A stretch of 64,000 bases of DNA from Terriglobus albidus (GTDB lineage Bacteria; Acidobacteriota; Terriglobia; Terriglobales; Acidobacteriaceae), in contig NZ_JAGTAS010000057.1 in assembly GCF_025685425.1 (NCBI RefSeq), forward strand, positions 372,001 to 436,000, read 5' to 3'. Every line of letters begins with the position of its first letter. The stretch's first letter is position 1. The notes below the pieces were generated by a model. That model searched no databases and was not told the DNA's origin. It saw only the letters and a program-made list of their open reading frames with translations. A program made the position numbers and the translations under genes. Shown here in pieces: positions 1 through 64,000 of this stretch.

Positions 1-318
1 TCGTTCACCCGGTTCATCAGCAAGGATCTCGGAGTCCCATGTGATGACGGTGTCATCAGATCGCATGGTCCAACGGGAGGTTGTCTCTCCCGTGAGAACT
101 ACCTCTTCGATCTCTTCCTGCCAAAGAGGCGCAAGCTCCGTCTTTCGCCAAAGGGCATATAGATCCTGGGGCGAACCCTGCACCAGGGCGCTGGTACGTA
201 CCCATAGCTTGCCGTCCTTATCCTCGGGCGGCGGCAGATATCGTCCATCCAGGATGATCGAGGCGCCGCTCTGGCGCGGCAAAGGCTCGGCATTCGGCTT
301 TTCGTTGAAGTTCACCAT
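1..318 (-). CDS. SRPBCC-family (START-like) protein, partial
   Basis: The open frame runs leftwards from an ATG at 318 and leaves the window at base 1, so only the N-terminal 106 residues are visible. An AGGAG Shine-Dalgarno lies just upstream of the ATG. The run WVRTSALVQGSPQDLYALWRKTELAPLWQEEIEEV resembles the start of polyketide cyclase/SRPBCC proteins, which fold as a helix-grip ligand pocket; the Trp-rich stretch after the first helix is typical. Substrate unknown. It lies 39 bp downstream of a co-directional short-chain dehydrogenase, so the two may be co-transcribed. Confidence 0.6.
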   Translation of the reverse strand, partial: MVNFNEKPNAEPLPRQSGASIILDGRYLPPPEDKDGKLWVRTSALVQGSPQDLYALWRKTELAPLWQEEIEEVVLTGETTSRWTMRSDDTVITWDSEILADEPGER

Positions 319-356
319 GTGTCGCTCCTGGCTGAAAATGTGATCTGAAAATTGCG

Positions 357-1148
357 CTATTTTTCGCTCTGCGGCTTTGCCTGTTTCTCGTGCATCGCTC
401 CCTTCACCGCTCCAGGAACGAAGTTCGCGACCGCTCCTTCCAATTTCGTGGTCAATGAGTGGGAATAGACGTGGTCTTTTCCATCGAACAGGGCATCAAG
501 CCCCTCGCGGGCGACGTCGTCCGGCTGACTCTGATTCTTACCCTCCGTTCCTACCTGGGTATCGTCCATGCCCGCGCGATGAAAGAAGTCCGTATTTGTC
601 GGTCCAGGCTGCAGTGCGGTTACCGTGACATTGGTATCCCGAAGCTCATAGCGCAGGCTGTGCGCAAACGAGAGCAAGAAGGCCTTGGTCGCGGCATAGA
701 CCGCCTCGCGAGGCGCCACCATCTCACCTGCGATGGATGACGTGAACAGGATCTTGCCGGCGTTCAGCTCATGCATCTGCCGAATGATGTATTTCGCAAG
801 CTGTACGGCTCCAGTGCAGTTCAAGGAAACCATCCTCAGCTCTTCTTCCAGATCCGTCTCCCAGAACTGCCCACCCACACCGATGCCGGCATTAAGACAG
901 GCGACGTCAACGGGCCGGCCTACGGATACCACTTTGTTCCAGAAGGCGTCCACGCCTTCGCGGGTTGCGAGATCCGCATTGAATTCCACGACTTCCGTGC
1001 CGTAGCTGCGAATCGCGGCCGTTGCCTCCGCGAGCCTTGGCCCTGCCGAACACACCACAAGGTCATATCCGCGCGAAGCAAGCTCTTTGGCAAGAGAAAG
1101 TCCGATGCCGCTGGAGGCACCGGTGACGATGGCAAACATCTCAGACAT
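357..1148 (-). CDS. Short-chain dehydrogenase/reductase (SDR)
   Basis: Classical SDR of 263 residues. The Rossmann motif TGASSGIG is near residues 8-15, the NAG motif (CLNAGIG) is in the middle, and the catalytic set is Ser (SSIAGE) followed by YAATK, i.e. the YxxxK pair. Members reduce or oxidise small alcohols and ketones with NAD(P)H in the cytoplasm; the substrate cannot be read from the sequence. The frame stays open for 77 codons upstream, but the ATG at 1148 begins exactly at the conserved MFAIVTGASSG strand and has a GGAG upstream, so the shorter start is used. The SRPBCC gene follows 39 bp downstream on the same strand. Confidence 0.9.
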   Translation of the reverse strand: MSEMFAIVTGASSGIGLSLAKELASRGYDLVVCSAGPRLAEATAAIRSYGTEVVEFNADLATREGVDAFWNKVVSVGRPVDVACLNAGIGVGGQFWETDLEEELRMVSLNCTGAVQLAKYIIRQMHELNAGKILFTSSIAGEMVAPREAVYAATKAFLLSFAHSLRYELRDTNVTVTALQPGPTNTDFFHRAGMDDTQVGTEGKNQSQPDDVAREGLDALFDGKDHVYSHSLTTKLEGAVANFVPGAVKGAMHEKQAKPQSEK

Positions 1149-1770
1149 GGCTCGACTCCGAATTTCGGTGAGATCGTTCACTGAGGTTCTGGCAAGCGAC
1201 AAGCGCCAGGTCGACACTCGGTTTTGAACGCCGACTGTCTGCTCTAGAGAAGGCAGCTTGTTTTCAGGGGTTGCCCTGCGACCTTCAGACCAAATTGCGC
1301 CAAGTGCAAACGGTCGACGCCTCACCGCCCCGAAGAGACAAAGGTTGGGGAGCGTAAGAGGAATACAGCGGGCGTTCATTGCGGAAAACGCCCATAAATG
1401 CGGAAGCCCTACGCTACACCTACAGGGGAAAATGCTCTGGTTGGCCGATTTCCCTGGTGATTCTGGCCGGACAGTACAGCGGATCAGTCGCCAGTCTAAG
1501 GCTGCTACTCACATTTCAAACAAACGTGCTCTGTATCTTTCGCATCTCAACCACCAATCCGCCTATTCCGGCCTAGCTTGTCCCCTGCAAGACCCACACA
1601 GCGGGAGACGGAAAGCATATCAAGCGTGTCCCTCGCGCGGCCAAAAGCGAGTCCAGTCTCGACATGGGACCCAAGTTGATCGTCGCCGCCCCCCGAATCA
1701 AATACGGTTGAAGACCATCGCAAGAATTTCGAACGTCGACAAGGACATTCCTCACTGAAGGAGGACCACT
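1149..1770. other. Gene-free stretch with half a MITE copy
   Basis: No convincing gene is seen in these 622 bp. Plus-strand frames are open in places, but they lack a ribosome binding site or protein-like composition. The stretch contains one truncated copy of the interspersed repeat (1377-1438). It should also hold the promoters of the leftward SDR gene and the rightward zinc-protein gene, although I cannot identify clear hexamers. Confidence 0.5.
1377..1438 (-). repeat. Interspersed MITE-like repeat, half copy (A)
   Basis: On the minus strand it starts AGAGCATTTTCCCC and continues through the GGGCGTTTTCCGCAATG block. This matches the left half of the complete copies at 3684-3796 and 18484-18596. 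The right half with the second terminal inverted repeat is absent, so this is a decayed or truncated copy. Confidence 0.7.
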
Positions 1771-2010
1771 ATGGCAACTTGCGAAGTTTGTGGAAATGAA
1801 TACGACAAAGCCTTCACGATCGAAGCCGCAGGGGCACGACACACCTTCGATAGCTTTGAATGCGCAATTCAGCTACTCGCACCCATTTGCGAACAATGCC
1901 GTTGCCGCGTCATTGGGCACGGAGTTGAAGTTGGTTCGCAGTTCTTCTGTTGCGCTCACTGTGCCAGACTCGCCACCTCAGCGGATGTCAAAGATCGGGC
2001 CACCGCTTGA
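1771..2010 (+). CDS. Small Cys-rich zinc-binding protein
   Basis: 79 residues with CEVC at 4-7, a Cys in SFECAI, then CEQCRC and FCCAHC: nine or more cysteines plus histidines arranged like a treble-clef or TRASH/MYM-type zinc site. Strong Shine-Dalgarno AGGAGG lies just before the ATG. Similar short proteins are sometimes labelled prokaryotic metallothionein-like; I see the metal-site pattern but cannot assign a partner. It stands alone between a gene-free stretch and the TPR gene. Metal binding is inferred from the cysteine spacing. Confidence 0.7.
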   Translation: MATCEVCGNEYDKAFTIEAAGARHTFDSFECAIQLLAPICEQCRCRVIGHGVEVGSQFFCCAHCARLATSADVKDRATA

Positions 2011-2203
2011 AGCGTGAAAGAGTTCCCAGTGTGGTGTCTCAGAAGCTCTTGTCATAAATTTTGTCATCCTGAACCGAGTCGCCAAGGAACCTGTTCGCAG
2101 GGGTGATCGTGAAGGACCTTTTTTTCAACGCTTCCGATAGCAAAACTCTTCGCAAAATCCCGGCAAACAGAGTACGGTTATAAAACTCCCGGAGGCCGAC
2201 ACG

Positions 2204-3685
2204 ATGAAAACGGCCCTGATTTTGGCTTTCCTGCCGCTGGCTTTTGCAGCCGCTCAGGAGCTGCACGATCACCCCTCCCCCGAAAAGCTGGGTATCGTAT
2301 CCTTTCCTGTCTCCTGCAGACCTGAAGTACAGGCCCAATTCAACCGCGGAGTCGCTCTCCTGCATTCGTTTACCTATAAAGAGGCTGGTGAAGCATTCCA
2401 AAGCGTCGCTCAGCAAGACCCCCATTGCGCCATGGCCCATTGGGGCAAGGCGATGACGCACTACCACCAACTCTGGGATCTACCTCCTTCGTCGGAGGAT
2501 ACTGCAGCTGCCCGGCAGGAGCTGAATCAGGCTCTCCGGCTCGGAGGAACCTCCGAGCGCGAGCGCGGTTTCATCCAGGCCCTGAATCTCGTCTTCCAGG
2601 ATGCTTCTACCGTTCCCTACAGCACACGAGCATTGCGCTATGAGGCCGCGATGCGCCAGCTTGCCAGTTCCATGCCCAAAGATGTTGAAACACAGATCTT
2701 TTATGCACTCGCACTCGTTTCGAATGCGTCTCCGTACGATCGGGAACATGTAAAGCAAAAGGAGGCGGCCAGTTTACTGGAACCGCTCTTTCGCTCATTC
2801 CCGGATCATCCGGGAATTCCCCACTACTTCATCCACGCCTGCGACAACCAGGAGCTCGCGCCAAGAGGGCTCGCTGCAGCGAAAACCTATGCCCACATTG
2901 CTCCCTCGGCGCCGCATGCGCTCCATATGCCGTCTCACATCTTTACCCGTCTTGGTCTATGGAGCGACTCCATCACATCCAACCTGGACGCGAGAGACGC
3001 CGCTCTGCATCAGGGTGACACCGGCGAAGCGCTCCACGCCATGGACTACCTGGTATACGCCTACTTGCAGAAGGGAGACGACGAGGACGCAGCCCTGGTA
3101 ATCAAGCAGCTTCAAAAAATGGACAACTTGCGTATAGGCGATTTCAAAATCGGATACGCTGCAACCGCGATGCCGATCCGCTACATCATCGAACGTCAGA
3201 AGTGGAGCGATGCGGAAAACATCCGTAACCCGTCGGAAAGTGCTCAACCGTATGTTGTGGCTACTGCGGTCTGGGCACGCGGGCTGGGTTTTGCTCATAC
3301 CGGCAATGCTCGCGCCGCTGACCAGGAAGCCGAGACACTGCGACAGCTCGAAGACCGGCTCCGGTCATCCGGAAACCTATACTGGGCAACCCAGGTCGAC
3401 ATCATGAAACGTGAGGTCATGGGCTGGTCCACGCAGGCAGCGAATGAGCCCGAAAAAGCCATTGCCATATTACGCAGTGCGGCCGACGAGGAGGATGGAA
3501 TTGAGAAACTCCCAGTAACTCCGGGGCCGATCATTCCCGCTCGGGAGCAGTTAGGAGAACTGCTTTTGGAGACTGACCCGAAGGCAGCTTCCGAAGCATT
3601 CGCGACCGCGTTGGTGAATGCCCCCGGCCGCCGAAGAGCGCTCCAGGGAGCCGCCAAAGCCGCAGCCCGTCAGGGAACGCAATAG
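2204..3685 (+). CDS. Secreted tetratricopeptide-repeat protein
   Basis: 493 residues. Residues 1-18 form a Sec signal peptide (MKTALILAFLPLAFAAAQE, cleavage near AAA-QE). The mature part begins with a conserved block (FNRGVALLHSFTYKEAGEAF, then DPHCAMAHWGKAM), the first TPR, followed by further helical repeats with HAxHMPSHIFTRLGLW. It is probably periplasmic or surface-associated and likely a scaffold; no enzyme motif is seen. GGAGG precedes the ATG. Its TAG stop is made by the end of the MITE copy that follows (see findings). Confidence 0.82.
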   Translation: MKTALILAFLPLAFAAAQELHDHPSPEKLGIVSFPVSCRPEVQAQFNRGVALLHSFTYKEAGEAFQSVAQQDPHCAMAHWGKAMTHYHQLWDLPPSSEDTAAARQELNQALRLGGTSERERGFIQALNLVFQDASTVPYSTRALRYEAAMRQLASSMPKDVETQIFYALALVSNASPYDREHVKQKEAASLLEPLFRSFPDHPGIPHYFIHACDNQELAPRGLAAAKTYAHIAPSAPHALHMPSHIFTRLGLWSDSITSNLDARDAALHQGDTGEALHAMDYLVYAYLQKGDDEDAALVIKQLQKMDNLRIGDFKIGYAATAMPIRYIIERQKWSDAENIRNPSESAQPYVVATAVWARGLGFAHTGNARAADQEAETLRQLEDRLRSSGNLYWATQVDIMKREVMGWSTQAANEPEKAIAILRSAADEEDGIEKLPVTPGPIIPAREQLGELLLETDPKAASEAFATALVNAPGRRRALQGAAKAAARQGTQ

Positions 3686-3796
3686 AGCATTTTCCCTTTT
3701 AGGTGTAGTGTACGGTTTCCGCAACCATGGGCGTTTTCCGCAATGAAAGGTCGCTGCACTCCTCTTCCGGGATACCAGCAACAGTGAAAATGCTCT
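3684..3796 (+). repeat. Interspersed MITE-like repeat, full copy (B)
   Basis: A 113 bp element beginning AGAGCATTTTCCC and ending GAAAATGCTCT, with imperfect terminal inverted repeats of about 13 bp and TA on each side. It sits exactly between the convergent TPR and cytochrome genes, and its two ends create the TAG stop codons of both. TA flanks suggest IS630/Tc1-mariner-type mobilisation (inference); no transposase is in the window. Confidence 0.8.
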
Positions 3797-5182
3797 AAAG
3801 CGACTTCAAGTATTCGACAAGATCATCCTTCTCTTGTTCTGTGAGTCCCAATCCGAACCGGTCGTTATAGCTATTGACTACATCCCGAAGCGTGCGGAAT
3901 CGTCCATCGTGGTAAAAGCGCCCTCTGTTCTGTGGAAACATGAAGAGCCCTTTTTCGCGGACAAAGATGCCTGCGAGGTTCATCGTCTGATACGCGTGCC
4001 CCGGAGCGCGATCTGCTTCGAAGCTGTCGATCTTCATTTCCTGCGCGGTGTGCTGATTCCAGCCCGGTTCAGTCCAGAGTGGCTCATGATGGCAGCTATT
4101 GCAGTTCGCTTTTCCGCTAAATAGTTCATCACCGCGCGCTGCCGCTGCCGCATCAAAATCGATTCCGGACGAGGTTGCACAGACGGTAAGGCAAGTTGAT
4201 AGAAATGCAGCGCGGCTAGCTTTCCCGTTACCTGATCGCTATCAGGATCGACCGACACATGGCCTAGCTTGGCGGCAGCGGCAATCGGAAACTGAATCGC
4301 ATCATCAAACCACTCATCAAAGAAGGTTCCGATTCCGTGCAGCTCGTTTACCGCAACAAACGCATTCCAGTAAGTCACCGTGCCCCAACCGCCGGTCCAC
4401 GTGTGCAGATTATGACCGGAGAGTCCACGCGCATTGGGCATCAGCGTGGCTCCCGATACCATGTTTGCCGTTATCATGCCGTTGGTCATCTGCTCTGGAT
4501 TAAAGGCTTTGCCATCCAGAAACAGCTCGGCATCGAATTTGCCCGGTCCCCAACTGTTGAGTACAGTGCGCACGTCCTGGACTGTGATGCCCGCGTCCTG
4601 TGGTGCAAGCTGGAGCAGATTGACGACAGGCTGCAGATTTGGAGCCGCAGCTACGATCGCGCCCACGTTCAGGTCACGATTCCCTAATCCGTCGATTCGC
4701 TTCCCAATTCCCGGTACAACAGAGTCGTCCACGGTTGAATGGCAAAGCGCACACGTGAACCCTACTTTCTCGAGCGTGTTGTTGCTAAAAGTTCCAACCA
4801 CACCAAGCACCGCGTTCTGCTTGATAAGCGCAATCGTTACAGCAGGATCATTGAGATTGATCTTCCCCTGTTTGATGGCCTCGCCAACCGAAGGAGACAG
4901 CGCCTCCGAATCGACTTTCAGCCCGAGCCCGAGCGCAGTCACTGGCGTCAGTTGCGAAACAGCTTGTTCAATGTGTAATTGGCCAGTCCAGAACACCTCG
5001 TCACCGTATGTATCGAATCGAAAGATCTGGCGGCCCTGATTAATCAATTCTTTTGAATTGTCTTGGGCGCTTCCAAGAAATTGAGACTCCTTTTGGACGT
5101 GCTTTGCATGCAAGGGCGCCCACACAGCGACCGTCAGTACTGCAGCCGCTGCAGAGACACGAAGTACGTCAATGACTCTCAT
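3795..5182 (-). pseudogene. Dihaem cytochrome c, frameshifted
   Basis: The 5' frame (start 5182, signal peptide over residues 1-26) carries the first haem site CALCH and runs to LALPSVQP, then continues nonsensically to 4034. In another frame, conserved sequence resumes as FDAAAAARGDELFSGKANC, then NSCHH (second CxxCH haem site), the PLWTEPGW block, and the C-terminal FYHDGRFRTLRDVVNSYN and EQEKDDLVEYLKSL typical of MauG/cytochrome-peroxidase-like dihaem proteins. A one-base indel near 4160-4190 explains the break. The intact protein would be a periplasmic electron-transfer or peroxidase-like cytochrome of about 460 residues. A sequencing error is an alternative to true inactivation. Confidence 0.8.
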
Positions 5183-5617
5183 GTTTTCACCTCCGCACTA
5201 CAGAGTGCGAACGAGCAAACTTGCTCCAAACATCAGTGCATGGGGTGCCCTGTTTCCTCCGAGCTGAAAAACAGGAAGAAGTTGGAACAACATCGATTGC
5301 TCTTCCAGCTGCTTCTGCGTCGTCCATCGTCTTTGAGGACGTGATGCCAACGCTCCCGTCGGCGGCCGGCCAGTCACTCTGGCTCAACGCCAGCGGCCTC
5401 CACGGTCTGAAAAAGACAACTTGTGTATACGGATGTATACGCTCTTTCGCGAGGCGCTTGTCAGAAGTTTGTCAGGCGATTGTCGTCTTATTGTCTTAAA
5501 TGCAGTTTGGGTCTTAAATATCGGCGCTCATTCTCGCACCAAGATTTGCATAAACCGCTGAAAACAAACATTCCGAAGGTCCCGCGGAGGGGACTAAGGT
5601 CCTATGAAGTAAGGTAT
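5183..5617. other. Gene-free regulatory stretch
   Basis: No convincing gene in 435 bp between the cytochrome start and tRNA-Gln. It contains GTATAC-GGAT-GTATAC at 5425-5440 and four TTGTC motifs in 11-bp phase at 5458-5495. Small open frames here lack ribosome binding sites. Confidence 0.5.
5458..5495 (+). promoter_or_regulatory. Phased TTGTC direct repeats (Pho-box-like)
   Basis: TTGTC occurs at 5458, 5469, 5480 and 5491, an exact 11-bp period, and the first two copies extend to TTGTCAG. PhoB/OmpR-class regulators bind 7-bp direct repeats separated by 4 bp, which is this geometry. The promoter served is unclear: a cytochrome gene starts leftwards at 5182 and no rightward gene follows. Confidence 0.35.
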
Positions 5618-5691
5618 TGGTTGCCCCCCAGGGATTCGAACCCCGATTGATCGGTTCAGAGCCGACTGTCCTACCATTGAACGAGAGGGCA
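5618..5691 (-). tRNA. tRNA-Gln (anticodon CTG)
   Basis: The minus strand folds as a cloverleaf: acceptor TGCCCTC with GGGGGCA, D arm GTTC-AATGGTA-GGAC, anticodon stem GTCGG/CCGAT around loop CTCTGAA (anticodon CTG), T arm CGGGG-TTCGAAT-CCCTG, discriminator A and encoded CCA. The U1-A72 first pair is characteristic of glutamine tRNAs. Confidence 0.93.
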
Positions 5692-5814
5692 ATACTTAGA
5701 TTGGCCGGGAGAGTCGCGCTTATTACCGCGCCACCACTCACCTAAGTCAGTGTATGGCCTCGAAGGCTTCAGGTCAAATCTCCCTCCTTTTCAGAGGGAT
5801 AGTTGAGATTCCTG

Positions 5815-5839
5815 AAGGGCGCCGAAGAACGGCGCCCTT
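5815..5839 (-). terminator. Hairpin terminator after the LLM oxidoreductase gene
   Basis: AAGGGCGCCG-AAGAA-CGGCGCCCTT is a perfect 10-bp stem with a 5-nt loop, 12 bp beyond the stop of the leftward oxidoreductase gene. On the minus strand the stem is followed by CAGG rather than a long T run, so it may act as a strong pause or need a factor. Confidence 0.6.
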
Positions 5840-5850
5840 CCTGTTCCTGC

Positions 5851-6873
5851 TTATTTCGTTGCAGCGTCAGCCGCTGAGCCAAGCAGTTCGATCGCATGCA
5901 TCACATCCTGATGCGGCAATGTGCCGGAGGTCAGCTGGATATTCACGCGGTCCACACCGCCCAACGCCTCGTTCACATACTTCAGTTTGGCCGCAACCGT
6001 ATCAGGACTTCCCACGAAGAACGCTCCTGTCGGCGCGGTGTTGCCGTCGAACTGAGCGCGAGTCTGCGGTGCTCCCCAACCGCGTTCTGCTCCAATCTTG
6101 GAGAACTGGCGCTGCCAGACGGGAAACATTGTGTCCCCAGCCCTCTGATCTGTATCCGCAAGGAATCCAAGCACATGCAGCCCAATCTTCATGTCTTGCT
6201 CTGGATGTCCTGCCTGGAGATAGATCTTGCGGTAGAGATCGATCAATGGACGGAATCTGTGTGGTTCCCCGCCGATGATCGCCACCATCAGCGGTAGCCC
6301 CAGCACGCCGGCACGGGCGAATGACTGTGGCGTTCCACCAACTCCGAGCCAGACCGGAAGCTTCTGCTGCACCGGGCGCGGATAGACTCCTTCACCGTGG
6401 AGCGACGAACGATGCTTCCCTTCCCAGGTGATGTTGGCCTGCTCACGCAGCTTCAATAGCAGATCCAGCTTCTCGGCAAAGAGCTCGTCGTAGTGTTTGA
6501 GATCGAAGCCGAAGAGCGGGTAAGACTCGGTAAACGAGCCGCGGCCGACAACGATCTCCGCCCGTCCGTTCGAGATGAGGTCAACGGTGGCGAACTGTTG
6601 GAAGACGCGTACCGGATCGTCCGAACTCAGCACTGTGACTGAACTCTGCAGACGGATCTGTTTGGTGACGGCTGCAGCCGCCGCAAGGATAGTCGAGGGC
6701 GAGCTGGCCAGATAGTCGGGCCGGTGATGCTCGCCAATACCAAAGGCAGCGAGCCCGACTCTGTCAGCGAGCGCGATCTCTTCCATCAGATCCGCCATGC
6801 GCTGCGGCGCAGGAACGAGATTGCCGCCGGCATCCGGCGTGTAGTCCACGAAGCTGTCAATTCCGATTTTCAT
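5851..6873 (-). CDS. LLM-class flavin-dependent oxidoreductase
   Basis: 340 residues of the luciferase-like monooxygenase family. It starts MKIGIDSFVD, has the GEHHRPDY loop near residue 50, SSVTVLSSDDPVRVFQQFATVDLISNGRAEIVVGRG (the flavin-site strand typical of the family), then PVWLGVGGTPQSFARAG and a C-terminal GSPDTVAAKL. Members use F420 or FMNH2; the cofactor here is not decidable. The frame is open 54 codons further upstream, but that part overlaps an interspersed repeat (6991-7034), so the ATG at 6873 is preferred. The gene stands alone, ended by a hairpin. Confidence 0.85.
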   Translation of the reverse strand: MKIGIDSFVDYTPDAGGNLVPAPQRMADLMEEIALADRVGLAAFGIGEHHRPDYLASSPSTILAAAAAVTKQIRLQSSVTVLSSDDPVRVFQQFATVDLISNGRAEIVVGRGSFTESYPLFGFDLKHYDELFAEKLDLLLKLREQANITWEGKHRSSLHGEGVYPRPVQQKLPVWLGVGGTPQSFARAGVLGLPLMVAIIGGEPHRFRPLIDLYRKIYLQAGHPEQDMKIGLHVLGFLADTDQRAGDTMFPVWQRQFSKIGAERGWGAPQTRAQFDGNTAPTGAFFVGSPDTVAAKLKYVNEALGGVDRVNIQLTSGTLPHQDVMHAIELLGSAADAATK

Positions 6874-6990
6874 ACAGAGGAATAGATGCTTCGATATCGA
6901 AATAGTTTCAGAAGAGGGTGGTTCGGGCACGCATACTAGGTTGCCCATCCATTGGAATGGGTGAGATTTTGCGCCCCAAATTCTGTGGGA

Positions 6991-7034
6991 GAGAAGCAGA
7001 TTTCTCCGCTTGCTCCGGTCGCTACGAAATGACA
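6991..7034 (+). repeat. Second interspersed repeat family, copy 1
   Basis: GAGAAGCAGATTTCTCCGC, then a TCCGGTCGCTACGAAATGACA tail. The same sequence recurs at 16362-16400 (inverted) and 16460-16505. It contains an AGAAGCAGATTTCT partial palindrome and lies in intergenic DNA upstream of the LLM gene. Confidence 0.7.
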
Positions 7035-7061
7035 TACAAAAAGGAGACCTGTCAACAGCGT

Positions 7062-9629
7062 CTACTCTTCGCGTAGGACTTCCAGCGGTTTCTGGCCGAG
7101 TACTCGGTGGCTGGCGATCCAGCCGGTAGCCACTGCCATGACTGCGGTGCCCGCCATCATGGCAAGATCGGTGATCCAGGGAAGATGAAACTCGATATTC
7201 ATCTGGCGCTGCATAAACCGGGCGACCACCGTGGCAAAAATGACTCCCGTGAAACCGGCGACCAGGCCCAAAACGGCGAACTCGATTGAGAAGACCGTCG
7301 CGATGCGCGAGCGGGTCGCTCCCAACGTCTTGAGTACAACGACCTCGCGGATGCGGCGGTAGCGTGTGCCTGCAATCGAGGACGCCAGAATCACCATGCC
7401 CGCAAAGATGGAAAACGCCGAGAGGAACTGAATCACCACGGTGATCTGCAATACGACCTGGCGGATGGTCTCAAGCGCCTGCGCCACATCGATCACCGTA
7501 ACCGTGGGGTAGGCGGTGAACATAGCGCGTTCGAGCTGCCCAACTTTCTTCGGATCGACATGTGCGCCGCCATACCAGACGACCGGGAAGCCCTGCAGAG
7601 GAGCCTTTGGCAGAATGAACTCTGCACGGGAGTACGCATGCTGACCGTCGGACTTAATAATTGCAGCCACGACGGCATCAATCGGCTTGTCCTGTGCCGA
7701 GAAAACAATGTGGCTGCCCAGGTTGACACCGAGGCGCTGACTCATACGTTGCCCGATTGCCACCTGCGGCTCCGTAGTTCCGGGCTTCCACCATTCTCCC
7801 TGCAGTACCGTCGTGCCGGGCGGAAGTTCGTCGGACCAGGTGAGTTGGATCGACTGGAGCATCCGCTTCGGGAAATTGGTCAGCCGCAGGTCCTTCGCCG
7901 CAACGCCGTTCACGTTGGTGATGCGCGAGCTGATGACCGGGATCAGCTCCGGTTCAGCCGTAACTCCGGGCTGGCTGGTCAACACCTTGCGTACGCCTTC
8001 AACCTCGGCGTTGGCGATATCGACCAGAAAGATATTTGGGATCTTCGGCGAAGAGACAATACGTAGCTCGCGGACCACCGCCTGCTGCATGAGAAAGACA
8101 GTTGTAATCTGCATGACACCCAGACCGACAGCGGCGAGCAGAGCCGCCGATGGATTGCCGGGGCGATAGAGATTGGCCAGACCGTGGCGAATGGCCGAGG
8201 GCAATCTTAGTCCGGCTCCGCGCAGAAAGCGGCGCAGAACAGCAAGTAAGATCGCGGCTGCAGCGAGAAGAGCGACCAGAACCCCGCCAAGACCGGCGGC
8301 GAAGGTCCTACCGGTCTGCGCTGAATCGCTCAAGGTGGCGGCAATGAGGGCGAGGCCGAGCAGGATCACGAGGGTGGCTAGAAGCTGCGCCCAGTTCGAG
8401 AGCAATCGCCCCCAGAACGCCTTATGAATCGGTTCATCGGTCTGCTCCACCGCGCGGCGAAGGATCAGGATGGGGCGCACCTTGCGGATATCCAGCAGAG
8501 GCGGCAACGTGAATAGCAGGGTCGTCAGCAGACCGGCGGCCAGTCCGGTGCCAACGGCACGCCAATCGAGTGTGAAGGGCGGTTCGACATTAATGAGGCG
8601 GCGCAGCAGTACCGGCAGGAATCGCTGCACAGCAGTGCCCATGGTGACACCAAGCAGACCGCCGAGCGCACCAAGCAAAATCGTCTGCAGCAGATAGATA
8701 CGCATGATCTGCGAAGACCCGGCGCCGAGCGACTTCATGATGGCGATGGTGTCCATGCGCTGCTGCAGATGGGCACGCATGGCCATGGCAACACCAATGG
8801 CTCCAAGGACAAGGGCGACCAGGCTCATCAGACTCAGAATGCCGGTGGCCCGGTCCAGCCCCTGCGTCAGCGCGGGATTGGTCTCGCGGTAGTCAGTGAC
8901 CTGTGCTTCAGGCAGCAACGCGACCAGGCGCTCCTTCCAGGCCGCGACCTGCTGCTCGGAGCTTCGTGCCGGGAGCTCGAAGAGAAAGCGCTCATTCGAC
9001 CGGTTCCCTTCGGCGATCAAACCGGCATCTTCCAATCCCTTACGCGTGATGATGACACGCGGACCCGCCGCGAACGATCCCGAAAGGCGGTCCGGCTCAT
9101 TCGTCACAACACCTGCGATGGCGAACAGACCGTCGCCGATCTTCACGCGATCCCCAACCTTGAGATTCAGACGGATCAGAAGGTCTTCGGCGACGACGAT
9201 CGTGTTGTCATGCAGTACATTGCGGAGCATGGCCTTCGGCGCAAGATCCACTGTTCCATAGAACGGGTAAACAGCAGGGTCGATCGCCTTGAGCGAGACC
9301 AGGAGAGGGTCGAGCGAGTGCTCGGCGGAAGCCATCGCCACCATCTCGGTGACGGTCGTCAGACGTAGCCCCTCACGCTCCATCGCCTGCAGGCCTTCCT
9401 GCTCTTTAGGAGTCGGCTGGGCGAACATGCGGGCAGCCAGATCAGCCGCCATGATGGAGCGTGCGCGCACGAGCAGCTCTGTGCGGAAGGCGCCGCTGAA
9501 GCCGCGAACGCCGGTAAGCGCGGCAACACCGACTGCAACCGAGAGAATGACGAAGGCGAACTTTCCCTTCGACGAGCGCATCTCACGCCAGGCGATACGG
9601 CGGGCGGAGGTCCAACTGAGTGACGGCAT
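7062..9629 (-). CDS. ABC transporter permease, FtsX/MacB-like (YbbP type)
   Basis: 855 residues. An N-terminal membrane segment (FAFVILSVAVGVAALTGVRGF) is followed by a long MacB-type periplasmic domain, then FtsX-type blocks of three to four helices (ILSLMSLVALVLGAIGVAMAMRAHLQQRMDTIAIMKSLGAG and, near the C-terminus, ASSIAGTRYRRIREVVVLKTLGATRSRI). Two FtsX domains plus about ten helices match the YbbP family of large permeases rather than the smaller LolC/E. Its ATPase lies immediately upstream with no gap between its stop and this ATG, so they form one complex. Likely role: lipoprotein or lipid-linked substrate extraction from the inner membrane; substrate unknown. Confidence 0.85.
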   Translation of the reverse strand: MPSLSWTSARRIAWREMRSSKGKFAFVILSVAVGVAALTGVRGFSGAFRTELLVRARSIMAADLAARMFAQPTPKEQEGLQAMEREGLRLTTVTEMVAMASAEHSLDPLLVSLKAIDPAVYPFYGTVDLAPKAMLRNVLHDNTIVVAEDLLIRLNLKVGDRVKIGDGLFAIAGVVTNEPDRLSGSFAAGPRVIITRKGLEDAGLIAEGNRSNERFLFELPARSSEQQVAAWKERLVALLPEAQVTDYRETNPALTQGLDRATGILSLMSLVALVLGAIGVAMAMRAHLQQRMDTIAIMKSLGAGSSQIMRIYLLQTILLGALGGLLGVTMGTAVQRFLPVLLRRLINVEPPFTLDWRAVGTGLAAGLLTTLLFTLPPLLDIRKVRPILILRRAVEQTDEPIHKAFWGRLLSNWAQLLATLVILLGLALIAATLSDSAQTGRTFAAGLGGVLVALLAAAAILLAVLRRFLRGAGLRLPSAIRHGLANLYRPGNPSAALLAAVGLGVMQITTVFLMQQAVVRELRIVSSPKIPNIFLVDIANAEVEGVRKVLTSQPGVTAEPELIPVISSRITNVNGVAAKDLRLTNFPKRMLQSIQLTWSDELPPGTTVLQGEWWKPGTTEPQVAIGQRMSQRLGVNLGSHIVFSAQDKPIDAVVAAIIKSDGQHAYSRAEFILPKAPLQGFPVVWYGGAHVDPKKVGQLERAMFTAYPTVTVIDVAQALETIRQVVLQITVVIQFLSAFSIFAGMVILASSIAGTRYRRIREVVVLKTLGATRSRIATVFSIEFAVLGLVAGFTGVIFATVVARFMQRQMNIEFHLPWITDLAMMAGTAVMAVATGWIASHRVLGQKPLEVLREE

Positions 9630-10322
9630 CTACTCGACCGCCTTTCGCTCATCGGCGACGATAAGACCATCCTTAAGGAGAATGCGTCGCCCGGCGAGAG
9701 CGGCGATATTGGGGTCGTGCGTCACCATCACCAGGGTGGTGCCCGAGGTGCGGTTCATCTCCAGCAGCAGCTCCAACACGTGGGTCCCGTTGGCCGAGTC
9801 CAGATTGCCGGTCGGTTCGTCAGCCAACACCACCGGCGGTCGCAGCATGAATGCACGAGCAATAGCCACGCGCTGCTGTTCTCCTCCGGAAAGCTGAACC
9901 GGATAGTGGTCCATGCGGGCTTCAAGACCGACGCTGGAAAGAAGCTCCTTCGCGCGGGCAAGACCTTCAGAGCCTAAATTGAGCTCGTAGGGCAGAAGCA
10001 CGTTTTCCAGCGCGGTGAGCGTTGGAATGAGTTGATAAGACTGGAAGACAAAGCCTATCTTTTTGCCTCGCACCTGGGCGAGCCGATCTTCGGGCAGGTA
10101 GCTGATGCTCTCTCCGGCGATCTTTACATCGCCGGTCGTAGGCGTGTCCAGACCGGCCAGCAGGCCGAGCAGCGTGCTTTTTCCGGAGCCGGAAGATCCC
10201 ATGATGGCGACAAACTCGCCGTGGGCGACGTCAAAGTCGATGCCCTTCAGAATTTCGACAGTCCGCCGGCCGTTGCGGATAGACCGCGTCAGATTGGTTA
10301 CCTCGATCATGGCTTCGTTCAA
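9630..10322 (-). CDS. ABC transporter ATP-binding protein (LolD/YbbA type)
   Basis: 230 residues. Walker A GSSGSGKST near residue 42, Q-loop (FVFQSYQLIPTLTALENVLLP), signature LSGGEQQRVAIARA, Walker B VVLADEPTGNLDS and switch His in VMVTHD: all catalytic elements of the MacB/LolD subfamily are intact. TTG at 10322 has GGGGAGAG at good spacing; the ATG at 10310 (MIEVTNL) is the alternative start. Its stop codon abuts the ATG of the FtsX permease, so the two are translationally coupled. It energises that permease from the cytoplasm. Confidence 0.9.
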   Translation of the reverse strand: MNEAMIEVTNLTRSIRNGRRTVEILKGIDFDVAHGEFVAIMGSSGSGKSTLLGLLAGLDTPTTGDVKIAGESISYLPEDRLAQVRGKKIGFVFQSYQLIPTLTALENVLLPYELNLGSEGLARAKELLSSVGLEARMDHYPVQLSGGEQQRVAIARAFMLRPPVVLADEPTGNLDSANGTHVLELLLEMNRTSGTTLVMVTHDPNIAALAGRRILLKDGLIVADERKAVE

Positions 10323-10353
10323 TTCGCTCTCCCCAATTCGCTACACTGCTTGC

Positions 10354-11070
10354 GTGAACCTGTCGCGGATCGCCCTGTCCCTCGCCCTGTCGCTCACCCT
10401 TACCGGATGCAAAACCAGCGATGGCGCCAGGCGCGCCGAAGACTACTCCCGCGACACCCGCCCGGCCAAGCCAATGGCCCAGAACCCCTCCCCGGCGGCA
10501 ACCTCAACTACCAAAGACGAACGTCCTGTGATTTTATGCTTCGGCGACTCAATTACTGCCGGCTATAACCTTGATGCCGGCGAAAGTTACCCGGATTACC
10601 TGCAGAAAGCTCTGGATGAAAAGGGGTACAAGTACCATGTCGTCAACCAGGGCATCTCTGGTGACACCACAAAAGACGCACTTGCCCGTGTGGAAGACGC
10701 CATTGCACTGCATCCTGCCGTGATCCTGGTAGAACTCGGCGGCAACGACGGGTTGCGGGGCATCCCTATTCCCAGTACGCGAGCAAACTTTGACGGCATT
10801 CTGGCGAAACTGACAGCCACCGGGGCGAAGGTCATCCTGCTGGGCATTACTCTGCCGCCGCAGTACGGCAAGGTCTACATCGACCAGTTCAACGAGACCT
10901 ATGCATTGATGGCGACGAAGTACAGACTCACGCTCTTCCCGTTCCTCTATAAGGATGTATACGGGATCCGGGGTGCGATTCAGCGGGATGGGATCCATCC
11001 AACAGCTCTTGGCAGCCAGTTGATCGTGAAGAATGTTCTTCCCCTTGTGGAACCGAACTTGAAACGATAA
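10354..11070 (+). CDS. GDSL/SGNH esterase lipoprotein (TesA-like arylesterase)
   Basis: 238 residues from a GTG. The N-terminus NLSRIALSLALSLTLTGC is a lipoprotein signal with lipobox LTGC, so the enzyme should be membrane-anchored. The SGNH blocks are present: FGDSITAG (nucleophile Ser), GISGDTTKDAL (Gly), ELGGNDGLRG (Asn) and DGIHPTALG (Asp/His). Members hydrolyse aryl esters, thioesters or lysophospholipids. An ATG 15 codons upstream (10309) is in frame, but it would put extra polar residues before the signal peptide and it overlaps the divergent ABC gene start. Confidence 0.85.
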   Translation: MNLSRIALSLALSLTLTGCKTSDGARRAEDYSRDTRPAKPMAQNPSPAATSTTKDERPVILCFGDSITAGYNLDAGESYPDYLQKALDEKGYKYHVVNQGISGDTTKDALARVEDAIALHPAVILVELGGNDGLRGIPIPSTRANFDGILAKLTATGAKVILLGITLPPQYGKVYIDQFNETYALMATKYRLTLFPFLYKDVYGIRGAIQRDGIHPTALGSQLIVKNVLPLVEPNLKR

Positions 11071-11105
11071 CTTTTTTCAGTAAAGAACGAGACGTTGCCG
11101 CCGAT

Positions 11106-11174
11106 AGAGCATTTTCCCTGTTGCTGGTATCCGGAAGAGGAGTCCAGTGGCGTTTTCATTGCAGAAAACGCTCT
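11106..11174 (-). repeat. Interspersed MITE-like repeat, shortened copy (C)
   Basis: A 69 bp element starting AGAGCATTTTCCC and ending GAAAACGCTCT, bounded by TA. It keeps only the right half of the full element in inverted orientation plus both termini, so it looks like an internal-deletion derivative. It follows the GDSL esterase stop by 35 bp. Confidence 0.7.
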
Positions 11175-11248
11175 AGCCGTTATCGTAACTACCTGACTTG
11201 TTACCTTTTCTCCCTATTCAGAGAGTGCGCTAAAGCACACCGTGAGTG

Positions 11249-11281
11249 GGCCGATAAAGTCGCAGTAACACCTTATCGGCC
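11249..11281 (+). promoter_or_regulatory. Inverted repeat abutting the EAL-HDOD start codon
   Basis: GGCCGATAA at 11249-11257 and TTATCGGCC at 11273-11281 form a perfect 9-bp inverted repeat with a 15-nt loop, and the second arm ends at the base before the ATG. No Shine-Dalgarno is visible between arm and start. It could be an operator or a translation-controlling hairpin, or the real start may be further in. Confidence 0.5.
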
Positions 11282-12586
11282 ATGGTCACGAAAGGTACTG
11301 TGCAACTCTCGGCGCCAGTTCGCAACATCACACCTCAGGGCCCCGCAGCAACCATGCAGGCGCCTGCCGCAGCGGCAGACGGCTCAATGCGTTTCCTGGC
11401 CAAGCAGCCGATCATGACAGCGGCGCGCAAGACAATTGGGTATGAGCTGTTGTTCCGCGCCACGTGGGAGAACCGTTTTAGCGGTGATGGCGAAGCGGCC
11501 TCAAACAGCATCGTGGATTGGGCCGTTACCCACGGATTCGAATCGTTAGTAGGTGAAGCCAAACCGTTTGTTAACTGCACTCGCGCACTGCTGATAAGCC
11601 GATGCGCTACGCTGCTGCCCAAAGGAACCGTTCTTGAGATTCTGGAGAACGTCGAGGCGGACGAGGAGGTTCTGGAAGCGTGCCGCTACTACCGCAGTCA
11701 GGGATTCGCACTGGCGTTGGACGACTATGATTTCCGCGAGCAATGGGAACCGTTTCTTCCGCTTGTGCAATATGTCAAAATCGATTTCTCCCAGACCATC
11801 CCCGAGGATAGAAAAAAGACGATCAAGCGGCTGAAGCCAGGCGGCATGCGCTTTGTCGCCGAAAGGATCGAGGACGCCGATCAATTGAAGGTAGCTGTTG
11901 CGGAAGGGTTTGATTTCTTCCAGGGCTATTTCTTCATGAAACCCCTCATGACTGCACGGCGCGGTCCGGGAAAGTCCATTCATCAACTGCAGTTGCTGGC
12001 TGAAATCTGCAAGCCGAGCCTGAACCTGGAAAACTTTCTTCATATTCTGCGCTCTGAACCGGCCATCTGCTATCGGTTGCTCCGCTACGTTAACTCCGCT
12101 GCCGTCGGTCTGCGCCGTACCGTTACAGATTTGCGACATGCCATTATGCTGATCGGCGAAGAGGAAAGCCGCAGAATCGTCCGTACCACGCTGGCCGCCG
12201 AACTCACGGGAGGATCTGGGATCGAGGCAATGGAACGCTGTGTCCAGCGGGCACGTTTCTGTGAGCTGCTGGCGACAGATCTGAACAGCCCTCGTGAAGA
12301 GCTCTATTTGATGGGTATGCTCTCTGCGGTCCTGCCCATGTTAGAGATGGACGTTAAAGATGCAGCCGCCAATCTTCCTTTGCGGGAAGAGGTGATTGCA
12401 GCACTGACCGACCCAGCAATCGAAGAGGCTCATGCGCATGCGCTTTCACTTGCGGTTGCGTACGAGCGCGGCGATTGGGGCAGGATGATCGAGTCGTGCA
12501 ATCGGCTCGGTATCGCCGAAGACGACGTCGCCGCCAAGCATTATGCGGCGGAACAGTGGACCAGCGCCGTCGTCCATCATCTATAG
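11282..12586 (+). CDS. Degenerate EAL + HDOD signalling protein (YuxH-like)
   Basis: 434 residues. Residues about 35-230 are an EAL-like barrel (FLAKQPIMTAARKTIGYELLFRA, LEILENVEADEEVLEAC, ALDDYDF, VKIDFSQ), but the EAL signature reads ELL and several metal ligands of active c-di-GMP phosphodiesterases are missing, so catalysis is unlikely. Residues about 245-430 form an HDOD domain (LLRYVNSAAVGLRRTVTDLRHAIMLIGEE). This architecture is a non-catalytic signalling or adaptor protein family (YuxH, CdgJ). The first 35 residues are low-complexity and may not be translated if a later ATG (11354 or 11387) is used. Confidence 0.85.
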   Translation: MVTKGTVQLSAPVRNITPQGPAATMQAPAAAADGSMRFLAKQPIMTAARKTIGYELLFRATWENRFSGDGEAASNSIVDWAVTHGFESLVGEAKPFVNCTRALLISRCATLLPKGTVLEILENVEADEEVLEACRYYRSQGFALALDDYDFREQWEPFLPLVQYVKIDFSQTIPEDRKKTIKRLKPGGMRFVAERIEDADQLKVAVAEGFDFFQGYFFMKPLMTARRGPGKSIHQLQLLAEICKPSLNLENFLHILRSEPAICYRLLRYVNSAAVGLRRTVTDLRHAIMLIGEEESRRIVRTTLAAELTGGSGIEAMERCVQRARFCELLATDLNSPREELYLMGMLSAVLPMLEMDVKDAAANLPLREEVIAALTDPAIEEAHAHALSLAVAYERGDWGRMIESCNRLGIAEDDVAAKHYAAEQWTSAVVHHL

Positions 12587-12597
12587 GAAATGTGGCC

Positions 12598-13473
12598 TCA
12601 GCCAATCACAACGATCGGCTGCATTAATGTCCCTGCGATACGTTTGCCTATCGCAATCAGATGGCGCTGACCTTCGAAGATCTTCACCAGGGGAGCACTG
12701 GAGAACTCCGGCAGATTCACAGCCATACCATTGCGCAGACGACCTGCTGTTGCAAGATCGGCTGTCACCGACGGCATCTCTGCTAAGACGGTGCGCGGAT
12801 GCGGCAGAGCTGCTTCCAACTCACCTCGTGAAGCGAGCATTTCCATCGTCTCCAAAGACATCGTCTGATCGAGAGTAAACACGCCGGCGCGAGTACGGCG
12901 GAGTTCTGTCAGATGCGCACCGCAACCTGCCAATCTCCCCAGATCGTGCGCCAGCGAGCGGATATAGCCACCGGCGGAGACCTCCGCGACAAAACCGACG
13001 GTCTCTCCTTCCATTTCGGTGAGCTCAAACCGATTCACCGTAACGCGGGCCGCCTTCACCGGAACCTCTTTGCCGGCACGTGCCAGTTTGTGCGCCGGCA
13101 CGCCGTTGATCTTCTTTGCAGAGAAGGGCGGCGGCATCTGCTCGATCTCGCCACGGAAACGCGACGCCAGATCGCGCAGCTCTTCGAGGGTTTGCGTCAA
13201 CGGCTGCGGTAACGCTGCCGGCTCGCCTTCCACGTCGTATGTATCCGTCCCAAAGCCGAACCGGATCGCGCCGGTATAGGCCTTCTCGGCGCTGGAAAAG
13301 AACTGCGCCAGACGGGTCCACTTTCCCAGAAGAAGCGGAAGAACGCCGGTAGCCATCGGATCAAGCGTTCCGAGATGGCCAATGGATTTCTCGCCCGTCG
13401 CGCGGCGAACACGATTGACAACGTCATGCGAGGTCATCCCCGCGGGTTTATCCAGTACTAAAAGTCCGTTCAC
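12598..13473 (-). CDS. truB: tRNA pseudouridine(55) synthase TruB
   Basis: 291 residues. MNGLLVLDKPAGMTSHDVVNRVRR, then the catalytic GTLDPMATGVLPLLLGK with the essential Asp, followed by PPPFSAKKINGVPAHKLARAG and SAGGYIRSLAHDLG, which are family hallmarks. It isomerises U55 in the T-loop of tRNAs. It is the last gene of a leftward operon: folE ends 3 bp upstream of its ATG. Length is normal for the family. Confidence 0.96.
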   Translation of the reverse strand: MNGLLVLDKPAGMTSHDVVNRVRRATGEKSIGHLGTLDPMATGVLPLLLGKWTRLAQFFSSAEKAYTGAIRFGFGTDTYDVEGEPAALPQPLTQTLEELRDLASRFRGEIEQMPPPFSAKKINGVPAHKLARAGKEVPVKAARVTVNRFELTEMEGETVGFVAEVSAGGYIRSLAHDLGRLAGCGAHLTELRRTRAGVFTLDQTMSLETMEMLASRGELEAALPHPRTVLAEMPSVTADLATAGRLRNGMAVNLPEFSSAPLVKIFEGQRHLIAIGKRIAGTLMQPIVVIG

Positions 13474-13476
13474 GTT

Positions 13477-14067
<591 letters not shown>

Positions 14068-14076
14068 AGTGCTTCC

Positions 14077-14481
14077 CTACTCGCCACTGTACTCAAAAGA
14101 GTTGTTGGGCGTTTCTTCGATACGAATCTTCTCTACCTTTGCCGCGGTGAAACCCTTCAGAATCTCCCAGATGACAATGGCCAGATTCTCGGTAGAAGGA
14201 ACCAGAGCATCAAACTCCGGCAGGGTATTCAGGTTCTGATGATCGAACTTCGCGATCAGACGCTGGTGAGCGAACTCATCGATTTCAACCAGGTTGCAGA
14301 GCATGCCTGTCGTCGGGTCGACCGTTCCACTGAGAACGACCTCCAGCCAATAATTATGTCCATGGCCAAAGGGGTTATTGCACTTCCCGAAGACCTCACG
14401 GTTACGCTCGTCACTGAAGCCGTCCACGTGGAGACGGTGTGAAGCGCTGAAGCGATAGCGGCGACCAAGGTAGGCTTTCAT
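14077..14481 (-). CDS. 6-pyruvoyl-tetrahydropterin synthase / QueD paralogue
   Basis: 134 residues. PTPS fold: FSASHRL with a zinc His, CNNPFGHGHNYWLEV (catalytic Cys and HGH zinc ligands), KFDHQNLNTLPEF and PSTENLAIVIWE. The ATG at 14481 overlaps the stop of queD (ATGA), so it is coupled. It shares the CxxxxGHGHNY and PTSEN motifs with that neighbour and appears to be a tandem paralogue. One of the pair probably makes 6-carboxytetrahydropterin; the other could be a true PTPS or a specialised variant. Which is which cannot be settled by eye. Confidence 0.88.
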   Translation of the reverse strand: MKAYLGRRYRFSASHRLHVDGFSDERNREVFGKCNNPFGHGHNYWLEVVLSGTVDPTTGMLCNLVEIDEFAHQRLIAKFDHQNLNTLPEFDALVPSTENLAIVIWEILKGFTAAKVEKIRIEETPNNSFEYSGE

Positions 14482-14888
14482 GCTTCCCCCATATAGTCGG
14501 CGTACAGGTCTTCCATCTCGTAGACACGAACCTTCACCAGATCTGCCCCGGGAATCTTCCCTTCGAGACGCCGCCAAACGGCGATGGCAATGTTCTCGCT
14601 GGTCGGCTGCATTGTCCGAAACTCGGGGACTTCGTGGTTCAGATGGCGATGGTCATAAACACCAACGACCTCTTTTTCGAGGATGTCCTTCAACTGCTTC
14701 AGGTCAACGACAAAACCGGTGACGGGATCCACCTTTCCCTGAACCGTCACCTCCAGTGTGTAGTTATGCCCGTGGCCATTGCGGTTGGCACACTTACCGA
14801 AGACACGCTGATTCTCTTCCGGTGACCAGGAATCGACCCAGTAGAAATGGGACGCGGAGAACTCGGCTTTACGGGTTAACTGAACCAT
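14478..14888 (-). CDS. queD: 6-carboxytetrahydropterin synthase QueD-like
   Basis: 136 residues. FSASHFYWVDSWSPEENQRVFGKCANRNGHGHNYTLEV contains the catalytic Cys and zinc His ligands; DHRHLNHEVPEF and MQPTSENIAIAVW complete the site. QueD turns dihydroneopterin triphosphate into 6-carboxy-tetrahydropterin on the way to preQ0 and queuosine, which fits the downstream folE and truB. It is the first gene of a four-gene leftward unit (queD, PTPS paralogue, folE, truB). Confidence 0.85.
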   Translation of the reverse strand: MVQLTRKAEFSASHFYWVDSWSPEENQRVFGKCANRNGHGHNYTLEVTVQGKVDPVTGFVVDLKQLKDILEKEVVGVYDHRHLNHEVPEFRTMQPTSENIAIAVWRRLEGKIPGADLVKVRVYEMEDLYADYMGEA

Positions 14889-14931
14889 CTATTCAGTTTA
14901 GATGAGTCGAAAGCCCCGGAGGTACAGAAAC

Positions 14932-16239
14932 CTACTCCCACTCCATGGTCTTCTGGGACTCGATCTTGGCTGGATCGAGCTCGATGTTAAAACCCGGTCC
15001 CTGCGGAAGAGCGATCCTGGCGTTGTGCGGGAAAAGCGGATTCTTCTCGAAGTGATAGAAATGCGCCATCTTATTGACCAGGTACTCGCCCAGCGGGAAG
15101 GTCATGGGAGGCTGGCTCGCGATGACATGAAGCGCAGCGTGGAGGCAGTGGCCATGTGGCAGAACGGGAACGTCGTGCAATGCAGCCAGGGTCCCGATCT
15201 TTACCAGCTCCGAAACGCCGCCGCACCATTCGGGGTCGGCCTGAACCACATCGATGGCCTCGGCCTGCAGGTAACGCTCGACGTCCCAGCGGGTATAAAA
15301 GTGCTCCCCTGAGGCGACCGGGAAGTTGATCTTACGGCGCACCTGGGCGAAGGTTTCAATCTTGTTCGGCATGGTGATCTCTTCCACCCACCGCGGGCGA
15401 TACTGCTCCACCTGGCGAGCCCATTCGAGGGCATAGGTCATGTCCCAGCCGCTGTAGCAGTCGAACATGATCTCGACATCGTCTCCCACAGCCTCACGCA
15501 GAACCTTCACCAGCTCGATATTCTTACGCATGCCTTCCGGCCCTGCGCCGGGCCCATACGCCATGAACCACTTCATGTTGCGATAGCCCTCTTTCTTGAG
15601 AGCCGCTGCTCGCGTACGAACTGCCTCTGGCTCCAGCGAGAAACCGAGGCACGAAGCGTAGTACTCAACCGAGCTGCGTGTAGGACCGCCAAGCAGCCGA
15701 TAGACTGGAACGCCAAAGTAGCGGCCGCGAAGATCCCACAGGCAGATGTCGCAGGCGCTGATGGCCATCATAAAGATGGAGGCCCGCGACTGACGGTTGG
15801 AACGATACATCTCGTCCCACAACAGCTCTCCGGCTAATGGGTCTTTGCCAATAAGAAACTTCCGCAGGTCGCGCTGAACGATGACCGCGGCGTCCTCTTC
15901 GATGGGACCGTACAGACCTTCGAGCCCCTGGTCAGTCTTGATGCGGATATACATCGCCGAAGGCTTAGCAATACGATCCTTCCCGGTGGGATGGTCGGCG
16001 TAGACCGGCGGCCGGAGGTCGTCGTAGACATCGAGAGGACTCACCTGCTGTTGCCCGTTCACTCCCGCCGGAACGGAGTAGGACCCGCGGATCTCGAAGA
16101 TCTCGACATCGGTGATCTTGATAGGACCGTTCCGTCTTTGCCAATCGAAGAAAAGCCCATGAGCGCGGGGAACGACAGAGACAAAGGCGCTGGCGGCAAG
16201 ACCGCGGAGAACCTGACGGCGGGTAGCAAGAAACGTCAT
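14932..16239 (-). CDS. Tat-exported enolase-superfamily enzyme (mandelate racemase/muconate lactonizing type)
   Basis: 435 residues. The N-terminus TRRQVLRGLAASAFVSVV is a twin-arginine signal, so the folded enzyme is exported. The barrel carries the metal-ligand series FDCYSGWD, WVEEITMPN and ASGEHFYTRW, and a late PHGHCLHAALH histidine as general acid/base; the N-terminal capping domain has IRIKTDQGLEGLYGP. This fits sugar-acid dehydratases (galactonate/rhamnonate type) of the family. Substrate not assignable. The ATG at 16239 has AGGAAAG upstream; an ATG at 16260 is the alternative. Confidence 0.85.
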   Translation of the reverse strand: MTFLATRRQVLRGLAASAFVSVVPRAHGLFFDWQRRNGPIKITDVEIFEIRGSYSVPAGVNGQQQVSPLDVYDDLRPPVYADHPTGKDRIAKPSAMYIRIKTDQGLEGLYGPIEEDAAVIVQRDLRKFLIGKDPLAGELLWDEMYRSNRQSRASIFMMAISACDICLWDLRGRYFGVPVYRLLGGPTRSSVEYYASCLGFSLEPEAVRTRAAALKKEGYRNMKWFMAYGPGAGPEGMRKNIELVKVLREAVGDDVEIMFDCYSGWDMTYALEWARQVEQYRPRWVEEITMPNKIETFAQVRRKINFPVASGEHFYTRWDVERYLQAEAIDVVQADPEWCGGVSELVKIGTLAALHDVPVLPHGHCLHAALHVIASQPPMTFPLGEYLVNKMAHFYHFEKNPLFPHNARIALPQGPGFNIELDPAKIESQKTMEWE

Positions 16240-16361
16240 CGGATGGGCTTTCCTGAACATTTGAAGTGGCTGCGATACAGGACCTGCGTCGCGCCGACCA
16301 ATATAGTTCAGGTGTCGAAAATATGTCTACCGAGCACTGAGGAGATCGCTGTTGCCCCTTT

Positions 16362-16400
16362 TTGTCATTTCGCAGCGAAGCGGAGAAATCTGCTTCTCTA
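16362..16400 (-). repeat. Second interspersed repeat family, copy 2 (inverted)
   Basis: TGTCATTTCGCAGCGAAGCG then GAGAAATCTGCTTCTC, the reverse complement of the copy at 6991-7034 with a variant middle. It faces copy 3, about 60 bp away. Confidence 0.7.
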
Positions 16401-16459
16401 CCGATCTCCTCCGGGCTGATGAAAAGTAATCCGAAGGAAAGGCACCAAAGAAAAATCGG

Positions 16460-16505
16460 CAGAAAAGCAGATTTCTCCGCGACCTCCGGTCGCTACGAAA
16501 TGACA
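16460..16505 (+). repeat. Second interspersed repeat family, copy 3
   Basis: AGAAAAGCAGATTTCTCCGC, then ACCTCCGGTCGCTACGAAATGACA; nearly the same as copy 1 and inverted relative to copy 2. The pair could fold into a long cruciform. Confidence 0.7.
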
Positions 16506-16576
16506 AATAAAAAACTGGTTCAAACTTCGCCCGAATCCCAATCATCGCTACCGCGATGATTGGGGAACCAGTGGGT

Positions 16577-17614
16577 TCAGGCCTTGTACACTCTGCCCTT
16601 CCAGGACACTTCATGCTTCAGCTTCACCTGCATCCAGCTTCGCCACAGCAGCCAGGCGAGCATCGGAAGAGCAGCAATACTGAGCACGCAGTCGATCCAG
16701 GGAAACTCGCTCTTACGGACACGCGCGAGATAGCGCCACAGCACACGAATCCACAACAGACCAAGAGCCGCCCACTGCCACCAGAGCAATAACAGGTGCT
16801 GCGGCAGGACGATCATCAACACCGGCAGGCTGAGCAACAGGCCAAAATCGATCAGGCGAAAACCAGCCAGCGCCAGCGGCTGCAGGAACAAGATGGCCAG
16901 GTTCTTCGTCCAGCCCTCGATCATCGCCGGCAGGGTGCGGTACATCTGCGTCTCCAGCGCTTCGCCGCCATAGCGGAAACGGAGGCGTCGCCGCGAGGCT
17001 TTAACCTTCCAGGCCAGTTCTACGTCCTCCAGCACCTTGTCGCCGACCGCCTGATGGCCGCCCACGGCAAAGTAGGTCTCGCGATCAATCAGGAGGAACT
17101 GCCCATTGGCGGCCGCGATGCGGCTTGCTGGATCGGAGACCTTCTTCGGCGGATATGCGATCGAGAGCTCCGAAAAGATCAACGGCATCAGCGCCCTCTG
17201 CCAGAAACCCGTAGCAATCTGTTTCGGCGAATAAGAGAGCAGCGATGCCTCATACTTCTCTGCTTCGCGCATTGCCCGGCCCAGGCTGCCGGAGGCGTGC
17301 CGGGTATCCGCATCCGTAAACAACAGCCATTTGCCTTTTGCCTGCTGTGCCGCGGCCCACAGAGCGTTGTTCTTGCCGGTCATCCCTTTGCGGCCCAGCT
17401 TGCTCTCAAGGGGCGGAGCATTCATGACCGTCACACCGGCAAAGCTCTCCGCAATGCTGTGCGTGGCATCCGTGGAACCATCGTCGACGACAATCAGCTC
17501 CCAGTGGCGGCCAAGCTCAAAACCAGGTTCGCTTTGAGCCGTGAGCGAGCGCAGACAGGCTTCCAGACAGGCTTCTTCGTTCCGCGCCGGCACCATCACG
17601 GTAAGTTCCATCAT
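16577..17614 (-). CDS. Membrane glycosyltransferase, family 2
   Basis: 345 residues. GT-A fold starting LTVMVPARNEEACLEACLRSL, nucleotide-sugar site VVDDGSTDATHS, DXD-type LLFTDADTRHASGSL, acceptor region DKVLEDVELAWKVK (ED motif), then three or four C-terminal hydrophobic helices (LALAGFRLIDFGLLLSLPVLMIVL; LLLWWQWAALGLLWIRVLWRY; VLSIAALPMLAWLLW). It resembles HpnI/CrtQ-like lipid or carotenoid glycosyltransferases; the acceptor is not determined. GGGGAG lies before tandem ATGs, so translation may begin at the second (17611). Confidence 0.85.
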   Translation of the reverse strand: MMELTVMVPARNEEACLEACLRSLTAQSEPGFELGRHWELIVVDDGSTDATHSIAESFAGVTVMNAPPLESKLGRKGMTGKNNALWAAAQQAKGKWLLFTDADTRHASGSLGRAMREAEKYEASLLSYSPKQIATGFWQRALMPLIFSELSIAYPPKKVSDPASRIAAANGQFLLIDRETYFAVGGHQAVGDKVLEDVELAWKVKASRRRLRFRYGGEALETQMYRTLPAMIEGWTKNLAILFLQPLALAGFRLIDFGLLLSLPVLMIVLPQHLLLLWWQWAALGLLWIRVLWRYLARVRKSEFPWIDCVLSIAALPMLAWLLWRSWMQVKLKHEVSWKGRVYKA

Positions 17615-17651
17615 CTCTCCCCAGCACTCGTATTATAGGAAGCAACCCGTT

Positions 17652-18134
17652 ATGAAGCTTCTTGCCTCAGCCCTGCTCGCCTCGTCGCTCCTGCTCACCG
17701 CCTGTGAGCGCAATGTAAAACCTGGGCAGATTGGCGGAGTAGCTCCCGATTTCACCGTTACTGACAGCGACCACTCCGCGAAGCTATCGAACTTCCGCGG
17801 CAAGGTGGTAGTCCTGAACTTCTGGGCGTCGTGGTGCGGGCCTTGCGTGGAAGAGATGCCGTCATTACAGGCGCTGCAGCAGCAGATGCCGAATATCCAG
17901 GTACTCGCTGTCTCTACCGATCAGGACGGAGAAGCCTACAAGCGTTTCCTCGACAAGCATCGCATCTTGTTCCTGACAGTACGCGACGCGCAGCAGACGT
18001 CGAATGCTCTGTACGGTTCCTATCGTTTTCCGGAGACCTACATCATCGACCGCAAAGGAGTGATCCGCCGCAAACTGATCGGGGCACAGGACTGGACCAA
18101 TCCGGAGATGATCGACTACCTGTCCAAACTGTGA
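17652..18134 (+). CDS. TlpA/ResA-like thioredoxin lipoprotein
   Basis: 160 residues. Signal MKLLASALLASSLLLTAC with lipobox LTAC gives a lipid-anchored protein. The thioredoxin fold has the redox site NFWASWCGPCVEEMPSL (CxxC), the cis-Pro region FPETYIIDRKGVI, and the AVSTDQDGEAYKRF insertion of TlpA/ResA. It likely reduces disulfides in the cell envelope, for example apocytochrome c or a dedicated partner. The frame is open upstream, but the ATG at 17652 begins the signal peptide exactly. It diverges from the glycosyltransferase gene. Confidence 0.9.
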   Translation: MKLLASALLASSLLLTACERNVKPGQIGGVAPDFTVTDSDHSAKLSNFRGKVVVLNFWASWCGPCVEEMPSLQALQQQMPNIQVLAVSTDQDGEAYKRFLDKHRILFLTVRDAQQTSNALYGSYRFPETYIIDRKGVIRRKLIGAQDWTNPEMIDYLSKL

Positions 18135-18200
18135 TGATCTGGGGTGAGAACGCCTGCCATCCTGCTTGAACCTCGCGACGCGCACCTGTACCCTGAAGAT

Positions 18201-18485
18201 ATGACCACGGTCGACGCTCTTTACCGCTACAGCGTGCCTCCTACTGAGGCCGCGGTTCTGGCCCTGAACAACTTGCGTGAGGTCTATGGCATTCGCCGCC
18301 TGACCATCGATGAAGCCGCGAAGACAGTGCGCGTGGAGTATGACGCGACGCGCTTCGGCGAGCCGGTTGTCCGTCAGTTACTGCGCCGCGCCGGCCTGCA
18401 GATTGCAGAGCCGGAGACGCTGGTGCTTCCCGCGCCGCCACCTCCGCCCCCGGCACAACCGGCGGCTGCCCCGGCAAAGGCATAG
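18201..18485 (+). CDS. Small HMA-like ferredoxin-fold protein lacking CxxC
   Basis: 94 residues from the ATG at 18201. YRYSVPPTEAAVLALNNLREVYGIRRLTIDEAAKTVRVEYDATRFGEPVVRQLLRRAGL has the beta-alpha-beta-beta-alpha-beta pattern of heavy-metal-associated domains, but the usual CxxC is replaced by VPPT, so metal binding as in CopZ is not expected. The tail is Pro/Ala-rich. Its TAG stop is formed by the start of a MITE copy. Function unknown. Confidence 0.65.
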   Translation: MTTVDALYRYSVPPTEAAVLALNNLREVYGIRRLTIDEAAKTVRVEYDATRFGEPVVRQLLRRAGLQIAEPETLVLPAPPPPPPAQPAAAPAKA

Positions 18486-18596
18486 AGGATTTTTACTGTA
18501 GGTGCAGTGCAGGGGTTCCACATCTATGGGCGTTTTCCGCAATGAGGGGCCGCTGAACTCCTCTTCAGGGATACCCAGCAACAGTGGAAATGCTCT
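18484..18596 (+). repeat. Interspersed MITE-like repeat, full copy (D)
   Basis: A 113 bp element from AGAGGATTTTTAC to GGAAATGCTCT with TA on both sides. It shares the GGGCGTTTTCCGCAATGAGG centre and the ACTCCTCTTC-AGGGATACC right half with copy B. It lies between the HMA-like gene and tRNA-Arg. Confidence 0.8.
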
Positions 18597-18678
18597 AATC
18601 CACACTGCAGGTCGCGGGTGACAACGATCTGTGTTATCTTAGAAAAGTTGCCGCTGGTTGCATGACAGCGTGCGGGAT

Positions 18679-18755
18679 GCGCCCGTAGCTCAGCTGGATA
18701 GAGCGAATGACTACGAATCATTAGGTCGGAGGTTCGACTCCTTCCGGGCGCACCA
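18679..18755 (+). tRNA. tRNA-Arg (anticodon ACG)
   Basis: Acceptor GCGCCCG/CGGGCGC, D arm GCTC-AGCTGGATA-GAGC, anticodon stem AATGA/TCATT around loop CTACGAA (anticodon ACG), T arm GGAGG-TTCGACT-CCTTC, discriminator A and encoded CCA. It is immediately followed by sequence that looks like a phage attachment arm, so this gene is the likely integration target. Confidence 0.95.
18727..18755 (+). other. Candidate attL core in the tRNA-Arg 3' end
   Basis: Phage and island tyrosine integrases commonly use the T arm to 3' end of a tRNA. Phage-type DNA begins directly after this tRNA, and phased arm-like repeats follow. The matching attR lies outside the window, so the core boundaries are not proven. 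Confidence 0.4.
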
Positions 18756-19075
18756 TCAATCTCCTAGCGAAGCCCCTTCAACAACAACGATTTACAACAA
18801 TCGCTCGTGCGGAAGGGGCAGCGCGTCTGCCCACCAAAAGTTACAGGAAATTACACCGATTTACAGTGGTTGTGGCACATTTGTGACACAGTCCTTTTTC
18901 TCACGTCACAATCGTTACGGCACAGTGATGAGCAAGAAAATCGATTGCCTGCCTGTAAACCTGTGTGATAGTTTTCTCCCAATAATGCACACAAGTGACG
19001 TGATTTCAGCCTTTCACGGCCAGGCTGAACGGGCTACCGTGGTCCCAGCGCTACTGCGCTCAGGGATACGTTCCG
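18756..19075 (+). promoter_or_regulatory. Putative attachment arm region, no gene
   Basis: 320 bp without a convincing gene. TTACA occurs at 18841, 18851 and 18861 in exact 10-bp phase, with a fourth near 18792, as in integrase arm-type sites. TTGTGAC at 18881-18887 and GTCACAA at 18905-18911 form a 7-bp inverted repeat with a 17-bp spacer, a possible operator or excisionase/host-factor site. Confidence 0.45.
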
Positions 19076-19249
19076 ATGCGTTCACTCCGCCTTCTTTGTC
19101 TGGTTGCTCTTGCCTGCCTCATGGGCCTATTCATCGCTTCCTCTCACTCGTCGAAGGCATCTGCCAAGACGGTAGCCCATATGCAGATGAACGGTGGACC
19201 TGGCGGGGATACCGATCCTCCGCTCTGCCCGGATCCAAACTGCCAGTAA
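19076..19249 (+). CDS. Small secreted peptide precursor, 57 residues
   Basis: The ATG at 19076 has AGGGA upstream. Residues 1-29 form a hydrophobic signal sequence (MRSLRLLCLVALACLMGLFI then ASSHSSKASA), followed by a short mature part KTVAHMQMNGGPGGDTDPPL ending CPDPNCQ, with two cysteines that could pair. A polytopic membrane protein gene starts 25 bp downstream, suggesting co-transcription. Unrecognised; it could be a signal peptide factor, a toxin-like peptide or an envelope microprotein. It lies just inside the inferred prophage end. Confidence 0.6.
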   Translation: MRSLRLLCLVALACLMGLFIASSHSSKASAKTVAHMQMNGGPGGDTDPPLCPDPNCQ

Positions 19250-19274
19250 AGTTTAGCCGGAATAGGGGTGCGGC

Positions 19275-20015
19275 TTGATCGACCCCGAGCTCCTCATTCG
19301 CAAGTTATGGGCGGTCTCTTGTGTTGTCGAGGCGGCCGCCCTTCTAACCTCTATCCGATCGAAGACGCGGTCTCTACCTCTTTCCATATATCTGGCAGTC
19401 CACTTCACCTGGAATATCGCTCTTCTCTTCATCGATCGCGCTACCCACTCACATCTGTACTTCTACTTCTACTGGTATGGACGGCTCGCAATCTTCGGGC
19501 TTGAATGCTGGGCACTCGCTTCCCTGCTCGATCCGGTTCTGACCGGCATCAAATACCTGAACCAGAATTTCAGAACAGCGTTTATGGTGCTCCTTCTCTC
19601 TGCCTCCAGCGTTTGCTGGTATGTAGCGATACAAGTACCATCCCGCTATCAAAACAAGATCCTTCGGATTACCTTCGCCGCCGAGCGGGGATTGGTAACG
19701 AGTGAGGCGATGCTCCTAATGTGCTTGTTAGCCATCGGCTCCGCCATGGCGTTCAGGTGGGACAAATTCACGGTCTGGACATTGGGTGGTTTCACACTTG
19801 GGATGCTGGAGAGCCTCGTCTCAGGTGCGCTGCTTCCAAACGTAAACCTACACTCGCGGGATATCACCCGCATCGCAATCCAGATCATGGATTGCGTCAT
19901 CTTCGCCCTATGGCTCTACGCTTTCTCCTACAACCACAACCAGCGATCGGAAGAATCAGAGGCCACCGATGTCTCTGACGCCGACGAAGTAGCACTCGAG
20001 GGTATCCCTACCTGA
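19275..20015 (+). CDS. Polytopic membrane protein, unrecognised
   Basis: 246 residues, starting at TTG 19275 with AGGGG upstream. Six or seven hydrophobic helices (for example VSCVVEAAALL, LSIYLAVHFTWNIALLF, ECWALASLLDPVL, AFMVLLLSASSVCWYVAI, EAMLLMCLLAIGSAMAF, WTLGGFTLGMLESL, IMDCVIFALWLYAFSY) and an acidic C-terminal tail (EESEATDVSDADEV). It has no family I can name. Position next to a small exported Cys peptide at the prophage edge suggests a lysogenic-conversion unit, by inference only. Confidence 0.7.
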   Translation: MIDPELLIRKLWAVSCVVEAAALLTSIRSKTRSLPLSIYLAVHFTWNIALLFIDRATHSHLYFYFYWYGRLAIFGLECWALASLLDPVLTGIKYLNQNFRTAFMVLLLSASSVCWYVAIQVPSRYQNKILRITFAAERGLVTSEAMLLMCLLAIGSAMAFRWDKFTVWTLGGFTLGMLESLVSGALLPNVNLHSRDITRIAIQIMDCVIFALWLYAFSYNHNQRSEESEATDVSDADEVALEGIPT

Positions 20016-20043
20016 AGAGTTGTGACGGGGATCGATTATCCAT

Positions 20044-20568
20044 ATGCTGGCATTTTTTAGTTTGATCGGACTTGTATTCCTGATCATCATTGCCTGGTTC
20101 ATGACCTCGCGCCGGCGCCTGAAGAGGCGGGGCGAAGATGCGATCAAAGACGTTCGGCACGCAGACCTCACTCTCGCAGAAACGATCGTCTTTGCAAACA
20201 ATAGTCTCCAGGCATGGTTAGAGGACGACGAGGCTAAACGAGCGATTCTTTGGCAGTCCATCGGCGGCTTCCAGGGCATCGTTGACCTACACCATGATGC
20301 GGCATGCCGCCTTGAGACCATGGAGGCCGTTCTAAAGCGCAAGGGATACACGGCCAAGATAGACGACGATGTCAAAGCCGCGTACTACTCCCTGGGCATT
20401 TTGATCCTGGTATCAGGATTCATGATGTTCATTACCAAAACAGTAAACACGGTAGTTCGCTATCCGCTTACGATCCCGTCAATTCACTTGGAGTATGCCA
20501 TCAGGTTGTCCGCAGTCATCGCCTCTCGGACTGACACCGTCCTTGATCTACCGACCAAGGCCATTTAG
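20044..20568 (+). CDS. Membrane protein with two hydrophobic segments, unknown
   Basis: 174 residues. An N-terminal helix (LAFFSLIGLVFLIIIAWFM) is followed by a basic stretch SRRRLKRRGEDA, a helical cytoplasmic part, and a second segment (YSLGILILVSGFMMFIT). Starts 28 bp after the preceding membrane protein and may be in the same unit. No domain recognised. Confidence 0.6.
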   Translation: MLAFFSLIGLVFLIIIAWFMTSRRRLKRRGEDAIKDVRHADLTLAETIVFANNSLQAWLEDDEAKRAILWQSIGGFQGIVDLHHDAACRLETMEAVLKRKGYTAKIDDDVKAAYYSLGILILVSGFMMFITKTVNTVVRYPLTIPSIHLEYAIRLSAVIASRTDTVLDLPTKAI

Positions 20569-20591
20569 CTTTATCTACGAGCGTTATTTCG

Positions 20592-21017
20592 ATGCCTAAG
20601 ACAGTTCAGAGCCTCGGCGACATACTCGAGGAGCATGTTCGCAACGCGGTCAGCGCACTTGAAAGAGTGGCGCCGGAAGAGACGAAGCAGCTTCTGCTTG
20701 CCCAGGCGGCTCTATCTGCCTACAAAAAGCAGCATGTTGAGATCAGTCAGCCAGTCGCTGGCCTTCCAATCACCGACAACGCTTACGACGCCATCAAGGC
20801 TTATCTCCGGATGACTGGAAAGCCACAGTCAAAGGAATTCATCATTGAGACTCTTCTTCAATCAGGATTCCAGGCGGCGAAGCCACGCAGGGAGCTAAAT
20901 CTTAAGGACTCATTTAGATGGCACCTCTCACACCCAGACGAGAGCGAGCTCCGCGAGATTGATGGCAAGGTGGGGCTGAAGTCCTGGGTCAAGCGGGGGA
21001 AGTTCTCCGCTGAGTAG
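20592..21017 (+). CDS. Hypothetical protein with possible winged-helix C-terminus
   Basis: 141 residues, largely helical. Residues about 60-141 (NAYDAIKAYLRMTGKPQSKEFIIETLLQSGFQ then LKDSFRWHLSHPDESELREIDGKVGLKSW) have the helix-turn-helix plus wing pattern of HARE/winged-helix modules, so DNA or protein binding is possible. It follows the membrane gene by 23 bp. Unrecognised otherwise. Confidence 0.55.
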   Translation: MPKTVQSLGDILEEHVRNAVSALERVAPEETKQLLLAQAALSAYKKQHVEISQPVAGLPITDNAYDAIKAYLRMTGKPQSKEFIIETLLQSGFQAAKPRRELNLKDSFRWHLSHPDESELREIDGKVGLKSWVKRGKFSAE

Positions 21018-21100
21018 CCGTACAAGGCGCACACTCCCCGACAATAGCAGCTATACTTTTCTATAGATTTGACACAGAGCCTACGCCCTAATGTGGGTAG

Positions 21101-21334
21101 ATGGCAAGTGACATCTGCGTCTCGCTAGGCGAGCGGATCCGGCAATTGAGGAAAGAAAAGGGCTGGAGGCAGATCGACCTTGCAGAGGCGTCGGGCGTCC
21201 CAGAAGTCTCAATCGGATATTACGAGCGCGGAGAGATGGAAATGGGGATAAGGGCTCTGGTGAAAATATCCGCAGCACTTGGAGTCACACCTAGCTCGCT
21301 GCTGGATGTCGTTACGCGAGATATCCCAAATTGA
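21101..21334 (+). CDS. XRE-family transcriptional regulator
   Basis: 77 residues. LGERIRQLRKEKGWRQIDLAEASGVPEVSIGYYERGEMEMGIRALVKISAALGV is a Cro/C1-type helix-turn-helix, with the recognition helix around VPEVSIGYYERG. It has no additional domain, so it is a small phage or accessory regulator. TTGACA at 21069 could be a -35, though no matching -10 is clear. Target unknown; it is one of the few candidate regulators in this prophage segment. Confidence 0.85.
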   Translation: MASDICVSLGERIRQLRKEKGWRQIDLAEASGVPEVSIGYYERGEMEMGIRALVKISAALGVTPSSLLDVVTRDIPN

Positions 21335-21336
21335 TC

Positions 21337-21810
21337 CTATTCACACCTTGTTGGGAATCTCACCTCGGTAAGAGTGTCTGGCCAATCCACATCCTTACCT
21401 TTAGCTGGTCCAGTGGACCTTCCCTTTTCCAATGCATCGGCGCATGGAACTACGGCAAGATGGGTTTGTCCGGCCAGGCGGCCGCCAGTGAAAGCAATGA
21501 ACGGCCTCACAAAGGTACGCTTTCCAGCCTCTGAATCGATCTCGATCGAATCTACGTACCCAAAGCTAAGAACGTGCTTTCCTGATGGGATCACAAGAGA
21601 AACGAAGCGACCGGGATGAAGGGTCATCACCTTCTTCCCATCCACGAATATCGGCCAACGCATAAAGCCGGTAGCCCGGTCCGCATCGTTGTACTTTAGC
21701 CCTAACGACGATTGCCCGTCCCGAAACAACGTGAGGATGCTTGTTCCCTCTTGAGCAGTGAGCGGAGCGGCGGCTGAGAACATAAGGGCTGCAGCTAGCA
21801 AGCTTTTCAT
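21337..21810 (-). CDS. Exported protein, unknown
   Basis: 157 residues with signal peptide MKSLLAAALMFSAAAPLTAQ. The mature part contains GRFVSLVIPSGKHVLSFGYVDSIEI, a beta-rich segment like small PEGA/DUF2846-type envelope proteins (a loose resemblance only). Its ATG overlaps the upstream gene's TGA by four bases, so the two exported proteins are co-translated. Their location beside the phage tail genes suggests cargo expressed in the lysogen. Confidence 0.6.
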   Translation of the reverse strand: MKSLLAAALMFSAAAPLTAQEGTSILTLFRDGQSSLGLKYNDADRATGFMRWPIFVDGKKVMTLHPGRFVSLVIPSGKHVLSFGYVDSIEIDSEAGKRTFVRPFIAFTGGRLAGQTHLAVVPCADALEKGRSTGPAKGKDVDWPDTLTEVRFPTRCE

Positions 21811-22409
21811 TTGTGCTGCCCACCTATGGCCTGCTGGAGCTCCAGGATTGATTTCAAATTCTTTCCACCAACGCAGCGCTCTCGTTTCGTAGTTCCATTG
21901 GTTCGGAATTGAAGAGAGGCAGCGCCGCCTATGGCATCAATTTCCTTCGAGTCTAGCGCGAAGGTGGTGATTTCATATATCAGCCCTGTTTTACCGCGGG
22001 GTCCGCCGAATAACATCTGACCCAAGGGATCTAGCTTGAACGGTTCGGTGTGCGTCGACTCCGAGACCTTCAGCTGGATCGGCCTATTGTCTATAAGCAT
22101 GTCCATCGTATCGCCGGGCATCATCATTACGGGAACGTCAGTGACTACCCTGGTAACAACGCTGTAGGCTGAAGAGCCGTCTTTATTCTGGGTAAAAACG
22201 AACTCGAGGGTGACAACATCCCCTCCATACACGAGAGAGTTATCACCAGGGCAGGCTTTTGAAGGGACTCCGGTCAGACTAACGATCCTGCTACCGGAGT
22301 ACTTGTCGATCGAATCAGAAACTTTATGGCCATCACGAATGGCAAATGCTGGCGCAGAGAGTCCCAGGACAACGCAAAAAATTATCCATGGTTTCATGGC
22401 GGCCATCAT
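21807..22409 (-). CDS. Exported protein, unknown
   Basis: 200 residues, signal peptide near MKPWIIFCVVLGLSAPAFA (an ATG at residue 5 may be the true start). The mature region is beta-rich with DVVTLEFVFTQNKDGSSAYSVVTRVV and two or three cysteines. No known domain. It is the first gene of the leftward pair with the following exported protein. Confidence 0.58.
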   Translation of the reverse strand: MMAAMKPWIIFCVVLGLSAPAFAIRDGHKVSDSIDKYSGSRIVSLTGVPSKACPGDNSLVYGGDVVTLEFVFTQNKDGSSAYSVVTRVVTDVPVMMMPGDTMDMLIDNRPIQLKVSESTHTEPFKLDPLGQMLFGGPRGKTGLIYEITTFALDSKEIDAIGGAASLQFRTNGTTKRERCVGGKNLKSILELQQAIGGQHK

Positions 22410-22466
22410 ACCGCACTGCCATCCTGGCCGATAGCGGCAGGGCGCATGGAATCACGGCCATCGTGA

Positions 22467-22652
22467 TTACCCCCATGCGTTCCCATTGCTGGGGCCTGCC
22501 GCATCACGCCCGAGCTTTTCACCTACCTTTGATGCGGGGACACTACCATCAGTACAGACGTACTTCCGTAAATATCTGCACGGGCATAGTGCGTCACCCG
22601 CATACCCCTCTAACCGGAGGGGGATCATATCGATAGGGCTCGGGTTGATCAT
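22467..22652 (-). CDS. Small protein downstream of the SGNH receptor-binding gene
   Basis: 61 residues with an excellent GAGGAGG before the ATG at 22652. Sequence MINPSPIDMIPLRLEGYAGD then CPCRYLRKYVCTDGS has three cysteines and no family I recognise. It starts 23 bp after the stop of the large tail protein on the same strand, so it is probably the last gene of that late unit. Confidence 0.5.
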   Translation of the reverse strand: MINPSPIDMIPLRLEGYAGDALCPCRYLRKYVCTDGSVPASKVGEKLGRDAAGPSNGNAWG

Positions 22653-22674
22653 GGAACCTCCTCACTGTGGGTGG

Positions 22675-25008
22675 TTACTGTAGAACGCGGACAGCGTATG
22701 TGGAGGCAGTCGGCGTAAGAGCGCCTGAAGTGTAGTTGCAGACCTTCAGACCGACCTGGCCAGACGCCTTGATGACAGCCTCAGCTCGCATGCCATCACC
22801 CGGAGCGCCATAGGTGGTGGGCGTTGCGATTGGGACCTGAGTAAATGCGTTCACACCGACGACGCTGACCACCGTCTCAGCCGTACAGGTACCGGCCGGA
22901 AGAGAGGAACCCCCAATACTGGCGCTTGTACCTGTCAGTGTCATGTTGCCACCTAGCCAGTACCAGCTCCCAGCTTGGTAGCCAACTTGGATCGACGAAT
23001 TGACTCCCAACTGCGCCGGCACATTGACATTCGTTCCGACGACCGAAAGGTTGATCACTCCGGCGCCATAATTCTGGACTACGCCGTGACATCCGTTATA
23101 TGCACTGCCGAGGTTCGGCAGAGTCACAGTTCCGGTATTGTCAAAGACCCATCCATCACGGCATGTAAGGGAATACGCTCCGGATTTCACGGTCGGAACG
23201 AATTGCGTGATATTTGAGATCAGATTGGACCCGCTCGTGTGCGGGCTCAAGAACCAATCCACGGAAGTCCGGCTACCAGAGACGGTGCTGATTCCGAAGA
23301 TATCTGCGGCGAGCTTCGGAGCCCACATCTTATAGCCGGGGGCATTCGGATGCAGACCATCCGACATCAGGCCAATGCCGTTCGATGCCGAATATGATCC
23401 CCAGGAGGTGATCGTGTCCGAGAACGGAAGGGTTCCCGACGAATAGTTGTTCGAGTTAGCCGTTGCAACGCCACGGAAGGACGTCATCAGCGCGCTCATC
23501 GTTGATGTTGTGATCTGAGCTGGATTCGGTGGCACTGGCGTTACCAGAGCAACATCAGATCCGGCGGAGAGGATCGCGGAAACGATCGTCTGAGCCTGCG
23601 AAGCAAATGTTGACGGTGTTACGGAGGCCAGCGCGTCATTGTCACCACCCTCATGGAGCCACAGATCAGCATTAGCCACGATGTAGGGTGCCGCATTGCC
23701 GGTGCTCCACGCAGAAGTCTGCGCAGCCCAGTCCGACTCCTTTGATCCGCCCATGCCAGCCATCAGAACAAGGACGGAAGGCGTAGTGGAATCATAGGCG
23801 ACTTCACCAACAAGATCTACCGGACCGCCGCTCGCCCAGGTATGGGCGATCACGTTCGTTCCGAGTGTCGTTGTGATGGTTGTTTTAGCCAGACCTGCCG
23901 TTCCGGCAGTATTGATCGGCGTTGTTACGCCGTTGATAACCACGTTCAGAATGCCGCCCCCCGGCTGCTGAATGTAATACACTTCGACGGTGTCATAGTT
24001 GGTTGCGGGCGTAAACGTGAGAGCGTTTGTCGACGTAGTGGCCACCCAAGGGACACCACCAAAGCTACGCGCCAAACCATTATCCGCTGTCCATGACGAT
24101 CCGACAGAGATACGCGGATCCTTGTTGGCATAGCCGATACCTGTGGAGTTTCCCTGTCCAAACCAACTCTGCCATTGGCATGGAACGTTGAGGTCCTTCG
24201 ATATGATCGTGCAGAGGTTGACGGGCAGGTTATTGGTGATCGTATCGGTCGAGACAGAAGTGGGAAGGCCTGTATCTGCTCCGGTTCCGAAAAACAGCGA
24301 ATCACCGAGGAATCCGATCTTGGCATTGCCAACCCCACGCCGCACTCTCTCAATTGCAGACCTAAACCGCGGCATGCCGTAATAGCAATTGAGGCCTGCG
24401 CAGCCAAGCGCGTTCGCTCCCATGGTCCGCCAGTTGGTGCCATCGGAGACAATCCATCCATCTGATGGAAAGGCGATCTGCGCGGAAGTCTTGCCATCAA
24501 TAGTGCTGCTTGTGGGAGTAAGAGTCAGGTTATAGCCCGACGCGGTCACATTCTTCAAACGTACTTGGCAGCCGGCCGGAAAGGATGCTCCAGGTTGCGG
24601 CAAGGTCACTGCCACATTGCCGGCATTCGTATAGGCAACCGTATTTCCGATCGCCGTACAGTCGCTCGACAGGAGCGTGTCTGTTGATCCAGATACATTG
24701 CGGAGCGTCGATTTTGTGAGAGTTGCAGTACCGGTATTTGAAAGACTCACATCACCGCTAATTGTGGTCGGAGTCGGCACCCCGGACGCATTGAAGAGGA
24801 GCACTTGCGCCGCTGTTGGAACGGTTGCGCATGCCACTCCGGAGCCGGTGTAGTAGACGAGACGATTAGCGCCGCCGCCAGAGCAGGTAATCGTTGTGCC
24901 TCCTCCGCCTGAGAAGCCGACAGATTGCGGGGTGGCAGTTTGAGCCATAGCAGCGCCTGGCGCTAACACCAGGCAATAGACGAGCAGCCAGGAAACAAGA
25001 TTCTTCAC
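22675..25008 (-). CDS. SGNH-hydrolase receptor-binding/tail protein with signal peptide
   Basis: 777 residues from GTG 25008, which overlaps the upstream stop (GTGA). The N-terminus KNLVSWLLVYCLVLAPGAAMAQT is a Sec signal, unusual for a virion protein. A Gly/Thr/Ser-rich repeat-like stem follows (residues about 25-200), then an SGNH/GDSL domain: FLGDSLFFGTGAD near residue 237, WLHEGGDNDALAS (Asn) and DGLHPNAPGYKMW (Asp/His). The C-terminal ~100 residues end KVCNYTSGALTPTASTYAVR, matching the end of the upstream spike. Likely deacetylates or de-esterifies host surface polysaccharide. A longer frame starts at 25095, but the GTG start is better supported. Confidence 0.8.
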   Translation of the reverse strand: MKNLVSWLLVYCLVLAPGAAMAQTATPQSVGFSGGGGTTITCSGGGANRLVYYTGSGVACATVPTAAQVLLFNASGVPTPTTISGDVSLSNTGTATLTKSTLRNVSGSTDTLLSSDCTAIGNTVAYTNAGNVAVTLPQPGASFPAGCQVRLKNVTASGYNLTLTPTSSTIDGKTSAQIAFPSDGWIVSDGTNWRTMGANALGCAGLNCYYGMPRFRSAIERVRRGVGNAKIGFLGDSLFFGTGADTGLPTSVSTDTITNNLPVNLCTIISKDLNVPCQWQSWFGQGNSTGIGYANKDPRISVGSSWTADNGLARSFGGVPWVATTSTNALTFTPATNYDTVEVYYIQQPGGGILNVVINGVTTPINTAGTAGLAKTTITTTLGTNVIAHTWASGGPVDLVGEVAYDSTTPSVLVLMAGMGGSKESDWAAQTSAWSTGNAAPYIVANADLWLHEGGDNDALASVTPSTFASQAQTIVSAILSAGSDVALVTPVPPNPAQITTSTMSALMTSFRGVATANSNNYSSGTLPFSDTITSWGSYSASNGIGLMSDGLHPNAPGYKMWAPKLAADIFGISTVSGSRTSVDWFLSPHTSGSNLISNITQFVPTVKSGAYSLTCRDGWVFDNTGTVTLPNLGSAYNGCHGVVQNYGAGVINLSVVGTNVNVPAQLGVNSSIQVGYQAGSWYWLGGNMTLTGTSASIGGSSLPAGTCTAETVVSVVGVNAFTQVPIATPTTYGAPGDGMRAEAVIKASGQVGLKVCNYTSGALTPTASTYAVRVLQ

Positions 25009-25385
25009 GCCTTCCGTACCCCCAAATAACCAACAACAAGCCTCGGAGACGTTCCTCCGTCCAAAGCGGTGACCTTGATGGCGATCGTTGCCCATGCCCG
25101 GTAGTTGAGATGGATCACGCCACCGTCAGAGGCGAGCGCATCGATCTCGTCATTCAGCAACGCGAAGTCATCAGGGAACACAGGATTCTCAGAGATGTAC
25201 TTCGTTGTGCCGCAGATCTGATACCGGCAGTTTGCGGGGCTCCCGCTGACCCTGGGCTGAAATGTGTGATGGATAGGAAACGCCGCCGGCGTTCCGATAA
25301 AGGTCGCCGCAGAACCGACCAAAGATTGAATCACTACTTGGTTGATAGCGGTGAACGGTCCAATGTCGAATTTCTGATCGGCCAT
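25005..25385 (-). CDS. Phage protein of unknown function, leaderless start
   Basis: 126 residues, MADQKFDIGPFTAINQVVIQ, with an LNDEIDALASDGGVIHLNYRAWATIAIKVTAL segment. It lies directly before the SGNH tail protein and overlaps it by 4 bp, so it may be an adaptor or chaperone for it. No Shine-Dalgarno; the start codon lies 36 bases from the conserved TTGTC of a repeated late promoter. Confidence 0.7.
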   Translation of the reverse strand: MADQKFDIGPFTAINQVVIQSLVGSAATFIGTPAAFPIHHTFQPRVSGSPANCRYQICGTTKYISENPVFPDDFALLNDEIDALASDGGVIHLNYRAWATIAIKVTALDGGTSPRLVVGYLGVRKA

Positions 25386-25442
25386 GGTCCGAAAGTAGGA
25401 CCGATCAGAAACTCAAACAATTGTCTTTTGTGAAAAGACAGG
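25386..25442 (-). promoter_or_regulatory. Late promoter element 1 (leaderless)
   Basis: Relative to the ATG A at 25385 as +1: palindrome TGTCTTTTCACAAAAGACA centred at -46, TTGTTT at -35 to -30, a 17-bp spacer, TACTTT at -12 to -7. The palindrome starts 3 bp after the upstream stop. It also contains a GGTCC/GGACC hairpin just before the ATG. See findings. Confidence 0.75.
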
Positions 25443-25445
25443 AGC

Positions 25446-27884
25446 TCATTGGAAGAACGGCGTCTTGATTACCTGAACCTTCCAGGTGGCCGCCGGGTAT
25501 ACCAGAGCACCTGCGGTGTAGTTCTGAATCCGGATCTTCACAATGCCATTCTGAGATACATAGCCCTGTGCCTGGACACCAATTAGCGGTTGGCTACTAG
25601 AGACAAGTACGAAGTCGCCGACAGTAGCGATCGGGACAGAGATGCCGACTGCAGGGTCCGAACCACCTGGGAAATCAAAACCAGAACCGGCGCCAGTCGC
25701 ATCCATTGAGAGGCTTCCCTGGCTCACGCTTCCCTGTTTGGCCCGCTGCGAAATCGTTTGGGGATTGTTCGTGGTCGACAAGTTCGGGTTGGCCGTATCG
25801 CCTGTCGAGTACGTCACGAGGCCAGACTTCGAGGACGGACAGTAATTGCCCTCCATCGTAACGGAGTCTGTGCCCTCGAAGGCTGCGCAGTAGTTCTGCG
25901 TCTTGGTCGTCTGATCATCCCAGAGCGTGGTGTTTTTTATGGAGGAGTAGCGAACTCCATTGCCGGTATTCTTCGCGAAACGGATTGCGCTGAGATCGCC
26001 GGTTGTTCCGACCTGGACGTTGTCGTAGTACATGCCGCCGTCGATCTGCAGGTAGTCGGTATCCTCCGCCGAGATTCCGTCCATCTGGTTGTGATGAGCT
26101 GTCCCGCCGAAGATCTTCACGCCTTTACTCTGCGTCACAAAGAACCCTGTACCGTTGTACTGAGATGTGGCACCTGTGATGGTCACATTGAGACTCTTAT
26201 CGGCCATGAAGCCTTTACCGCTTACGTGCTCCATGACATCCGCGCTGCTCGTTATGTCGGCCGGCTGCGGGTCTGAGTCCGAGCCAGTGACCTGCTGCGC
26301 CACCCAGCCGTTGTTAGTTCCGTTGCCATAGTTGCCAGAGCTCGTAAGACCAGTGGTCCCGCGGAAGTAGTACGCCGTGGAGCTGCCAGGCGTATCGGCC
26401 AACACCCGGTTGTTGCACAGCGTTACCGAGTTGGCACGGCTGATCTCAATCCCGATATCGCCTGCGTTGTGGATCTTGTTTCCACAAACCTTCACATCCG
26501 ACATCGCATAGCCAGTGTCACCCCAAACGAAAATGCCATTCTGTGTTGCCGTGATCTCGATCGTGTTGTCTTCGATGTCACAGCCGCGGCTGGCGCCGTC
26601 ATAGCTCTCGCACTTGATTGCATTGGCATGGGTGCTCGTCAGCGTGTGGCCTTTGGCTTTGAAGTTGGTACAGGCATAGCACCTGATTCCTTCCCCGGCG
26701 TTGATGACCTTGAAATTGCTGGTATTCAGGTTCGTGGCGCCGTGGCCATAGACGACGGCCACGTTAGCCGACTGTCCATTACCGTCGAGAGTTCCTTCTC
26801 CGGTGATAGTGACATTGGAAACACCCGTGACCTGGAAGAGGCCTGCAAGAGACGAGTAGGTTCCACTCTTCAACTTCACCATTCCATCGACCCGGATGGT
26901 GTGAGCGGTTGAAACATCTACCGGCCCCATATAGACCGTCTTCCCGGCCGGGAACTGCACTCGGAGGTAACTGCTACTGCTGACCAATGCTTGCACGGCC
27001 CCTGTATCATCCGTGGTTCCGTCACACGCCGCCGTAGCGCAGACATCGACGTAGTCGAATACCTGGCACCCGGTCGAGCCTACAACGCATCCAGGGTCTC
27101 CCTTATCCCCTTTCGGACCTGCCACCGTGGTCGTAGATACGAACTGCAGGTTCTGCGCTGGGTTGTAGTCGCACCAATTGAACGTGGCTCCGGTGACCGG
27201 CACTTTGCGGTAGGTGGTTACCTGCTTAGTCTTGTTATTCGTGATGACGACGCGATAGACGATCCTGGGCGAACCGGCTAGGCCGTCTCCCACCCTCAGA
27301 CTTGCCAGCTGCCCGTTGACGATCGCCCGGGTGACCTCTTCATTCACCGCCTGAATTGCGCCGCTGCCGCCGGCGCGGAACGGTACGGGGTTGTCATTGC
27401 CATCTGTGGCGCGGATAGAGAACTTACCAGACTGCATCACCGATCCGGACCCGTCAGCGATGCATGGCAGCGTCGTTGCCACATCGGTCATCGTCTGGCC
27501 ATGCGCCATCCCGGGCAACAGCATCAGGGCAACAAACAGCAGACCTACGATAGTCTTCGACGACAATACGCCCTCCTCCACAACAGCAGGTTTCCCGGTG
27601 GCGGACTGTGAGTCAAGGACTGCCTTGTGGTTCTGGGCCTTAGCTGCGAATCCGAAGAGCATACTTGCAAGACCTGTGATACCAGCCCACGTCTGAAGAT
27701 CAGGCCAATGCCCGAGCCAGATTTGCCGCGCAACCGATGCGACGAGGGCGAGGAATGCAACGCTTACCACCTCTGCTGTACGCAGGAACACCCACTTAGT
27801 GGAACTGGCACCGCCTTGGATGGCAAGACTCTTGAACACCTGCCACAGCTTCGTATTCTGCACCTGAGAAAGTATCTCGTTCAT
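25446..27884 (-). CDS. Tail spike (beta-helix) fused to an N-terminal membrane domain
   Basis: 812 residues. Residues 1-105 have two hydrophobic segments (VVSVAFLALVASVARQIWLG; WAGITGLASMLFGFAA) like a small holin. At about residue 108 a GGAGGAGG sequence precedes an in-frame TTG starting LSSKTIVGLLFVALMLLPGM then AHGQT, a second signal peptide. After that comes a collagen-like GPKGDKGDPG and a pectate-lyase-type right-handed beta-helix (ITGEGTLDGNG; DIEDNTIEI; VKVCGNKIHNAGDIGIEI; FFVTQSKGVKIFGGTAHHN) and a C-terminal domain ending KIRIQNYTAGALVYPAATWK. Probably a polysaccharide-degrading spike; two products may be made from one frame. Confidence 0.8.
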   Translation of the reverse strand: MNEILSQVQNTKLWQVFKSLAIQGGASSTKWVFLRTAEVVSVAFLALVASVARQIWLGHWPDLQTWAGITGLASMLFGFAAKAQNHKAVLDSQSATGKPAVVEEGVLSSKTIVGLLFVALMLLPGMAHGQTMTDVATTLPCIADGSGSVMQSGKFSIRATDGNDNPVPFRAGGSGAIQAVNEEVTRAIVNGQLASLRVGDGLAGSPRIVYRVVITNNKTKQVTTYRKVPVTGATFNWCDYNPAQNLQFVSTTTVAGPKGDKGDPGCVVGSTGCQVFDYVDVCATAACDGTTDDTGAVQALVSSSSYLRVQFPAGKTVYMGPVDVSTAHTIRVDGMVKLKSGTYSSLAGLFQVTGVSNVTITGEGTLDGNGQSANVAVVYGHGATNLNTSNFKVINAGEGIRCYACTNFKAKGHTLTSTHANAIKCESYDGASRGCDIEDNTIEITATQNGIFVWGDTGYAMSDVKVCGNKIHNAGDIGIEISRANSVTLCNNRVLADTPGSSTAYYFRGTTGLTSSGNYGNGTNNGWVAQQVTGSDSDPQPADITSSADVMEHVSGKGFMADKSLNVTITGATSQYNGTGFFVTQSKGVKIFGGTAHHNQMDGISAEDTDYLQIDGGMYYDNVQVGTTGDLSAIRFAKNTGNGVRYSSIKNTTLWDDQTTKTQNYCAAFEGTDSVTMEGNYCPSSKSGLVTYSTGDTANPNLSTTNNPQTISQRAKQGSVSQGSLSMDATGAGSGFDFPGGSDPAVGISVPIATVGDFVLVSSSQPLIGVQAQGYVSQNGIVKIRIQNYTAGALVYPAATWKVQVIKTPFFQ

Positions 27885-28435
27885 TGGACTGTAGGCCTTT
27901 CAATGAGCTTTAGGACTTTATTGCACCGATTCAGCCATCCGTTCTTCCACTTCAATTGGGTGGGATCTGAAACGGTGATGCCGATGAGGAACTGCCGATT
28001 ACGTTCGACATAGAGCGGGAGTAGCTTCGAAGGCGAAGCCGCATTCAGCGCCGCCAGCGTCTTGGGTCCCATGGAGCCATCGGTTTTCAACATAGAACCG
28101 AGTTCGTTCAGAGACTCCTGTAAGCGCATGATCGCTGGCGGGCAGTTCTCCAGGATGGAAAATGAGAGCATCGCGCACGCCATAACGTCGGACCAGACCT
28201 TGTCGAGCATGATCGGCTCCGCGTATTCCTTGCGGTAAACCTCGATCGCCGTCCCTAGAGCTTCATCACGATGGCACTGATAGAAGCCGGCCCTCACCAG
28301 ATCTGGGTGATACTTCGCCGAAATACCGAACCGGGTCATTCCGCCCTTGTCAGCATTTGCTTTGGTGACGATGCCCGAGAGCTTTTCGTCTTCCTGTTTC
28401 AGAACAAATTCGATTGCGGCCTGGACGTTTGCCAT
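27881..28435 (-). CDS. GH108-type endolysin (N-acetylmuramidase)
   Basis: 184 residues from ATG 28435, which overlaps the preceding stop (TGATG). AIEFVLKQEDEKLSGIV, then NADKGGMTRFGISAKYHPDL matches the GH108 (ZliS/YbiX) active region, with the catalytic Glu in LKQEDE, though the usual EGG motif is altered. The second part (LQESLNELGSMLKTDGSMGPKTLAAL) is a peptidoglycan-binding helical bundle. It cleaves glycan strands for lysis. It lies between the coiled-coil/holin-like protein and the beta-helix spike, overlapping the latter's ATG by 4 bp. Confidence 0.8.
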   Translation of the reverse strand: MANVQAAIEFVLKQEDEKLSGIVTKANADKGGMTRFGISAKYHPDLVRAGFYQCHRDEALGTAIEVYRKEYAEPIMLDKVWSDVMACAMLSFSILENCPPAIMRLQESLNELGSMLKTDGSMGPKTLAALNAASPSKLLPLYVERNRQFLIGITVSDPTQLKWKNGWLNRCNKVLKLIERPTVQ

Positions 28436-28830
28436 CAGTGACCTTTCACGAGTGGCCACACTTTGTCCAGGACGAGCAGAAGTGTTGCGCCGCCGGCTAT
28501 AAGCTGCCAGCGAAACTGCTTCAACTGCTCCACCTGGCTGCGGATCTCACCAATCCATCCCTGATTGCCTTCCGACCCGTCGCCCGCCACAAACCGCAGC
28601 AGCGTTGATTCAGTCTCGACGCGTTGCTTCAACTCGACGTGCTCAGCTTCGCGCTTTGTCAAAAGTGCCATCAGCTCATCGCGCTGGGCTTTCATCTCGC
28701 GGGTTACAGCCTCGCGGTCCTTTGCGCGGTCGTCCAGGTTCTCGCGGTGCATACGAAGCAAGAGCCCGATAAGGTCTCTTATGCTCTTCACATCATCCGC
28801 AGATATCTCAGTGAGAGGCGTGTCAGCCAT
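28435..28830 (-). CDS. Coiled-coil protein with C-terminal membrane segment, XhlA/holin-like
   Basis: 131 residues. Charged coiled coil over residues 15-105 (LRMHRENLDDRAKDREAVTREM; REAEHVELKQRVETEST), then one hydrophobic helix near residues 108-126 (WQLIAGGATLLLVLDKVW). XhlA-type haemolysin/holin accessory proteins share this layout. Directly upstream of the endolysin, it is likely part of the lysis cassette. No Shine-Dalgarno; it follows late promoter element 2, and its ATG lies inside an 11-bp hairpin. Confidence 0.65.
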   Translation of the reverse strand: MADTPLTEISADDVKSIRDLIGLLLRMHRENLDDRAKDREAVTREMKAQRDELMALLTKREAEHVELKQRVETESTLLRFVAGDGSEGNQGWIGEIRSQVEQLKQFRWQLIAGGATLLLVLDKVWPLVKGH

Positions 28831-28887
28831 GAGCCGAAGTTAGGGCTCATGGCTGGCTCAAACAATTGTCTTTTGTGAAAAGACAGG
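28831..28887 (-). promoter_or_regulatory. Late promoter element 2 (leaderless)
   Basis: Same plan as element 1: palindrome centred at -46, TTGTTT at -35, 17-bp spacer, TAACTT at -12 to -7, +1 at the ATG of the holin-like gene. It starts 3 bp after the gpJ stop. An 11-bp inverted repeat (28825-28835 with 28844-28854) encloses the start codon. Confidence 0.75.
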
Positions 28888-28889
28888 CT

Positions 28890-31800
28890 TTATGGACCTA
28901 CCGGCGGCTCATCCCATGAGACTGGGACAGTCGGATCAGATACGGCTCCCGAATAGGTGCGGGCTCGGACCCGGAAGTATGTGGTGGTACCAGGCTGAAC
29001 ATTCGTCATCCATTGCAGTGCTCCGCCCACGCCAAAATAGCTATAGTCTTCGTCAGTCGGCGCGGGATCGCCGGTTGTCGTGGTGTAAATTCCGACCTCG
29101 TATGTGACATCGGCCTGAGGCACAGGAGACCACTGGATACCGGCAGATTGATATCCAGTGACTATGGAGACTCCGGTGGGCGTATCAGGTGCCAGCGTTG
29201 CCAGAGCCGTCGTATGGTCAGCGCTCGTCCAGGGGCTAGCAGCCCCTGATGCTGCAACGGCTCGAGCCTCAATCTGATAGTCCTTTGCGCGCGCTACATC
29301 AGGGATCGTCGTGCTCCGCTCTCCGTACGGCAAAGTGATCAGCGTCCATGGCCCTACCGGGTCCGCTTGACGGTAACGAATCTCGATATGGTCAACGGTT
29401 GTATGTCCTGTCGATCGGGTTCCAGACCATGGACCGTAGACAGCAATCATCATTACTGGTTTCGTGATGCCGCCATCGTCATAAGGCGACAATGCCTGCG
29501 AGGATGTGGCCGTTACATCGCTGGGAGCCGCCGGCGGTTCGTCCCACGGCTGTCCATTGATCTGTGAAGTCCACGACGGTACCACTCCAGCGGCAGCTGT
29601 GCGTACCGCCGGCGCATCGTCCCGAAGCGTCAGCACGGCCGTAAGCTCCTGTCCCGGCTCAATCTTCACCACCTGCAGATCGAGCACCATGCTACCCATG
29701 ACACCGAAGATCACCAGGTCCCCGGTTGCGATTCCAGCGATAGGCCCATCGGTCAACTGGAAGTAGTTCGTCCTCTCTCCAAAGTTGGTAAACGTGACCC
29801 GCTTTGTGACCTGCGAGCCATCACTGTGACGGATGGTGACGCCGTAGTCGTTTCCGTCCTCCGGCGTCACCTGCACATCCACGCTGAAACCCGCAGCTAT
29901 GGGATTCTCGACGGCCGGGTCGACATAGTCGGCGTCCAGAACTCGGCCATAGGCCTTTCCCACCTTGATAACGTCGCTGGCATAACCGACGCGGTCTCCA
30001 CGATTGCAGACCAGGTACTCCGGATCCACATTGAGCGTATATGTGGTTGGCCTCAGACGGGCATCCGCGAGATGGTACCGCCCGAGCCGCCACGCCTGGT
30101 CAGCATCGGTGCATCCCCGGATCTGCAACGTCTCGAAGTTGGTGGCAAGAATGAGCGTAGGATCGGCGGCGACCATCAGGGCATCTCCATAGCCGTCGTC
30201 GTAAACGATTCGCTCATCCTGTGCCCAGTCCGCCTCTGGATTGATGAATTGCACCCGTAGTGCATGGACGGCATCGGTAAAGGTACGCGAGAACTTGAAG
30301 CCCCACGAGTTCCGAGGCGTAAACACCTGGCCACGGGTCGACTGGTCGATGTCTCGCACAACGGAGTATTTCCCGTCGCGGGTATTGAAGGCGCCGCGGC
30401 CGGCGGCAAGGATGTCTTTCGCCAGTGCCAACATCGTCGTCGGCTGGTCGATAACACTATTGAAGCCGAAGCCAGCGGCATCGCATTCCGCGCCAAAGGC
30501 CTTGATGAACTCGTCATCGATTCTGGAGTCGGGCACCTTCTTCTTTGTCGCCGGGCAATCGCGCATAATCCACCGATAGAGCCATGCGGGGTTGCTGGAT
30601 ACCTGTGTATCCCATGCGCTGGCCTCAGGGTTCCATACCGGTATGGGCTGCGAAACGATGCAGGAAAACTGGTTGATCGTGCCGTTGAGCTGATCGTTCG
30701 CCTTGATCCGGAGTGCCAGCTTCTTCGTACCAGTCGTGGATACCCTGCCAGAGCGGATGGCCCGCACTACTGTCCAAGTAAGGTCACCGACACGCGCATC
30801 TGCATCAGCACCGCCCCAATTGGTATCCACGCGGGTCACACGGAAGTCATACTGCCCAATCGGATGTTTCCAGCGCACACCGATGCGCACCGCCTTGCGT
30901 GCGGCATTGGTGACATGGATCGTACCGTCGACATTCGCCACTGCCGCAGAGCTACTGAGTGTGAGTCCGGTTGTCGACGGGCCTACGGTGTTCCACGAGC
31001 TACCGCCATGCAGGGTGTACTCAATCTTCACGCGGCATGTGGTGCTCAACACGTTGCCGGTGCTATCCAGGCCAAACAGGCCGCTAGCGAAGGCAAGGTC
31101 GAGAGAGCTCTCAACGGCTCCGGTCGGCCCGCCACGGGTTGCAGTGTTGCCGTCCGTATTGAGAGTAACTCCGAGGGATGTCTCTTCTACGTCAGCCGGA
31201 AACAATGACGGGTTCTCGCCAATCTCTGTCTCAACGTCGGTGTAATCGGCAAGATCGGTATTGCCGATCTTCATATCCGAAGGGATCGGGTCTCCCTGGC
31301 CGAGGTCGAATAACACCCGGAGATACTGATCATCGCCGCTGAGCTCCGTGAAAGGCTTTGAAGCGTATGGCGGGAACATCTTCACGGTCCCCAAAACCAC
31401 AGGGATGGAGCCGAAAGGGTTCAACTGGTTCTGAGTGCCGGTGATGGACTTCAGCAGGTCTGTAGACTCACCAGATGTCCCGGCGCCGGGATTCTGGGGC
31501 GGTATCAGGGCGTTGAAGGTCAGCATGCCGAGGACACCAATGCCTCCAGCTACTGCGAATGCTGCTGTCGGTGAGAGTGTTATCCCGCCCAACAGTGCTG
31601 GCAGCGTCACACCCGACAAAGCACTCGCCAACACCGGAACCGCTATGGCAAGCGCCGCAAACGCGACCAATCGAAAGATCGTCTTCGCGGATCCGCCTTC
31701 CGGGAAACGCGTGATGACCACAGCAACCTTTGGCGTGGGTCGCACGTTTGCCCACATCTCCTCAGGAATCACAATGCCGCCGATCTCCACCCGGCACGCC

Positions 31801-31937
31801 CGGGCATTTGGACCGACCATCTCCCTGATCGTGGATCCCTGAGGGAAATAGCATTCATAGGTGTCCATCTTCATGACGTGCGGTCGCGCTTTCACCAGGA
31901 CCTGCGACTTCGGCATCTCAATCAGTTCAGCGGGCAT
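28890..31937 (-). CDS. Tail tip/host-specificity protein, gpJ-like
   Basis: 1015 residues. Contains two hydrophobic segments near residues 85-140, a central lambda gpJ-like region (SDMKIGNTDLADYTDVETEIG; DCPATKKKVPDSRIDDEFIKAFGAECDAAG; FGFNSVIDQPTTMLALAKDILAAGRGAFNTRDGKYS), and fibronectin III modules at the C-terminus (PSDVTATSSQALSPYDD; APDTPTGVSIVTGYQSAGIQWSPVPQADVTYEV). It forms the central tail tip that contacts the host. Overlaps the NlpC/P60 gene by 11 bp. It is the last gene of the tape-measure unit. Confidence 0.88.
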   Translation of the reverse strand: MPAELIEMPKSQVLVKARPHVMKMDTYECYFPQGSTIREMVGPNARACRVEIGGIVIPEEMWANVRPTPKVAVVITRFPEGGSAKTIFRLVAFAALAIAVPVLASALSGVTLPALLGGITLSPTAAFAVAGGIGVLGMLTFNALIPPQNPGAGTSGESTDLLKSITGTQNQLNPFGSIPVVLGTVKMFPPYASKPFTELSGDDQYLRVLFDLGQGDPIPSDMKIGNTDLADYTDVETEIGENPSLFPADVEETSLGVTLNTDGNTATRGGPTGAVESSLDLAFASGLFGLDSTGNVLSTTCRVKIEYTLHGGSSWNTVGPSTTGLTLSSSAAVANVDGTIHVTNAARKAVRIGVRWKHPIGQYDFRVTRVDTNWGGADADARVGDLTWTVVRAIRSGRVSTTGTKKLALRIKANDQLNGTINQFSCIVSQPIPVWNPEASAWDTQVSSNPAWLYRWIMRDCPATKKKVPDSRIDDEFIKAFGAECDAAGFGFNSVIDQPTTMLALAKDILAAGRGAFNTRDGKYSVVRDIDQSTRGQVFTPRNSWGFKFSRTFTDAVHALRVQFINPEADWAQDERIVYDDGYGDALMVAADPTLILATNFETLQIRGCTDADQAWRLGRYHLADARLRPTTYTLNVDPEYLVCNRGDRVGYASDVIKVGKAYGRVLDADYVDPAVENPIAAGFSVDVQVTPEDGNDYGVTIRHSDGSQVTKRVTFTNFGERTNYFQLTDGPIAGIATGDLVIFGVMGSMVLDLQVVKIEPGQELTAVLTLRDDAPAVRTAAAGVVPSWTSQINGQPWDEPPAAPSDVTATSSQALSPYDDGGITKPVMMIAVYGPWSGTRSTGHTTVDHIEIRYRQADPVGPWTLITLPYGERSTTIPDVARAKDYQIEARAVAASGAASPWTSADHTTALATLAPDTPTGVSIVTGYQSAGIQWSPVPQADVTYEVGIYTTTTGDPAPTDEDYSYFGVGGALQWMTNVQPGTTTYFRVRARTYSGAVSDPTVPVSWDEPPVGP

Positions 31938-32334
31938 AGCGGTAGTACCCCTCTATCCGGTTTCGCCATGTCAGGCTGTCCAACCGCTCACGGCAGGCAT
32001 TCGTTCCGGCGACAATGTGCAGCATGTCGATCTCTGAGACCATGACTCCGCAGTGCCATGGCTTTCCTGCCAAGCGCAGAATCACGAGGTCCCCAGCCTG
32101 CGGCTTCTCAACTTGGTTCCAGCCGTCCAACAAGCCCTTCTCGATCGCGGCGGCAACGGACTCTTTGTCGAAGGCGGAAGAGTAGGCGCCGACGTAGTCG
32201 GGAAGTCCGAGGACGGAGAACTCCAGCGCCAACACTTCGCGCACCAGACCCCAGCAGTCATAGCCAGGGCCGCGGCCCTTCTCCTGGAATGGCTTGCCGA
32301 CGTACTCATCCACCCATGCTGGAATCTGGATCAT
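31927..32334 (-). CDS. NlpC/P60 tail assembly protein, gpK-like
   Basis: 135 residues. Catalytic Cys in GPGYDCWGLVREVL and His in PWHCGVMVSEID, followed by HIVAGTNA: the NlpC/P60 triad layout of lambda gpK C-terminal domains. Probably a peptidoglycan endopeptidase at the tail tip that helps DNA entry. Its ATG overlaps the preceding stop by 4 bp. Confidence 0.9.
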   Translation of the reverse strand: MIQIPAWVDEYVGKPFQEKGRGPGYDCWGLVREVLALEFSVLGLPDYVGAYSSAFDKESVAAAIEKGLLDGWNQVEKPQAGDLVILRLAGKPWHCGVMVSEIDMLHIVAGTNACRERLDSLTWRNRIEGYYRYAR

Positions 32335-32816
32335 GCGAAGATCCCTGGGGAATTGCTGGGCGTGTACTGCACTGCGGGGAAAGATGCATTGAGGAAGTCA
32401 TCATCGAACCCCAGCGTGGCGGTGACCTGCGAAGCATCCGCGTCTGCCTGCAAGATCTTGAAGTCAATAGGGCCGACCTCTACCGTGTCCGGCTGCGATG
32501 CGAGGACGATCTCAACCTTGGCATTGACGCGCTCGCCAGCCGGAAGCGTGCGGATGGCATTCAGGATCTCAGTGTCGACGGCGTCGATTGTCTGCTGTAC
32601 TTGCGGGGCAGAGTCGTCTTGCTCTGCGGGCAGATTCAGTTGAAATGCGAAAGGCTGGAACTCGCCGGCAGCCCGCTGGATGCATTCGTTGTTCATCACC
32701 AGGCGGTAGTCATCCTCAAACGAGGAATGACTCAACGTCTCGCACATCAGGTAGACCTCTTCAGTCTCCTCCGCAAGCATCGACTGAAGCGCACGCGGGC
32801 TTAGGTTACGGCTCAT
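32331..32816 (-). CDS. Minor tail protein, DUF1833/gpL-like
   Basis: 161 residues from ATG 32816 (ATGA overlap with the previous gene). LVMNNECIQRAAGEFQPFAFQLNLPAEQDD and the DAVDTEILNAIRTLPAGERVNAKVEIVLASQPDTVEVGPIDFKI core fit the DUF1833 tail family, which occupies the gpL position between gpM and gpK genes. A longer frame to 32885 exists without support. Confidence 0.75.
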   Translation of the reverse strand: MSRNLSPRALQSMLAEETEEVYLMCETLSHSSFEDDYRLVMNNECIQRAAGEFQPFAFQLNLPAEQDDSAPQVQQTIDAVDTEILNAIRTLPAGERVNAKVEIVLASQPDTVEVGPIDFKILQADADASQVTATLGFDDDFLNASFPAVQYTPSNSPGIFA

Positions 32817-33214
32817 ACGGTCTTCATCTCCATCTGGATGGTTACCGTCCACCACTCCACGCCAGACTGGTCCGTTCCCTTCCACTTCTGCGTAATCGAG
32901 GCCATACCTTCAGGGAGCCGGTAGATTGCATCCTGTGTGTCAGTGGCTGGCCTCCGGAAGTCTGTCCAGAGGAACGGCTTCACATCGCAGATCTCGTCAG
33001 AGACGAACTGGTCCAGGCGATCGCGCTGTGCGCTGGTGATGTCGATAGGTCCGACCGTCACGTCATAGATACGGCCAGTGAAGCGCCGACGCCGCTTCGC
33101 GGGACCTGCTTCCTGGGCCGTGCTAATGACGTTGCTCTGAGGCTTATACTCTGGCGGCGTGTCACCGAAAGGTACCTGTGGGAGTTCCTCCGGCCAGCGT
33201 GGATAGTCAGGCAT
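32813..33214 (-). CDS. Minor tail protein, gpM-like
   Basis: 133 residues. FTGRIYDVTVGPIDITSAQRDRLDQFVSDEICDVKPFLWTDFRRP and the C-terminal WKGTDQSGVEWWTVTIQMEM match phage minor tail proteins next to gpL/K. Starts 3 bp after the tape measure stop. Assignment rests on synteny and a general similarity. Confidence 0.65.
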   Translation of the reverse strand: MPDYPRWPEELPQVPFGDTPPEYKPQSNVISTAQEAGPAKRRRRFTGRIYDVTVGPIDITSAQRDRLDQFVSDEICDVKPFLWTDFRRPATDTQDAIYRLPEGMASITQKWKGTDQSGVEWWTVTIQMEMKTV

Positions 33215-33217
33215 TGC

Positions 33218-35848
33218 TTACCTCCCCTGCCGCGTGAGGCCGAATGTAGTTTGGGCAGTCTTGCCGATGACACCATTGTTGGCGATGTCCTTAGCGACTT
33301 CTCCCAGGACTACCTTGATAAGTTGGGAGCCATCGGACTGAGTAGACTTGCTGGTGGTCACCTTCTGGCCACTGCCGTCGATCACCTGCACGACAACATT
33401 GCTGCCGACCGAGACTCCAGAGCCATCTCCTGCTGCCGTGTTGTCGCTCGTGCTTGCGTAGCTCTGCGGCGTGGCAAAGGCTGGCACAGTTCTACCGGCG
33501 TTCATCGCCTCGAGGAGAGCGCGGTTTGCCGCCGCGGGGCCAGCCTTCACGACGAACTCTTCACCATGGACGATACCGGCGACCTGTCCACGCTTGCCGC
33601 CCGTCCAGCCACCCTCATCGAATCCGAACGGTCCAGCCTTATCCAGGGCAGACAGCCAGGAAGAGCCAGGCGCCACCCATCCAAGGATGGATTCCAAGGT
33701 GTAGAAGAGGAACAATCGGGTAATCATGCGCGAGATTAGCTTTTCGAAGTCCTGCGCGATCGAGCCAAACGCTTCACCGAAAGACTCTGCACTGGCAATC
33801 GCATCGCCGAAGCTGTCGGCGAAGCTTCCGATGCTCTGAAGCATGGCATTGGAGAAGTAGGTTGCGGCGGTGGTGACATTCTTCAGGCTCAACTCCATTT
33901 GCGTGAGCTGAGCGTTGTATTGCCGGGCCTGTTCGATCAACTGCGGATCCCCAGAGAGTTCCGCTTCATGCGCCATCTCGGCACCGATCTGCTTCAGACC
34001 CTCCAACCGCTGCCTCTCCAGCGCGACAATCTGAGCGGTGGCCTGAGCTTGGGAGATGACGCCAGAGCCCGCTTGTGCCTCGATAGTCTGCACATCAGAA
34101 CCGAGGCTCGAAAGTCCAATCGAACCAGCCTCAGAGGCATTTCCGAATGAAATCTTTGCGGATGCACGTTTCTGGTATTCCTCGGTTGCGCGGGCGATCT
34201 CGTCGGCACTCTTACCCTGCTTCTGCAGGAGCTCCGTGTACTGCTGAATTTCGATCTCGAGAGCTTTCTGTTGAGCTGTGCTCTTATCGCCAGCCATCTG
34301 CGCTAGCTGCTGCTGCTCCTGCAACTCCCTCAGATTGGCATCGTGACGGGCCTTTGCGCGCTCATCTTCTGCCGCGGCAATGTCCGATTCACGCTTGATA
34401 GAGATCTGAGCATACTGCGCATTGATCTTCTCGAACTCCTGCTGCTTTTTGAGGCGCTGCTCTTCGGTCTGTTCGGGAAGCTTGGCCGCCGCCAGGATTT
34501 TGTCATCAATGATGGAGGTCTCGGCCTCGGCAGCCTGATTGATGCGCTTTTCGCGGGCGTCATAGTACTGATCCAGGGTCATGATCCCCAGGTCGTACTT
34601 ACGCTTGTCTGAAGCCTCTTCCGCAGCACTCTGCGCCTTCAAAATGGCGAGCTCATTATCCGCACGCGCCTGCAACAGGTCGGAATATGCCTTTGCCGCC
34701 TTAGCTGCTTCCTCTGTCGAAGTTCCAGTACCGGTGGCACCGCCGCCACCAGACTTTGGTCGTGCTATGGGCGCGGAGAACTTAGGATTTACTGTGTCAT
34801 TCCAATATTTATTGAGGTCGGATCCGGTCTCCTTCCAGATAGACCCGATGATGCCAAGATTGTTTGAGCCGGCGGTCTTTACACCTTCGACGGCGCCAGT
34901 GAATCCCTTCCGCTTGAATCCATCGATCGCACTGTTGACCACGTCAACCGTACCCAGAATGATCTGGAGATCGGTCTGCAAGATGCCGGCGATGATAGCG
35001 GCTGCAGCACGGAATAGATCGACAATGCCTGTGACTGTACGACCGAGGATCTGACCCATCGCCTCAAAGCCATTCGTACCAGCGGCGGAGACTGACTCCG
35101 CAAACTGTTCCACGGCATGAGTAAACTCCGGCATGAAACCCTTGTTGAACTGGGTAGCAGCGCCGGCTGCGATGTCCTCTAATTCATGAATCGAGTCCTG
35201 CGCCGCACGCGCAGAATCGACCATGTCCTGCGAAAGTCTGATACCGAGACGCTTCGCCTTGTCGTCAGCCTCGCCAAATTTATCGCCAAGACTGTCTAGC
35301 ATTGGAATAAGGCCAGCACCTGCCTTACCAAACAACACAAGCGTGTCCGCCGTCTTTTGAGCTCCAGCGGGAAGCTTGTCGAGGGAGGCCGAAACCTTTA
35401 CGAATAGGCCTGCTGGATCCAACGTTCTCAAGTCCTTGAGGGAAATCCCGAGGTCGCTGAAGACTTTCTTTTCTTTGGCAGAACCATCAGCCGCCGCCAC
35501 CTGAGCTTTGGCTAGCTTCACCATACCTGCACTCAGTTCATCTATTCCAACTTCACTGTCATGCGCGACCATGGCCAAAACAGATAGCTTCTCTACAGAA
35601 GCACCTGTTTTTTCCGCCATCTTCCCAATATTCTCCTCGTTCTCGCGTACCTTCAGGACGAGCTGCGTAAACGCGCCGACCGCAGCACCTACCGAAACGG
35701 CCGGGATAAGTTCTTTTAGGCTCGACCCTATCCCAGATAGCGCCGAGCCCATATCCTTACCTTCCTGCCGCACACGCTTGAAAGCGTTGATGACATCAGA
35801 GACGCCCTGGGCGGACAGACGTACGGAAATATCGGGACCAGTGGCCAT
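33218..35848 (-). CDS. Tail tape measure protein
   Basis: 876 residues. N-terminal ISVRLSAQGVSDVINAFKRVRQEGKDMGSALSGIGSSLKEL, long coiled-coil runs (residues about 380-560, rich in Ala/Glu/Gln/Lys), hydrophobic segments (GIVDLFRAAAAIIAGIL), and the typical end GFDEGGWTGGKRGQVAGIVHGEEFVVKAGPAAANRALLEAMNAG. It sets tail length and is ejected with DNA. The largest gene of the tail block, immediately after G/GT in function. No Shine-Dalgarno; starts at late promoter element 3. Confidence 0.92.
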   Translation of the reverse strand: MATGPDISVRLSAQGVSDVINAFKRVRQEGKDMGSALSGIGSSLKELIPAVSVGAAVGAFTQLVLKVRENEENIGKMAEKTGASVEKLSVLAMVAHDSEVGIDELSAGMVKLAKAQVAAADGSAKEKKVFSDLGISLKDLRTLDPAGLFVKVSASLDKLPAGAQKTADTLVLFGKAGAGLIPMLDSLGDKFGEADDKAKRLGIRLSQDMVDSARAAQDSIHELEDIAAGAATQFNKGFMPEFTHAVEQFAESVSAAGTNGFEAMGQILGRTVTGIVDLFRAAAAIIAGILQTDLQIILGTVDVVNSAIDGFKRKGFTGAVEGVKTAGSNNLGIIGSIWKETGSDLNKYWNDTVNPKFSAPIARPKSGGGGATGTGTSTEEAAKAAKAYSDLLQARADNELAILKAQSAAEEASDKRKYDLGIMTLDQYYDAREKRINQAAEAETSIIDDKILAAAKLPEQTEEQRLKKQQEFEKINAQYAQISIKRESDIAAAEDERAKARHDANLRELQEQQQLAQMAGDKSTAQQKALEIEIQQYTELLQKQGKSADEIARATEEYQKRASAKISFGNASEAGSIGLSSLGSDVQTIEAQAGSGVISQAQATAQIVALERQRLEGLKQIGAEMAHEAELSGDPQLIEQARQYNAQLTQMELSLKNVTTAATYFSNAMLQSIGSFADSFGDAIASAESFGEAFGSIAQDFEKLISRMITRLFLFYTLESILGWVAPGSSWLSALDKAGPFGFDEGGWTGGKRGQVAGIVHGEEFVVKAGPAAANRALLEAMNAGRTVPAFATPQSYASTSDNTAAGDGSGVSVGSNVVVQVIDGSGQKVTTSKSTQSDGSQLIKVVLGEVAKDIANNGVIGKTAQTTFGLTRQGR

Positions 35849-35905
35849 GGCCCGAAGCTAAACGTTGTGATTTCTCAGGGAAATTGTCTTTTGTGAAAAG
35901 ACAGG
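35849..35905 (-). promoter_or_regulatory. Late promoter element 3 (leaderless)
   Basis: Palindrome TGTCTTTTCACAAAAGACA identical and centred at -46; the -35 is weaker (TTTCCC), the -10 is TAGCTT at -12 to -7, +1 is the tape-measure ATG. The palindrome begins 16 bp after the upstream stop. The conserved 36-base spacing to the start codon is kept although the -35 has diverged. Confidence 0.68.
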
Positions 35906-35921
35906 GATATCGCAATCCAGG

Positions 35922-36203
35922 CTAGTAGGATTCTTCTGGATCACTCCACAAGATAATGATCGCCCGGATACTGTAGACCACGATCATGTTCATCACGTAC
36001 GGGAAAATGATTAGGTGCACGAGGTCGTTGGTCAAAAACGATTCAGGGAGCAAAGACAGCAAGAAGATCCACGGCATTGCCAATATGCCTATCGGCAAGT
36101 CCAAGGCTCCATGGCCACCACCAAAGCCGGCCACCATCATCATGATGAAAGACCCAGAATAGATTCCTGTCAGAATCAGTGCCGGTTTCCAGGGATTGCT
36201 CAC
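35922..36203 (-). CDS. Small membrane protein between tail chaperone and tape measure
   Basis: 93 residues, GTG start. Three hydrophobic segments (ALILTGIYSGSFIMMMVAGF, LDLPIGILAMPWIFLLSLL, VHLIIFPYVMNMIVVYSIRAIIIL). No phage structural family recognised. Its position interrupts the usual chaperone-tape measure adjacency, so it is probably cargo (a moron) or a late-expressed membrane factor. Confidence 0.6.
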   Translation of the reverse strand: MSNPWKPALILTGIYSGSFIMMMVAGFGGGHGALDLPIGILAMPWIFLLSLLPESFLTNDLVHLIIFPYVMNMIVVYSIRAIIILWSDPEESY

Positions 36204-36221
36204 ATCACCAATGATCGCAGA

Positions 36222-36886
36222 CTATTTCCCCAATATGCTAGGGATTTCCGGAGCCTTCACTTTGCCAGCGAACGCTGTCTTCGCCGCCCATACCTGTAGG
36301 TTCAGAGCATGCGCCTCCTCAGCCTTCTGCTTCAATAGGCAAAGGAAGCTCATCAACACTTCCCGCAGTGGCCAATCCAGAATCCGGCGGGCTTTCTCCG
36401 CGTCGGCACCGGCGAGAGCAAAGACCACCTCCCACCAGTCGCCATAGACATCCTTCAGGCCTCTGTCTGTACGCCGGGCGCCGCCGTCTCCGCCAATGAA
36501 GCACTCGCGGAAAGCGTCAAAGACACGAGCCCGGCTTCGATAAAACCCTGGAAGGCGGACACCACCTGGGCCCGCACCGTCAGCTTGTCTTCCTTGTCGA
36601 CCACAGCACCGAGAAATAATGCTGTTTCCTTCGCCGTCTCCTCTGTCCAGTCCAGGGACTTCATTTCTTCCGGGATGAGTAGGCAGCCCAACAGCAGGAA
36701 GATATCTGTATTGGCGTAGGCGGTTCGCAACAGCCGCTGTGCGAACTCGTCGGCCGACTCGCCTGGCATCAACTCCATACGGCTTACGCCGGCTTTCAGC
36801 ATCTGGGCTTCGGTGAAGATGTCGTGGCGGAGCGTGCTCTCGCCAATGTGTTTGTACTTGCGGCCACGAACAACAATGGTCTGCAT
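36222..36886 (-). CDS. Tail assembly chaperone GT, -1 frameshift product
   Basis: In lambda-like phages gpG is extended to gpGT by a -1 slip. Here the gpG-like frame contains CAG GGT TTT, i.e. heptamer G GGT TTT at 36542-36548, and the -1 frame is open from there to the stop at 36222, adding about 106 residues (VFDAFRECFIGGDGG, then DVYGDWWEVVFALAGADAEK and a helical tail). The GT product would be about 221 residues. The T frame alone has no good start. It guides tape-measure and tube polymerisation. Confidence 0.7.
36455..36886 (-). CDS. Tail assembly chaperone, gpG-like
   Basis: 143 residues, with GAAAGG before the ATG. MQTIVVRGRKYKHIGESTLRHDIFTEAQMLKAGVSRMELMPGESADEFAQRLLR and a helical remainder, in the gpG position between tail tube and tape measure. 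Contains the slippery heptamer at codons 113-115 used for the GT product. The zero-frame continues 28 codons past the slip site to a normal stop. Confidence 0.75.
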   Translation of the reverse strand: MQTIVVRGRKYKHIGESTLRHDIFTEAQMLKAGVSRMELMPGESADEFAQRLLRTAYANTDIFLLLGCLLIPEEMKSLDWTEETAKETALFLGAVVDKEDKLTVRAQVVSAFQGFIEAGLVSLTLSASASLAETAAPGVQTEA

Positions 36887-36900
36887 GTGGTTCCTTTCTC

Positions 36901-36931
36901 AAAAAAGACGCCCGGGTCTCCCGGCCCGGGC
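36901..36931 (-). terminator. Rho-independent terminator after the tail tube gene
   Basis: On the minus strand GCCCGGG-CCGGGAGA-CCCGGGC is followed by GTC and six T. It lies between the tail tube stop (36962) and gpG (36886), where partial termination would raise tube protein over chaperone. Confidence 0.85.
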
Positions 36932-36961
36932 GGTACGTGGAGGCAACGCACGAAACTTGGT

Positions 36962-37774
36962 TTAGCGGTCGGTCAGACGGTAGTAAGGTTCACTTGCGTG
37001 GTTCACCGCATCGTTCTGAATGGTGCCGCTGAGTGTAAGGTTTGTGGGGTCGTCGGAGATCATGTCGATCGCCGCTGAAGGGGCGATGCGGACGCGCCAT
37101 GCTTCCAGATCCTGCGCAACACCGGAGACAGGATCTCCGAGGAAGACAATGCGGCCCGTGCTTTGCGGTACCGTCGATCCCGCTACGCGGTTCTTACCGG
37201 CAGACGAGAGCACAGCGGCGGCGGTGTAGCTTGCCGTGATTCCTGTGACGCCACCGGGCAGCGTGGCGCCGGGAAGGATACGGATGAGGCCGGTGCTTGC
37301 ATCCTCGATTTCATAGTCCGTACCGAGTACAAGCGTCGTCGGTGTCGTGCTGGTTGTCGCCTTTACGGTCACAACAGAGATGTTGCGTTGGGCCGTCTGC
37401 AGGATGATATCTACCACAGGCTGTGGCTTGCCTGCTAGGGTCGTAGAGGCCAACACTTCGTCCGTGACGGTACCGCCGGTCTGGGTGAAGGCTGTCGATG
37501 AGCCGTTCATACCAAGTGCAAGGTTTTTGCCCGTAACTTCCATGAGCTCGAACTCGATCGCATGTGTTTGAGACTTTGTGATGCTGGCAAGCACACCACG
37601 GGAGTTCTTGGTGTAGTCGACAACATCGACGGAGTCAACGCTGGGGGTGATGGTTAGCTTCCTCGCATTGCCGAGGAAGCGCAGGCCGGTCGGATTGCCG
37701 GCGGCGTCGAACCGGTCAAAATATAGCTTCCCGGATCCGATGAAAGTTTTTGTTGAATCTGCTGCTGTGGTCAT
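36962..37774 (-). CDS. Major tail (tube) protein
   Basis: 270 residues. FIGSGKLYFDRFDAAGNPTGLRFLGNARKLTITPSVDSVDVVDYTKNSRGVLASI is a tail-tube signature, beta-rich throughout with repeated TTSTTPTTLVLGTDYEIEDASTGLIRIL. Position between the tail terminator and G/GT agrees. GAGGGAGAG precedes the ATG, and a strong terminator follows the stop. Confidence 0.85.
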   Translation of the reverse strand: MTTAADSTKTFIGSGKLYFDRFDAAGNPTGLRFLGNARKLTITPSVDSVDVVDYTKNSRGVLASITKSQTHAIEFELMEVTGKNLALGMNGSSTAFTQTGGTVTDEVLASTTLAGKPQPVVDIILQTAQRNISVVTVKATTSTTPTTLVLGTDYEIEDASTGLIRILPGATLPGGVTGITASYTAAAVLSSAGKNRVAGSTVPQSTGRIVFLGDPVSGVAQDLEAWRVRIAPSAAIDMISDDPTNLTLSGTIQNDAVNHASEPYYRLTDR

Positions 37775-37798
37775 GCGTCTCTCCCTCGCTGTGGTGTG

Positions 37799-38482
37799 TC
37801 AAAAAATAAACTTGCAAGCTACTGCGCCCGCTGCGCCGCCGATCGCCGCAGAGCGTGAATCTTTGCCTAGGCTGTAGGCCGCCCATGCACCGCCGCCCGA
37901 TACCAATGCGCACTTCGCGATGTCCCAAGTGTGTTTGGCCACACTGCCGCCCTTTGCCACCTTCTGATACATGTTGGCGTTCTGCTTCTCCAGCCCGAAC
38001 ATATCCAGAAGGTCAGCTTTGTCCGCCTTACAGGCCTGTAGGCTCTTCCGGTCTGCCTCGCACTGAATTAGCCTCTTCGCCGTCTCCTCCGCAACAGCCG
38101 CGGTTTGCACGACATAGTCAGGCGACTCAGGAAGCCTTTCGCGGACCACATCGGCGATCTCTTCTTTTTGGGCAACGACTGATTGCGGCACATCCACTGG
38201 GGCACCAGGCACTGTCACCAGCTTCGTGATGACTTTCACCGCATCGGTGGAAGTCTGGACTGCCGCCTGAGCCTTATGCGCAGCGGCTTGTTGGTCCTCA
38301 TCAGCCGCATCACGGCTGGCAATTGCCCCTTTCAGTACCTCAATTTGCTGATCCCGCAGGGCAACGGTCTGGTCTGCCTTCATGAGCTCGTCATGCTGTA
38401 CCCAGATGCTGCGGCCGGCTATCACCGCGAGTACCGCGAGAACGATGCTGAGAACGATCAGGGCTTTGCGTTCAATGGTCAT
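37799..38482 (-). CDS. Single-span membrane coiled-coil protein, Rz/spanin-like layout
   Basis: 227 residues. One N-terminal membrane segment (ALIVLSIVLAVLAVIAG), a long coiled coil (residues 30-170), and a Gly/Ala-rich C-terminal hydrophobic zone (LVSGGGAWAAYSLG; SAAIGGAAGAVACKF) like a glycine zipper. An inner-membrane spanin could look like this, but the gene sits inside the tail block rather than beside the endolysin. Function uncertain. Confidence 0.55.
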   Translation of the reverse strand: MTIERKALIVLSIVLAVLAVIAGRSIWVQHDELMKADQTVALRDQQIEVLKGAIASRDAADEDQQAAAHKAQAAVQTSTDAVKVITKLVTVPGAPVDVPQSVVAQKEEIADVVRERLPESPDYVVQTAAVAEETAKRLIQCEADRKSLQACKADKADLLDMFGLEKQNANMYQKVAKGGSVAKHTWDIAKCALVSGGGAWAAYSLGKDSRSAAIGGAAGAVACKFIF

Positions 38483-38484
38483 GG

Positions 38485-38757
38485 CTAGTCAAACTCCGGA
38501 AGCGGAATCGTCTGTCCCGCGAGTTCATGCTGACAGTCTGGGAGAAATTGGATGTTGCCATCGGTGACGAACGAATGGCATCCGATCACGCCTTCGCAGG
38601 GAATAACGTGTATGGAAGGGGAGAAGGTTGGAGATTCCAGGCTTCCATTCCATGCCCAAGCCTTCGGGTGCGGATCCACAGGTATTCCGTGGCCACACTT
38701 ACAGCCGGGGCAATGAAACAGGATGATGTCACCTTGTGCACGACTTGCCTTTGCCAT
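38485..38757 (-). CDS. DUF6527-type zinc-binding protein
   Basis: 90 residues. IILFHCPGCKCGHGIPV, WAWNGSLESPTFSPSIHV, GCHSFVTDGNIQFLPDCQHELAGQTIPLP: the CPxC, W-N-G-x-x-x-x-P-T-F-x-P-S and CHSF-DG-I-FL-DC-H-L-G-T blocks of the DUF6527 family, common in phages. Probable zinc site with Cys and His ligands. Function unknown; overlaps its upstream neighbour's stop by one base. Confidence 0.78.
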   Translation of the reverse strand: MAKASRAQGDIILFHCPGCKCGHGIPVDPHPKAWAWNGSLESPTFSPSIHVIPCEGVIGCHSFVTDGNIQFLPDCQHELAGQTIPLPEFD

Positions 38758-39236
38758 CAGTCCCTCCCCGTTTTCGTAATGTCGTCAGGCAACGTGGAGT
38801 ACTCGACGTGCCACTGTTTGTCCAACTCGGTTATGGTGGCTGAAGCATCCTCGACGGCGTTCCACTTCGAAGCGCCCTCGGTAATGCTCATAATCAGACC
38901 GTGCTGATACTGAGCGGAAACCAGGCGCCAGGCGCTGGCTAACTGCTTCACCACCCACTGCTCGTGCACATCGATCGCATCGTCTTCACCAACGACAGCG
39001 ATACGCACCACGATGGTCATTACGCGATCGAGACGCACTGGCTGACGGGGATGGCCAACGGGCTTAGGGTCTGCTTCATGAGCAAAGAAGATGGAGTAGG
39101 AAGGCAATGATGTAATCGCCTTTGGCCGTGTACGCTGCGCGAGAACCGTGTCAGACGTAATGCCCGCCGGCGCACCAGCGGCATACAAACGGGCCATCAG
39201 TGCTTGGCGGATTTGTTTCTTGATCGAATCAGCCAT
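38757..39236 (-). CDS. Tail terminator / minor tail protein, gpU-like
   Basis: 159 residues. Starts with a helix MADSIKKQIRQALMARLYAAGAP; then RTRPKAITSLPSYSIFFAHEADPKPVG and RVMTIVVRIAVVGEDDAIDVHEQWVVKQLASAWRL, the gpU-like alpha/beta layout. Located between head-tail joining and tail tube genes, where the terminator gene is expected. Confidence 0.65.
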   Translation of the reverse strand: MADSIKKQIRQALMARLYAAGAPAGITSDTVLAQRTRPKAITSLPSYSIFFAHEADPKPVGHPRQPVRLDRVMTIVVRIAVVGEDDAIDVHEQWVVKQLASAWRLVSAQYQHGLIMSITEGASKWNAVEDASATITELDKQWHVEYSTLPDDITKTGRD

Positions 39237-39546
39237 TTGCTTTGCCTAACCAGAGCTCCAACACTCTGCCGTCCTGAATCTTCCGTACTTCGAGAATCCC
39301 GTGTTGCGCTGGTGCCATGCCGTTGGGTGTAACCGTTACGTTTGTGCCTTCAGCGATCGCCGGAAACCGCGACCGCCTTACAAGCGCGGACTTTGCAGAG
39401 ATGATCAGACCAGGAGATGGAGACTCGGCGGTCTGCACCTCGTCGAACTCCTGCACCTGGCAGGGTGCAGGATCCGGGTCACCGTCAACGAGGATGAAGT
39501 CCCCGGTGACGGCGAGCCCGATATCGATCTCCTGGTCGAGAGTCAT
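39229..39546 (-). CDS. Head-tail joining protein, gpFII-like
   Basis: 105 residues, beta-rich (FILVDGDPDPAPCQVQEFDEVQTAESPS, then RSRFPAIAEGTNVTVTPNGMAPAQHGILEVRKIQDGRVLELWLGKA). Size, composition and position fit lambda gpFII connector proteins. Overlaps the tail-terminator gene by 8 bp and its ATG overlaps the stop of the repeat protein by one base. Confidence 0.6.
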   Translation of the reverse strand: MTLDQEIDIGLAVTGDFILVDGDPDPAPCQVQEFDEVQTAESPSPGLIISAKSALVRRSRFPAIAEGTNVTVTPNGMAPAQHGILEVRKIQDGRVLELWLGKANG

Positions 39547-40103
39547 TACTGCTGTGCACCCTGATCGTTACCGCCGGTGGCATCGCCAGCCTCTTCATTG
39601 GCGGCCTGCTTTTCCTCGTAAGCTTCAATGAGGGCAATCAGGTCAACCTTGGAGATGTTGCCAGCGAACGTCAGACCGTAGCCTGTCGCCATTGCTTTCA
39701 GCTCCGGCATTTTCAGGCTCTGGAGGTCCACAGGTGCACCCTGATCCGTACCGCCGGTGGTATCGCCAGCCTCTTCATTGGCGGCCTGCTTTTCCTCGTA
39801 AGCTTCAATGAGGGCAATCAGGTCAACCTTGGAGATGTTGCCAGCGAACGTCAGACCGTAGCCTGTCGCCATTGCTTTCAGCTCCGGCATTTTCAGGCTC
39901 TGGAGGTCCACAGGTGCACCCTGATCCGTACCGCCGGTGGTATCGCCAGCTACGGCACCATCGAGAGGCTCGATGCACGGCCCCTGAGTGGCAAGTAATG
40001 GAGCGGCATCCTTGTCGCTCAGCTTGATTGTGTCGCCCGCTTCGTAACGCCGATCGCCATCGATTCGGGAGAGCACCCGGTATTCTTTGATCTGTTCTTC
40101 CAT
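39546..40103 (-). CDS. Head-region protein with duplicated SAP/HeH-like motif
   Basis: 185 residues. After an N-terminal domain (YRVLSRIDGDRRYEAGDTIKLSDKDAAPLLATQGPCIEPL) come two nearly identical 60-residue units. Each contains a helix-extended-loop-helix motif (LQSLKMPELKAMATGYGLTF and then NISKVDLIALIEAYEEK) and a GDTTGGTDQGAP linker. The N-terminal part resembles small phage head-completion proteins; SAP/HeH motifs usually bind DNA or RNA. The exact duplication suggests recent expansion. Confidence 0.75.
   Translation of the reverse strand: MEEQIKEYRVLSRIDGDRRYEAGDTIKLSDKDAAPLLATQGPCIEPLDGAVAGDTTGGTDQGAPVDLQSLKMPELKAMATGYGLTFAGNISKVDLIALIEAYEEKQAANEEAGDTTGGTDQGAPVDLQSLKMPELKAMATGYGLTFAGNISKVDLIALIEAYEEKQAANEEAGDATGGNDQGAQQ
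39561..39950 (-). repeat. In-frame tandem 180-bp repeat
   Basis: Units 39561-39740 and 39741-39920 are almost identical, and 39921-39950 starts a third. 180 bp keeps the reading frame, so the protein gains 60 residues per unit. The first differences are a few single-base changes, consistent with very recent duplication. Confidence 0.93.
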
Positions 40104-40147
40104 GACCTTTGGTCTCGTTTCTCACCGCCGTAAGCGGGAATGGTGTT

Positions 40148-40176
40148 CCCGGTGGTGGTGGAACTCCACCACCGGG
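40148..40176 (-). terminator. Hairpin after the major capsid gene
   Basis: CCCGGTGGTGG with CCACCACCGGG gives an 11-bp stem just past the capsid stop (40183). No T run follows, so it may be a pause or mRNA-stability hairpin rather than a full terminator. Confidence 0.5.
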
Positions 40177-40182
40177 TTGGGG

Positions 40183-41133
40183 TTAGGCGATAGCGTTCTG
40201 GAAGAAGTAGCCGCAGTCATTGGCCAGAACGAGTTCCTTGCGGGACTCGACGACGCGCACGATATCGCTACCGTATGCACCCTTCTTCTCGTCGAAGTAG
40301 CGACCGGCAAGACCGCGGCCCCACTGTGCGGAAACGGCAAAGGTGAAATCCTCGGTGGAGGCCGTGATGGGGTTTTTATAGAGCAGAGCGGCATGCTTGC
40401 CCCACAGGCGAGTCAGGTTTGTGCTCTGGCCCTTGTTGGCGGCGTTATAGACGCTCCGTCCGACAACGATCTCGTCGATCTCCAAAAGCTCCTGGATGAA
40501 CGCGAGGGGCACTTGGCCGTACTGCCCGGTGGTACCGTTGAAGGCCTGAACGATCTTCGGGTGCGTGCGAAGCTGGGTCGCAACCAGATGGCCGAGGACC
40601 AACTGATTGGGACGAACAAGCATGCTGTCCATCACAGTCAGCATCGCCAGGATGGGATCGGAATTGGTCTTATCCGACCACTGCGAAGTACCGCTCAGGG
40701 TGGTGGAGTTGCCACTGGCATAGCTGGCGGTATTGAAGACCATGTCAGAGGTGCGCTTCTCGCGGGCCAGATCGCGAAGCTCAGCCGTCTGCTCCGTGGT
40801 GCGGTTGAGAGCATTCATGCTGGGCTTGGCCATCTGGTCACGGCGAGGAACGGCACCGTCAAGGGCATAATCCTTCGTAACCGCGGATTGCTCGACTGCC
40901 GAAAAATCAACCTCGGGGACCAGACCGCGACGGCTTACTTCGATACCCTCGGCAGGCAGAGTGAAGCGATCCTTCTGGTTGAACTGATTCCAGGTGAACG
41001 TTGGAGCATCCACCGTAACGGTTGGCACAACCGACTCTGCGATAAAAGCCGGATTCTTGTAAGCGATGGCGATCGCCGTGTGTTGAACATCGGTAATAAA
41101 CGGCGCCGGAAGTGTGGGATACGTAACCGACAT
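40183..41133 (-). CDS. Major capsid protein
   Basis: 316 residues, gpE-like. YKNPAFIAESVVPTVTVDAPTFTWNQFNQKDRFTLPAEGIEVSRRG, LRDLAREKRTSDMVFNTASYASGNSTTLSGTSQWSD, PNQLVLGHLVATQLRTHPKIVQAF and the C-terminal RVVESRKELVLANDCGYFFQNAIA are characteristic of this coat family. Follows the decoration protein by about 60 bp, which contains a hairpin (41166-41181). GAGG lies upstream. It is the expected most abundant late product. Confidence 0.92.
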   Translation of the reverse strand: MSVTYPTLPAPFITDVQHTAIAIAYKNPAFIAESVVPTVTVDAPTFTWNQFNQKDRFTLPAEGIEVSRRGLVPEVDFSAVEQSAVTKDYALDGAVPRRDQMAKPSMNALNRTTEQTAELRDLAREKRTSDMVFNTASYASGNSTTLSGTSQWSDKTNSDPILAMLTVMDSMLVRPNQLVLGHLVATQLRTHPKIVQAFNGTTGQYGQVPLAFIQELLEIDEIVVGRSVYNAANKGQSTNLTRLWGKHAALLYKNPITASTEDFTFAVSAQWGRGLAGRYFDEKKGAYGSDIVRVVESRKELVLANDCGYFFQNAIA

Positions 41134-41165
41134 ACTTTGTCGAGACCTCTCTTGTTGAAGTGCTT

Positions 41166-41181
41166 GGCCCCTTTCGGGGCC
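41166..41181 (-). terminator. Hairpin between decoration and capsid genes
   Basis: GGCCCC-TTTC-GGGGCC, a 6-bp GC stem with a tetraloop in the 58-bp gap. No T run on either strand; may stabilise or tune the capsid transcript. Confidence 0.45.
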
Positions 41182-41191
41182 GCGCCGTTGT

Positions 41192-41563
41192 TTATCCCTG
41201 CATTACGCTGGGAGCAACCTGAATGGGCCACACGTCGCCGGCTACACCGGCAAAATGGGCAAAGCCGATAAGGCGAACATTGCTGCCTACCGCCGGAGCC
41301 GCGGTGACAGCTGCCCCGTTGGCATCGCTTGTGAGTGGATCTCCGGCGGCAATCGTCCCGCCATAGGTGACGGGAGCATAGCCAGCGACAACAACGTCGT
41401 AACGGTCGCCACTGACAACATCGAGGTTGTCACTGACGCCAACGATCTTGTCTGTGGCTGCGGAAGCAAGGACGGCTTCACCGTTATTGGTACCCGGCTT
41501 CACGATCCTGTACTTTCCGACCGACGCTGTTGCCGTCTTGGGAATCATCGTGTTTTGGTTCAT
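41192..41563 (-). CDS. Head decoration / capsid cement protein (DUF2190-like)
   Basis: 123 residues. TATASVGKYRIVKPGTNNGEAVLASAATDKIVGVSDNLDVVSGDRYDVVVAGYAPVTYGGTIAAGDPLTSDANGAAVTA is the typical beta-rich cement-protein pattern with a repeated Gly/Asp turn. GGAG precedes the ATG. Sits directly before the major capsid gene as in lambda (gpD-gpE order). Confidence 0.82.
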   Translation of the reverse strand: MNQNTMIPKTATASVGKYRIVKPGTNNGEAVLASAATDKIVGVSDNLDVVSGDRYDVVVAGYAPVTYGGTIAAGDPLTSDANGAAVTAAPAVGSNVRLIGFAHFAGVAGDVWPIQVAPSVMQG

Positions 41564-41606
41564 TTCTGCTTCTCCAAATCGTGATTTTTACTGCTGTACT
41601 GCCGGG

Positions 41607-43043
41607 TTACTTCTGCTTCGAGACATGCTCGACAGCCTCAGAAAGGCTGATCTTGTTACCTGCCTTGGCCTGCTCGGCCTGGTAGGCAGAGGCTTTGTCC
41701 GCCAGAACCTGCGGATCCTTTGCGTCGGCATTCTCGGGAGTACTGGGCTGTTCCGGAGCCGGAGCGGTGACCGTGGGAACGACGGCGCCAGGTGCAGGCG
41801 TGGGAGCGTCGTTATGCATGTCCTCACCAGCCTTCTTACGGGCTTCACGCTCCGCGGCATTGACCTTGATGGCGGCCTCGCCGGCGGATGTCTGGCCGTC
41901 GAACATAAGGGTCTGAATCAATGTCTGGTGGCCAGGAAGAGCCTGCTCAGAGACACCCTTGATACGAGCAAGTTCGGCTGCCGCGCCATTCTTTGTTCCT
42001 TCAGCCACGCCAGCGGCATGACCTTCCTCGCGTGCCGTCTTTACGGCCGCGTCATACTGCTCCTGCGTGTATTGCATTGCAGCTTCTCCTGTGTTGAGAG
42101 TTTCGGAGGCCGAAGCCGCCGTATTGCTTACCTTCTGCACCTTGCCGTCGTTCAGCATGGTGATCACCTGATCGAGCGTGGCGATGCCATCGGCGAGACC
42201 AGCGTCAATGGCTTTCTGGCCCATGAACACCCGGCCATCAGCCATATCGGTCAGTACCTGATCCGAGCTAACGCCGCGGCCATCGGCAACGTTGTCCACG
42301 AACACGCTGTAGACGTGGTCAACGCCTTCCTTGATGTAATCCGTGCCTTCCTGGGTGAGTGGCCCAGTATCAGAGGCAATGCGTTTGTACTTGCCAGCGG
42401 TGATCTCGGTCCGCTTTACGCCCCGCTGCTGGTCAGCACCGCTGCGGTCCACATGTTGGTAGACCACACCGATCGATCCCACGGTCGTCGTGTCGTCGGC
42501 TAGATAGATGACGCTCGTTTGCGAGGCAAGCCAGTAGGCTGCGGATGCGCCGAGGCCTGTAACCCAGGCGGCGGACGGCTTTTTTTCCGCCGCCGCCTGA
42601 ATCACATTCGCGGCCAACTGCGTTCCATCAACATCGCCTCCGGGCGAGTCGACGACGTAGCAGATCGCAGTCACAGCTGAGTCATTCACCGCGGCAATGA
42701 CATCTTTCTGAAGATCCTCGGTGCTTGTACCGCCCGAGAACCACATAAAGATGTCCATCCGCTTACCGAGGACGCCTTCGATAGCGATAAGCGCCACGCC
42801 ATCGCGAATCACATAACCCGCTCCGCCGGTCTCATCTGCAGTACGGCGTGTGATGTTCGCGCCAGCCGCAAAGAAACGTGTCGGTAGGTCCTCCGCTTCT
42901 GACCCGAACTCCGCTTTGAGAGACGAGGCATCGATCTTGACGCCAGCCTGATGACGGTCCCAGACATCGCAGATCTGCGTAAGCTTCCATGGCGTCAGCG
43001 CCAGCGGCTTCTCATACGGGCTGAAAATGCGGACTTTACCCAT
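41607..43043 (-). CDS. S49-type prohead protease with scaffold C-terminus (gpC/Nu3-like)
   Basis: 478 residues. Residues about 80-310 are an SppA/S49 protease: DSPGGDVDGTQLA, catalytic Ser167 in GLGASAAYW, GSIGVVYQHVDRS and the dyad Lys near 218 (ITAGKYKRI). Residues about 320-478 are charged and coiled-coil/Pro-Ala rich (scaffold). An internal ATG (MQYTQEQYDAAVK) with GGAGAAGC upstream could yield a Nu3-like scaffold product. Its ATG overlaps the portal stop by one base. Confidence 0.9.
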   Translation of the reverse strand: MGKVRIFSPYEKPLALTPWKLTQICDVWDRHQAGVKIDASSLKAEFGSEAEDLPTRFFAAGANITRRTADETGGAGYVIRDGVALIAIEGVLGKRMDIFMWFSGGTSTEDLQKDVIAAVNDSAVTAICYVVDSPGGDVDGTQLAANVIQAAAEKKPSAAWVTGLGASAAYWLASQTSVIYLADDTTTVGSIGVVYQHVDRSGADQQRGVKRTEITAGKYKRIASDTGPLTQEGTDYIKEGVDHVYSVFVDNVADGRGVSSDQVLTDMADGRVFMGQKAIDAGLADGIATLDQVITMLNDGKVQKVSNTAASASETLNTGEAAMQYTQEQYDAAVKTAREEGHAAGVAEGTKNGAAAELARIKGVSEQALPGHQTLIQTLMFDGQTSAGEAAIKVNAAEREARKKAGEDMHNDAPTPAPGAVVPTVTAPAPEQPSTPENADAKDPQVLADKASAYQAEQAKAGNKISLSEAVEHVSKQK

Positions 43044-44698
43044 TACGCGGCCTCCGGAGCTTCGTTATCAGGAGCGTCAGGATTGGGCTCCGGCTTCGTT
43101 GTCGGCGGATTTACGGCTTCGGTAGCTGTCGCGTTCGCGATAGCAGGCTCGAGACCAGCCTCCACCCGCATTGCATGCTCCCGACGCCGCTGATTGTGAA
43201 GCTCAAGCCAAGAAACACCTTCCAGCTTCATTGCTTCGCGTTCGATCGTCGAGAATCCCTCGCTAACCTTTAGCTTCGAAGCCTCAGTTTCCTTGACCGG
43301 ATCAATCTGACCAGGAGCATCACCGACGCACTCGCAACGCTGATAGGCCTTGCGGATACGCGCATCGGTGAAATAGCCGGGTGCCGAAATCACGCCCAGA
43401 GCGACCGCTTCATCAAGCCACGTCTCATAGACTGGCTCGCAGAAATTGGTGGCGAGAAAGTTGCGGAAGTCCTTTACGAGCTTCCAGAACTCCAGCAGTG
43501 CGGCGCGAGCCGCGGAATATGAAGCTGTAAAGTGCTTGATGAGCACTTCATAGGGGATGCCGAGACGCATTCCGATCTGCCGAAGGATGGCCAGAACGAA
43601 GGGATCGAATGCAGCGTTCGGCCGCATCGCATTCGGGAACGACACCTTCTCTCCAGGAGCGAGGACATTGATCAGGCCGGCACCAAGCTCGATGTCGTTG
43701 GCTTTGCCCGGCTTCGAGGGCTCACTTACCTGGTGCTGCGGGGCCTCACTCTCAATGAAGACCGTATACATCGAGGTCACAACCGCGGCCATAATTTCGG
43801 CATCGGTATAGCGACCCAGCTGCTTCAGCAACTCAACGATCGTCGCCAGATATGGAACCCCCCGCTTCTGATCCGGCCTCTCGCGGTTGAAAAGATGGAG
43901 AACGGTACGACGGCCGGTACGGGTTCCGAATGCCGCATATCGCTTCCATTTGTTCCGATTTCCTGTATAGCCAAGGGCGCCGGGGTGCTCGTCGTAAATG
44001 ATGTACGCCACCGGAGCGCCATTGGCATCACACTCGACTCCGCCGAAGATGGGGCTGCTCTCGGTGGCAGTGGAATCCGCCGATGCTTGATAGCTGACAG
44101 GAACGCCTTCACCGTTGGGCGAGTCGACGCGGTCAGCCTCAATAATCTGGATACGAGTCTTATAGAGGCCGCCGGGGACCGCGACGGAGGGTAAAAGAAT
44201 GAAGGTGTCACCGCTTTCAAGCGTTGACCGCATTGCCAACTTCTGTTGCTGGTAGAAGTTCTCGGTTCGCGTAATATCGCAATCCTTCGAACCCGCCCAG
44301 AGCTCAAATTCGCGGCTGGTCTTCTCTGCCCAGGTAGAGGCCTCATCCTCGTTCATGCCCAGAGCTTTGAAATCAGGCTTCGGGTGGACCGATAGTCCGG
44401 TACCGACTACGTCACGAACGAGATTGTCGATTGCACCGCCGGCGATCGCGTTATTGCGACGAAGATCCCGGCAACGGACACGCAGAATGTGAAGGTCGTG
44501 CAATGTATCGGCGTCGGCTGATCCGTTCGCCACATACCAGTCACGAATGGCGCGACGATCATAGCGGGCTCCGGTATAGGCGCCCGATAGAGCAAGATGC
44601 CGGCGATACTGCCATCGCTTTAGACCAGCTGCAGGATTCAAGATGGTAATGAACTTGTCGAGCAGATTCGGCTCGACCCTGGCGATGTTCTTAGCCAC
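43043..44698 (-). CDS. Portal protein, lambda gpB-like
   Basis: 551 residues. YTGARYDRRAIRDWYVANGSADADTL, LRRNNAIAGGAIDNLVRDVVGTGLSVHPKPD, KLAMRSTLESGDTFILLP, and the late AARAALLEFWKLVKDFRNFLATNFCEPVYETWLDEAV are typical gpB segments. Forms the dodecameric portal at one vertex. The C-terminal tail is acidic and Pro-rich. Overlaps the gpW-like gene by 8 bp. Confidence 0.92.
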   Translation of the reverse strand: MAKNIARVEPNLLDKFITILNPAAGLKRWQYRRHLALSGAYTGARYDRRAIRDWYVANGSADADTLHDLHILRVRCRDLRRNNAIAGGAIDNLVRDVVGTGLSVHPKPDFKALGMNEDEASTWAEKTSREFELWAGSKDCDITRTENFYQQQKLAMRSTLESGDTFILLPSVAVPGGLYKTRIQIIEADRVDSPNGEGVPVSYQASADSTATESSPIFGGVECDANGAPVAYIIYDEHPGALGYTGNRNKWKRYAAFGTRTGRRTVLHLFNRERPDQKRGVPYLATIVELLKQLGRYTDAEIMAAVVTSMYTVFIESEAPQHQVSEPSKPGKANDIELGAGLINVLAPGEKVSFPNAMRPNAAFDPFVLAILRQIGMRLGIPYEVLIKHFTASYSAARAALLEFWKLVKDFRNFLATNFCEPVYETWLDEAVALGVISAPGYFTDARIRKAYQRCECVGDAPGQIDPVKETEASKLKVSEGFSTIEREAMKLEGVSWLELHNQRRREHAMRVEAGLEPAIANATATEAVNPPTTKPEPNPDAPDNEAPEAA

Positions 44699-44921
44699 AC
44701 GGCACCGCCCGGAAGGTCTGGATGCCCACCCTGCTGAGCTCTTTTACTTTGCGATCCCAGAACAAAACATCAGCGTTGGCATCCGCCAATGTACGGTAGA
44801 TAGTCTTCCGACCTCCCGTAGTACTGGAAACTTGGGTTTCCTGCACGCCGGTGAGCTCTGCCCGCCCTGCCAAAGCAGCATCGAGCTGAGCCTGAGCCTG
44901 TTCGAGAGTGATTCCGGCCAT
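44691..44921 (-). CDS. gpW-like head-tail joining protein (DUF6148)
   Basis: 76 residues. MAGITLEQAQAQLDAALAGRAEL, then YRTLADANADVLFWDRKVKEL matches the short gpW/DUF6148 proteins encoded between terminase and portal. No Shine-Dalgarno; it is the first gene after late promoter element 4 and heads the capsid unit. Confidence 0.8.
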   Translation of the reverse strand: MAGITLEQAQAQLDAALAGRAELTGVQETQVSSTTGGRKTIYRTLADANADVLFWDRKVKELSRVGIQTFRAVPCG

Positions 44922-44978
44922 GACGCGAAGTTATGGCCGCGTCGAAATCCAAACAATTGTCTTTTGTGAAAAGACAGG
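44922..44978 (-). promoter_or_regulatory. Late promoter element 4 (leaderless)
   Basis: Palindrome TGTCTTTTCACAAAAGACA at -46, TTGTTT at -35, 17-bp spacer, TAACTT at -12 to -7, +1 at the gpW-like ATG. It begins 3 bp after the terminase stop. GGCCAT upstream of the -10 can pair with ATGGCC at the start codon. Confidence 0.75.
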
Positions 44979-44981
44979 GGT

Positions 44982-46979
44982 CTAGACCTGTACTGCAGAC
45001 GAACGAACAACGCGGCGCGATGCGACGGGGACGATGCTGGCCGGTACCGCTCCACCCTCACAAACTTTGGCATGAAGTGCTAGGAGGTCACCATAAGTGG
45101 TGGGGTCGATGATCGTCTGCAAGGCAACGCGGGCGGCGTGGGCATATACCTCCATATCAAGTACTTCGTTCCGTTCATAGTTGAGGGCCCAGACAAAACG
45201 TGACTTCCGTGTCCTCTTGTCATAAATGCGCACCTTGCACTCGGAAGTCAGTTGCTTGAAGAACTCCTCCGTGCAATCCATCGGAAAGTGCATGTAGTTG
45301 GCGCCCGGCCGATTCACCTGCAGGCGGGACATGATGCGCTCCTTCGCGGCGTGAGTGCCTACCCGGAACAACCGCATCTTGTGCTTCTTTCCTATGCTCT
45401 CATCAACCAGTCCTGGACGGCTCAGGAAGTCCACACCTTTACAGGCATAGACGCGATTGCGGTTGTCTTGCCGCGGCATGACGTAGGCAGCGACAGCATC
45501 CGAATAGGCGCCGCTATCGACAAACGTAACTACCGGCCGGAGCTCAGCGCCCGATGCGTGCTTCCAGGAACGAAGTCGAAAGGCATCGAGATCCTCCCAT
45601 ACGTTCACCACATCCTCATTCTCGGCATCCTCCGGTTTCAGGCCCGGGGCACCCCAGAAGATCTCGTGTGCAATGTGCCACTCTTCTACGTCATTGCCGG
45701 TCATACCGGCGTTACCTGTTGACGTCGCCGGGCCGAAGCCGGTGACCTTGGCCTCGATGCGATTCTTCTGCACGTCGACTGTGCAGACAATAAAGGCCAC
45801 GCCCATCGGAACCTGTATGCCCTTGCCGTCCGGATCGTACTGTTCACGCCTGGCTAATAGCCCGTCCGGCTCAATGGTGTCGATGGCTTCCTCGAAAGGA
45901 AGCCCCAAACGTAGGTTCCAGAATGCCCGAAGCTTATCCGGCACACCTTGGGCATCGATCCACTCAGCGACAAGATTGTGCCAGAGGTCCTTCCAGGGGC
46001 TGTAGATTGCGTTGATGTAAAAGCCGCGGTGGGTAGTTCTCTCGGGGTACTTTGGAATCCATCGACCACCCCGGAGAATGGCCTGCTTCTGGTGCTCTTT
46101 GATACCCACCTTGCAGTTACGGCAGTGGAACTGTACGGATTCTTTGATAGGCTTCCCATTCTTATCGAGTTCCCATGAGAAGTTTGACTGCTTCGTGTCC
46201 GGATCCAACCAGAGCAGAGGCTGCTCTTCCCCGCAATACGGGCAGGGGACATAAAACATCGACTGATCTGACGCCTCATATGACTTCGCAGCTGGGGAAA
46301 GCTTAGCCGGCAGCGCAGGGGTGGACCCAATAACCACCTGGCAGCGTTCGAAGGTATCGAGGCGCCGTTCGGCAATATCGAAGAAACTACCTTCCTTGTT
46401 GACCTGGTCGTATCCGTCCACCTCGTCAAACAGCTGCAACTCGACCGGGTCAGAACGCATGTTGCCGGCATTCGCGCCGGCGATCTTCAGGAAGCCGCCG
46501 AAGAACTGCTTCAGGAGTTGGGTGTTTCCTCCCTTCCGGGATAGATTCTTGAAGACCTTCGAAGCCAGGGACTTGCAGGCGTCGATCATCGGCTGAATCG
46601 TCTTCTTAGACTTGTCCTTTGCGTCACTATCGCGAGGGAGGACGTACATCATCGGACCAGGCTTGGTGTCGATCTTCCAGCCGATGATGTTGAGCATGAT
46701 CTCGGTCCAACCGACCTGCGTGCTCTTCAGGCAGCTAACCTTCTCCACGTCGTCATCACAGATGGCATCCATGATCCCTCGCTGGAAGGAATGAGCCTCA
46801 TAAGGTCCAGGCCTCGCCGTCGTGCCCTTCGGCAGGATGCGGTTAGCTTCGGCCCATTGCGACACGAGCATCTTCTTCGCTGGCCGGAAGAGTGCGCCGA
46901 TCTCGGCATCAACGGCTGCGAGGTTTTCTTCGAGCGTCGCTATCGTTTGCTCGGTCTCGGATTGAAGCTGGGATTCCAT
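44982..46979 (-). CDS. Terminase large subunit (gpA family)
   Basis: 665 residues. Entry WAEANRILPKGTTARPGPYEAHSFQRGIMDAI, Walker A-like SCLKSTQVGWTE, Walker B LQLFDEVDGYD near residue 170, zinc-type CPYCGEEQ and CRNCKVG, nuclease-domain acidics (VCTVDVQKNRIE; VTFVDSGAYSDAV) and GVDFLSRPGLVD. Packages DNA from cos with the Nu1-like partner; the two genes overlap by about 70 bp. No separate promoter, so it is read from upstream. Confidence 0.95.
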   Translation of the reverse strand: MESQLQSETEQTIATLEENLAAVDAEIGALFRPAKKMLVSQWAEANRILPKGTTARPGPYEAHSFQRGIMDAICDDDVEKVSCLKSTQVGWTEIMLNIIGWKIDTKPGPMMYVLPRDSDAKDKSKKTIQPMIDACKSLASKVFKNLSRKGGNTQLLKQFFGGFLKIAGANAGNMRSDPVELQLFDEVDGYDQVNKEGSFFDIAERRLDTFERCQVVIGSTPALPAKLSPAAKSYEASDQSMFYVPCPYCGEEQPLLWLDPDTKQSNFSWELDKNGKPIKESVQFHCRNCKVGIKEHQKQAILRGGRWIPKYPERTTHRGFYINAIYSPWKDLWHNLVAEWIDAQGVPDKLRAFWNLRLGLPFEEAIDTIEPDGLLARREQYDPDGKGIQVPMGVAFIVCTVDVQKNRIEAKVTGFGPATSTGNAGMTGNDVEEWHIAHEIFWGAPGLKPEDAENEDVVNVWEDLDAFRLRSWKHASGAELRPVVTFVDSGAYSDAVAAYVMPRQDNRNRVYACKGVDFLSRPGLVDESIGKKHKMRLFRVGTHAAKERIMSRLQVNRPGANYMHFPMDCTEEFFKQLTSECKVRIYDKRTRKSRFVWALNYERNEVLDMEVYAHAARVALQTIIDPTTYGDLLALHAKVCEGGAVPASIVPVASRRVVRSSAVQV

Positions 46980-47493
46980 CGGCTATGTCCGTGAGCGCCT
47001 TGTCGATCTCACCCTCAAGGATCTGGCGCATCCGCTTCCGCGGCTCTCCCTCGAGTTTGTCGGGGAGTTTCGTGGGGAGCGCGGCGAGACGTTGCGTGAC
47101 CACGGAAGCCCAGGTTGTGAGTTTTTCCCGGTATAGCGAGAGCGGTACAGTCTGTCCGCGTCGCTCCGCGAGATCCATCTCGGCCTGATCGGCTTGTGCG
47201 GCTGTAAGGCGGGCACGCTCATCCGATAGATTGCGAGGCTTTCCATCAGTTCCCTCTGTTTGCTTTCGCTGAACCGATGGGCGGAGCCGGCCAAGGTACC
47301 AGTGCATGCAGACGATTGGGTCGTATTGCCCTCGGGCAGCTTTCGGCATACCTTCGGCGACGAGTTGAGAGATTCGCATCTCGCTGAGCGGGGGTTGATC
47401 CTGACCAGCAAGCAGCCAACACAGATCTCGTACAGAAACGAGCTTCGGCGCATCCTTTTTCTCACCCTTAGCGCTCCTCTTTTTGGCCGCCAT
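46909..47493 (-). CDS. Terminase small subunit, Nu1-like
   Basis: 194 residues. LVSVRDLCWLLAGQDQPPLSEMRISQLVAEGMPKAARGQYDPIVCMHWYLGRLR is the Nu1 helix-turn-helix plus wing that reads cosB; the second half is a coiled coil (SDERARLTAAQADQAEMDLAERRGQ) for contact with the large subunit. Its 3' end overlaps the large-subunit gene. Confidence 0.85.
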   Translation of the reverse strand: MAAKKRSAKGEKKDAPKLVSVRDLCWLLAGQDQPPLSEMRISQLVAEGMPKAARGQYDPIVCMHWYLGRLRPSVQRKQTEGTDGKPRNLSDERARLTAAQADQAEMDLAERRGQTVPLSLYREKLTTWASVVTQRLAALPTKLPDKLEGEPRKRMRQILEGEIDKALTDIADGIPASIRDRANDSDARRKPRSR

Positions 47494-47706
47494 GGCGCCG
47501 TTCCGATCCGTGTTTTGCTGACTTTTCCATCATTCACAACTCGCGAAACTAAACTAAAGCCTCACTTTTTTGGTTCTCGTCTAGACGTATGTCGGGGTTC
47601 GAATTACCCGAAATCGAGCGGTCGCCGGAAGGACCCCCGATTATTAGGCAAGGCGCCCGTCCACGGACACGTCTGTCCATGGACACCTTCTCTATTGGCG
47701 AGGTGC
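47494..47706. other. Candidate cos region
   Basis: 213 bp without a convincing gene, immediately upstream of the Nu1-like gene, where lambda has cos. GTCCACGGAC at 47659-47668 and the perfect palindrome GTCCATGGAC at 47675-47684 form paired near-identical sites. These are plausible terminase-binding or nicking elements; nothing proves it. Confidence 0.4.
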
Positions 47707-48147
47707 TCATACGCTCACCTCATATCGAAGCTTGTCCTGCAACGGTGCTGTATCCACTCGCGGGCGTGATGGGCAACTCCATGATCTACCTGTCACCTGA
47801 CCTACGAGCTTCCACCCAGATGCTGTGAGTGTTGTGCCAGGCTCACAGGCATAGATATAGGTGATCAGCCTGCGATAGCCCATTGCTCTGGCAGCACGCC
47901 ATGCAGCCGCATATAGCTTTGAGCATGCATTCTTAGTACCGTCCGTGGCTAAGCGCGTGACCTCAAGAGTGAATCCGTCCTGCAACGCTCTTGCGTTTGG
48001 CCTGCCGACGATAGCAACGCCAATCACCTTTCCATCACACTCCGCCGCAATGCTGAACTTGTGACCGACGCGTGGTCCATGATGGCGATGATGTTGTGAG
48101 ACAAACGCATTCGCCTCAGCCAATTCGCAGGGAACAATGGTGATCAC
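47707..48147 (-). CDS. XF1762-type acetyltransferase-like phage protein
   Basis: 146 residues. ANAFVSQHHRHHGPRVGHKFSIAAECDGKVIGVAIVGRPNARAL, then EVTRLATDGTKNACSKLYAAAWRAARAMGYRRLITYI matches the XF1762/GNAT-like proteins often encoded next to phage terminase. Acetyltransferase fold is likely; substrate unknown. Its ATG overlaps the upstream stop by 4 bp. Confidence 0.8.
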   Translation of the reverse strand: MITIVPCELAEANAFVSQHHRHHGPRVGHKFSIAAECDGKVIGVAIVGRPNARALQDGFTLEVTRLATDGTKNACSKLYAAAWRAARAMGYRRLITYIYACEPGTTLTASGWKLVGQVTGRSWSCPSRPRVDTAPLQDKLRYEVSV

Positions 48148-48893
48148 TGGCCACCACCGAGCGACGGACTAAGGATCAGCATGTCACGCATCGCCTCATT
48201 CAGTAGGCGTGCGAAGTTGGCCTGATAGACCTCGCGTGCGATCTGGCCGAATGGTAGGCGCACCTTATAGTCGGCATGGTCTACAAAGATGAGCAGCGGC
48301 TTGAGCTCACCATCAGCCATGCGCTGCCACACGCCCAAAGGTCCATGCCCACCACCTGGCCGGCCAACGAAGATATCAATCTGCTTTTTATTGCGCTGCA
48401 TCGATCGCGTCGTGCGGTTGGCGTCGTAGCCAGCCTTCCAATGCGAACCAGTCGCGCTCATGATCTGTGTGATCAGCGACGGCTGAATGTTGCCATATCG
48501 ATTGAGTTTGGCGCCTGAGCCTGGCACCCAAAACATCCCGCCGGGCAGGATGCCTTTACGACGGAATGCGATCTCACTAGGCTTGGCGGCACGGCTGCCG
48601 CCTTCCACCTGCGGCAGGAGATAGGTCGATGGCGGCACACCCTTGCTGGCGACACTCTTCAGGTTGACGGTCGCTGTGAGGTTTGTCTTTGTCGCGGCCT
48701 GGAAGTAGGCCGAGTTCATTGTGTATGGGGTCGGCCGATCGAAGCTGACGCCCATCGTTGCCCGGTCAGCCCGGCGAACCAGCACGGCAACACCATTCAG
48801 GGCCTTAGCAGTGGCGGCTGGGAACTTGTCACGTTCCCAGCCTTCCAGAGTCTGCTCAAACCCCTTTGTGTCGGCACTGATCCCAAGCTGCAT
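48144..48893 (-). CDS. Minor tail protein Z-like
   Basis: 249 residues. MQLGISADTKGFEQTLEGWERDKFPAATAKALNGVAVLVRRA and the basic, RNR/KR-rich remainder (FRRKGILPGGMFWVPGSG; TTRSMQRNKKQIDIFVGRPGGGHG) fit gpZ-type minor tail proteins loosely. It is the first gene of the terminase unit; position is unusual for a tail gene. No Shine-Dalgarno. Confidence 0.5.
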   Translation of the reverse strand: MQLGISADTKGFEQTLEGWERDKFPAATAKALNGVAVLVRRADRATMGVSFDRPTPYTMNSAYFQAATKTNLTATVNLKSVASKGVPPSTYLLPQVEGGSRAAKPSEIAFRRKGILPGGMFWVPGSGAKLNRYGNIQPSLITQIMSATGSHWKAGYDANRTTRSMQRNKKQIDIFVGRPGGGHGPLGVWQRMADGELKPLLIFVDHADYKVRLPFGQIAREVYQANFARLLNEAMRDMLILSPSLGGGQ

Positions 48894-48950
48894 GCCGCCA
48901 TACTAGGTAGCGCATCAGCCTGAAACTATTGTCTTTTGTGAAAAGACAGG
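48894..48950 (-). promoter_or_regulatory. Late promoter element 5 (leaderless)
   Basis: Palindrome identical, centred at -46; TAGTTT at -35, 17-bp spacer, TAGTAT at -12 to -7 (the best -10 of the set), +1 at ATG 48893. It begins 1 bp after the upstream stop. This unit reads the terminase genes. Confidence 0.72.
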
Positions 48951-48951
48951 C

Positions 48952-49422
48952 TTACGAAAGCGGCCGTTGGCTTTGGATTTCCAAATAGCAGGTCAGAAAG
49001 TGCTCAATCAACACATTCGCCATTTCGCCGGACGGTAGAGGCCCAGGATATTCATGATCCTGAAAGTCCCATTGGTCGCCGTCATAAGTCAGAAATATGC
49101 TTTTAGTGGATGATGCAGCGGGTTGGCGAATAGTGCTCTCAACCGCGACTCTTGCGATCGCGTTACCAGCATCGTGTGAGGTTATCTTGAGAGCGAGATA
49201 GTTTAGGCTCACATACCAGTTCGGTGGCGGGTTGGTTGCGAATCCATGTCCACCTGCCGTACGGCCTTTTACCGCGTTAGCAATATTCGTTTGGAGGGAT
49301 TGGAGAGCCCACTCGAAGCGATCTAGCTTTCGCTCCCTCGCCTCCTTTTCTTGTGCGCGTGCTTTTGTCAGTTCAGCATGGGACGTTTCGAAATTGTTGA
49401 GAATCTCATCCAAGCTCTTCAT
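48952..49422 (-). CDS. Hypothetical protein preceding the late block
   Basis: 156 residues, N-terminal coiled coil (FETSHAELTKARAQEKEARERKLDRFEWALQSL), then a domain with NPPPNWYVSLNYLALKITSHDAGNAIARV and FLTYDGDQWDFQDHEYPG. Starts divergently from the plus-strand gene at 49500. TATAAG 10 to 15 bases upstream of the ATG suggests a near-leaderless promoter. Confidence 0.6.
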   Translation of the reverse strand: MKSLDEILNNFETSHAELTKARAQEKEARERKLDRFEWALQSLQTNIANAVKGRTAGGHGFATNPPPNWYVSLNYLALKITSHDAGNAIARVAVESTIRQPAASSTKSIFLTYDGDQWDFQDHEYPGPLPSGEMANVLIEHFLTCYLEIQSQRPLS

Positions 49423-49464
49423 ATGACGAAACTTATATCACTCATCCGTGGATTTTTCACTATT

Positions 49465-49499
49465 TTAATTTTCGCTTTTACTTCGCCTATAATGAATTC
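49465..49499 (+). promoter_or_regulatory. Rightward promoter with leaderless geometry
   Basis: TATAAT at 49488-49493 with +1 expected at 49500, where the GTG start of the next gene lies: the same -12 to -7 spacing as the late set. TTAATT at 49465-49470 is a weak -35 (17-bp spacer). The surrounding DNA is strongly AT-rich. Confidence 0.55.
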
Positions 49500-49712
49500 G
49501 TGTTCGATCCGGATGCCCACCTTCCGAGAATCAACCGAGGCATGATCTACCTCGGCGCCTGCCTGATTGCTGGCATTAGATTGGCTAGGGAAAAGCAGGT
49601 GAACGTCCGGGTGCTTCCCACCAGCCACGCCATTGATGAATCCGTGGATCTAGCACACGAGATCTTCAATCGAGTGTTCCGTAAAGTCCCAGATAAGCTG
49701 GAGAAGAAATGA
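49500..49712 (+). CDS. Small phage protein, probable leaderless GTG start
   Basis: 70 residues, (M)FDPDAHLPRINRGMIYLGACLIAGIRLAREKQVNVRVLP then a helical tail. TATAAT lies 7 bases before the GTG and no Shine-Dalgarno is present; ATG 49542 is the alternative start. Stop overlaps the next ATG by 4 bp. Confidence 0.5.
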   Translation: MFDPDAHLPRINRGMIYLGACLIAGIRLAREKQVNVRVLPTSHAIDESVDLAHEIFNRVFRKVPDKLEKK

Positions 49713-49936
49713 CGCAGAACCAATTCAACGATCAATGGTCGATCGAGGAGCTGCCGGCGTGCGATACCGGCATGGAGCTCCTGAAGCACTTCTCCGATGC
49801 CCATCCGGAGATTGCCGCGCACGTCTTGCGCTTACTGGCATGGGCTGACCAGGTAGACGAGTTCATTGCAGCAGATCCACTCTGGAATGCTTATACTCGC
49901 CACGTCGGACAATGTCCGCACTGCAATGAATTGTGA
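49709..49936 (+). CDS. Small phage protein with C-terminal CPHC
   Basis: 75 residues, helical, acidic (DIGMELLKHFSDAHPEI-type segment then LLAWADQVDEFIAADPLW), ending GQCPHCNEL, a possible half zinc knuckle. Coupled to the previous gene (ATGA). A neighbour encoded at 50909 also has a CPTC motif. Function unknown. Confidence 0.55.
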   Translation: MTQNQFNDQWSIEELPACDTGMELLKHFSDAHPEIAAHVLRLLAWADQVDEFIAADPLWNAYTRHVGQCPHCNEL

Positions 49937-49943
49937 GGTCTAA

Positions 49944-50204
49944 ATGGCAGTCGATCGATTTATCTGGGAGTACCATCTGACACCCAATGGATGGGTAAAA
50001 GGAAAGACATCGGACATGTTCTCCGGCAAAACGGAAGCTGCGATCCCTCCGGATCGGCTGAAGACCGTAGAACAGGAAGTCTATCAGTCTTCGCGTTTTT
50101 CTCCAGAAGAGACGAGGATTCGAACCACATGGATCGCAGACGGAGCGGCGGAGCAAATTGAAGAGTTGCAACGCAAATATCCACCACCATTCAAGGAGGA
50201 GTAG
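49944..50204 (+). CDS. Hypothetical phage protein
   Basis: 86 residues, MAVDRFIWEYHLTPNGWVKGKTSDMFSGKTEAAIPPDRLKTVEQEVYQSSRFSPEETRIR. GAGG precedes the ATG. No known domain; it immediately precedes the SRAP gene in the same unit. Confidence 0.58.
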   Translation: MAVDRFIWEYHLTPNGWVKGKTSDMFSGKTEAAIPPDRLKTVEQEVYQSSRFSPEETRIRTTWIADGAAEQIEELQRKYPPPFKEE

Positions 50205-50214
50205 CTACCGTCCT

Positions 50215-50919
50215 ATGTGTGGCCGTTATGTGAGGAAATCCGGGAAACAGAAAATCGCCGAGGCCTTCAATGCGAAGCCGGCGGGCGAACTCCCCATGCC
50301 AGATGCCGACTATAACGTCGCGCCGACCACTCACCAGCCCATCATCCGCGAGAACCGAGATACGGGTGAGCGAGAGATTGTTCTGGCTCGGTGGGGCCTG
50401 ATTCCCTTCTTCACAAAGGATCTGGCAGATATCAAAGGGCTGAGTACGATCAACGCCCGGGCAGAGAGCATCACGAAATCTAAGACTTGGCGCGAACCCT
50501 TCAAAAAACGCCGTTGTCTTATTCCGGCATCAGCGTTTTATGAGTGGCCAGAGAACGCTCCGAAGCCGCGGCAGCCATATGTCTTTGAGACCACGGACGC
50601 CAGCATGTTCGCCTTTGCAGGCCTCTGGGATGCCTGGAAGGATGCAGAGGATCACTGGCTCCAGTCGTTCGCCATTGTGACGACGGATGCAAACGAGCTC
50701 ATGGCACAGATTCACTCCCGTATGCCAGTCATTCTTCACCGGCGGGACTATGATCGCTGGCTCGACCGCGGAGAGACGGAGCAGCTTCCCTTGGACCTGC
50801 TCCGACCTTATGAGTCGGAGGGAATGGAGATGCACGAGGCCAATCCCGCAGTGAACAACGTGCGTAACAATGGACCTGAGATGCTCACACCACCCGCAGG
50901 AGGCAACGATGGTCACTGA
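50215..50919 (+). CDS. SRAP (SOS response-associated peptidase, YedK/HMCES)
   Basis: 234 residues. Starts MCGRYV, placing the catalytic Cys at position 2 after Met removal; then DYNVAPTTHQPII, ARWGLIPFF, STINARAES, KRRCLIPASAFYEWPE, FAFAGLWDAW and AQIHSRMPVIL: all SRAP core motifs (Cys, Asn, Glu, His) are present. These enzymes cross-link covalently to abasic sites in single-stranded DNA. AAGGAGG precedes the ATG. A phage copy may protect replicating DNA. Confidence 0.95.
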   Translation: MCGRYVRKSGKQKIAEAFNAKPAGELPMPDADYNVAPTTHQPIIRENRDTGEREIVLARWGLIPFFTKDLADIKGLSTINARAESITKSKTWREPFKKRRCLIPASAFYEWPENAPKPRQPYVFETTDASMFAFAGLWDAWKDAEDHWLQSFAIVTTDANELMAQIHSRMPVILHRRDYDRWLDRGETEQLPLDLLRPYESEGMEMHEANPAVNNVRNNGPEMLTPPAGGNDGH

Positions 50920-51421
50920 AGCGATGCACAAATCGTTCTTAGACTTCTGTTCCGTTCCGGTAGAGCAGCTTTCAGAAGAGGAGTGGGCGCTCCTTCAGGT
51001 TCACATGGTGTACTGCCCGACGTGCCGGGAAACCTTCGAGAGTCTGCAACCAAAGAAAGAGCGTAAGCCCGGAACTGTCGAAACCTACGCGACTGTCTAT
51101 GAGCCCTTGAAGCCATTCGGTATCCCCGCGCAGGTGTGGGATGAAGTGCTCGACGAAATGTTCGGTTTACCTCTCGGCCAGGTCCCCGGCCCAATGCAGA
51201 TGATTCATAACACCGCAAAGGCTAACGCAATGGTGGCTGAGAGGCTCCTTCGCAAGGAAGGCATGTCCGACCGCGAGTATGTGCGGTACCTGTTGGAAGA
51301 TGCCAATGCCTTCTGGCAGACACTAGATCCGATAGATCGGGACTACTGGGAATTTGATCTCGAGCGCGGCATCAGCGTGAAGCGTGTCCCGGGTGATGAA
51401 CCACCGCGGAGACATCACTAG
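50909..51421 (+). CDS. Hypothetical phage protein with CPTC motif
   Basis: 170 residues from the ATG at 50909, with AGGAGG upstream, overlapping the SRAP end by 11 bp. DFCSVPVEQLSEEEWALLQVHMVYCPTCRETFESLQ has a CxxC knuckle; the rest is acidic/helical (EVLDEMFGLPLGQVPGPMQMI; AERLLRKEGMSDREYVRYLLED). It resembles short zinc-bearing anti-sigma or adaptor-like proteins only in the CxxC; function unknown. Confidence 0.6.
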   Translation: MVTEAMHKSFLDFCSVPVEQLSEEEWALLQVHMVYCPTCRETFESLQPKKERKPGTVETYATVYEPLKPFGIPAQVWDEVLDEMFGLPLGQVPGPMQMIHNTAKANAMVAERLLRKEGMSDREYVRYLLEDANAFWQTLDPIDRDYWEFDLERGISVKRVPGDEPPRRHH

Positions 51422-51513
51422 CTCGCCCCACCTTTCCGCATACGGATGGTCTTTGCCTGGTCCCAGGGAGATTGCTGTTACGGCCTTCCACGCGGCATAC
51501 TATTTGCCATCCC

Positions 51514-52440
51514 ATGACTGAAGATCGAAACAAGCAAAAACCTAGCACCCAGGAAACTGAGAATCCGAAACGCTTGTCCCCGGAGGAGTTTTTGACGACC
51601 TCCCCTCTTTTTGTCACCGTGAAGACCGAGGAATTCAAGGTTCCAGACAGAATTGCCTTCCACTGTTCCGGTGAGTGCAAAGCTACAACTGATTGGTTCT
51701 TGGTCTATTCAGAGACTCCGCTGGGCTCGGGAGCGAGTCGCGGGACCCCGCCAGACGAAACGATCAAATCCGTCGCTTATCACTGTTTTCGGTGCAGAAA
51801 GATGACATTGACAGTTGTCTATAGGGAAATAGGTAAGGAAGAACGACCAGTAGCAACAGTACCGTCATCTTTCTCCCGCGGCTTCAAGGTTCCAACTATC
51901 CCCGTGCTCACCGACGTTATGAAGGTGGGACAGTTCCCTGCTCCTCGTATCGTTATTCCCCAAAAGCTCGAGAAAAATCTTGGTGAAGATGCCGTCGAGT
52001 TATATCGAAAGGCGATGATATGCCGAAACTCTGGCTTTGGGTTGGCAGCTGTTGGATACATGCGCCGTATTGTGGAAGATAAAACGAACGAACTGATCGA
52101 AGTCGCTGCCGCCTTCGCTGAGGCACACCACGTTAAATCTGAAACAGTGGCAAAGATGCGGAAGGCTATCGATGCCGACAAGTACACGCCGTATGAAACA
52201 AAGCTAAAAATCGCAGGTTCTGTATTCCCTAAAAACCTCCGAGTTGGGGATGTCAACCCTTTGGATCTTCTTTTCAGATATGTGAGCAAGGGCTTACATG
52301 GATTGAGCGAGCTGGAATGTATTGCGATCGCTGATGAGATACGGACGGTTTTTACCTACGTCTTTGAGAACCTACAGGCGGAGATATCGGATCGGCGCAG
52401 ATTTGTAGACACAGTGAACAAACTCTCAAAATCGAAATAA
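51514..52440 (+). CDS. Large hypothetical protein, DUF4145-like C-terminus
   Basis: 308 residues from ATG 51514. Zinc-type CSGECK and CFRCRK in the first half; the second half (DAVELYRKAMICRNSGFGLAAVGYMRRIVEDKTNELIEVA then FRYVSKGLHGLSELECIAIADEIRTVFTYVFENL) resembles DUF4145-type modules found next to nucleases and defence genes. Base composition is lower in GC than its neighbours, hinting at separate acquisition. Standalone; function not known. Confidence 0.6.
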   Translation: MTEDRNKQKPSTQETENPKRLSPEEFLTTSPLFVTVKTEEFKVPDRIAFHCSGECKATTDWFLVYSETPLGSGASRGTPPDETIKSVAYHCFRCRKMTLTVVYREIGKEERPVATVPSSFSRGFKVPTIPVLTDVMKVGQFPAPRIVIPQKLEKNLGEDAVELYRKAMICRNSGFGLAAVGYMRRIVEDKTNELIEVAAAFAEAHHVKSETVAKMRKAIDADKYTPYETKLKIAGSVFPKNLRVGDVNPLDLLFRYVSKGLHGLSELECIAIADEIRTVFTYVFENLQAEISDRRRFVDTVNKLSKSK

Positions 52441-52441
52441 G

Positions 52442-52708
52442 TTATTGCCGCGATTTTCCGGGCGCGCCATTACCGAATTGCTGCGTCAAGCCTTCGGCGG
52501 CCAGCTTGCGCTTGTTCTGTTCCCGGAACTGTTCATTGGTCTGCTCCAAGATTCCTGTCGTCAGCCGGTGAAGGACATGCGTCTCGACATCCCGCACCCA
52601 CCGCTGACGCTTTGCCGTGGCGTTCGTCGCCAACTGCGCCAGCTTCCGCAGGTCGTAATACGTACCCTCGTCCAACTTAATTATTGCTATCTGTCCCTTT
52701 GCCGCCAT
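52442..52708 (-). CDS. Small hypothetical protein, last of leftward unit
   Basis: 88 residues, basic, helical (IIKLDEGTYYDLRKLAQLATNATAKRQRWVRDVETHVLHRLTTGILEQ). Its ATG overlaps the pseudo-receiver stop by one base (TAATG). Possible nucleic-acid or protein adaptor; no family recognised. Confidence 0.5.
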   Translation of the reverse strand: MAAKGQIAIIKLDEGTYYDLRKLAQLATNATAKRQRWVRDVETHVLHRLTTGILEQTNEQFREQNKRKLAAEGLTQQFGNGAPGKSRQ

Positions 52709-53145
52709 TACGCTGTTGCCCTTTCCTCGATCGCTGCTGTTGGTGGTGGCACCGGCATAAGGATCGGCTTCTTTGGTCCACGCTTACGCGCCAGTAGTGT
52801 GTTCATTGCCAGCTGAATGCCAGCCATGTCCCTTGAAACGGCTACCCGGTCCGGCCTGGTCGGGAGTTCAAACGCGCACGGCTCGGGCAAGACTTCCAGA
52901 AGCTTCAGCGTCTCCGGCCGGTTGGCAATGAGCTCGACATGCGCGGAAAGGTCGGCGCCTTCCCGGTAGACCATGACAAGCCAGTGGTACTCGGAGTCAT
53001 ACTCACGCCGCAGGAAGCTCGCGAGTGTGGCTACATCGGAGACCAGCGTCATGAGCACGAAGAGGCGCGTCTCAAAGATGAATTGAAGCCTGCCGGCCTC
53101 TGCTGGGTTTGGGTGGAACAGCAGGACATTCTTTTTCGGTCTCAT
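52708..53145 (-). CDS. Response-regulator receiver-like (pseudo-receiver) protein
   Basis: 145 residues from ATG 53145 (GGAGGGAG upstream). KNVLLFHPNPAEAGRLQFIFETRLFVLMTLVSDVATLASFL and then WLVMVYREGADLSAHVELIANRPETLKLLEVLPEP follow the alpha/beta pattern of CheY-like receivers, but the acidic pocket is gone and no conserved phospho-Asp is apparent, so it is probably non-phosphorylated. Output domain absent. It may sense or titrate a host component; uncertain. Confidence 0.55.
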   Translation of the reverse strand: MRPKKNVLLFHPNPAEAGRLQFIFETRLFVLMTLVSDVATLASFLRREYDSEYHWLVMVYREGADLSAHVELIANRPETLKLLEVLPEPCAFELPTRPDRVAVSRDMAGIQLAMNTLLARKRGPKKPILMPVPPPTAAIEERATA

Positions 53146-53318
53146 GCGCTCTCCCTCCAACGGCATTCCGCGTCCCAATCTCCGGCGATGCAATCTGTTC
53201 GGAGACATAAGGGGCATCTCCTTCTTTGCCTAGAAGTAGGTGGTCGTTCGGACGGATTCAGAATCATCAAAAGAAAAGCCGTTGTAACCGCGATAGCTGC
53301 GAATCCCGCTAAGATCAT
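53142..53318 (-). CDS. Small membrane protein with CPLC motif
   Basis: 58 residues from ATG 53318, preceded by GGGGAGG; its start overlaps the replication gene stop (ATGA) and its stop overlaps the next ATG. One hydrophobic helix (ILAGFAAIAVTTAFLLMIL), then a basic linker and CPLCLRTDC. The longer frame upstream is antisense-like and rejected. Confidence 0.6.
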   Translation of the reverse strand: MILAGFAAIAVTTAFLLMILNPSERPPTSRQRRRCPLCLRTDCIAGDWDAECRWRESA

Positions 53319-54430
53319 GCGCTTGCCTCCCCGAAGATCATTTGCACTGCCGTGACACCCTGCGGCAGGAACCGCTCGAAGTTGAACTGCTGCGGAACAT
53401 GCCCGAAGTGCTCGTTTGGACCACGGAGTATCAACCGGCCTTCCTTCACGCCCTCTGGCCGCAGGGGCTTCACCCAAGTTGCGAAGCTCTGGGCGTTTGC
53501 CTCTTGCCGCAATGCCGCGCTCACCTGCTGCCATGCGGATAGACCAGCTGCGCGATCGGCTCCCTCAAGCACGCGTTCGTTTGCGGCCTGGCGTGCCATT
53601 CTCTCGGCGGTTTCCTCTGCCGATGGCTTGGCCAGTCGCATGCCGACTATCGGCTCTCCGCTTGCTGTTGGTGTGCGCCACTTGCCGTCCTCGAACCAGA
53701 ACCGGTTTACCTCCACCGCTCGCTTTCTCGCTTCCAGGGCGGCGCGGTAGATCACCATGCCGGCCGCGTGCGGTGTCGTCTTCGTCTCGGCGGCGAACAG
53801 GCGCACAGCCTCGGAGACAACGTGGTGCGTGGAGCCCACAAGCGGGATGGATAGTTTCTCTGCCAGAGCGTGGGCTACCTGCGGCGGCTCAAGGCTGTCG
53901 GTCTCAGCTTGGGTGCGTTGCTCTGGCGGCTTGATGGCCGGAAGCGGTTGCGAAGGGGGGAGTTCTTCACGCGCCCCGCGCGCGTGCGGTAAATCTCCCC
54001 CGTTAGGAGGGAGATTTACTGGTAAAGGTGATGGTGAAGGGCATTGCTCGGGCATTGCTTGTGTATTGCTTGGAGCAATGCTTGGAGCATTTTTCCATCT
54101 AGTATTGGCCGCTTTTTGCGCTTTTTCGGCGGATTTCAGCTTCTTTGAGTTCCACTCAGCCCGCTCTTTTTCCAGCCGTTCCTGTATGTAAGTACCGTCC
54201 GGGCATTGCTTGAAGAATGCTTGGAGAGTGCTCCAAGCATTGCTCCAAGCATCTTTCTCTACCTTCGCAATGCGCCGGAGAACATCTAGGCTCGCCGGCA
54301 GCGGCCCATTCTTCCAGGAGTGCATGAGCAAGTGCAGATATGCCCCGCTCTCCTCGGCAGTGAGGTGCTGCGTATCAGCCAGATAGTCCCCTATATAGAG
54401 GGGCATCCAGATATCTGCGGAGCTGCTCAC
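53315..54430 (-). CDS. DUF1376 / DnaA-domain-I phage replication protein
   Basis: 371 residues. Residues 1-95 DUF1376 (WMPLYIGDYLADTQHLTAEESGAYLHLLMHSWKNGPLP), the winged-helix start of phage replication proteins; a long Pro/Ser linker; residues about 290-360 (LSAWQQVSAALRQEANAQSFATWVKPLRPEGVKEGRLILRGPNEHF) match DnaA domain I, which recruits the helicase. The gene contains iteron-like DNA repeats in its own coding sequence (54041-54253), as in lambda O. Probable origin-binding initiator. Confidence 0.85.
   Translation of the reverse strand: MSSSADIWMPLYIGDYLADTQHLTAEESGAYLHLLMHSWKNGPLPASLDVLRRIAKVEKDAWSNAWSTLQAFFKQCPDGTYIQERLEKERAEWNSKKLKSAEKAQKAANTRWKNAPSIAPSNTQAMPEQCPSPSPLPVNLPPNGGDLPHARGAREELPPSQPLPAIKPPEQRTQAETDSLEPPQVAHALAEKLSIPLVGSTHHVVSEAVRLFAAETKTTPHAAGMVIYRAALEARKRAVEVNRFWFEDGKWRTPTASGEPIVGMRLAKPSAEETAERMARQAANERVLEGADRAAGLSAWQQVSAALRQEANAQSFATWVKPLRPEGVKEGRLILRGPNEHFGHVPQQFNFERFLPQGVTAVQMIFGEASA
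53991..54253. other. Candidate phage replication origin (iterons in the initiator gene)
   Basis: GCATTGCT or its near variants occur repeatedly: 54041, 54052 and in the two clusters around 54064-54090 and 54202-54253, where GCTTGGAGCAATGCTTGGAGCA and its inverted relatives (CTCCAAGCATTGCTCCAAGC) form mirror-related groups. An inverted repeat AAATCTCCC/GGGAGATTT lies at 53991-54017 next to them. Iterons inside the initiator gene resemble lambda O/ori. The function is inferred from position. Confidence 0.5.
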
Positions 54431-54639
54431 TTAGCACCTCCGAAGCGTTCGTCGAAGTACAGTTGCGCACCTGTCGAAACATTGCCATGAAGCTTATCTA
54501 GCAATAAATGAAACCGATGCTCTTCAGCCAGAGAGCGGGATGCTTCATCCTTTTTGGTAGCCAATTCATCAACCAACAGCCCGAAGATGTCGTCCAGTTC
54601 CAACTGCGAGAACGTCATAGTTATTTCCGTATCGCCCAT
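54427..54639 (-). CDS. Small hypothetical protein upstream of the replication gene
   Basis: 70 residues, acidic, helical (FSQLELDDIFGLLVDELATKKDEASRSLAEEHRFHLLLDKLHG). Overlaps the DUF1376 gene's ATG by 4 bp, so they are coupled; may act with the initiator. No family recognised. Confidence 0.5.
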   Translation of the reverse strand: MGDTEITMTFSQLELDDIFGLLVDELATKKDEASRSLAEEHRFHLLLDKLHGNVSTGAQLYFDERFGGAK

Positions 54640-54768
54640 CTAAAACTCACCTCCAATCCAGCGCAGCTTGCCGCTGAACCGGATTCTATCTAACGATTTG
54701 CGAACACAGAGGACCAGGTTTAGCCAACCCTCACAACTTGCCATCCATCCCAGTAGTCGAGGTGATTT

Positions 54769-54954
54769 ATGGCAGACAATCTCAAAGATCGAGGCCCACA
54801 GGACCGAACCCGGATCAACGTCAATGAAGACTGGGAGGTTCGCTACTGGACCAAAGAACTCGGCGTTACCGAAGACAGGCTGCGTCATCTCGTACAGCTG
54901 CATGGCGTCTCGGCTGATGCCGTCCGTAGGGCGCTGGGCAAGCGCGTTGCATGA
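54769..54954 (+). CDS. DUF3606 protein
   Basis: 61 residues: MADNLKDRGPQDRTRINVNEDWEVRYWTKELGVTEDRLRHLVQLHGVSADAVRRALGKRVA, the canonical DUF3606 pattern of short regulatory or DNA-interacting proteins. GAGGTG precedes the ATG. Isolated plus-strand gene in a leftward region. Function unknown. Confidence 0.78.
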   Translation: MADNLKDRGPQDRTRINVNEDWEVRYWTKELGVTEDRLRHLVQLHGVSADAVRRALGKRVA

Positions 54955-54959
54955 CGGCA

Positions 54960-55094
54960 TCAGCGCACCCGCTCTTTCTCTGACACGGTCAGCACCAGGC
55001 GGACAGAATCACCGCGTAGGCCGCCGGTAACGTCCGCCGACACCTTCACCTGGAGCTCATCAGCCTGCATATGGCCAATGAGCTCCCGCAGCAC
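54960..55094 (-). other. Possible short gene end, start not found
   Basis: On the minus strand the frame ending at 54960 reads RELIGHMQADELQVKVSADVTGGLRGDSVRLVLTVSEKERVR, protein-like, and converges with DUF3606. GTG 55094 is the first in-frame start candidate; further upstream the frame is antisense to the ligase. No Shine-Dalgarno seen. Confidence 0.25.
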
Positions 55095-55148
55095 ATCAAT
55101 CGGAGTTTCACGGAAGCGCTGTGCTACCTTTGCCGCATCGACCCAACG

Positions 55149-56105
55149 ATGGCCGGATACCTCATCCCGTTCACTCCTCCCATGGAGTGCATGCCCGCTG
55201 CTTCCCTCCCCGAGGGAGACGACTGGCTTTACGAGGTCAAGCTGGACGGATACCGGGCTCAGATCAGTCACGACAGCAGAGGCGTTCGAATCCTCTCTCG
55301 GAACGCAAAGATCCTGACCAGTCAGTTCCCCGACATTGTTAGAGCAGCTGAAAGCCTGCCCTTCGGCTGTGTGATCGACGGTGAGCTCTGTGCTTTGACT
55401 GACAAAGGTATTCCCAGCTTCCAGTTGCTTCAGAATCGGGGAAGTGTGAACGCTCCGACCGTCTTCTACGCCTTCGACCTGCTGTATCTGGACTACAGCC
55501 CGCTTCTCAAACGTAAGCTTGGTGAACGGCGGGCGGGGCTCGAGAGTCTCATCAAATCCACGGGCCACCTTCAACTCTCTGAAGGACTGCGTCTCCCTCT
55601 CGCCATAGTCCTGGACCTTGTTCGGAAACACTCTCTTGAAGGCGTGGTCGCAAAACGACTCTCCAGCACCTACGAGGCAGGCTTGCGCACTGGCGCATGG
55701 CAGAAGAAGCGCATCACCCTGGCGCAGGAGTTTGTCATCGGAGGATACACTCCCGGCGACTACGGCATTGATGCTCTCGTCATTGGCTTCTACAGAGGCG
55801 GGAAACTGCGTTACTGCGGCCGGGTTCGCAATGGCTTTGTCCCGGCCAGCCGCCGGCAGGTCTTTGCTGAGCTCAAGGGGCTTCGCACTGACGTCTGTCC
55901 ATTCACCAACCTGCCGGAGAAGGCTGCTGGAAGATGGGGTGATGGTCTCACCGCTGCCAAGATGAAGGAATGTGTCTGGCTCAGGCCCGAGGCTGTCGCT
56001 CAGATTGAGTTCCTGGAATGGACGGAGAGTGAGCACCTGCGGCATGTCACCTTCGCCGGCATGCGGCACGATAAGGACGCGAGAAAGGTTGTGCGGGAGA
56101 CTTAG
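55149..56105 (+). CDS. ATP-dependent DNA ligase (LigC/LigD-type)
   Basis: 318 residues from ATG 55149. Motif I EVKLDGYRA carries the adenylated Lys; then SRNAKILTSQFPDIV, DGELCAL (motif III), EGVVAKR (motif IV) and WQKKRI (motif V), plus the OB-fold with GYTPGDYGIDALVIGFYRGGKLRYCGRVRNGF and a C-terminal ECVWLRPEAVAQIEFLEWT. Single-unit nick-sealing ligase like the LigD ligase domain without polymerase or nuclease. A longer frame from 55071 is possible. Plus-strand, against its neighbours. Confidence 0.9.
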   Translation: MAGYLIPFTPPMECMPAASLPEGDDWLYEVKLDGYRAQISHDSRGVRILSRNAKILTSQFPDIVRAAESLPFGCVIDGELCALTDKGIPSFQLLQNRGSVNAPTVFYAFDLLYLDYSPLLKRKLGERRAGLESLIKSTGHLQLSEGLRLPLAIVLDLVRKHSLEGVVAKRLSSTYEAGLRTGAWQKKRITLAQEFVIGGYTPGDYGIDALVIGFYRGGKLRYCGRVRNGFVPASRRQVFAELKGLRTDVCPFTNLPEKAAGRWGDGLTAAKMKECVWLRPEAVAQIEFLEWTESEHLRHVTFAGMRHDKDARKVVRET

Positions 56106-56109
56106 GGCG

Positions 56110-57147
56110 TCAGCCACGAGCTACCTCCGGCATCTGCCGAACACGGAACGCTTCCGGCCACTCCGACATCAAGCCACCTTTCCGATGCTTCAGGCCGATT
56201 GTGTGGCAGAGTCGATCTTCTAGGCGCACAGGCTTTGTGCGGATGCCACTCCATAACCCGTAGGGCTTCTCGCCATGCGTCTGATATGGTTTGGCCCCCA
56301 TCTGCTTCACAAACACCGGCACACCTGCCGACTTGCACTGCTGCACGATGCGGTATGCCCACTCAACATTGAACGGGCGAGCTCCAACCCCGCTTTCCCC
56401 GCCGACGATGACCCAGTCAAGGGAGGATGGTGCCTGGTAGAAACGATCCTCATGGTCCCGTGTAAGGGCACTGATAGTTCCCGGCACTGTAATTGTGAGG
56501 TTGTACTGGGATGGCAACTCTATTTCGTCTAGGTTGATCTGCTCAATCAGTGGTTCGGCCGATATGAACCGTACCGCCGCTGGGGTCCGCAACAGATCTG
56601 GAATGCGAAGATTGGCATAGTGCTGGTTCTCAACCGATACGCCCAGCCAGACATTATCCAGGGGCCAGTAGATATCACAGTCGAAACGGTACCCTTGCCG
56701 CGGGTTGATCTTCTCCGCCGCATCAAACACCCTACGGGCGGTGTATCTGGGATTTTCGAGGCTCAGATACTTCAGCATCCGATCGGCCCGCTTTGTCAGC
56801 ACCTGATACGTGTGCTGAGGAGTCAACGCCATCACCGCGAAGATGCGATCGATCTGCTCATCCGTGACGCTCTCATGAAAAAGGTCAGACATAGAGTTCA
56901 CGAAGTAGATGGTCCGCTTCTTCCGCGCCAGCGGTCCCACGAGCTTGTCTTTGCGGTCTTCCGCTATCTTTCCCGTCCAGTACGCGTGTTTTCCCTGGAG
57001 AATCGTTAGGCCCTGATACTTCGTTTGCCCCATTAGCGCCAAGCGATGGGCCATCTTCTTGGCGTAGCAGTTCACACAGCCGGGGCTAATCGGCGTGCAG
57101 CCGGCGATAGGATTCCAGGTCTCTCCTGTCCACTCGATATTGCTCAT
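56110..57147 (-). CDS. Phage Gp37/Gp68-like protein (DUF5131)
   Basis: 345 residues. GETWNPIAGCTPISPGCVNCYAKKMAHRL has a CxxxxxxCxxC iron-sulfur-like pattern; VNSMSDLFHESVTDEQIDRIFAVM, TYQVLTKRADRM, WLGVSVENQ, FISAEPLI and DWVIVGGESGVGARP are family motifs. Radical-SAM relationship is proposed for this group; the reaction is unknown. Common in phages near replication genes. Confidence 0.88.
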   Translation of the reverse strand: MSNIEWTGETWNPIAGCTPISPGCVNCYAKKMAHRLALMGQTKYQGLTILQGKHAYWTGKIAEDRKDKLVGPLARKKRTIYFVNSMSDLFHESVTDEQIDRIFAVMALTPQHTYQVLTKRADRMLKYLSLENPRYTARRVFDAAEKINPRQGYRFDCDIYWPLDNVWLGVSVENQHYANLRIPDLLRTPAAVRFISAEPLIEQINLDEIELPSQYNLTITVPGTISALTRDHEDRFYQAPSSLDWVIVGGESGVGARPFNVEWAYRIVQQCKSAGVPVFVKQMGAKPYQTHGEKPYGLWSGIRTKPVRLEDRLCHTIGLKHRKGGLMSEWPEAFRVRQMPEVARG

Positions 57148-57176
57148 TTCGCCCTCTGGGGTGATAGGCTTCCGCC

Positions 57177-57446
57177 ATGGAAATTGAAGTCGCGCTCAAA
57201 CTCGGGGAAGTGCAGAGCAATCCGCCCGGCGCGGAATTGCAGGCCATCGCCCTTGATGGAACCAAGCGGGAATGGTTCAAGTGGTACCCAAACCGGGGTG
57301 TGGGAGGTTTCGATGCCTATAACATGGGTTTGGCTGAACGGGCAGAAACGCCAACTGGTGTGTCTGTCGGTATCGTGTACGCCGTTCTCAAGAGTGCGGA
57401 GATCGATGACGTTACACTCGACAAGGAATGGCACAAACGGAGATAG
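57177..57446 (+). CDS. Small hypothetical protein, plus strand
   Basis: 89 residues: MEIEVALKLGEVQSNPPGAELQAIALDGTKREWFKWYPNRGVGGFDAYNMGLAERAE. The plus-strand codons show a G-first, purine-rich coding pattern, whereas the fully overlapping minus-strand frame (57144-57455) does not. TAGGCT lies at -12 to -7, as in leaderless starts, and there is no strong Shine-Dalgarno. Function unknown. Confidence 0.5.
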   Translation: MEIEVALKLGEVQSNPPGAELQAIALDGTKREWFKWYPNRGVGGFDAYNMGLAERAETPTGVSVGIVYAVLKSAEIDDVTLDKEWHKRR

Positions 57447-57451
57447 CTGTC

Positions 57452-57967
57452 TCAAAGGACTACCTCCAGGGGCTGCAGCTTGGTCACCTTCGCCAAGTAC
57501 AGCGGGTGCTTTGGAGAGCCATCCTTATTCAGCCCGAGACATTGCAGATCACGTCCAGTGAGCGAGAACAGAGTCTTCACCTGCGCACCGCGGTCAAGAT
57601 GACGGCCGTGCTTACCCCATGCGGCGACCAGTGGGCCGGTAACACCAAACTTTGTGACCAACTCGACTAATGTGTTCCCTTCGCCTATCGGTTCCCTCTC
57701 GGCCTTCATAACGTTGGGATCTGTGGCGCGGAATGCGAAGAGGTTCAGCATCACCATGCCGCCACAACCCCACAGCGCGGCGAAGTCCCGGCAACGGCGT
57801 ATCGTCGGATCATCTTGCACCTCGTCGGCCGTGGAAGGATTCAAGCCGATAAACGCGGCCAACGGCTTGGAGTCGTCCCACACAATCGTCAACGTGTAGC
57901 GGTACCGGCGGCATGGCGAGAATGTCGCATCTCGCTTCACAAACAGGCTGGTGTCTTTGGTAGCCAT
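57452..57967 (-). CDS. DUF1643 protein
   Basis: 171 residues. FSPCRRYRYTLTIVWDDSKPLAAFIGLNPSTADEVQDDPTIRRCRDFAALWGCGGMVMLNLFAFRATDPNVM, then GPLVAAWGKHG and LQCLGLNKDGSPKHPLYL: the complete DUF1643 signature (GLNPSTAD, LFAFRATDP, WG, HPL). Common in phages and mobile islands; function unestablished. Confidence 0.92.
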   Translation of the reverse strand: MATKDTSLFVKRDATFSPCRRYRYTLTIVWDDSKPLAAFIGLNPSTADEVQDDPTIRRCRDFAALWGCGGMVMLNLFAFRATDPNVMKAEREPIGEGNTLVELVTKFGVTGPLVAAWGKHGRHLDRGAQVKTLFSLTGRDLQCLGLNKDGSPKHPLYLAKVTKLQPLEVVL

Positions 57968-58016
57968 AGATCCCTTGCGATGTGAAGCGGCCCGGTTTGT
58001 GTCCGGGCCGCGATGG

Positions 58017-58769
58017 TTACGCGATGACCGGGATGCTGCTGAGGTCAGGTGTGGTGGAGCCCTTGATGCGGTTGGTAAGCCAGTCGGCGATGGTGGATAT
58101 TGCCGTCAACTTCCAGGTGCCTCCGTCTGCCTCAAAGAGCGCGCAGCCAATGGCACCGTTGGTCATCTGCTTTACGCGAAAGACATACTCACTGGCAGGC
58201 TGATCGACCTCACGGAAGGTCCGGTAAGGCTTCAGTTTCACGGTGGGCTTGATGACACGCTCTCCAACCAGCGGGCCAACACCTGTCTTGGCCGTCACCT
58301 TCTGAGAGATACCGTCATCGTCGATCCGGTTCTCGTCGGCCTGTGTGATCTTCGACGCCAGTGAAATCAGATCGTCCAGCTCCGGAGACTGCACGAAGAG
58401 GGCGCGGAGAGAGATATTGAAGTCTTCGACGGAGTAATACGTGTCGAACTTGAACTCCTTCTCCCCCTTCTGCGCCGTGGCTTCAATGAACGTCTGCCGG
58501 CGACCATAGCCATCGCTGCCTTTCGCGATGAACCGCACCTTGTCGTGAGAGACAACGTGGATCAGCACCGCATCTTTCTGGAAGCCTTCGAAGTCCGCCT
58601 CCAGCAGGTCAACAAAACCTTTCAGAGTGCCAATGGCGATGTTGTCGATGGTGGGCGGAGCCACCAGATTCAACTTGGTGTCGGAGTATTCCAGTCCATG
58701 GATGGTGAACCGCTCGACTGGTGCCAGGTCGAGAATCTTCTGTACAAACTCTGCTGTTACGTCTGCCAT
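58017..58769 (-). CDS. Phage protein, possibly recombination-associated
   Basis: 250 residues from ATG 58769 (in-frame ATG at 58790 possible). PVERFTIHGLEYSDTKLNLVAPPTIDNIAIGTLKGFVDLLEADFEGFQKDAVLIHVVSHDKVRFIAKGSDGYGRRQTFIEA, and KTGVGPLVGERVIKPTVKLKPYRTFREVDQPASEYVFRVK. Medium-size, beta-rich, next to another conserved unknown in the early region. No family that I can name with confidence. Confidence 0.6.
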   Translation of the reverse strand: MADVTAEFVQKILDLAPVERFTIHGLEYSDTKLNLVAPPTIDNIAIGTLKGFVDLLEADFEGFQKDAVLIHVVSHDKVRFIAKGSDGYGRRQTFIEATAQKGEKEFKFDTYYSVEDFNISLRALFVQSPELDDLISLASKITQADENRIDDDGISQKVTAKTGVGPLVGERVIKPTVKLKPYRTFREVDQPASEYVFRVKQMTNGAIGCALFEADGGTWKLTAISTIADWLTNRIKGSTTPDLSSIPVIA

Positions 58770-58829
58770 GCTCTTGCTCTTTCTGCGCACGCGGCGCGTT
58801 GCGGGTTATGGGTGAGGGGCCCGTGTTGC

Positions 58830-59204
58830 TTAGTTCGCCTTGGTGGCTTCGTCCGCCGTGACGGCGTCGGCCATGCCGAACTGAATCTCCGTCTGTTTCG
58901 TGTTCTTCGGGAAGGTGAGCCACTCGCCGTTCTTCTTGGCGATGTACATCGTCGACTCCACGGCCTTCACGCCAGCCAGGGTGGACTTGATGCTGGTGCT
59001 CACAGCAGCACCAGTGCGGTCCGGATACGGAGCAAACTCGAGATTGACAGTGATTCTCCGCTTCTGTTTCTCGGAGGTGTTGGGATCGTTGATGTTCTCG
59101 GCAACGCGCTTGAGCTCTCGATCGAGCAACTCGTACAGCGCGCCGTCCGCGATGTTGGAGAGAGTTAGCCTATCCGGCAAACCGTCATGGTGCTGCGTAG
59201 GCAT
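58830..59204 (-). CDS. Conserved-type phage protein, unknown
   Basis: 124 residues, AAAGGAAG before the ATG. LTLSNIADGALYELLDRELKRVAENINDPNTSEKQKRRITVNLEFAPYPDRTGAAVSTSIKSTLAGVKAVESTMYIAK with a short beta-rich C-terminal. Lies just upstream of the previous gene and likely acts with it. Function unknown. Confidence 0.6.
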   Translation of the reverse strand: MPTQHHDGLPDRLTLSNIADGALYELLDRELKRVAENINDPNTSEKQKRRITVNLEFAPYPDRTGAAVSTSIKSTLAGVKAVESTMYIAKKNGEWLTFPKNTKQTEIQFGMADAVTADEATKAN

Positions 59205-59247
59205 GGCAGGTACTTCCTTTCGTTTGGGGTGCTACAACTCTTGAGGT

Positions 59248-60090
59248 CTAAGGCTGAAGGGGTACAGCATTGAAGCCGGCGGCGTTCTTCTCTGCGTTTC
59301 GCTTCGCGAAGTGTTCCAGTGGCTTCGCCAGCACACGGGACACTTCCCTTGCCTCGCAGTCATCTGCGCTCATACCAGCGGCTGCCGCGATCGCCAGGAG
59401 TGTTACCCCAACTCCGCCCAATTCCTGCGAAAGTTCGCCCACCGGACGGGACCACACATAATCCACCAAGCGATGAGCCATGAAGATGTCCACGCCTGCT
59501 GCCTGGGCAGCCTCGCACGACTCTTCGAGCAAGCGAATACCACGCTGCGGGAGGTGGGTCGCCGCTTCAACTCCAAATGCATTCCGGCACCACTGCGACA
59601 CGAGCACCTGGCGGTAAAAGCGATCAACGAACGCTCCCCGATAGCGGATCCACGAGAAGAAGCCGCGGACATTGCCAGCCACCAGCGTCTTCGTATCGTC
59701 GTCTAGGCAGGACGGAGCGATGTATGTGGAGATGAACTCCTCAGCCAGCGCTGTGCGCTTCACTTCAGCAGCAGTTTCGTCCACCGGATCAATCCACGAG
59801 TTCTTTGCCGATGTCGGCGCAGCCGGAACGGCATCCGCTACAATCACCAAGTTGCGGTGTTCCGGATGCCGTTCCAGCAAACCCATCAGCTCGAGGTATT
59901 CGACAGCTTCGGCAATCGCCTCATCCGACTCGCAGATGCAGTCGTCCAGGTTGAACCAGCGACCAATCTCGGTCTGAATCATGGCGCACTCGCTCTCAAT
60001 CTCCTCTTTGGCCCAGCGGTATGCCAGCTTGTGAGCGAGCTCTACTTTGCGGAGCAACGCCTGCGAGAGTTTGCAGTTGATTTCTGCCAT
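59248..60090 (-). CDS. Phage protein with MazG-like C-terminal segment
   Basis: 280 residues from ATG 60090. Residues about 195-265, RLVDYVWSRPVGELSQELGGVGVTLLAIAAAAGMSADDCEAREVSRVLAKP, recall phage MazG-like nucleotide pyrophosphohydrolase segments (DxV-RPVGE-Q-ELGGV-VTL); the first part is a helical region with several conserved acidic residues. A nucleotide-pool role is possible but not shown. The frame extends to 60234 without support. Confidence 0.5.
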   Translation of the reverse strand: MAEINCKLSQALLRKVELAHKLAYRWAKEEIESECAMIQTEIGRWFNLDDCICESDEAIAEAVEYLELMGLLERHPEHRNLVIVADAVPAAPTSAKNSWIDPVDETAAEVKRTALAEEFISTYIAPSCLDDDTKTLVAGNVRGFFSWIRYRGAFVDRFYRQVLVSQWCRNAFGVEAATHLPQRGIRLLEESCEAAQAAGVDIFMAHRLVDYVWSRPVGELSQELGGVGVTLLAIAAAAGMSADDCEAREVSRVLAKPLEHFAKRNAEKNAAGFNAVPLQP

Positions 60091-60092
60091 GG

Positions 60093-60686
60093 CTATCGCG
60101 CCTCCTTCCACTCGGCCGTCTTCCAGACGTAGAGGGCTTTCACGCCCTGGCGGCAGTCGATCTGCATTCCGACCCGCTTTGCAGACTTCTGAATTGCCCG
60201 CTTCGTTTGGCGGATGTGGTGGATGTCGCGGCACTGAACCTCAAGCGCTTTCTTCAGTGCCAAACCCTTCAGCCTTTCAAGCAGTTCGCCGAGACGACCC
60301 TGTGGCGCACGCTGCGCGGTGGGAGTGGTATCAGGAACCGCGGTGATATCGATCTCTTTTGCGACGAGGATGTCCATCCTTACCTTCACCTTCTTTCCGT
60401 CCACAAGTGTTGGCTCTTGTGGCTTCTCTATTTCCGGTACCTTTACGGCCGCAGGTCGAGGTGCGTGCTTCTGTCCCTTACATAGGCCGCGATGTGTTGG
60501 CAGACCGCAGCCGCGTGTACACATCTCCACCGGTTTTGGCTCCGGCTCAGACTTCGGCTCTTCCGGACGCGGCACCTGCCCGACTGTGCGAATACACCCG
60601 GCGCACATTGGGTCGCCATCGATGAGAGCAACTGCTCTAACTGGTATTGATTTCTGCCCGCAGGGGATGCAGTATCCGAGTGCCAT
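60093..60686 (-). CDS. Zinc-ribbon phage protein
   Basis: 197 residues. CIPCGQKSIPV, CAGCIR and CTRGCGLPTHRGLCKGQ give several CxxC/CxxxC knuckles in the first 75 residues; the C-terminal part (LLERLKGLALKKALEVQCRDIHHIRQTKRAIQKSAKRVGMQI) is a basic helical domain suited to nucleic-acid contact. Coupled to its neighbours by near-overlap. No exact family. Confidence 0.58.
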   Translation of the reverse strand: MALGYCIPCGQKSIPVRAVALIDGDPMCAGCIRTVGQVPRPEEPKSEPEPKPVEMCTRGCGLPTHRGLCKGQKHAPRPAAVKVPEIEKPQEPTLVDGKKVKVRMDILVAKEIDITAVPDTTPTAQRAPQGRLGELLERLKGLALKKALEVQCRDIHHIRQTKRAIQKSAKRVGMQIDCRQGVKALYVWKTAEWKEAR

Positions 60687-60853
60687 TACGCTGCACTCCT
60701 ACGGAGACGCTCAAGCTCTTCCCGTGAAATCGATACATGGCTCCGGCGCCAGCCCTTCATGTAGGCCTTGTGGCACTTGCGGCACAGTGCCTGACCTGGA
60801 CGGTCACGGTCTCCACCGCATGACGAGCACGTCTTTTTCTTTCTGTCCACCAT
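60686..60853 (-). CDS. Short zinc-finger protein
   Basis: 55 residues from ATG 60853: MVDRKKKTCSSCGGDRDRPGQALCRKCHKAYMKGWRRSHV, two CxxC pairs plus a His, then SISREELERLRRSAA. GGAGCAAGAG precedes the ATG. Possibly a DNA-binding accessory; unknown. Its stop overlaps the downstream ATG. Confidence 0.6.
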   Translation of the reverse strand: MVDRKKKTCSSCGGDRDRPGQALCRKCHKAYMKGWRRSHVSISREELERLRRSAA

Positions 60854-60955
60854 CTCTTGCTCCGTTCTGTTCCACGTAAAGTTCCGCGTGGAACGTTGAG
60901 ACACACTTCACCTGTCCGCTCCACGGAGCGGTGTTGCTTCGCCAACTTTGTTGGG

Positions 60956-61102
60956 TTACTCGGGCTCTACTTCACCCTCGATCAACTCTGCCCGGCAATG
61001 CTGTCCAGGACGGAACTTGTCCGAGGCGTAGATCTCCGCCTCTATCTCGCTATCCGCTTCGACCTCGACATCTCCGTAAAACTCAACCCGCCACTTCGGC
61101 AT
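60956..61102 (-). CDS. Small acidic protein, 48 residues
   Basis: The frame reads MPKWRVEFYGDVEVEADSEIEAEIYASDKF then RPGQHCRAELIEGEVEPE. GGAAAGG lies upstream of the ATG at 61102. Beta-strand-like start and strongly acidic throughout. No known family. Confidence 0.58.
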   Translation of the reverse strand: MPKWRVEFYGDVEVEADSEIEAEIYASDKFRPGQHCRAELIEGEVEPE

Positions 61103-61138
61103 CGCCTTCGAACCTTTCCTTGAGTGAATGGCCAAGGT

Positions 61139-61286
61139 GTTTCATGAGCCCTAAACGCCGTCGCAGGATCTCCCTGCACACCATGCCTCGACCATTCAGT
61201 TCCCGGGAACACTCGGGTTTGTTTCATGAGGTAACCTACGAACCCGTTGCAGGATCCCCCTGCACACACATACCCCAACCGTTCCC
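61139..61286. repeat. Direct repeat pair with hairpins
   Basis: GTTTCATGAG begins at 61139 and again at 61221 (82 bp apart), each followed by a GCAGGATC-CCCTGCACA segment that folds as TGCAGG/CCTGCA or GCAGG/CCTGC. The copies diverge in between. In the gap between two leftward genes; possible regulatory or terminator hairpins. Confidence 0.5.
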
Positions 61287-61305
61287 CTCTTGCAGCCATT
61301 GCCGA

Positions 61306-61743
61306 TTAGCTTGGCTGCATCCCTTGCGCCGTAGCGCCAAACTCAACTTCCAACTGCCCGTACAACTGGCGCATGTAGACCGTGTCCGGGTCGAGTGCCT
61401 TACACCTCTGAACCAAAGACCGAATCTCACCCACTAAAGGGTCAAGCGCCTTCTGAATGTCTTCCGGGCTGACGATCAGGTAATAGCCGCATGGTGCTTG
61501 CCGGCGGGCTCCGATCGGTACCCGGTAGACCTCTATCAACTCCTTCACTGCTGCCTTCACTACCCGGTCACTGATTTCAACTCCGTGTGACCGGCACCAC
61601 TCCTGTACATCTGCCAAGCTCATCGCTTGATCTGCCCCGAAGGGCTTACGCTCCCACAATGCGTCCAGTACTGCCCGGTAACTTGGCCGTAGAGCCGAGG
61701 TCATGCGGGCTACAAGTACGAGTTGGGCAAGCGTTGAGCGCAT
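61306..61743 (-). CDS. Possible winged-helix DNA-binding phage protein
   Basis: 145 residues (ATG at residue 14 possible). LRPSYRAVLDALWERKPFGADQAMSLADVQEWCRSHGVEISDRVVKAAVKELIEVYRVPIGARRQAPCGYYLIVSPEDIQ is a winged-helix pattern with helix, turn, recognition helix (DRVVKAAVKELI) and basic wing, then a helical tail. Likely transcriptional regulator of the early region. Confidence 0.6.
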   Translation of the reverse strand: MRSTLAQLVLVARMTSALRPSYRAVLDALWERKPFGADQAMSLADVQEWCRSHGVEISDRVVKAAVKELIEVYRVPIGARRQAPCGYYLIVSPEDIQKALDPLVGEIRSLVQRCKALDPDTVYMRQLYGQLEVEFGATAQGMQPS

Positions 61744-61913
61744 CAGACCCTCGTACCCATCCGGACCATGCGGTCCTCAACCAGATCCGCGTATTTCTGT
61801 CGGACCTCTTCTGCGGTGAGCTCACCATCAGCTATCGCCGCGTCCAGGATTTCCTTCAGGGTTACCCTAGACACCTCACACGGTAGGCGGCGGTCTACAA
61901 TCACGTCATCCAT
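61743..61913 (-). CDS. Small hypothetical protein
   Basis: 56 residues from ATG 61913: MDDVIVDRRLPCEVSRVTLKEILDAAIADGELTAEEVRQKYADLVEDRM. Acidic, helical; its ATG overlaps the previous stop. GGCGG lies at the proper distance; an ATG at 61931 (MERRYR) is the alternative start. Unknown. Confidence 0.5.
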   Translation of the reverse strand: MDDVIVDRRLPCEVSRVTLKEILDAAIADGELTAEEVRQKYADLVEDRMVRMGTRV

Positions 61914-62151
61914 TCGATACCGCCTTTCCATTCATATAGGTCGATGGCTGACCCTTGGATCGCTGGAGGGTATCGATCACGAGGTCTAAATCGCTTTCTC
62001 TGGTTACTACCAAGTACGCGTCTATACTTCGCGGGTCTCTCATCACAAAGGTGAGCCGGCACCCGATATCAAACTCCAACTCAAGTCCAGCCATCACAGC
62101 CGCAACTACCTGTTCAACACGTAGAAGGTCGGGATTCTTTACGTCATCCAT
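61906..62151 (-). CDS. Small hypothetical protein (MDDV start)
   Basis: 81 residues from ATG 62151 (GGAGGTG upstream): MDDVKNPDLLRVEQVVAAVMAGLELEFDIGCRLTFVMRDPRSIDAYLVVTRESDLDLVIDTLQRS, an alpha/beta fold with strands LTFVMRD and AYLVVTRE. The longer frame to 62226 is not used. Both neighbouring small genes begin with MDDV, perhaps sharing a leader. Function unknown. Confidence 0.55.
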   Translation of the reverse strand: MDDVKNPDLLRVEQVVAAVMAGLELEFDIGCRLTFVMRDPRSIDAYLVVTRESDLDLVIDTLQRSKGQPSTYMNGKAVSNG

Positions 62152-62596
62152 TCGCCACCTCCATCGCATCTGCCTTTGTGGCAGCCAGCCATCGAACCTC
62201 ACGCCAGAAAATGACGTATATGCCACGGATGTTCTCCATCAGTATTCGCCTCTGCTCTACGGCCTCATGGCATTTCCAGCAGAAGAGGATCAGATTGAAG
62301 AGTCGGTCATTGCGGTCTGCTCCGCCCATGCCGCGGCGGTAGATATGGTGGACCTCTGCCGGCTTCTGAGTGACCACACCGTTACGCTTCAGGGCGTGCA
62401 ACTGTACTTCCTTGCCACAGGCCCGGCACTTACCGCCGTCACGGTTCCATACCCGCAGACGCTGTGCTTCATAGGCTGCACCTTCGAGTACGAGTCGGTA
62501 GCCGCCCGGCGCCGTGACGTCTTCGATACGGTTCTCGATCGACTCGATCACCTGGTGCGGCTCCGCCATTTTTGGCCTACGCGGGAAGAACCTCAT
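62144..62596 (-). CDS. HNH endonuclease
   Basis: 150 residues. CRACGKEVQLHAL, HHIYRRGMGGADRNDRLFNLILFCWKCHEAV: CxxC, HH, N and CxxCH of the zinc-bound HNH nuclease. The first 30 residues include a possible alternative start MAEPHQV. Overlaps the next ATG by 8 bp and is coupled to the GNAT gene (ATGA). Could act in packaging or homing. Confidence 0.85.
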   Translation of the reverse strand: MRFFPRRPKMAEPHQVIESIENRIEDVTAPGGYRLVLEGAAYEAQRLRVWNRDGGKCRACGKEVQLHALKRNGVVTQKPAEVHHIYRRGMGGADRNDRLFNLILFCWKCHEAVEQRRILMENIRGIYVIFWREVRWLAATKADAMEVANG

Positions 62597-63006
62597 GCCG
62601 GCACCTCCATCTCGTACATGACGGCGACCTGCTTCATGCCCAGCGCTTCATGGGTCAATTTTGAAACGTCATTGCAAAGGGCTACTCCGGCTCCAATTTT
62701 CTTGAATCCCATAGCTTTGCAGCCAACCACGACGGCACCATGAAGGACCTTGTAAATGCCCTGCTTGCGGTAGTCAGGATGCACCCAGGCAAGAGTGATG
62801 TAGCCGAGCAACTCATCCGCCCACCAGCGGACAACGGCGAGACCGATCACAGCATTGCCTTCATAGCAAACAAAGGCACTGTCACTCTCGTCGATCAGAA
62901 CCGGAGGCCTTCCTGTCGAGGCGACTATCTCACGCACGGCATTTTCCGCAGCACGCATGACAACCGTCGAAGCTCCAATAATCTGAAGATGGGTGTACGC
63001 TCTCAC
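62593..63006 (-). CDS. GNAT acetyltransferase
   Basis: 137 residues. YEGNAVIGLAVVRWWADELLGYITLAWVHPDYRKQGIYKVLHGAVVVGCKAMGFKKI contains motif A (HPDYRKQGIYKVL; normally Q/RxxGxG/A) with a small change. Acetyl-CoA-dependent transfer to an unknown acceptor. Coupled to HNH and to the zinc protein. Confidence 0.85.
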   Translation of the reverse strand: MRAYTHLQIIGASTVVMRAAENAVREIVASTGRPPVLIDESDSAFVCYEGNAVIGLAVVRWWADELLGYITLAWVHPDYRKQGIYKVLHGAVVVGCKAMGFKKIGAGVALCNDVSKLTHEALGMKQVAVMYEMEVPA

Positions 63007-63272
63007 GCTTTGCCTCCGAATGTCCCAGCATGGGCGCCATCAGCGAGGTAAGCATTCTCTTCCAGCCACTTCACCGAATCCGAGTAGGACTCTGCTCCGC
63101 TGTCGACGTTGTCGCCGAGGATGCCGGCCTTCGTCAGCTTTGGCAGTGCTGCCTTGCACTTCGTGCAGAAGGCTTCACGCCGCGCTTTCGGCTTACCGCA
63201 GATGCAGCGCTGGGAACGAAGGCCGCCCACATAGATTTCACGAAGCTGAGTTTTGGCGATCTTCTTAGCCAT
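63003..63272 (-). CDS. Small zinc-binding phage protein
   Basis: 89 residues from ATG 63272: MAKKIAKTQLREIYVGGLRSQRCICGKPKARREAFCTKCKAALPKLTKAGILGDNV, with CICG and CTKC making a zinc ribbon. Four-base overlap with the GNAT gene (ATGA) and about 8 bp with the HD gene. Upstream frame ignored. Confidence 0.65.
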   Translation of the reverse strand: MAKKIAKTQLREIYVGGLRSQRCICGKPKARREAFCTKCKAALPKLTKAGILGDNVDSGAESYSDSVKWLEENAYLADGAHAGTFGGKA

Positions 63273-63879
63273 GAAGCGCCTCCTGCAGGCTGGCCCTCGA
63301 TGCGGAGTGGTAGAGCCGGAAGTGCCGGGCAAGGTATTCCTGCTCTGCTTGCTCCCGCGACCAGATCTCAATGGGTGCGCCGAGCTCGAGAGCTATGCGG
63401 CCGTCTGAGCAATCCAGCGGATTGATGCCGAAGATGTCCCGCTGCTCATTGACGCGCATGGCTTTGTCGATCGTGTCGACCACTCGGCTCTTCGGGAAAG
63501 CATGACCGAAGCGGTGAGCAAAGATGGTGCCGACGTGGTCCTCGATCATCCGGTACATCTCGAAGGCTTCTGTACGCTTCTGTGGTCCGACGATGTCACC
63601 CAGGATGGCTTCGGTGTCGTCGTGGTGCAGGAATTCGTAAGCCATGGAGAATTCGCCGAGGCTGGCCAGATAGTCAGCACCGAGGCAGACATGCTGAGCG
63701 ACCACGTACCGGCTGGCTCCGCCGTAACGGGCGATGTTGGACAGGTGGTAGGCGATGTCCTCCACCAGAATGTCGTTCGGATCCGGATCAAAGGCATTGA
63801 TCAGGATGCCGCTACGCATGCGCATCATCGCTGCCGGCAGGGACGCCACGATTTGGCCAACGGTTCGGGTGGTGTTCAT
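63265..63879 (-). CDS. HD-domain phosphohydrolase (YfbR-like)
   Basis: 204 residues. RYGGASRYVVAQHVCLGADYL, EFLHHDDTEAILGDIVGPQKRTE and a later DKAMR: the H...HD...D metal-site order of the HD superfamily. YfbR-type 5'-nucleotidases dephosphorylate dNMPs; phage versions tune nucleotide pools. Probable full-length member; the stop overlaps the next gene start. Confidence 0.85.
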   Translation of the reverse strand: MNTTRTVGQIVASLPAAMMRMRSGILINAFDPDPNDILVEDIAYHLSNIARYGGASRYVVAQHVCLGADYLASLGEFSMAYEFLHHDDTEAILGDIVGPQKRTEAFEMYRMIEDHVGTIFAHRFGHAFPKSRVVDTIDKAMRVNEQRDIFGINPLDCSDGRIALELGAPIEIWSREQAEQEYLARHFRLYHSASRASLQEALHG

Positions 63880-64000
63880 TTGCCGAAGGTCTCCGTAACC
63901 AGCCAGATACCGAGGGTGACCATGACGGCGCAGGCGAGGCCTACGAGCATGCCAGCTATCGCAAGAGCGGCGTCAACAATGACATGGTGGCGATCACGGA
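63876..64000 (-). CDS. Small membrane protein, partial at window end
   Basis: Frame open from the right edge and ending at 63876, overlapping the HD-phosphohydrolase ATG (ATGA). Visible C-terminal 41 residues: HHVIVDAALAIAGMLVGLACAVMVTLGIWLVTETFGK, one hydrophobic helix. N-terminus outside the window. Confidence 0.5.
   Translation of the reverse strand, partial: RDRHHVIVDAALAIAGMLVGLACAVMVTLGIWLVTETFGK

Follow-up and report, generated by a model that had tools for sequence, protein, structure and literature searches.

How are the late genes of a prophage switched on when the first gene of each of five late units sits behind the same 57-bp architecture, at the same distance from its ATG? We asked this of a 64,000-nt stretch of Terriglobus albidus DNA (the window, to which all positions refer), in which a 47.4-kb prophage lies inserted in a tRNA-Arg gene of a 6.1-Mb genome (Table 1). 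The initial annotation had split the late region at these elements, named E1 to E5 here, into five units; the split holds, with the correction that the unit it had named after the terminase has a minor-tail-like and a Mom-like gene before the terminase.

Table 1. Coordinates of the prophage, its late units and the five elements in the window
Feature	Position	Strand	Remarks
Prophage inside window	18704..64000		attL in tRNA-Arg, 56-bp repeat 18704-18759
attR	66094-66149		outside window
Integrase	64662-66032		outside window
Element E5 (late unit 1)	48894..48950	-	palindrome 48930-48948, -10 TAGTAT 48900-48905, ATG 48893
Late unit 1	44982..48893	-	downstream of E5
Minor-tail-like gene	48144-48893	-	late unit 1
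Mom-like gene	47707-48147	-	late unit 1; 4-nt overlap with minor-tail-like gene
Terminase large subunit	44982-46979	-	late unit 1, which also holds small ORFs
Element E4 (late unit 2)	44922..44978	-	palindrome 44958-44976, -10 TAACTT 44928-44933, ATG 44921
Late unit 2	36222..44921	-	portal, protease, scaffold, capsid, tail tube, presumed tail chaperone region
76-aa gene	44691-44921	-	late unit 2; gpW-like by position alone
Element E3 (late unit 3)	35849..35905	-	palindrome 35885-35903, -10 TAGCTT 35855-35860, ATG 35848
Late unit 3	28890..35848	-	presumed tape measure through gpJ-like
Presumed tape measure	33218-35848	-	named from its location and length, without a Pfam match
gpJ-like gene	28890-31937	-	late unit 3
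Element E2 (late unit 4)	28831..28887	-	palindrome 28867-28885, -10 TAACTT 28837-28842, ATG 28830
Late unit 4 (lysis unit)	25446..28830	-	downstream of E2
131-aa gene	28435-28830	-	late unit 4
Endolysin	27881-28435	-	late unit 4; GH108/PG_binding_3 domains
Beta-helix protein	25446-27884	-	late unit 4
Element E1 (late unit 5)	25386..25442	-	palindrome 25422-25440, -10 TACTTT 25392-25397, ATG 25385
Late unit 5	22675..25385	-	downstream of E1
126-aa gene	25005-25385	-	late unit 5
SGNH/GDSL-type ORF	22675-25095	-	late unit 5; GDSL match under Pfam cut-off
Early gene, 145 aa, weak activator candidate	61306..61743	-	possible winged-helix fold, mean pLDDT 57

The architecture that had been described for the five late starts was recovered in every copy, on the minus strand. 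The 23 bp from -57 to -35 (CCTGTCTTTTCACAAAAGACAAT) are the same in all five elements and hold a 19-bp palindrome that spans -55 to -37, centred at -46, with a constant 36 nt between the motif and the ATG. The hexamer at -35 to -30 is TTGTTT in three elements and, as the variants already noted, TTTCCC in E3 and TAGTTT in E5; a 17-bp gap and then TAnnnT at -12 to -7 follow in all of them, the density of TAnnnT on the minus strand of the late region being 0.0044. Identity among the five is 1.00 from -57 to -37, 0.63 from -36 to -28, 0.25 from -27 to -13 and 0.72 from -12 to -5, and that of the upstream flank is 0.26. The description of the intervening sequence as not conserved is thus right for -27 to -13 (25%) and wrong for -12 to -5 (72%), and G-5 and C-1 are invariant as well. 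T-12, A-11, T-7, G-5 and C-1, the bases kept in all five, fit a sigma-70 -10 box, a discriminator and a start site on the A of the ATG. The palindrome is also confined to these places: the window holds five sites at up to three mismatches versus 0.06 expected from shuffles, and the whole genome at up to two mismatches holds the five exact sites and a single 2-mismatch site on another contig, with no further exact copy in its 6.1 Mb.

The element starts also differ from other prophage starts in their ribosome-binding signals. Anti-Shine-Dalgarno energies are -1.7 to -3.2 kcal/mol at four of them and a marginal -4.8 at E5, so the earlier statement that none of the five genes has a Shine-Dalgarno sequence holds for four; as for its counterpart, that the other late genes checked do have one, energies of -4 or better occur at 18 of the 25 remaining late starts, and at 20 of 22 early ones. 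The pattern of leaderless sigma-70 genes, TAnnnT at -12 and no Shine-Dalgarno, is complete at four elements, the fifth having the -12 TAnnnT with the marginal site. The host itself appears to use such starts: among 265 ATG starts with a gap of at least 60 nt, TAnnnT peaks at -13/-12 (13 at -12, 9 at -13) over a background of 3.05 (sd 2.2), with -18 also showing 7. About 13% of genes were predicted to be leaderless in each of three Acidobacteria genomes (PMC3160421), and a remark in PMC5312081 calls leaderless transcripts common in phages.

The reading that we favour, at a probability of roughly 0.6 given the sequence, is that the elements act as activated, leaderless late promoters at the five units. 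The initial annotation had already proposed an activator palindrome with a leaderless start, and this remains the best-supported part of its account, through the conserved promoter positions and the host TAnnnT peak; what it missed is a start-masking arm, to which we return below. The five elements would be the late promoters of a single regulon, in which a dimeric DNA-binding activator, probably phage-coded and produced early, would bind the palindrome at -46 and recruit the sigma-70-type RNA polymerase of the host. At the promoter so activated, the -35 is poor, TTGTTT at best, and the -10 is minimal (TAnnnT with G at -5). Transcription would begin on the A of the ATG, and the first gene of each unit would therefore be translated from leaderless mRNA, later genes within the unit mostly via Shine-Dalgarno sites.

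The -27 to -13 spacer fell within the sequence described as not conserved, and this overlooked a complementarity to the start of the element's own gene that is clear in three elements, weak in a fourth and absent from the fifth. E2, before the lysis unit, can form a 12-bp masking helix (28844-28855 with 28824-28835), and E1 a 16-bp helix (25401-25416 with 25366-25381) in which codons 2-7 are paired and the AUG lies in the loop; the arm of E5 (about 48908-48925) pairs with about 48881-48900, that of E4 (about 44933-44949) is weak, and E3 has none. E2, E1 and E5 have the lowest folding z-scores among 54 prophage starts (-6.8, -5.1 and -2.3), and their arm-to-start duplex energies (E1 -28.0, E2 -26.1, E5 -21.2) are attained by none of 49 other prophage starts and by none of 531 host genes. 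When five host genes were drawn at random 100,000 times, no draw reached the mean duplex energy of the five elements. The pairing of E3 is equalled by 44 of the 49 control starts and that of E4 by 4 of the 49 and by 29 of the 531 host genes. When arms were swapped among the five elements, the true pairing ranked second among 120 arrangements in two of the pairing windows and ninth in another; it does not rank first because some arms also fit foreign starts.

Such an arm might serve as a lock. A message arriving from upstream would include the arm, which could fold back over the start, whereas a message born at the element would lack it; the start would be masked in read-through mRNA and free in the leaderless mRNA, and late-only expression would thus be gated at both transcription and translation. 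That the promoters carry a working lock, the spacer between -35 and -10 having been selected as an antisense of the gene start, we consider a tentative proposal with chances below even. On that proposal, messages born at the element would be the only ones translated well, in most units, and a 57-bp cassette with its variable part fitted per gene would give double-gated timing in at least three late units. We infer the activator, the start sites, the read-through and the effect of the lock alike. In the modelled RNAs the AUG of E1 has an unpaired probability of 0.67 with the arm and 0.18 in the leaderless form, which runs contrary to a lock for that copy, and cutting the leader frees the AUG by at least 0.5 in 6 of the 49 control starts too. 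A start that lacks a Shine-Dalgarno sequence may moreover be little used in read-through RNA, in which case the lock may be redundant.

These doubts lead to the strongest competitor, essentially P2-type control, in which the promoters are activated just the same, but either the pairing capacity of the spacer does nothing or transcripts begin some bases away from the A. It shares the promoter core with the explanation preferred here and contests the lock and the exact start. In its favour, the promoter features are present in all five elements whereas E3 lacks an arm, that of E4 is weak and E1 has its AUG in a loop, and P2 itself has four late promoters with TGT-N12-ACA (PMC3931495). Against it, three arms pair more strongly than any of the 531 host genes or the 49 other prophage starts, and C-1, A+1 and a 6-nt discriminator suit a start on the A; we regard it as somewhat unlikely.

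A translational switch of the Mu Com/mom type would dispense with promoters at the elements: a phage protein bound to the palindrome as a 19-nt RNA hairpin would open the adjacent start mask on a polycistronic late mRNA. Mu Com binds a 19-mer hairpin adjoining a translation inhibition structure whose stem contains the start codon (PMC6483171). In the present case a 19-nt hairpin lies directly upstream of the start-masking helices, a Mom-like gene is found in late unit 1, and two small early proteins (60686-60904 and 63003-63272) contain cysteines. Yet E3 retains the palindrome, the spacing and the -10-like bases with no masking helix, T-12, A-11, T-7 and G-5 are promoter positions, and the exact 36-nt spacing is not required by such a switch, which we consider improbable. 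A search for the Com-family zinc ribbon (PF10122) gave no match here, and the control genomes were equally without one.

Two further functions are very improbable. The palindromes could be repressor sites, operators or stoperators that silence the late genes in the lysogen, as a protein with a LexA-type DNA-binding domain (64078-64632) and the placing of the sites in short gaps in one orientation might suggest; against this, no further copy turns up at two mismatches or fewer in the genome, or at three or fewer in the window, so that at these thresholds neither the early nor the integrase region has one, and the position at -46, ahead of a poor -35, is better suited to activation. Nor are the elements likely to end the units as terminators or as hairpins for RNA processing. 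For such a role, the distance from the upstream stop codon to the palindrome is 3 to 18 nt, and the palindrome can form an 8-bp hairpin, followed in three copies by ATTGTTTG (5 T in 8); against it, the stem has just 2 G-C pairs, an unbroken U-run is absent, and neither the -10 bases nor the constant distance to the ATG would be explained. Intrinsic terminators have a GC-rich stem followed by a U-run, which this stem and tail do not amount to. A terminator scan reported none at the five elements; because its rule sets a minimum of 3 G-C pairs, this stem is outside its reach. Rfam at the gathering threshold gave 0 matches between 22 and 50 kb.

If the elements are activated late promoters, an activator should be encoded somewhere. 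The search for a protein acting on the palindrome has not found it, the 145-aa early protein being a weak candidate: its winged helix is predicted at low confidence, its best Foldseek E-value is 0.22, and around its relative in G033 we found no convincing register family. The last early gene, of 88 aa, has a predicted strand pair and long helix, with no viral relative confirmed. Ogr_Delta (PF04606) has no match in the whole genome, the E. coli control matching, and a four-Cys motif scan of the prophage frames found no CX2CX22CX4C.

The fixed-register pattern was also sought in related prophages, and none of the relatives searched carries the element. These were found by terminase or capsid, one search comprising the best 80 of at least 582, and the palindrome is absent at up to two mismatches from 114 such loci. 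The exact 20-mer has 0 matches in viral_contigs, where the palindrome form with any centre occurs at 23 loci, as a single site each. Among 396 genomes of the phylum, the palindrome followed by 30-42 nt and ATG was found in G000 alone, which bears five in-register sites and a sixth on the opposite strand that we take as chance. At up to one mismatch, in 61 genomes, G000 was joined by three others with one site each. One of these, G013 of the same genus, carries CCTGTCTGTTCACAAAAGACA, and an ATG follows at exactly 36 nt; yet the reading frame of this ATG is just 14 codons long, the bases at -7 and -5 are C and A, and the 111 minus-strand ORFs of the window have no tblastn match on the 41-kb contig of G013. 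We did not count the site, which stays unexplained, as support. A motif-free scan of 132 loci gave, among the matches listed, at least three starts sharing a register in the window only; the other loci yielded pairs of 11-12-mers and, within tandem repeats of L046, one 23-mer pair. Two start pairs with short palindromes were seen (L056 and L066). Relatives of the tape-measure-like and first-unit genes lack such upstream sequence in the 17 upstream regions listed, and TGCAGACGTTTGCA-type repeats in G073 and G065 are spread throughout their regions, off register.

In the literature searched, no work on how phages of this phylum control their late genes appeared among the matches listed, and leaderless translation in the phylum rests on prediction (PMC3160421). 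Five identical promoters in one replicon, in exact register, offer a ready reporter set for leaderless starts, for the activator and for a spacer-coded lock. If the proposal is true, a part of the promoter that is free in sequence carries gene-specific translational information, a compact design by which a gene would be silent in read-through RNA and active from its own promoter only.

The late promoter sites of P2 are centred near -55. P2-type phages have four late operons driven by Ogr from TGT-N12-ACA sites (PMC3931495), and the likeness is that a single dyad-type site recurs in front of every late operon of one temperate phage and so makes a late regulon, here as five exact copies for five units. 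The present site differs in being TGT-N13-ACA, a full palindrome centred at -46 from the ATG; the starts here also look leaderless, and the genome has no Ogr_Delta protein. In T4 gene e, a start-masking arm is present in upstream transcripts and missing from those of a promoter inside the arm; the structures of soc, 49 and I-TevI are bypassed by late promoters too, which use a phage sigma factor (PMC3014915). The lysis unit here likewise has, in E2, one of the two strongest arms, whereas our arm lies in the spacer of a palindrome-linked promoter, with a start that looks leaderless, and the device recurs within one regulon. Most middle and late mRNAs of the Thermus phage phiYS40 are leaderless (review PMC3594737); their description there mentions no palindrome-register element, and here only the unit-leading genes look leaderless. 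With Mu com/mom the elements share a 19-nt hairpin adjoining a start-masking structure (PMC6483171), whereas the loop reads CAC and lacks the Com motif CC(N)2-3GAG, and promoter positions are conserved instead. The initial view of a control scheme unfamiliar from lambda-type phages was too strong, because P2 Ogr late control, the leaderless mRNAs of phiYS40 and leaderless phage transcripts are precedents. The parts have been met before, in P2/Ogr, phiYS40 and T4 gene e; it is the way they are joined that makes a new variant.

We found the five minus-strand elements that the initial annotation had proposed as leaderless late promoters (E1-E5, before the ATGs at 25385, 28830, 35848, 44921 and 48893, respectively), each where and as it had been described. 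A 23-base core is the same in all five, and exact copies of their palindrome occur nowhere else in the 6.1 Mb genome, which holds one further site with 2 mismatches on another contig; within the window, on contig C39, 5 palindrome sites were observed against 0.06 expected. Aligning the elements on the ATG gave a mean pairwise identity of 1.00 at -57..-37, 0.63 at -36..-28, 0.25 at -27..-13, 0.72 at -12..-5 and 0.48 at -4..-1, with 0.26 in the flank from -100 to -61. The bases invariant in all copies between core and ATG are T-12, A-11 and T-7, which we take to be the three strongest positions of the sigma-70 -10 box, G-5, presumably the discriminator G, and C-1, presumably the base preceding a purine start 7 nt past that box. 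Across the late region, TAnnnT has a density of 0.0044 on the strand that carries the elements. All five late units are oriented alike, and the stop codon of the upstream ORF lies 1-16 nt ahead of each element, the ORF before E3 being short and uncertain. We regard the elements as activated leaderless promoters, with a probability of roughly 0.6.

The claim that the five genes lack a Shine-Dalgarno (SD) sequence while other late genes have one held in large part: four element-led starts have anti-SD energies of -1.7 to -3.2, and 18 of 25 other late starts reach -4 or better, as do 20 of 22 early starts, but the start at 48893 reaches -4.8. The host can probably use leaderless mRNAs, since TAnnnT peaks at -12/-13 of its own starts and a published scan predicted leaderless genes in all three Acidobacteria genomes (mean 13.3%; excerpt of PMC3160421). 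Among 265 ATG starts with a gap of at least 60 nt, simple in-house predictions covering about 0.79 Mb of the 6.1 Mb, the motif fell at -12 in 13 cases and at -13 in 9, against a background of 3.05 per position (sd 2.2); it also fell at -18 in 7.

The earlier description of the intervening sequence as unconserved overlooked that this seemingly random spacer shows complementarity to the beginning of the gene that follows it, strongly so in three of the five copies. The sequence of this arm varies from copy to copy, so that a shared protein site does not account for it. Among 54 prophage starts folded from -32 to +18, the three lowest z-scores belong to E2 (-6.8), E1 (-5.1) and E5 (-2.3); E4 (-1.6) ranks sixth and E3 (-0.3) nineteenth. 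Duplex energies computed for -32..-13 against -6..+21 were -28.0 for E1, -26.1 for E2 and -21.2 for E5, values out of reach of all 49 other prophage starts and all 531 host genes compared; that of E4 (-14.6) was attained by 4 and 29 of these, and that of E3 (-4.5) by 44 and 468. Arm-like pairing was absent from 27 host leaderless-like genes (mean -7.9 versus -8.3 for 504 others).

We propose that the late units would be read through the elements from upstream, and that the arm would be present in read-through RNA, locking the start, and missing from RNA begun at the ATG. In T4 gene e, longer transcripts form an inhibitory structure whose 5' part late-promoter transcripts lack (excerpt of PMC3014915); here, similarly, the arm would be carried by the longer RNA and lost from that of the nearer promoter. 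Our scans reported no terminator-like site at the five elements, their rule of 3 G-C pairs excluding the palindrome's stem. Of the 8 bp in this stem, 2 are G-C, and in three copies ATTGTTTG comes directly after it; we judge it unlikely to terminate well and anticipate read-through. From a transcript begun at -120 to the leaderless one, the computed unpaired fraction of the AUG rises from 0.00 to 0.69 for E2, 0.06 to 0.53 for E4, 0.35 to 0.86 for E5 and 0.42 to 0.69 for E3, and in the controls on average from 0.50 to 0.67, with a gain of at least 0.5 in 6 of 49. The endolysin unit, where the endolysin gene overlaps the preceding gene by one base, is led by E2, whose arm is among the two strongest, and a strong arm at this place fits the lock idea. 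Two results count against it: the AUG of E1 lies in a loop and is less free in the leaderless RNA (0.18) than in the long RNA (0.67), and when arms and starts were permuted (120 combinations), the true pairing came 2nd in two of three sequence windows and 9th in the other. The lock, strong only in E1, E2 and E5, is the boldest part of the proposal, and we consider a promoter together with a working lock somewhat improbable.

The prophage is 47.4 kb long and bounded by a 56-bp direct repeat of the tRNA-Arg end. In its host genome, 57 matches to ADOP permeases were found, a family typical of Acidobacteriota; 37 of them are above the cut-off, and none of 14 control genomes has any above it. On this ground we assign the host to that phylum. 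The late genes run leftward in the order terminase, portal, protease, scaffold, capsid, tail tube, presumed tape measure, NlpC, gpJ-like, endolysin, beta-helix and SGNH-type ORF, and the early genes (52.4-64.6 kb) are mostly leftward as well. The late-block hairpin is a possible attenuator of late unit 2. Given its overlap with the E5-led gene, translation of the Mom-like gene may be coupled to the predicted leaderless start. The twin 22-base stems hint at a longer internal repeat.

Features of the prophage and its surroundings
Feature	Position	Strand	Remarks
56-bp repeat of tRNA-Arg end	18704-18759		
Strong terminator-like hairpin	36909-36932	-	8 G-C pairs then TCTTTTTT; in late block, flanked by tail tube gene and presumed tail chaperone genes
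Two identical 22-base stems	39583-39604, 39763-39784		180 bp apart, within gene 39546-40103
Mom-like DNA modification gene	47707-48147		overlaps E5-led gene by 4 nt
Rightward gene group incl. SRAP protein	49423-52440 (49.4-52.4 kb)	+	between leftward early and late modules
ORF antisense to SRAP group	49547-49822		64% match over 47 aa to a region of genome G157
Last early gene	52442-52708		predicted two short strands and long helix
145-aa early protein	61306-61743		winged helix possible in model, low confidence; best Foldseek E 0.22
Early protein with LexA-type DNA-binding domain	64078-64632 (L009:78-632)		past window end; no LexA peptidase match
Integrase	64662-66032		
Second copy of 56-bp repeat	66094-66149		

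The 57-bp pattern in fixed register, suggested as a check in related prophages, was absent from the genomes and loci searched: no other element in register was found among 396 genomes of the phylum, 61 relatives or 19 genomes of the genus, and none at up to 2 mismatches in 114 relative loci. A motif-free scan of 132 loci (11-mers at a fixed distance from at least two ATGs) gave families of at least three starts in the window only, many loci being so short that a relative could escape. One near copy in G013, a sister species in the same genus (L011:17935-17953; C6:32934), has 1 mismatch in 21 and an ATG exactly 36 nt on; it keeps T-12, A-11 and C-1, lacks T-7 and G-5 and opens a frame of only 14 codons, and the window's minus-strand ORFs have no match on its 41-kb contig. 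This copy may be a relic, or may have arisen by chance. Palindrome-like 14-mers, e.g. TGCAGACGTTTGCA, TGCAGACGATTGCA and TGCAGACGTCTGCA, are repeated at intervals of a few kb across both 80-kb regions of genomes G073 and G065 (L041-L046, L050, L051).

The searches made established no candidate for the late activator. Ogr_Delta had no match in the genome, while its control did match; Com gave no match, nor did its controls. A relative of the 145-aa early protein is present in genome G033, with no convincing register family around it.

The separate features of this scheme are known from other phages, according to the excerpts available: P2 has one activator and repeated dyad sites for several late operons (PMC3931495), the late mRNAs of phiYS40 are leaderless (PMC3594737), phage transcripts are often leaderless according to a second paper (PMC5312081), a start lock in T4 is removed by a nearer promoter (PMC3014915), and in Mu mom a 19-nt hairpin adjoins a start-masking structure (PMC6483171). 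Among the matches listed from the open-licence literature, no paper unites these features of P2, phiYS40, T4 and Mu mom. The late-control scheme that had seemed unfamiliar would be new as a combination, but its promoter idea was closely foreshadowed by P2 and phiYS40.
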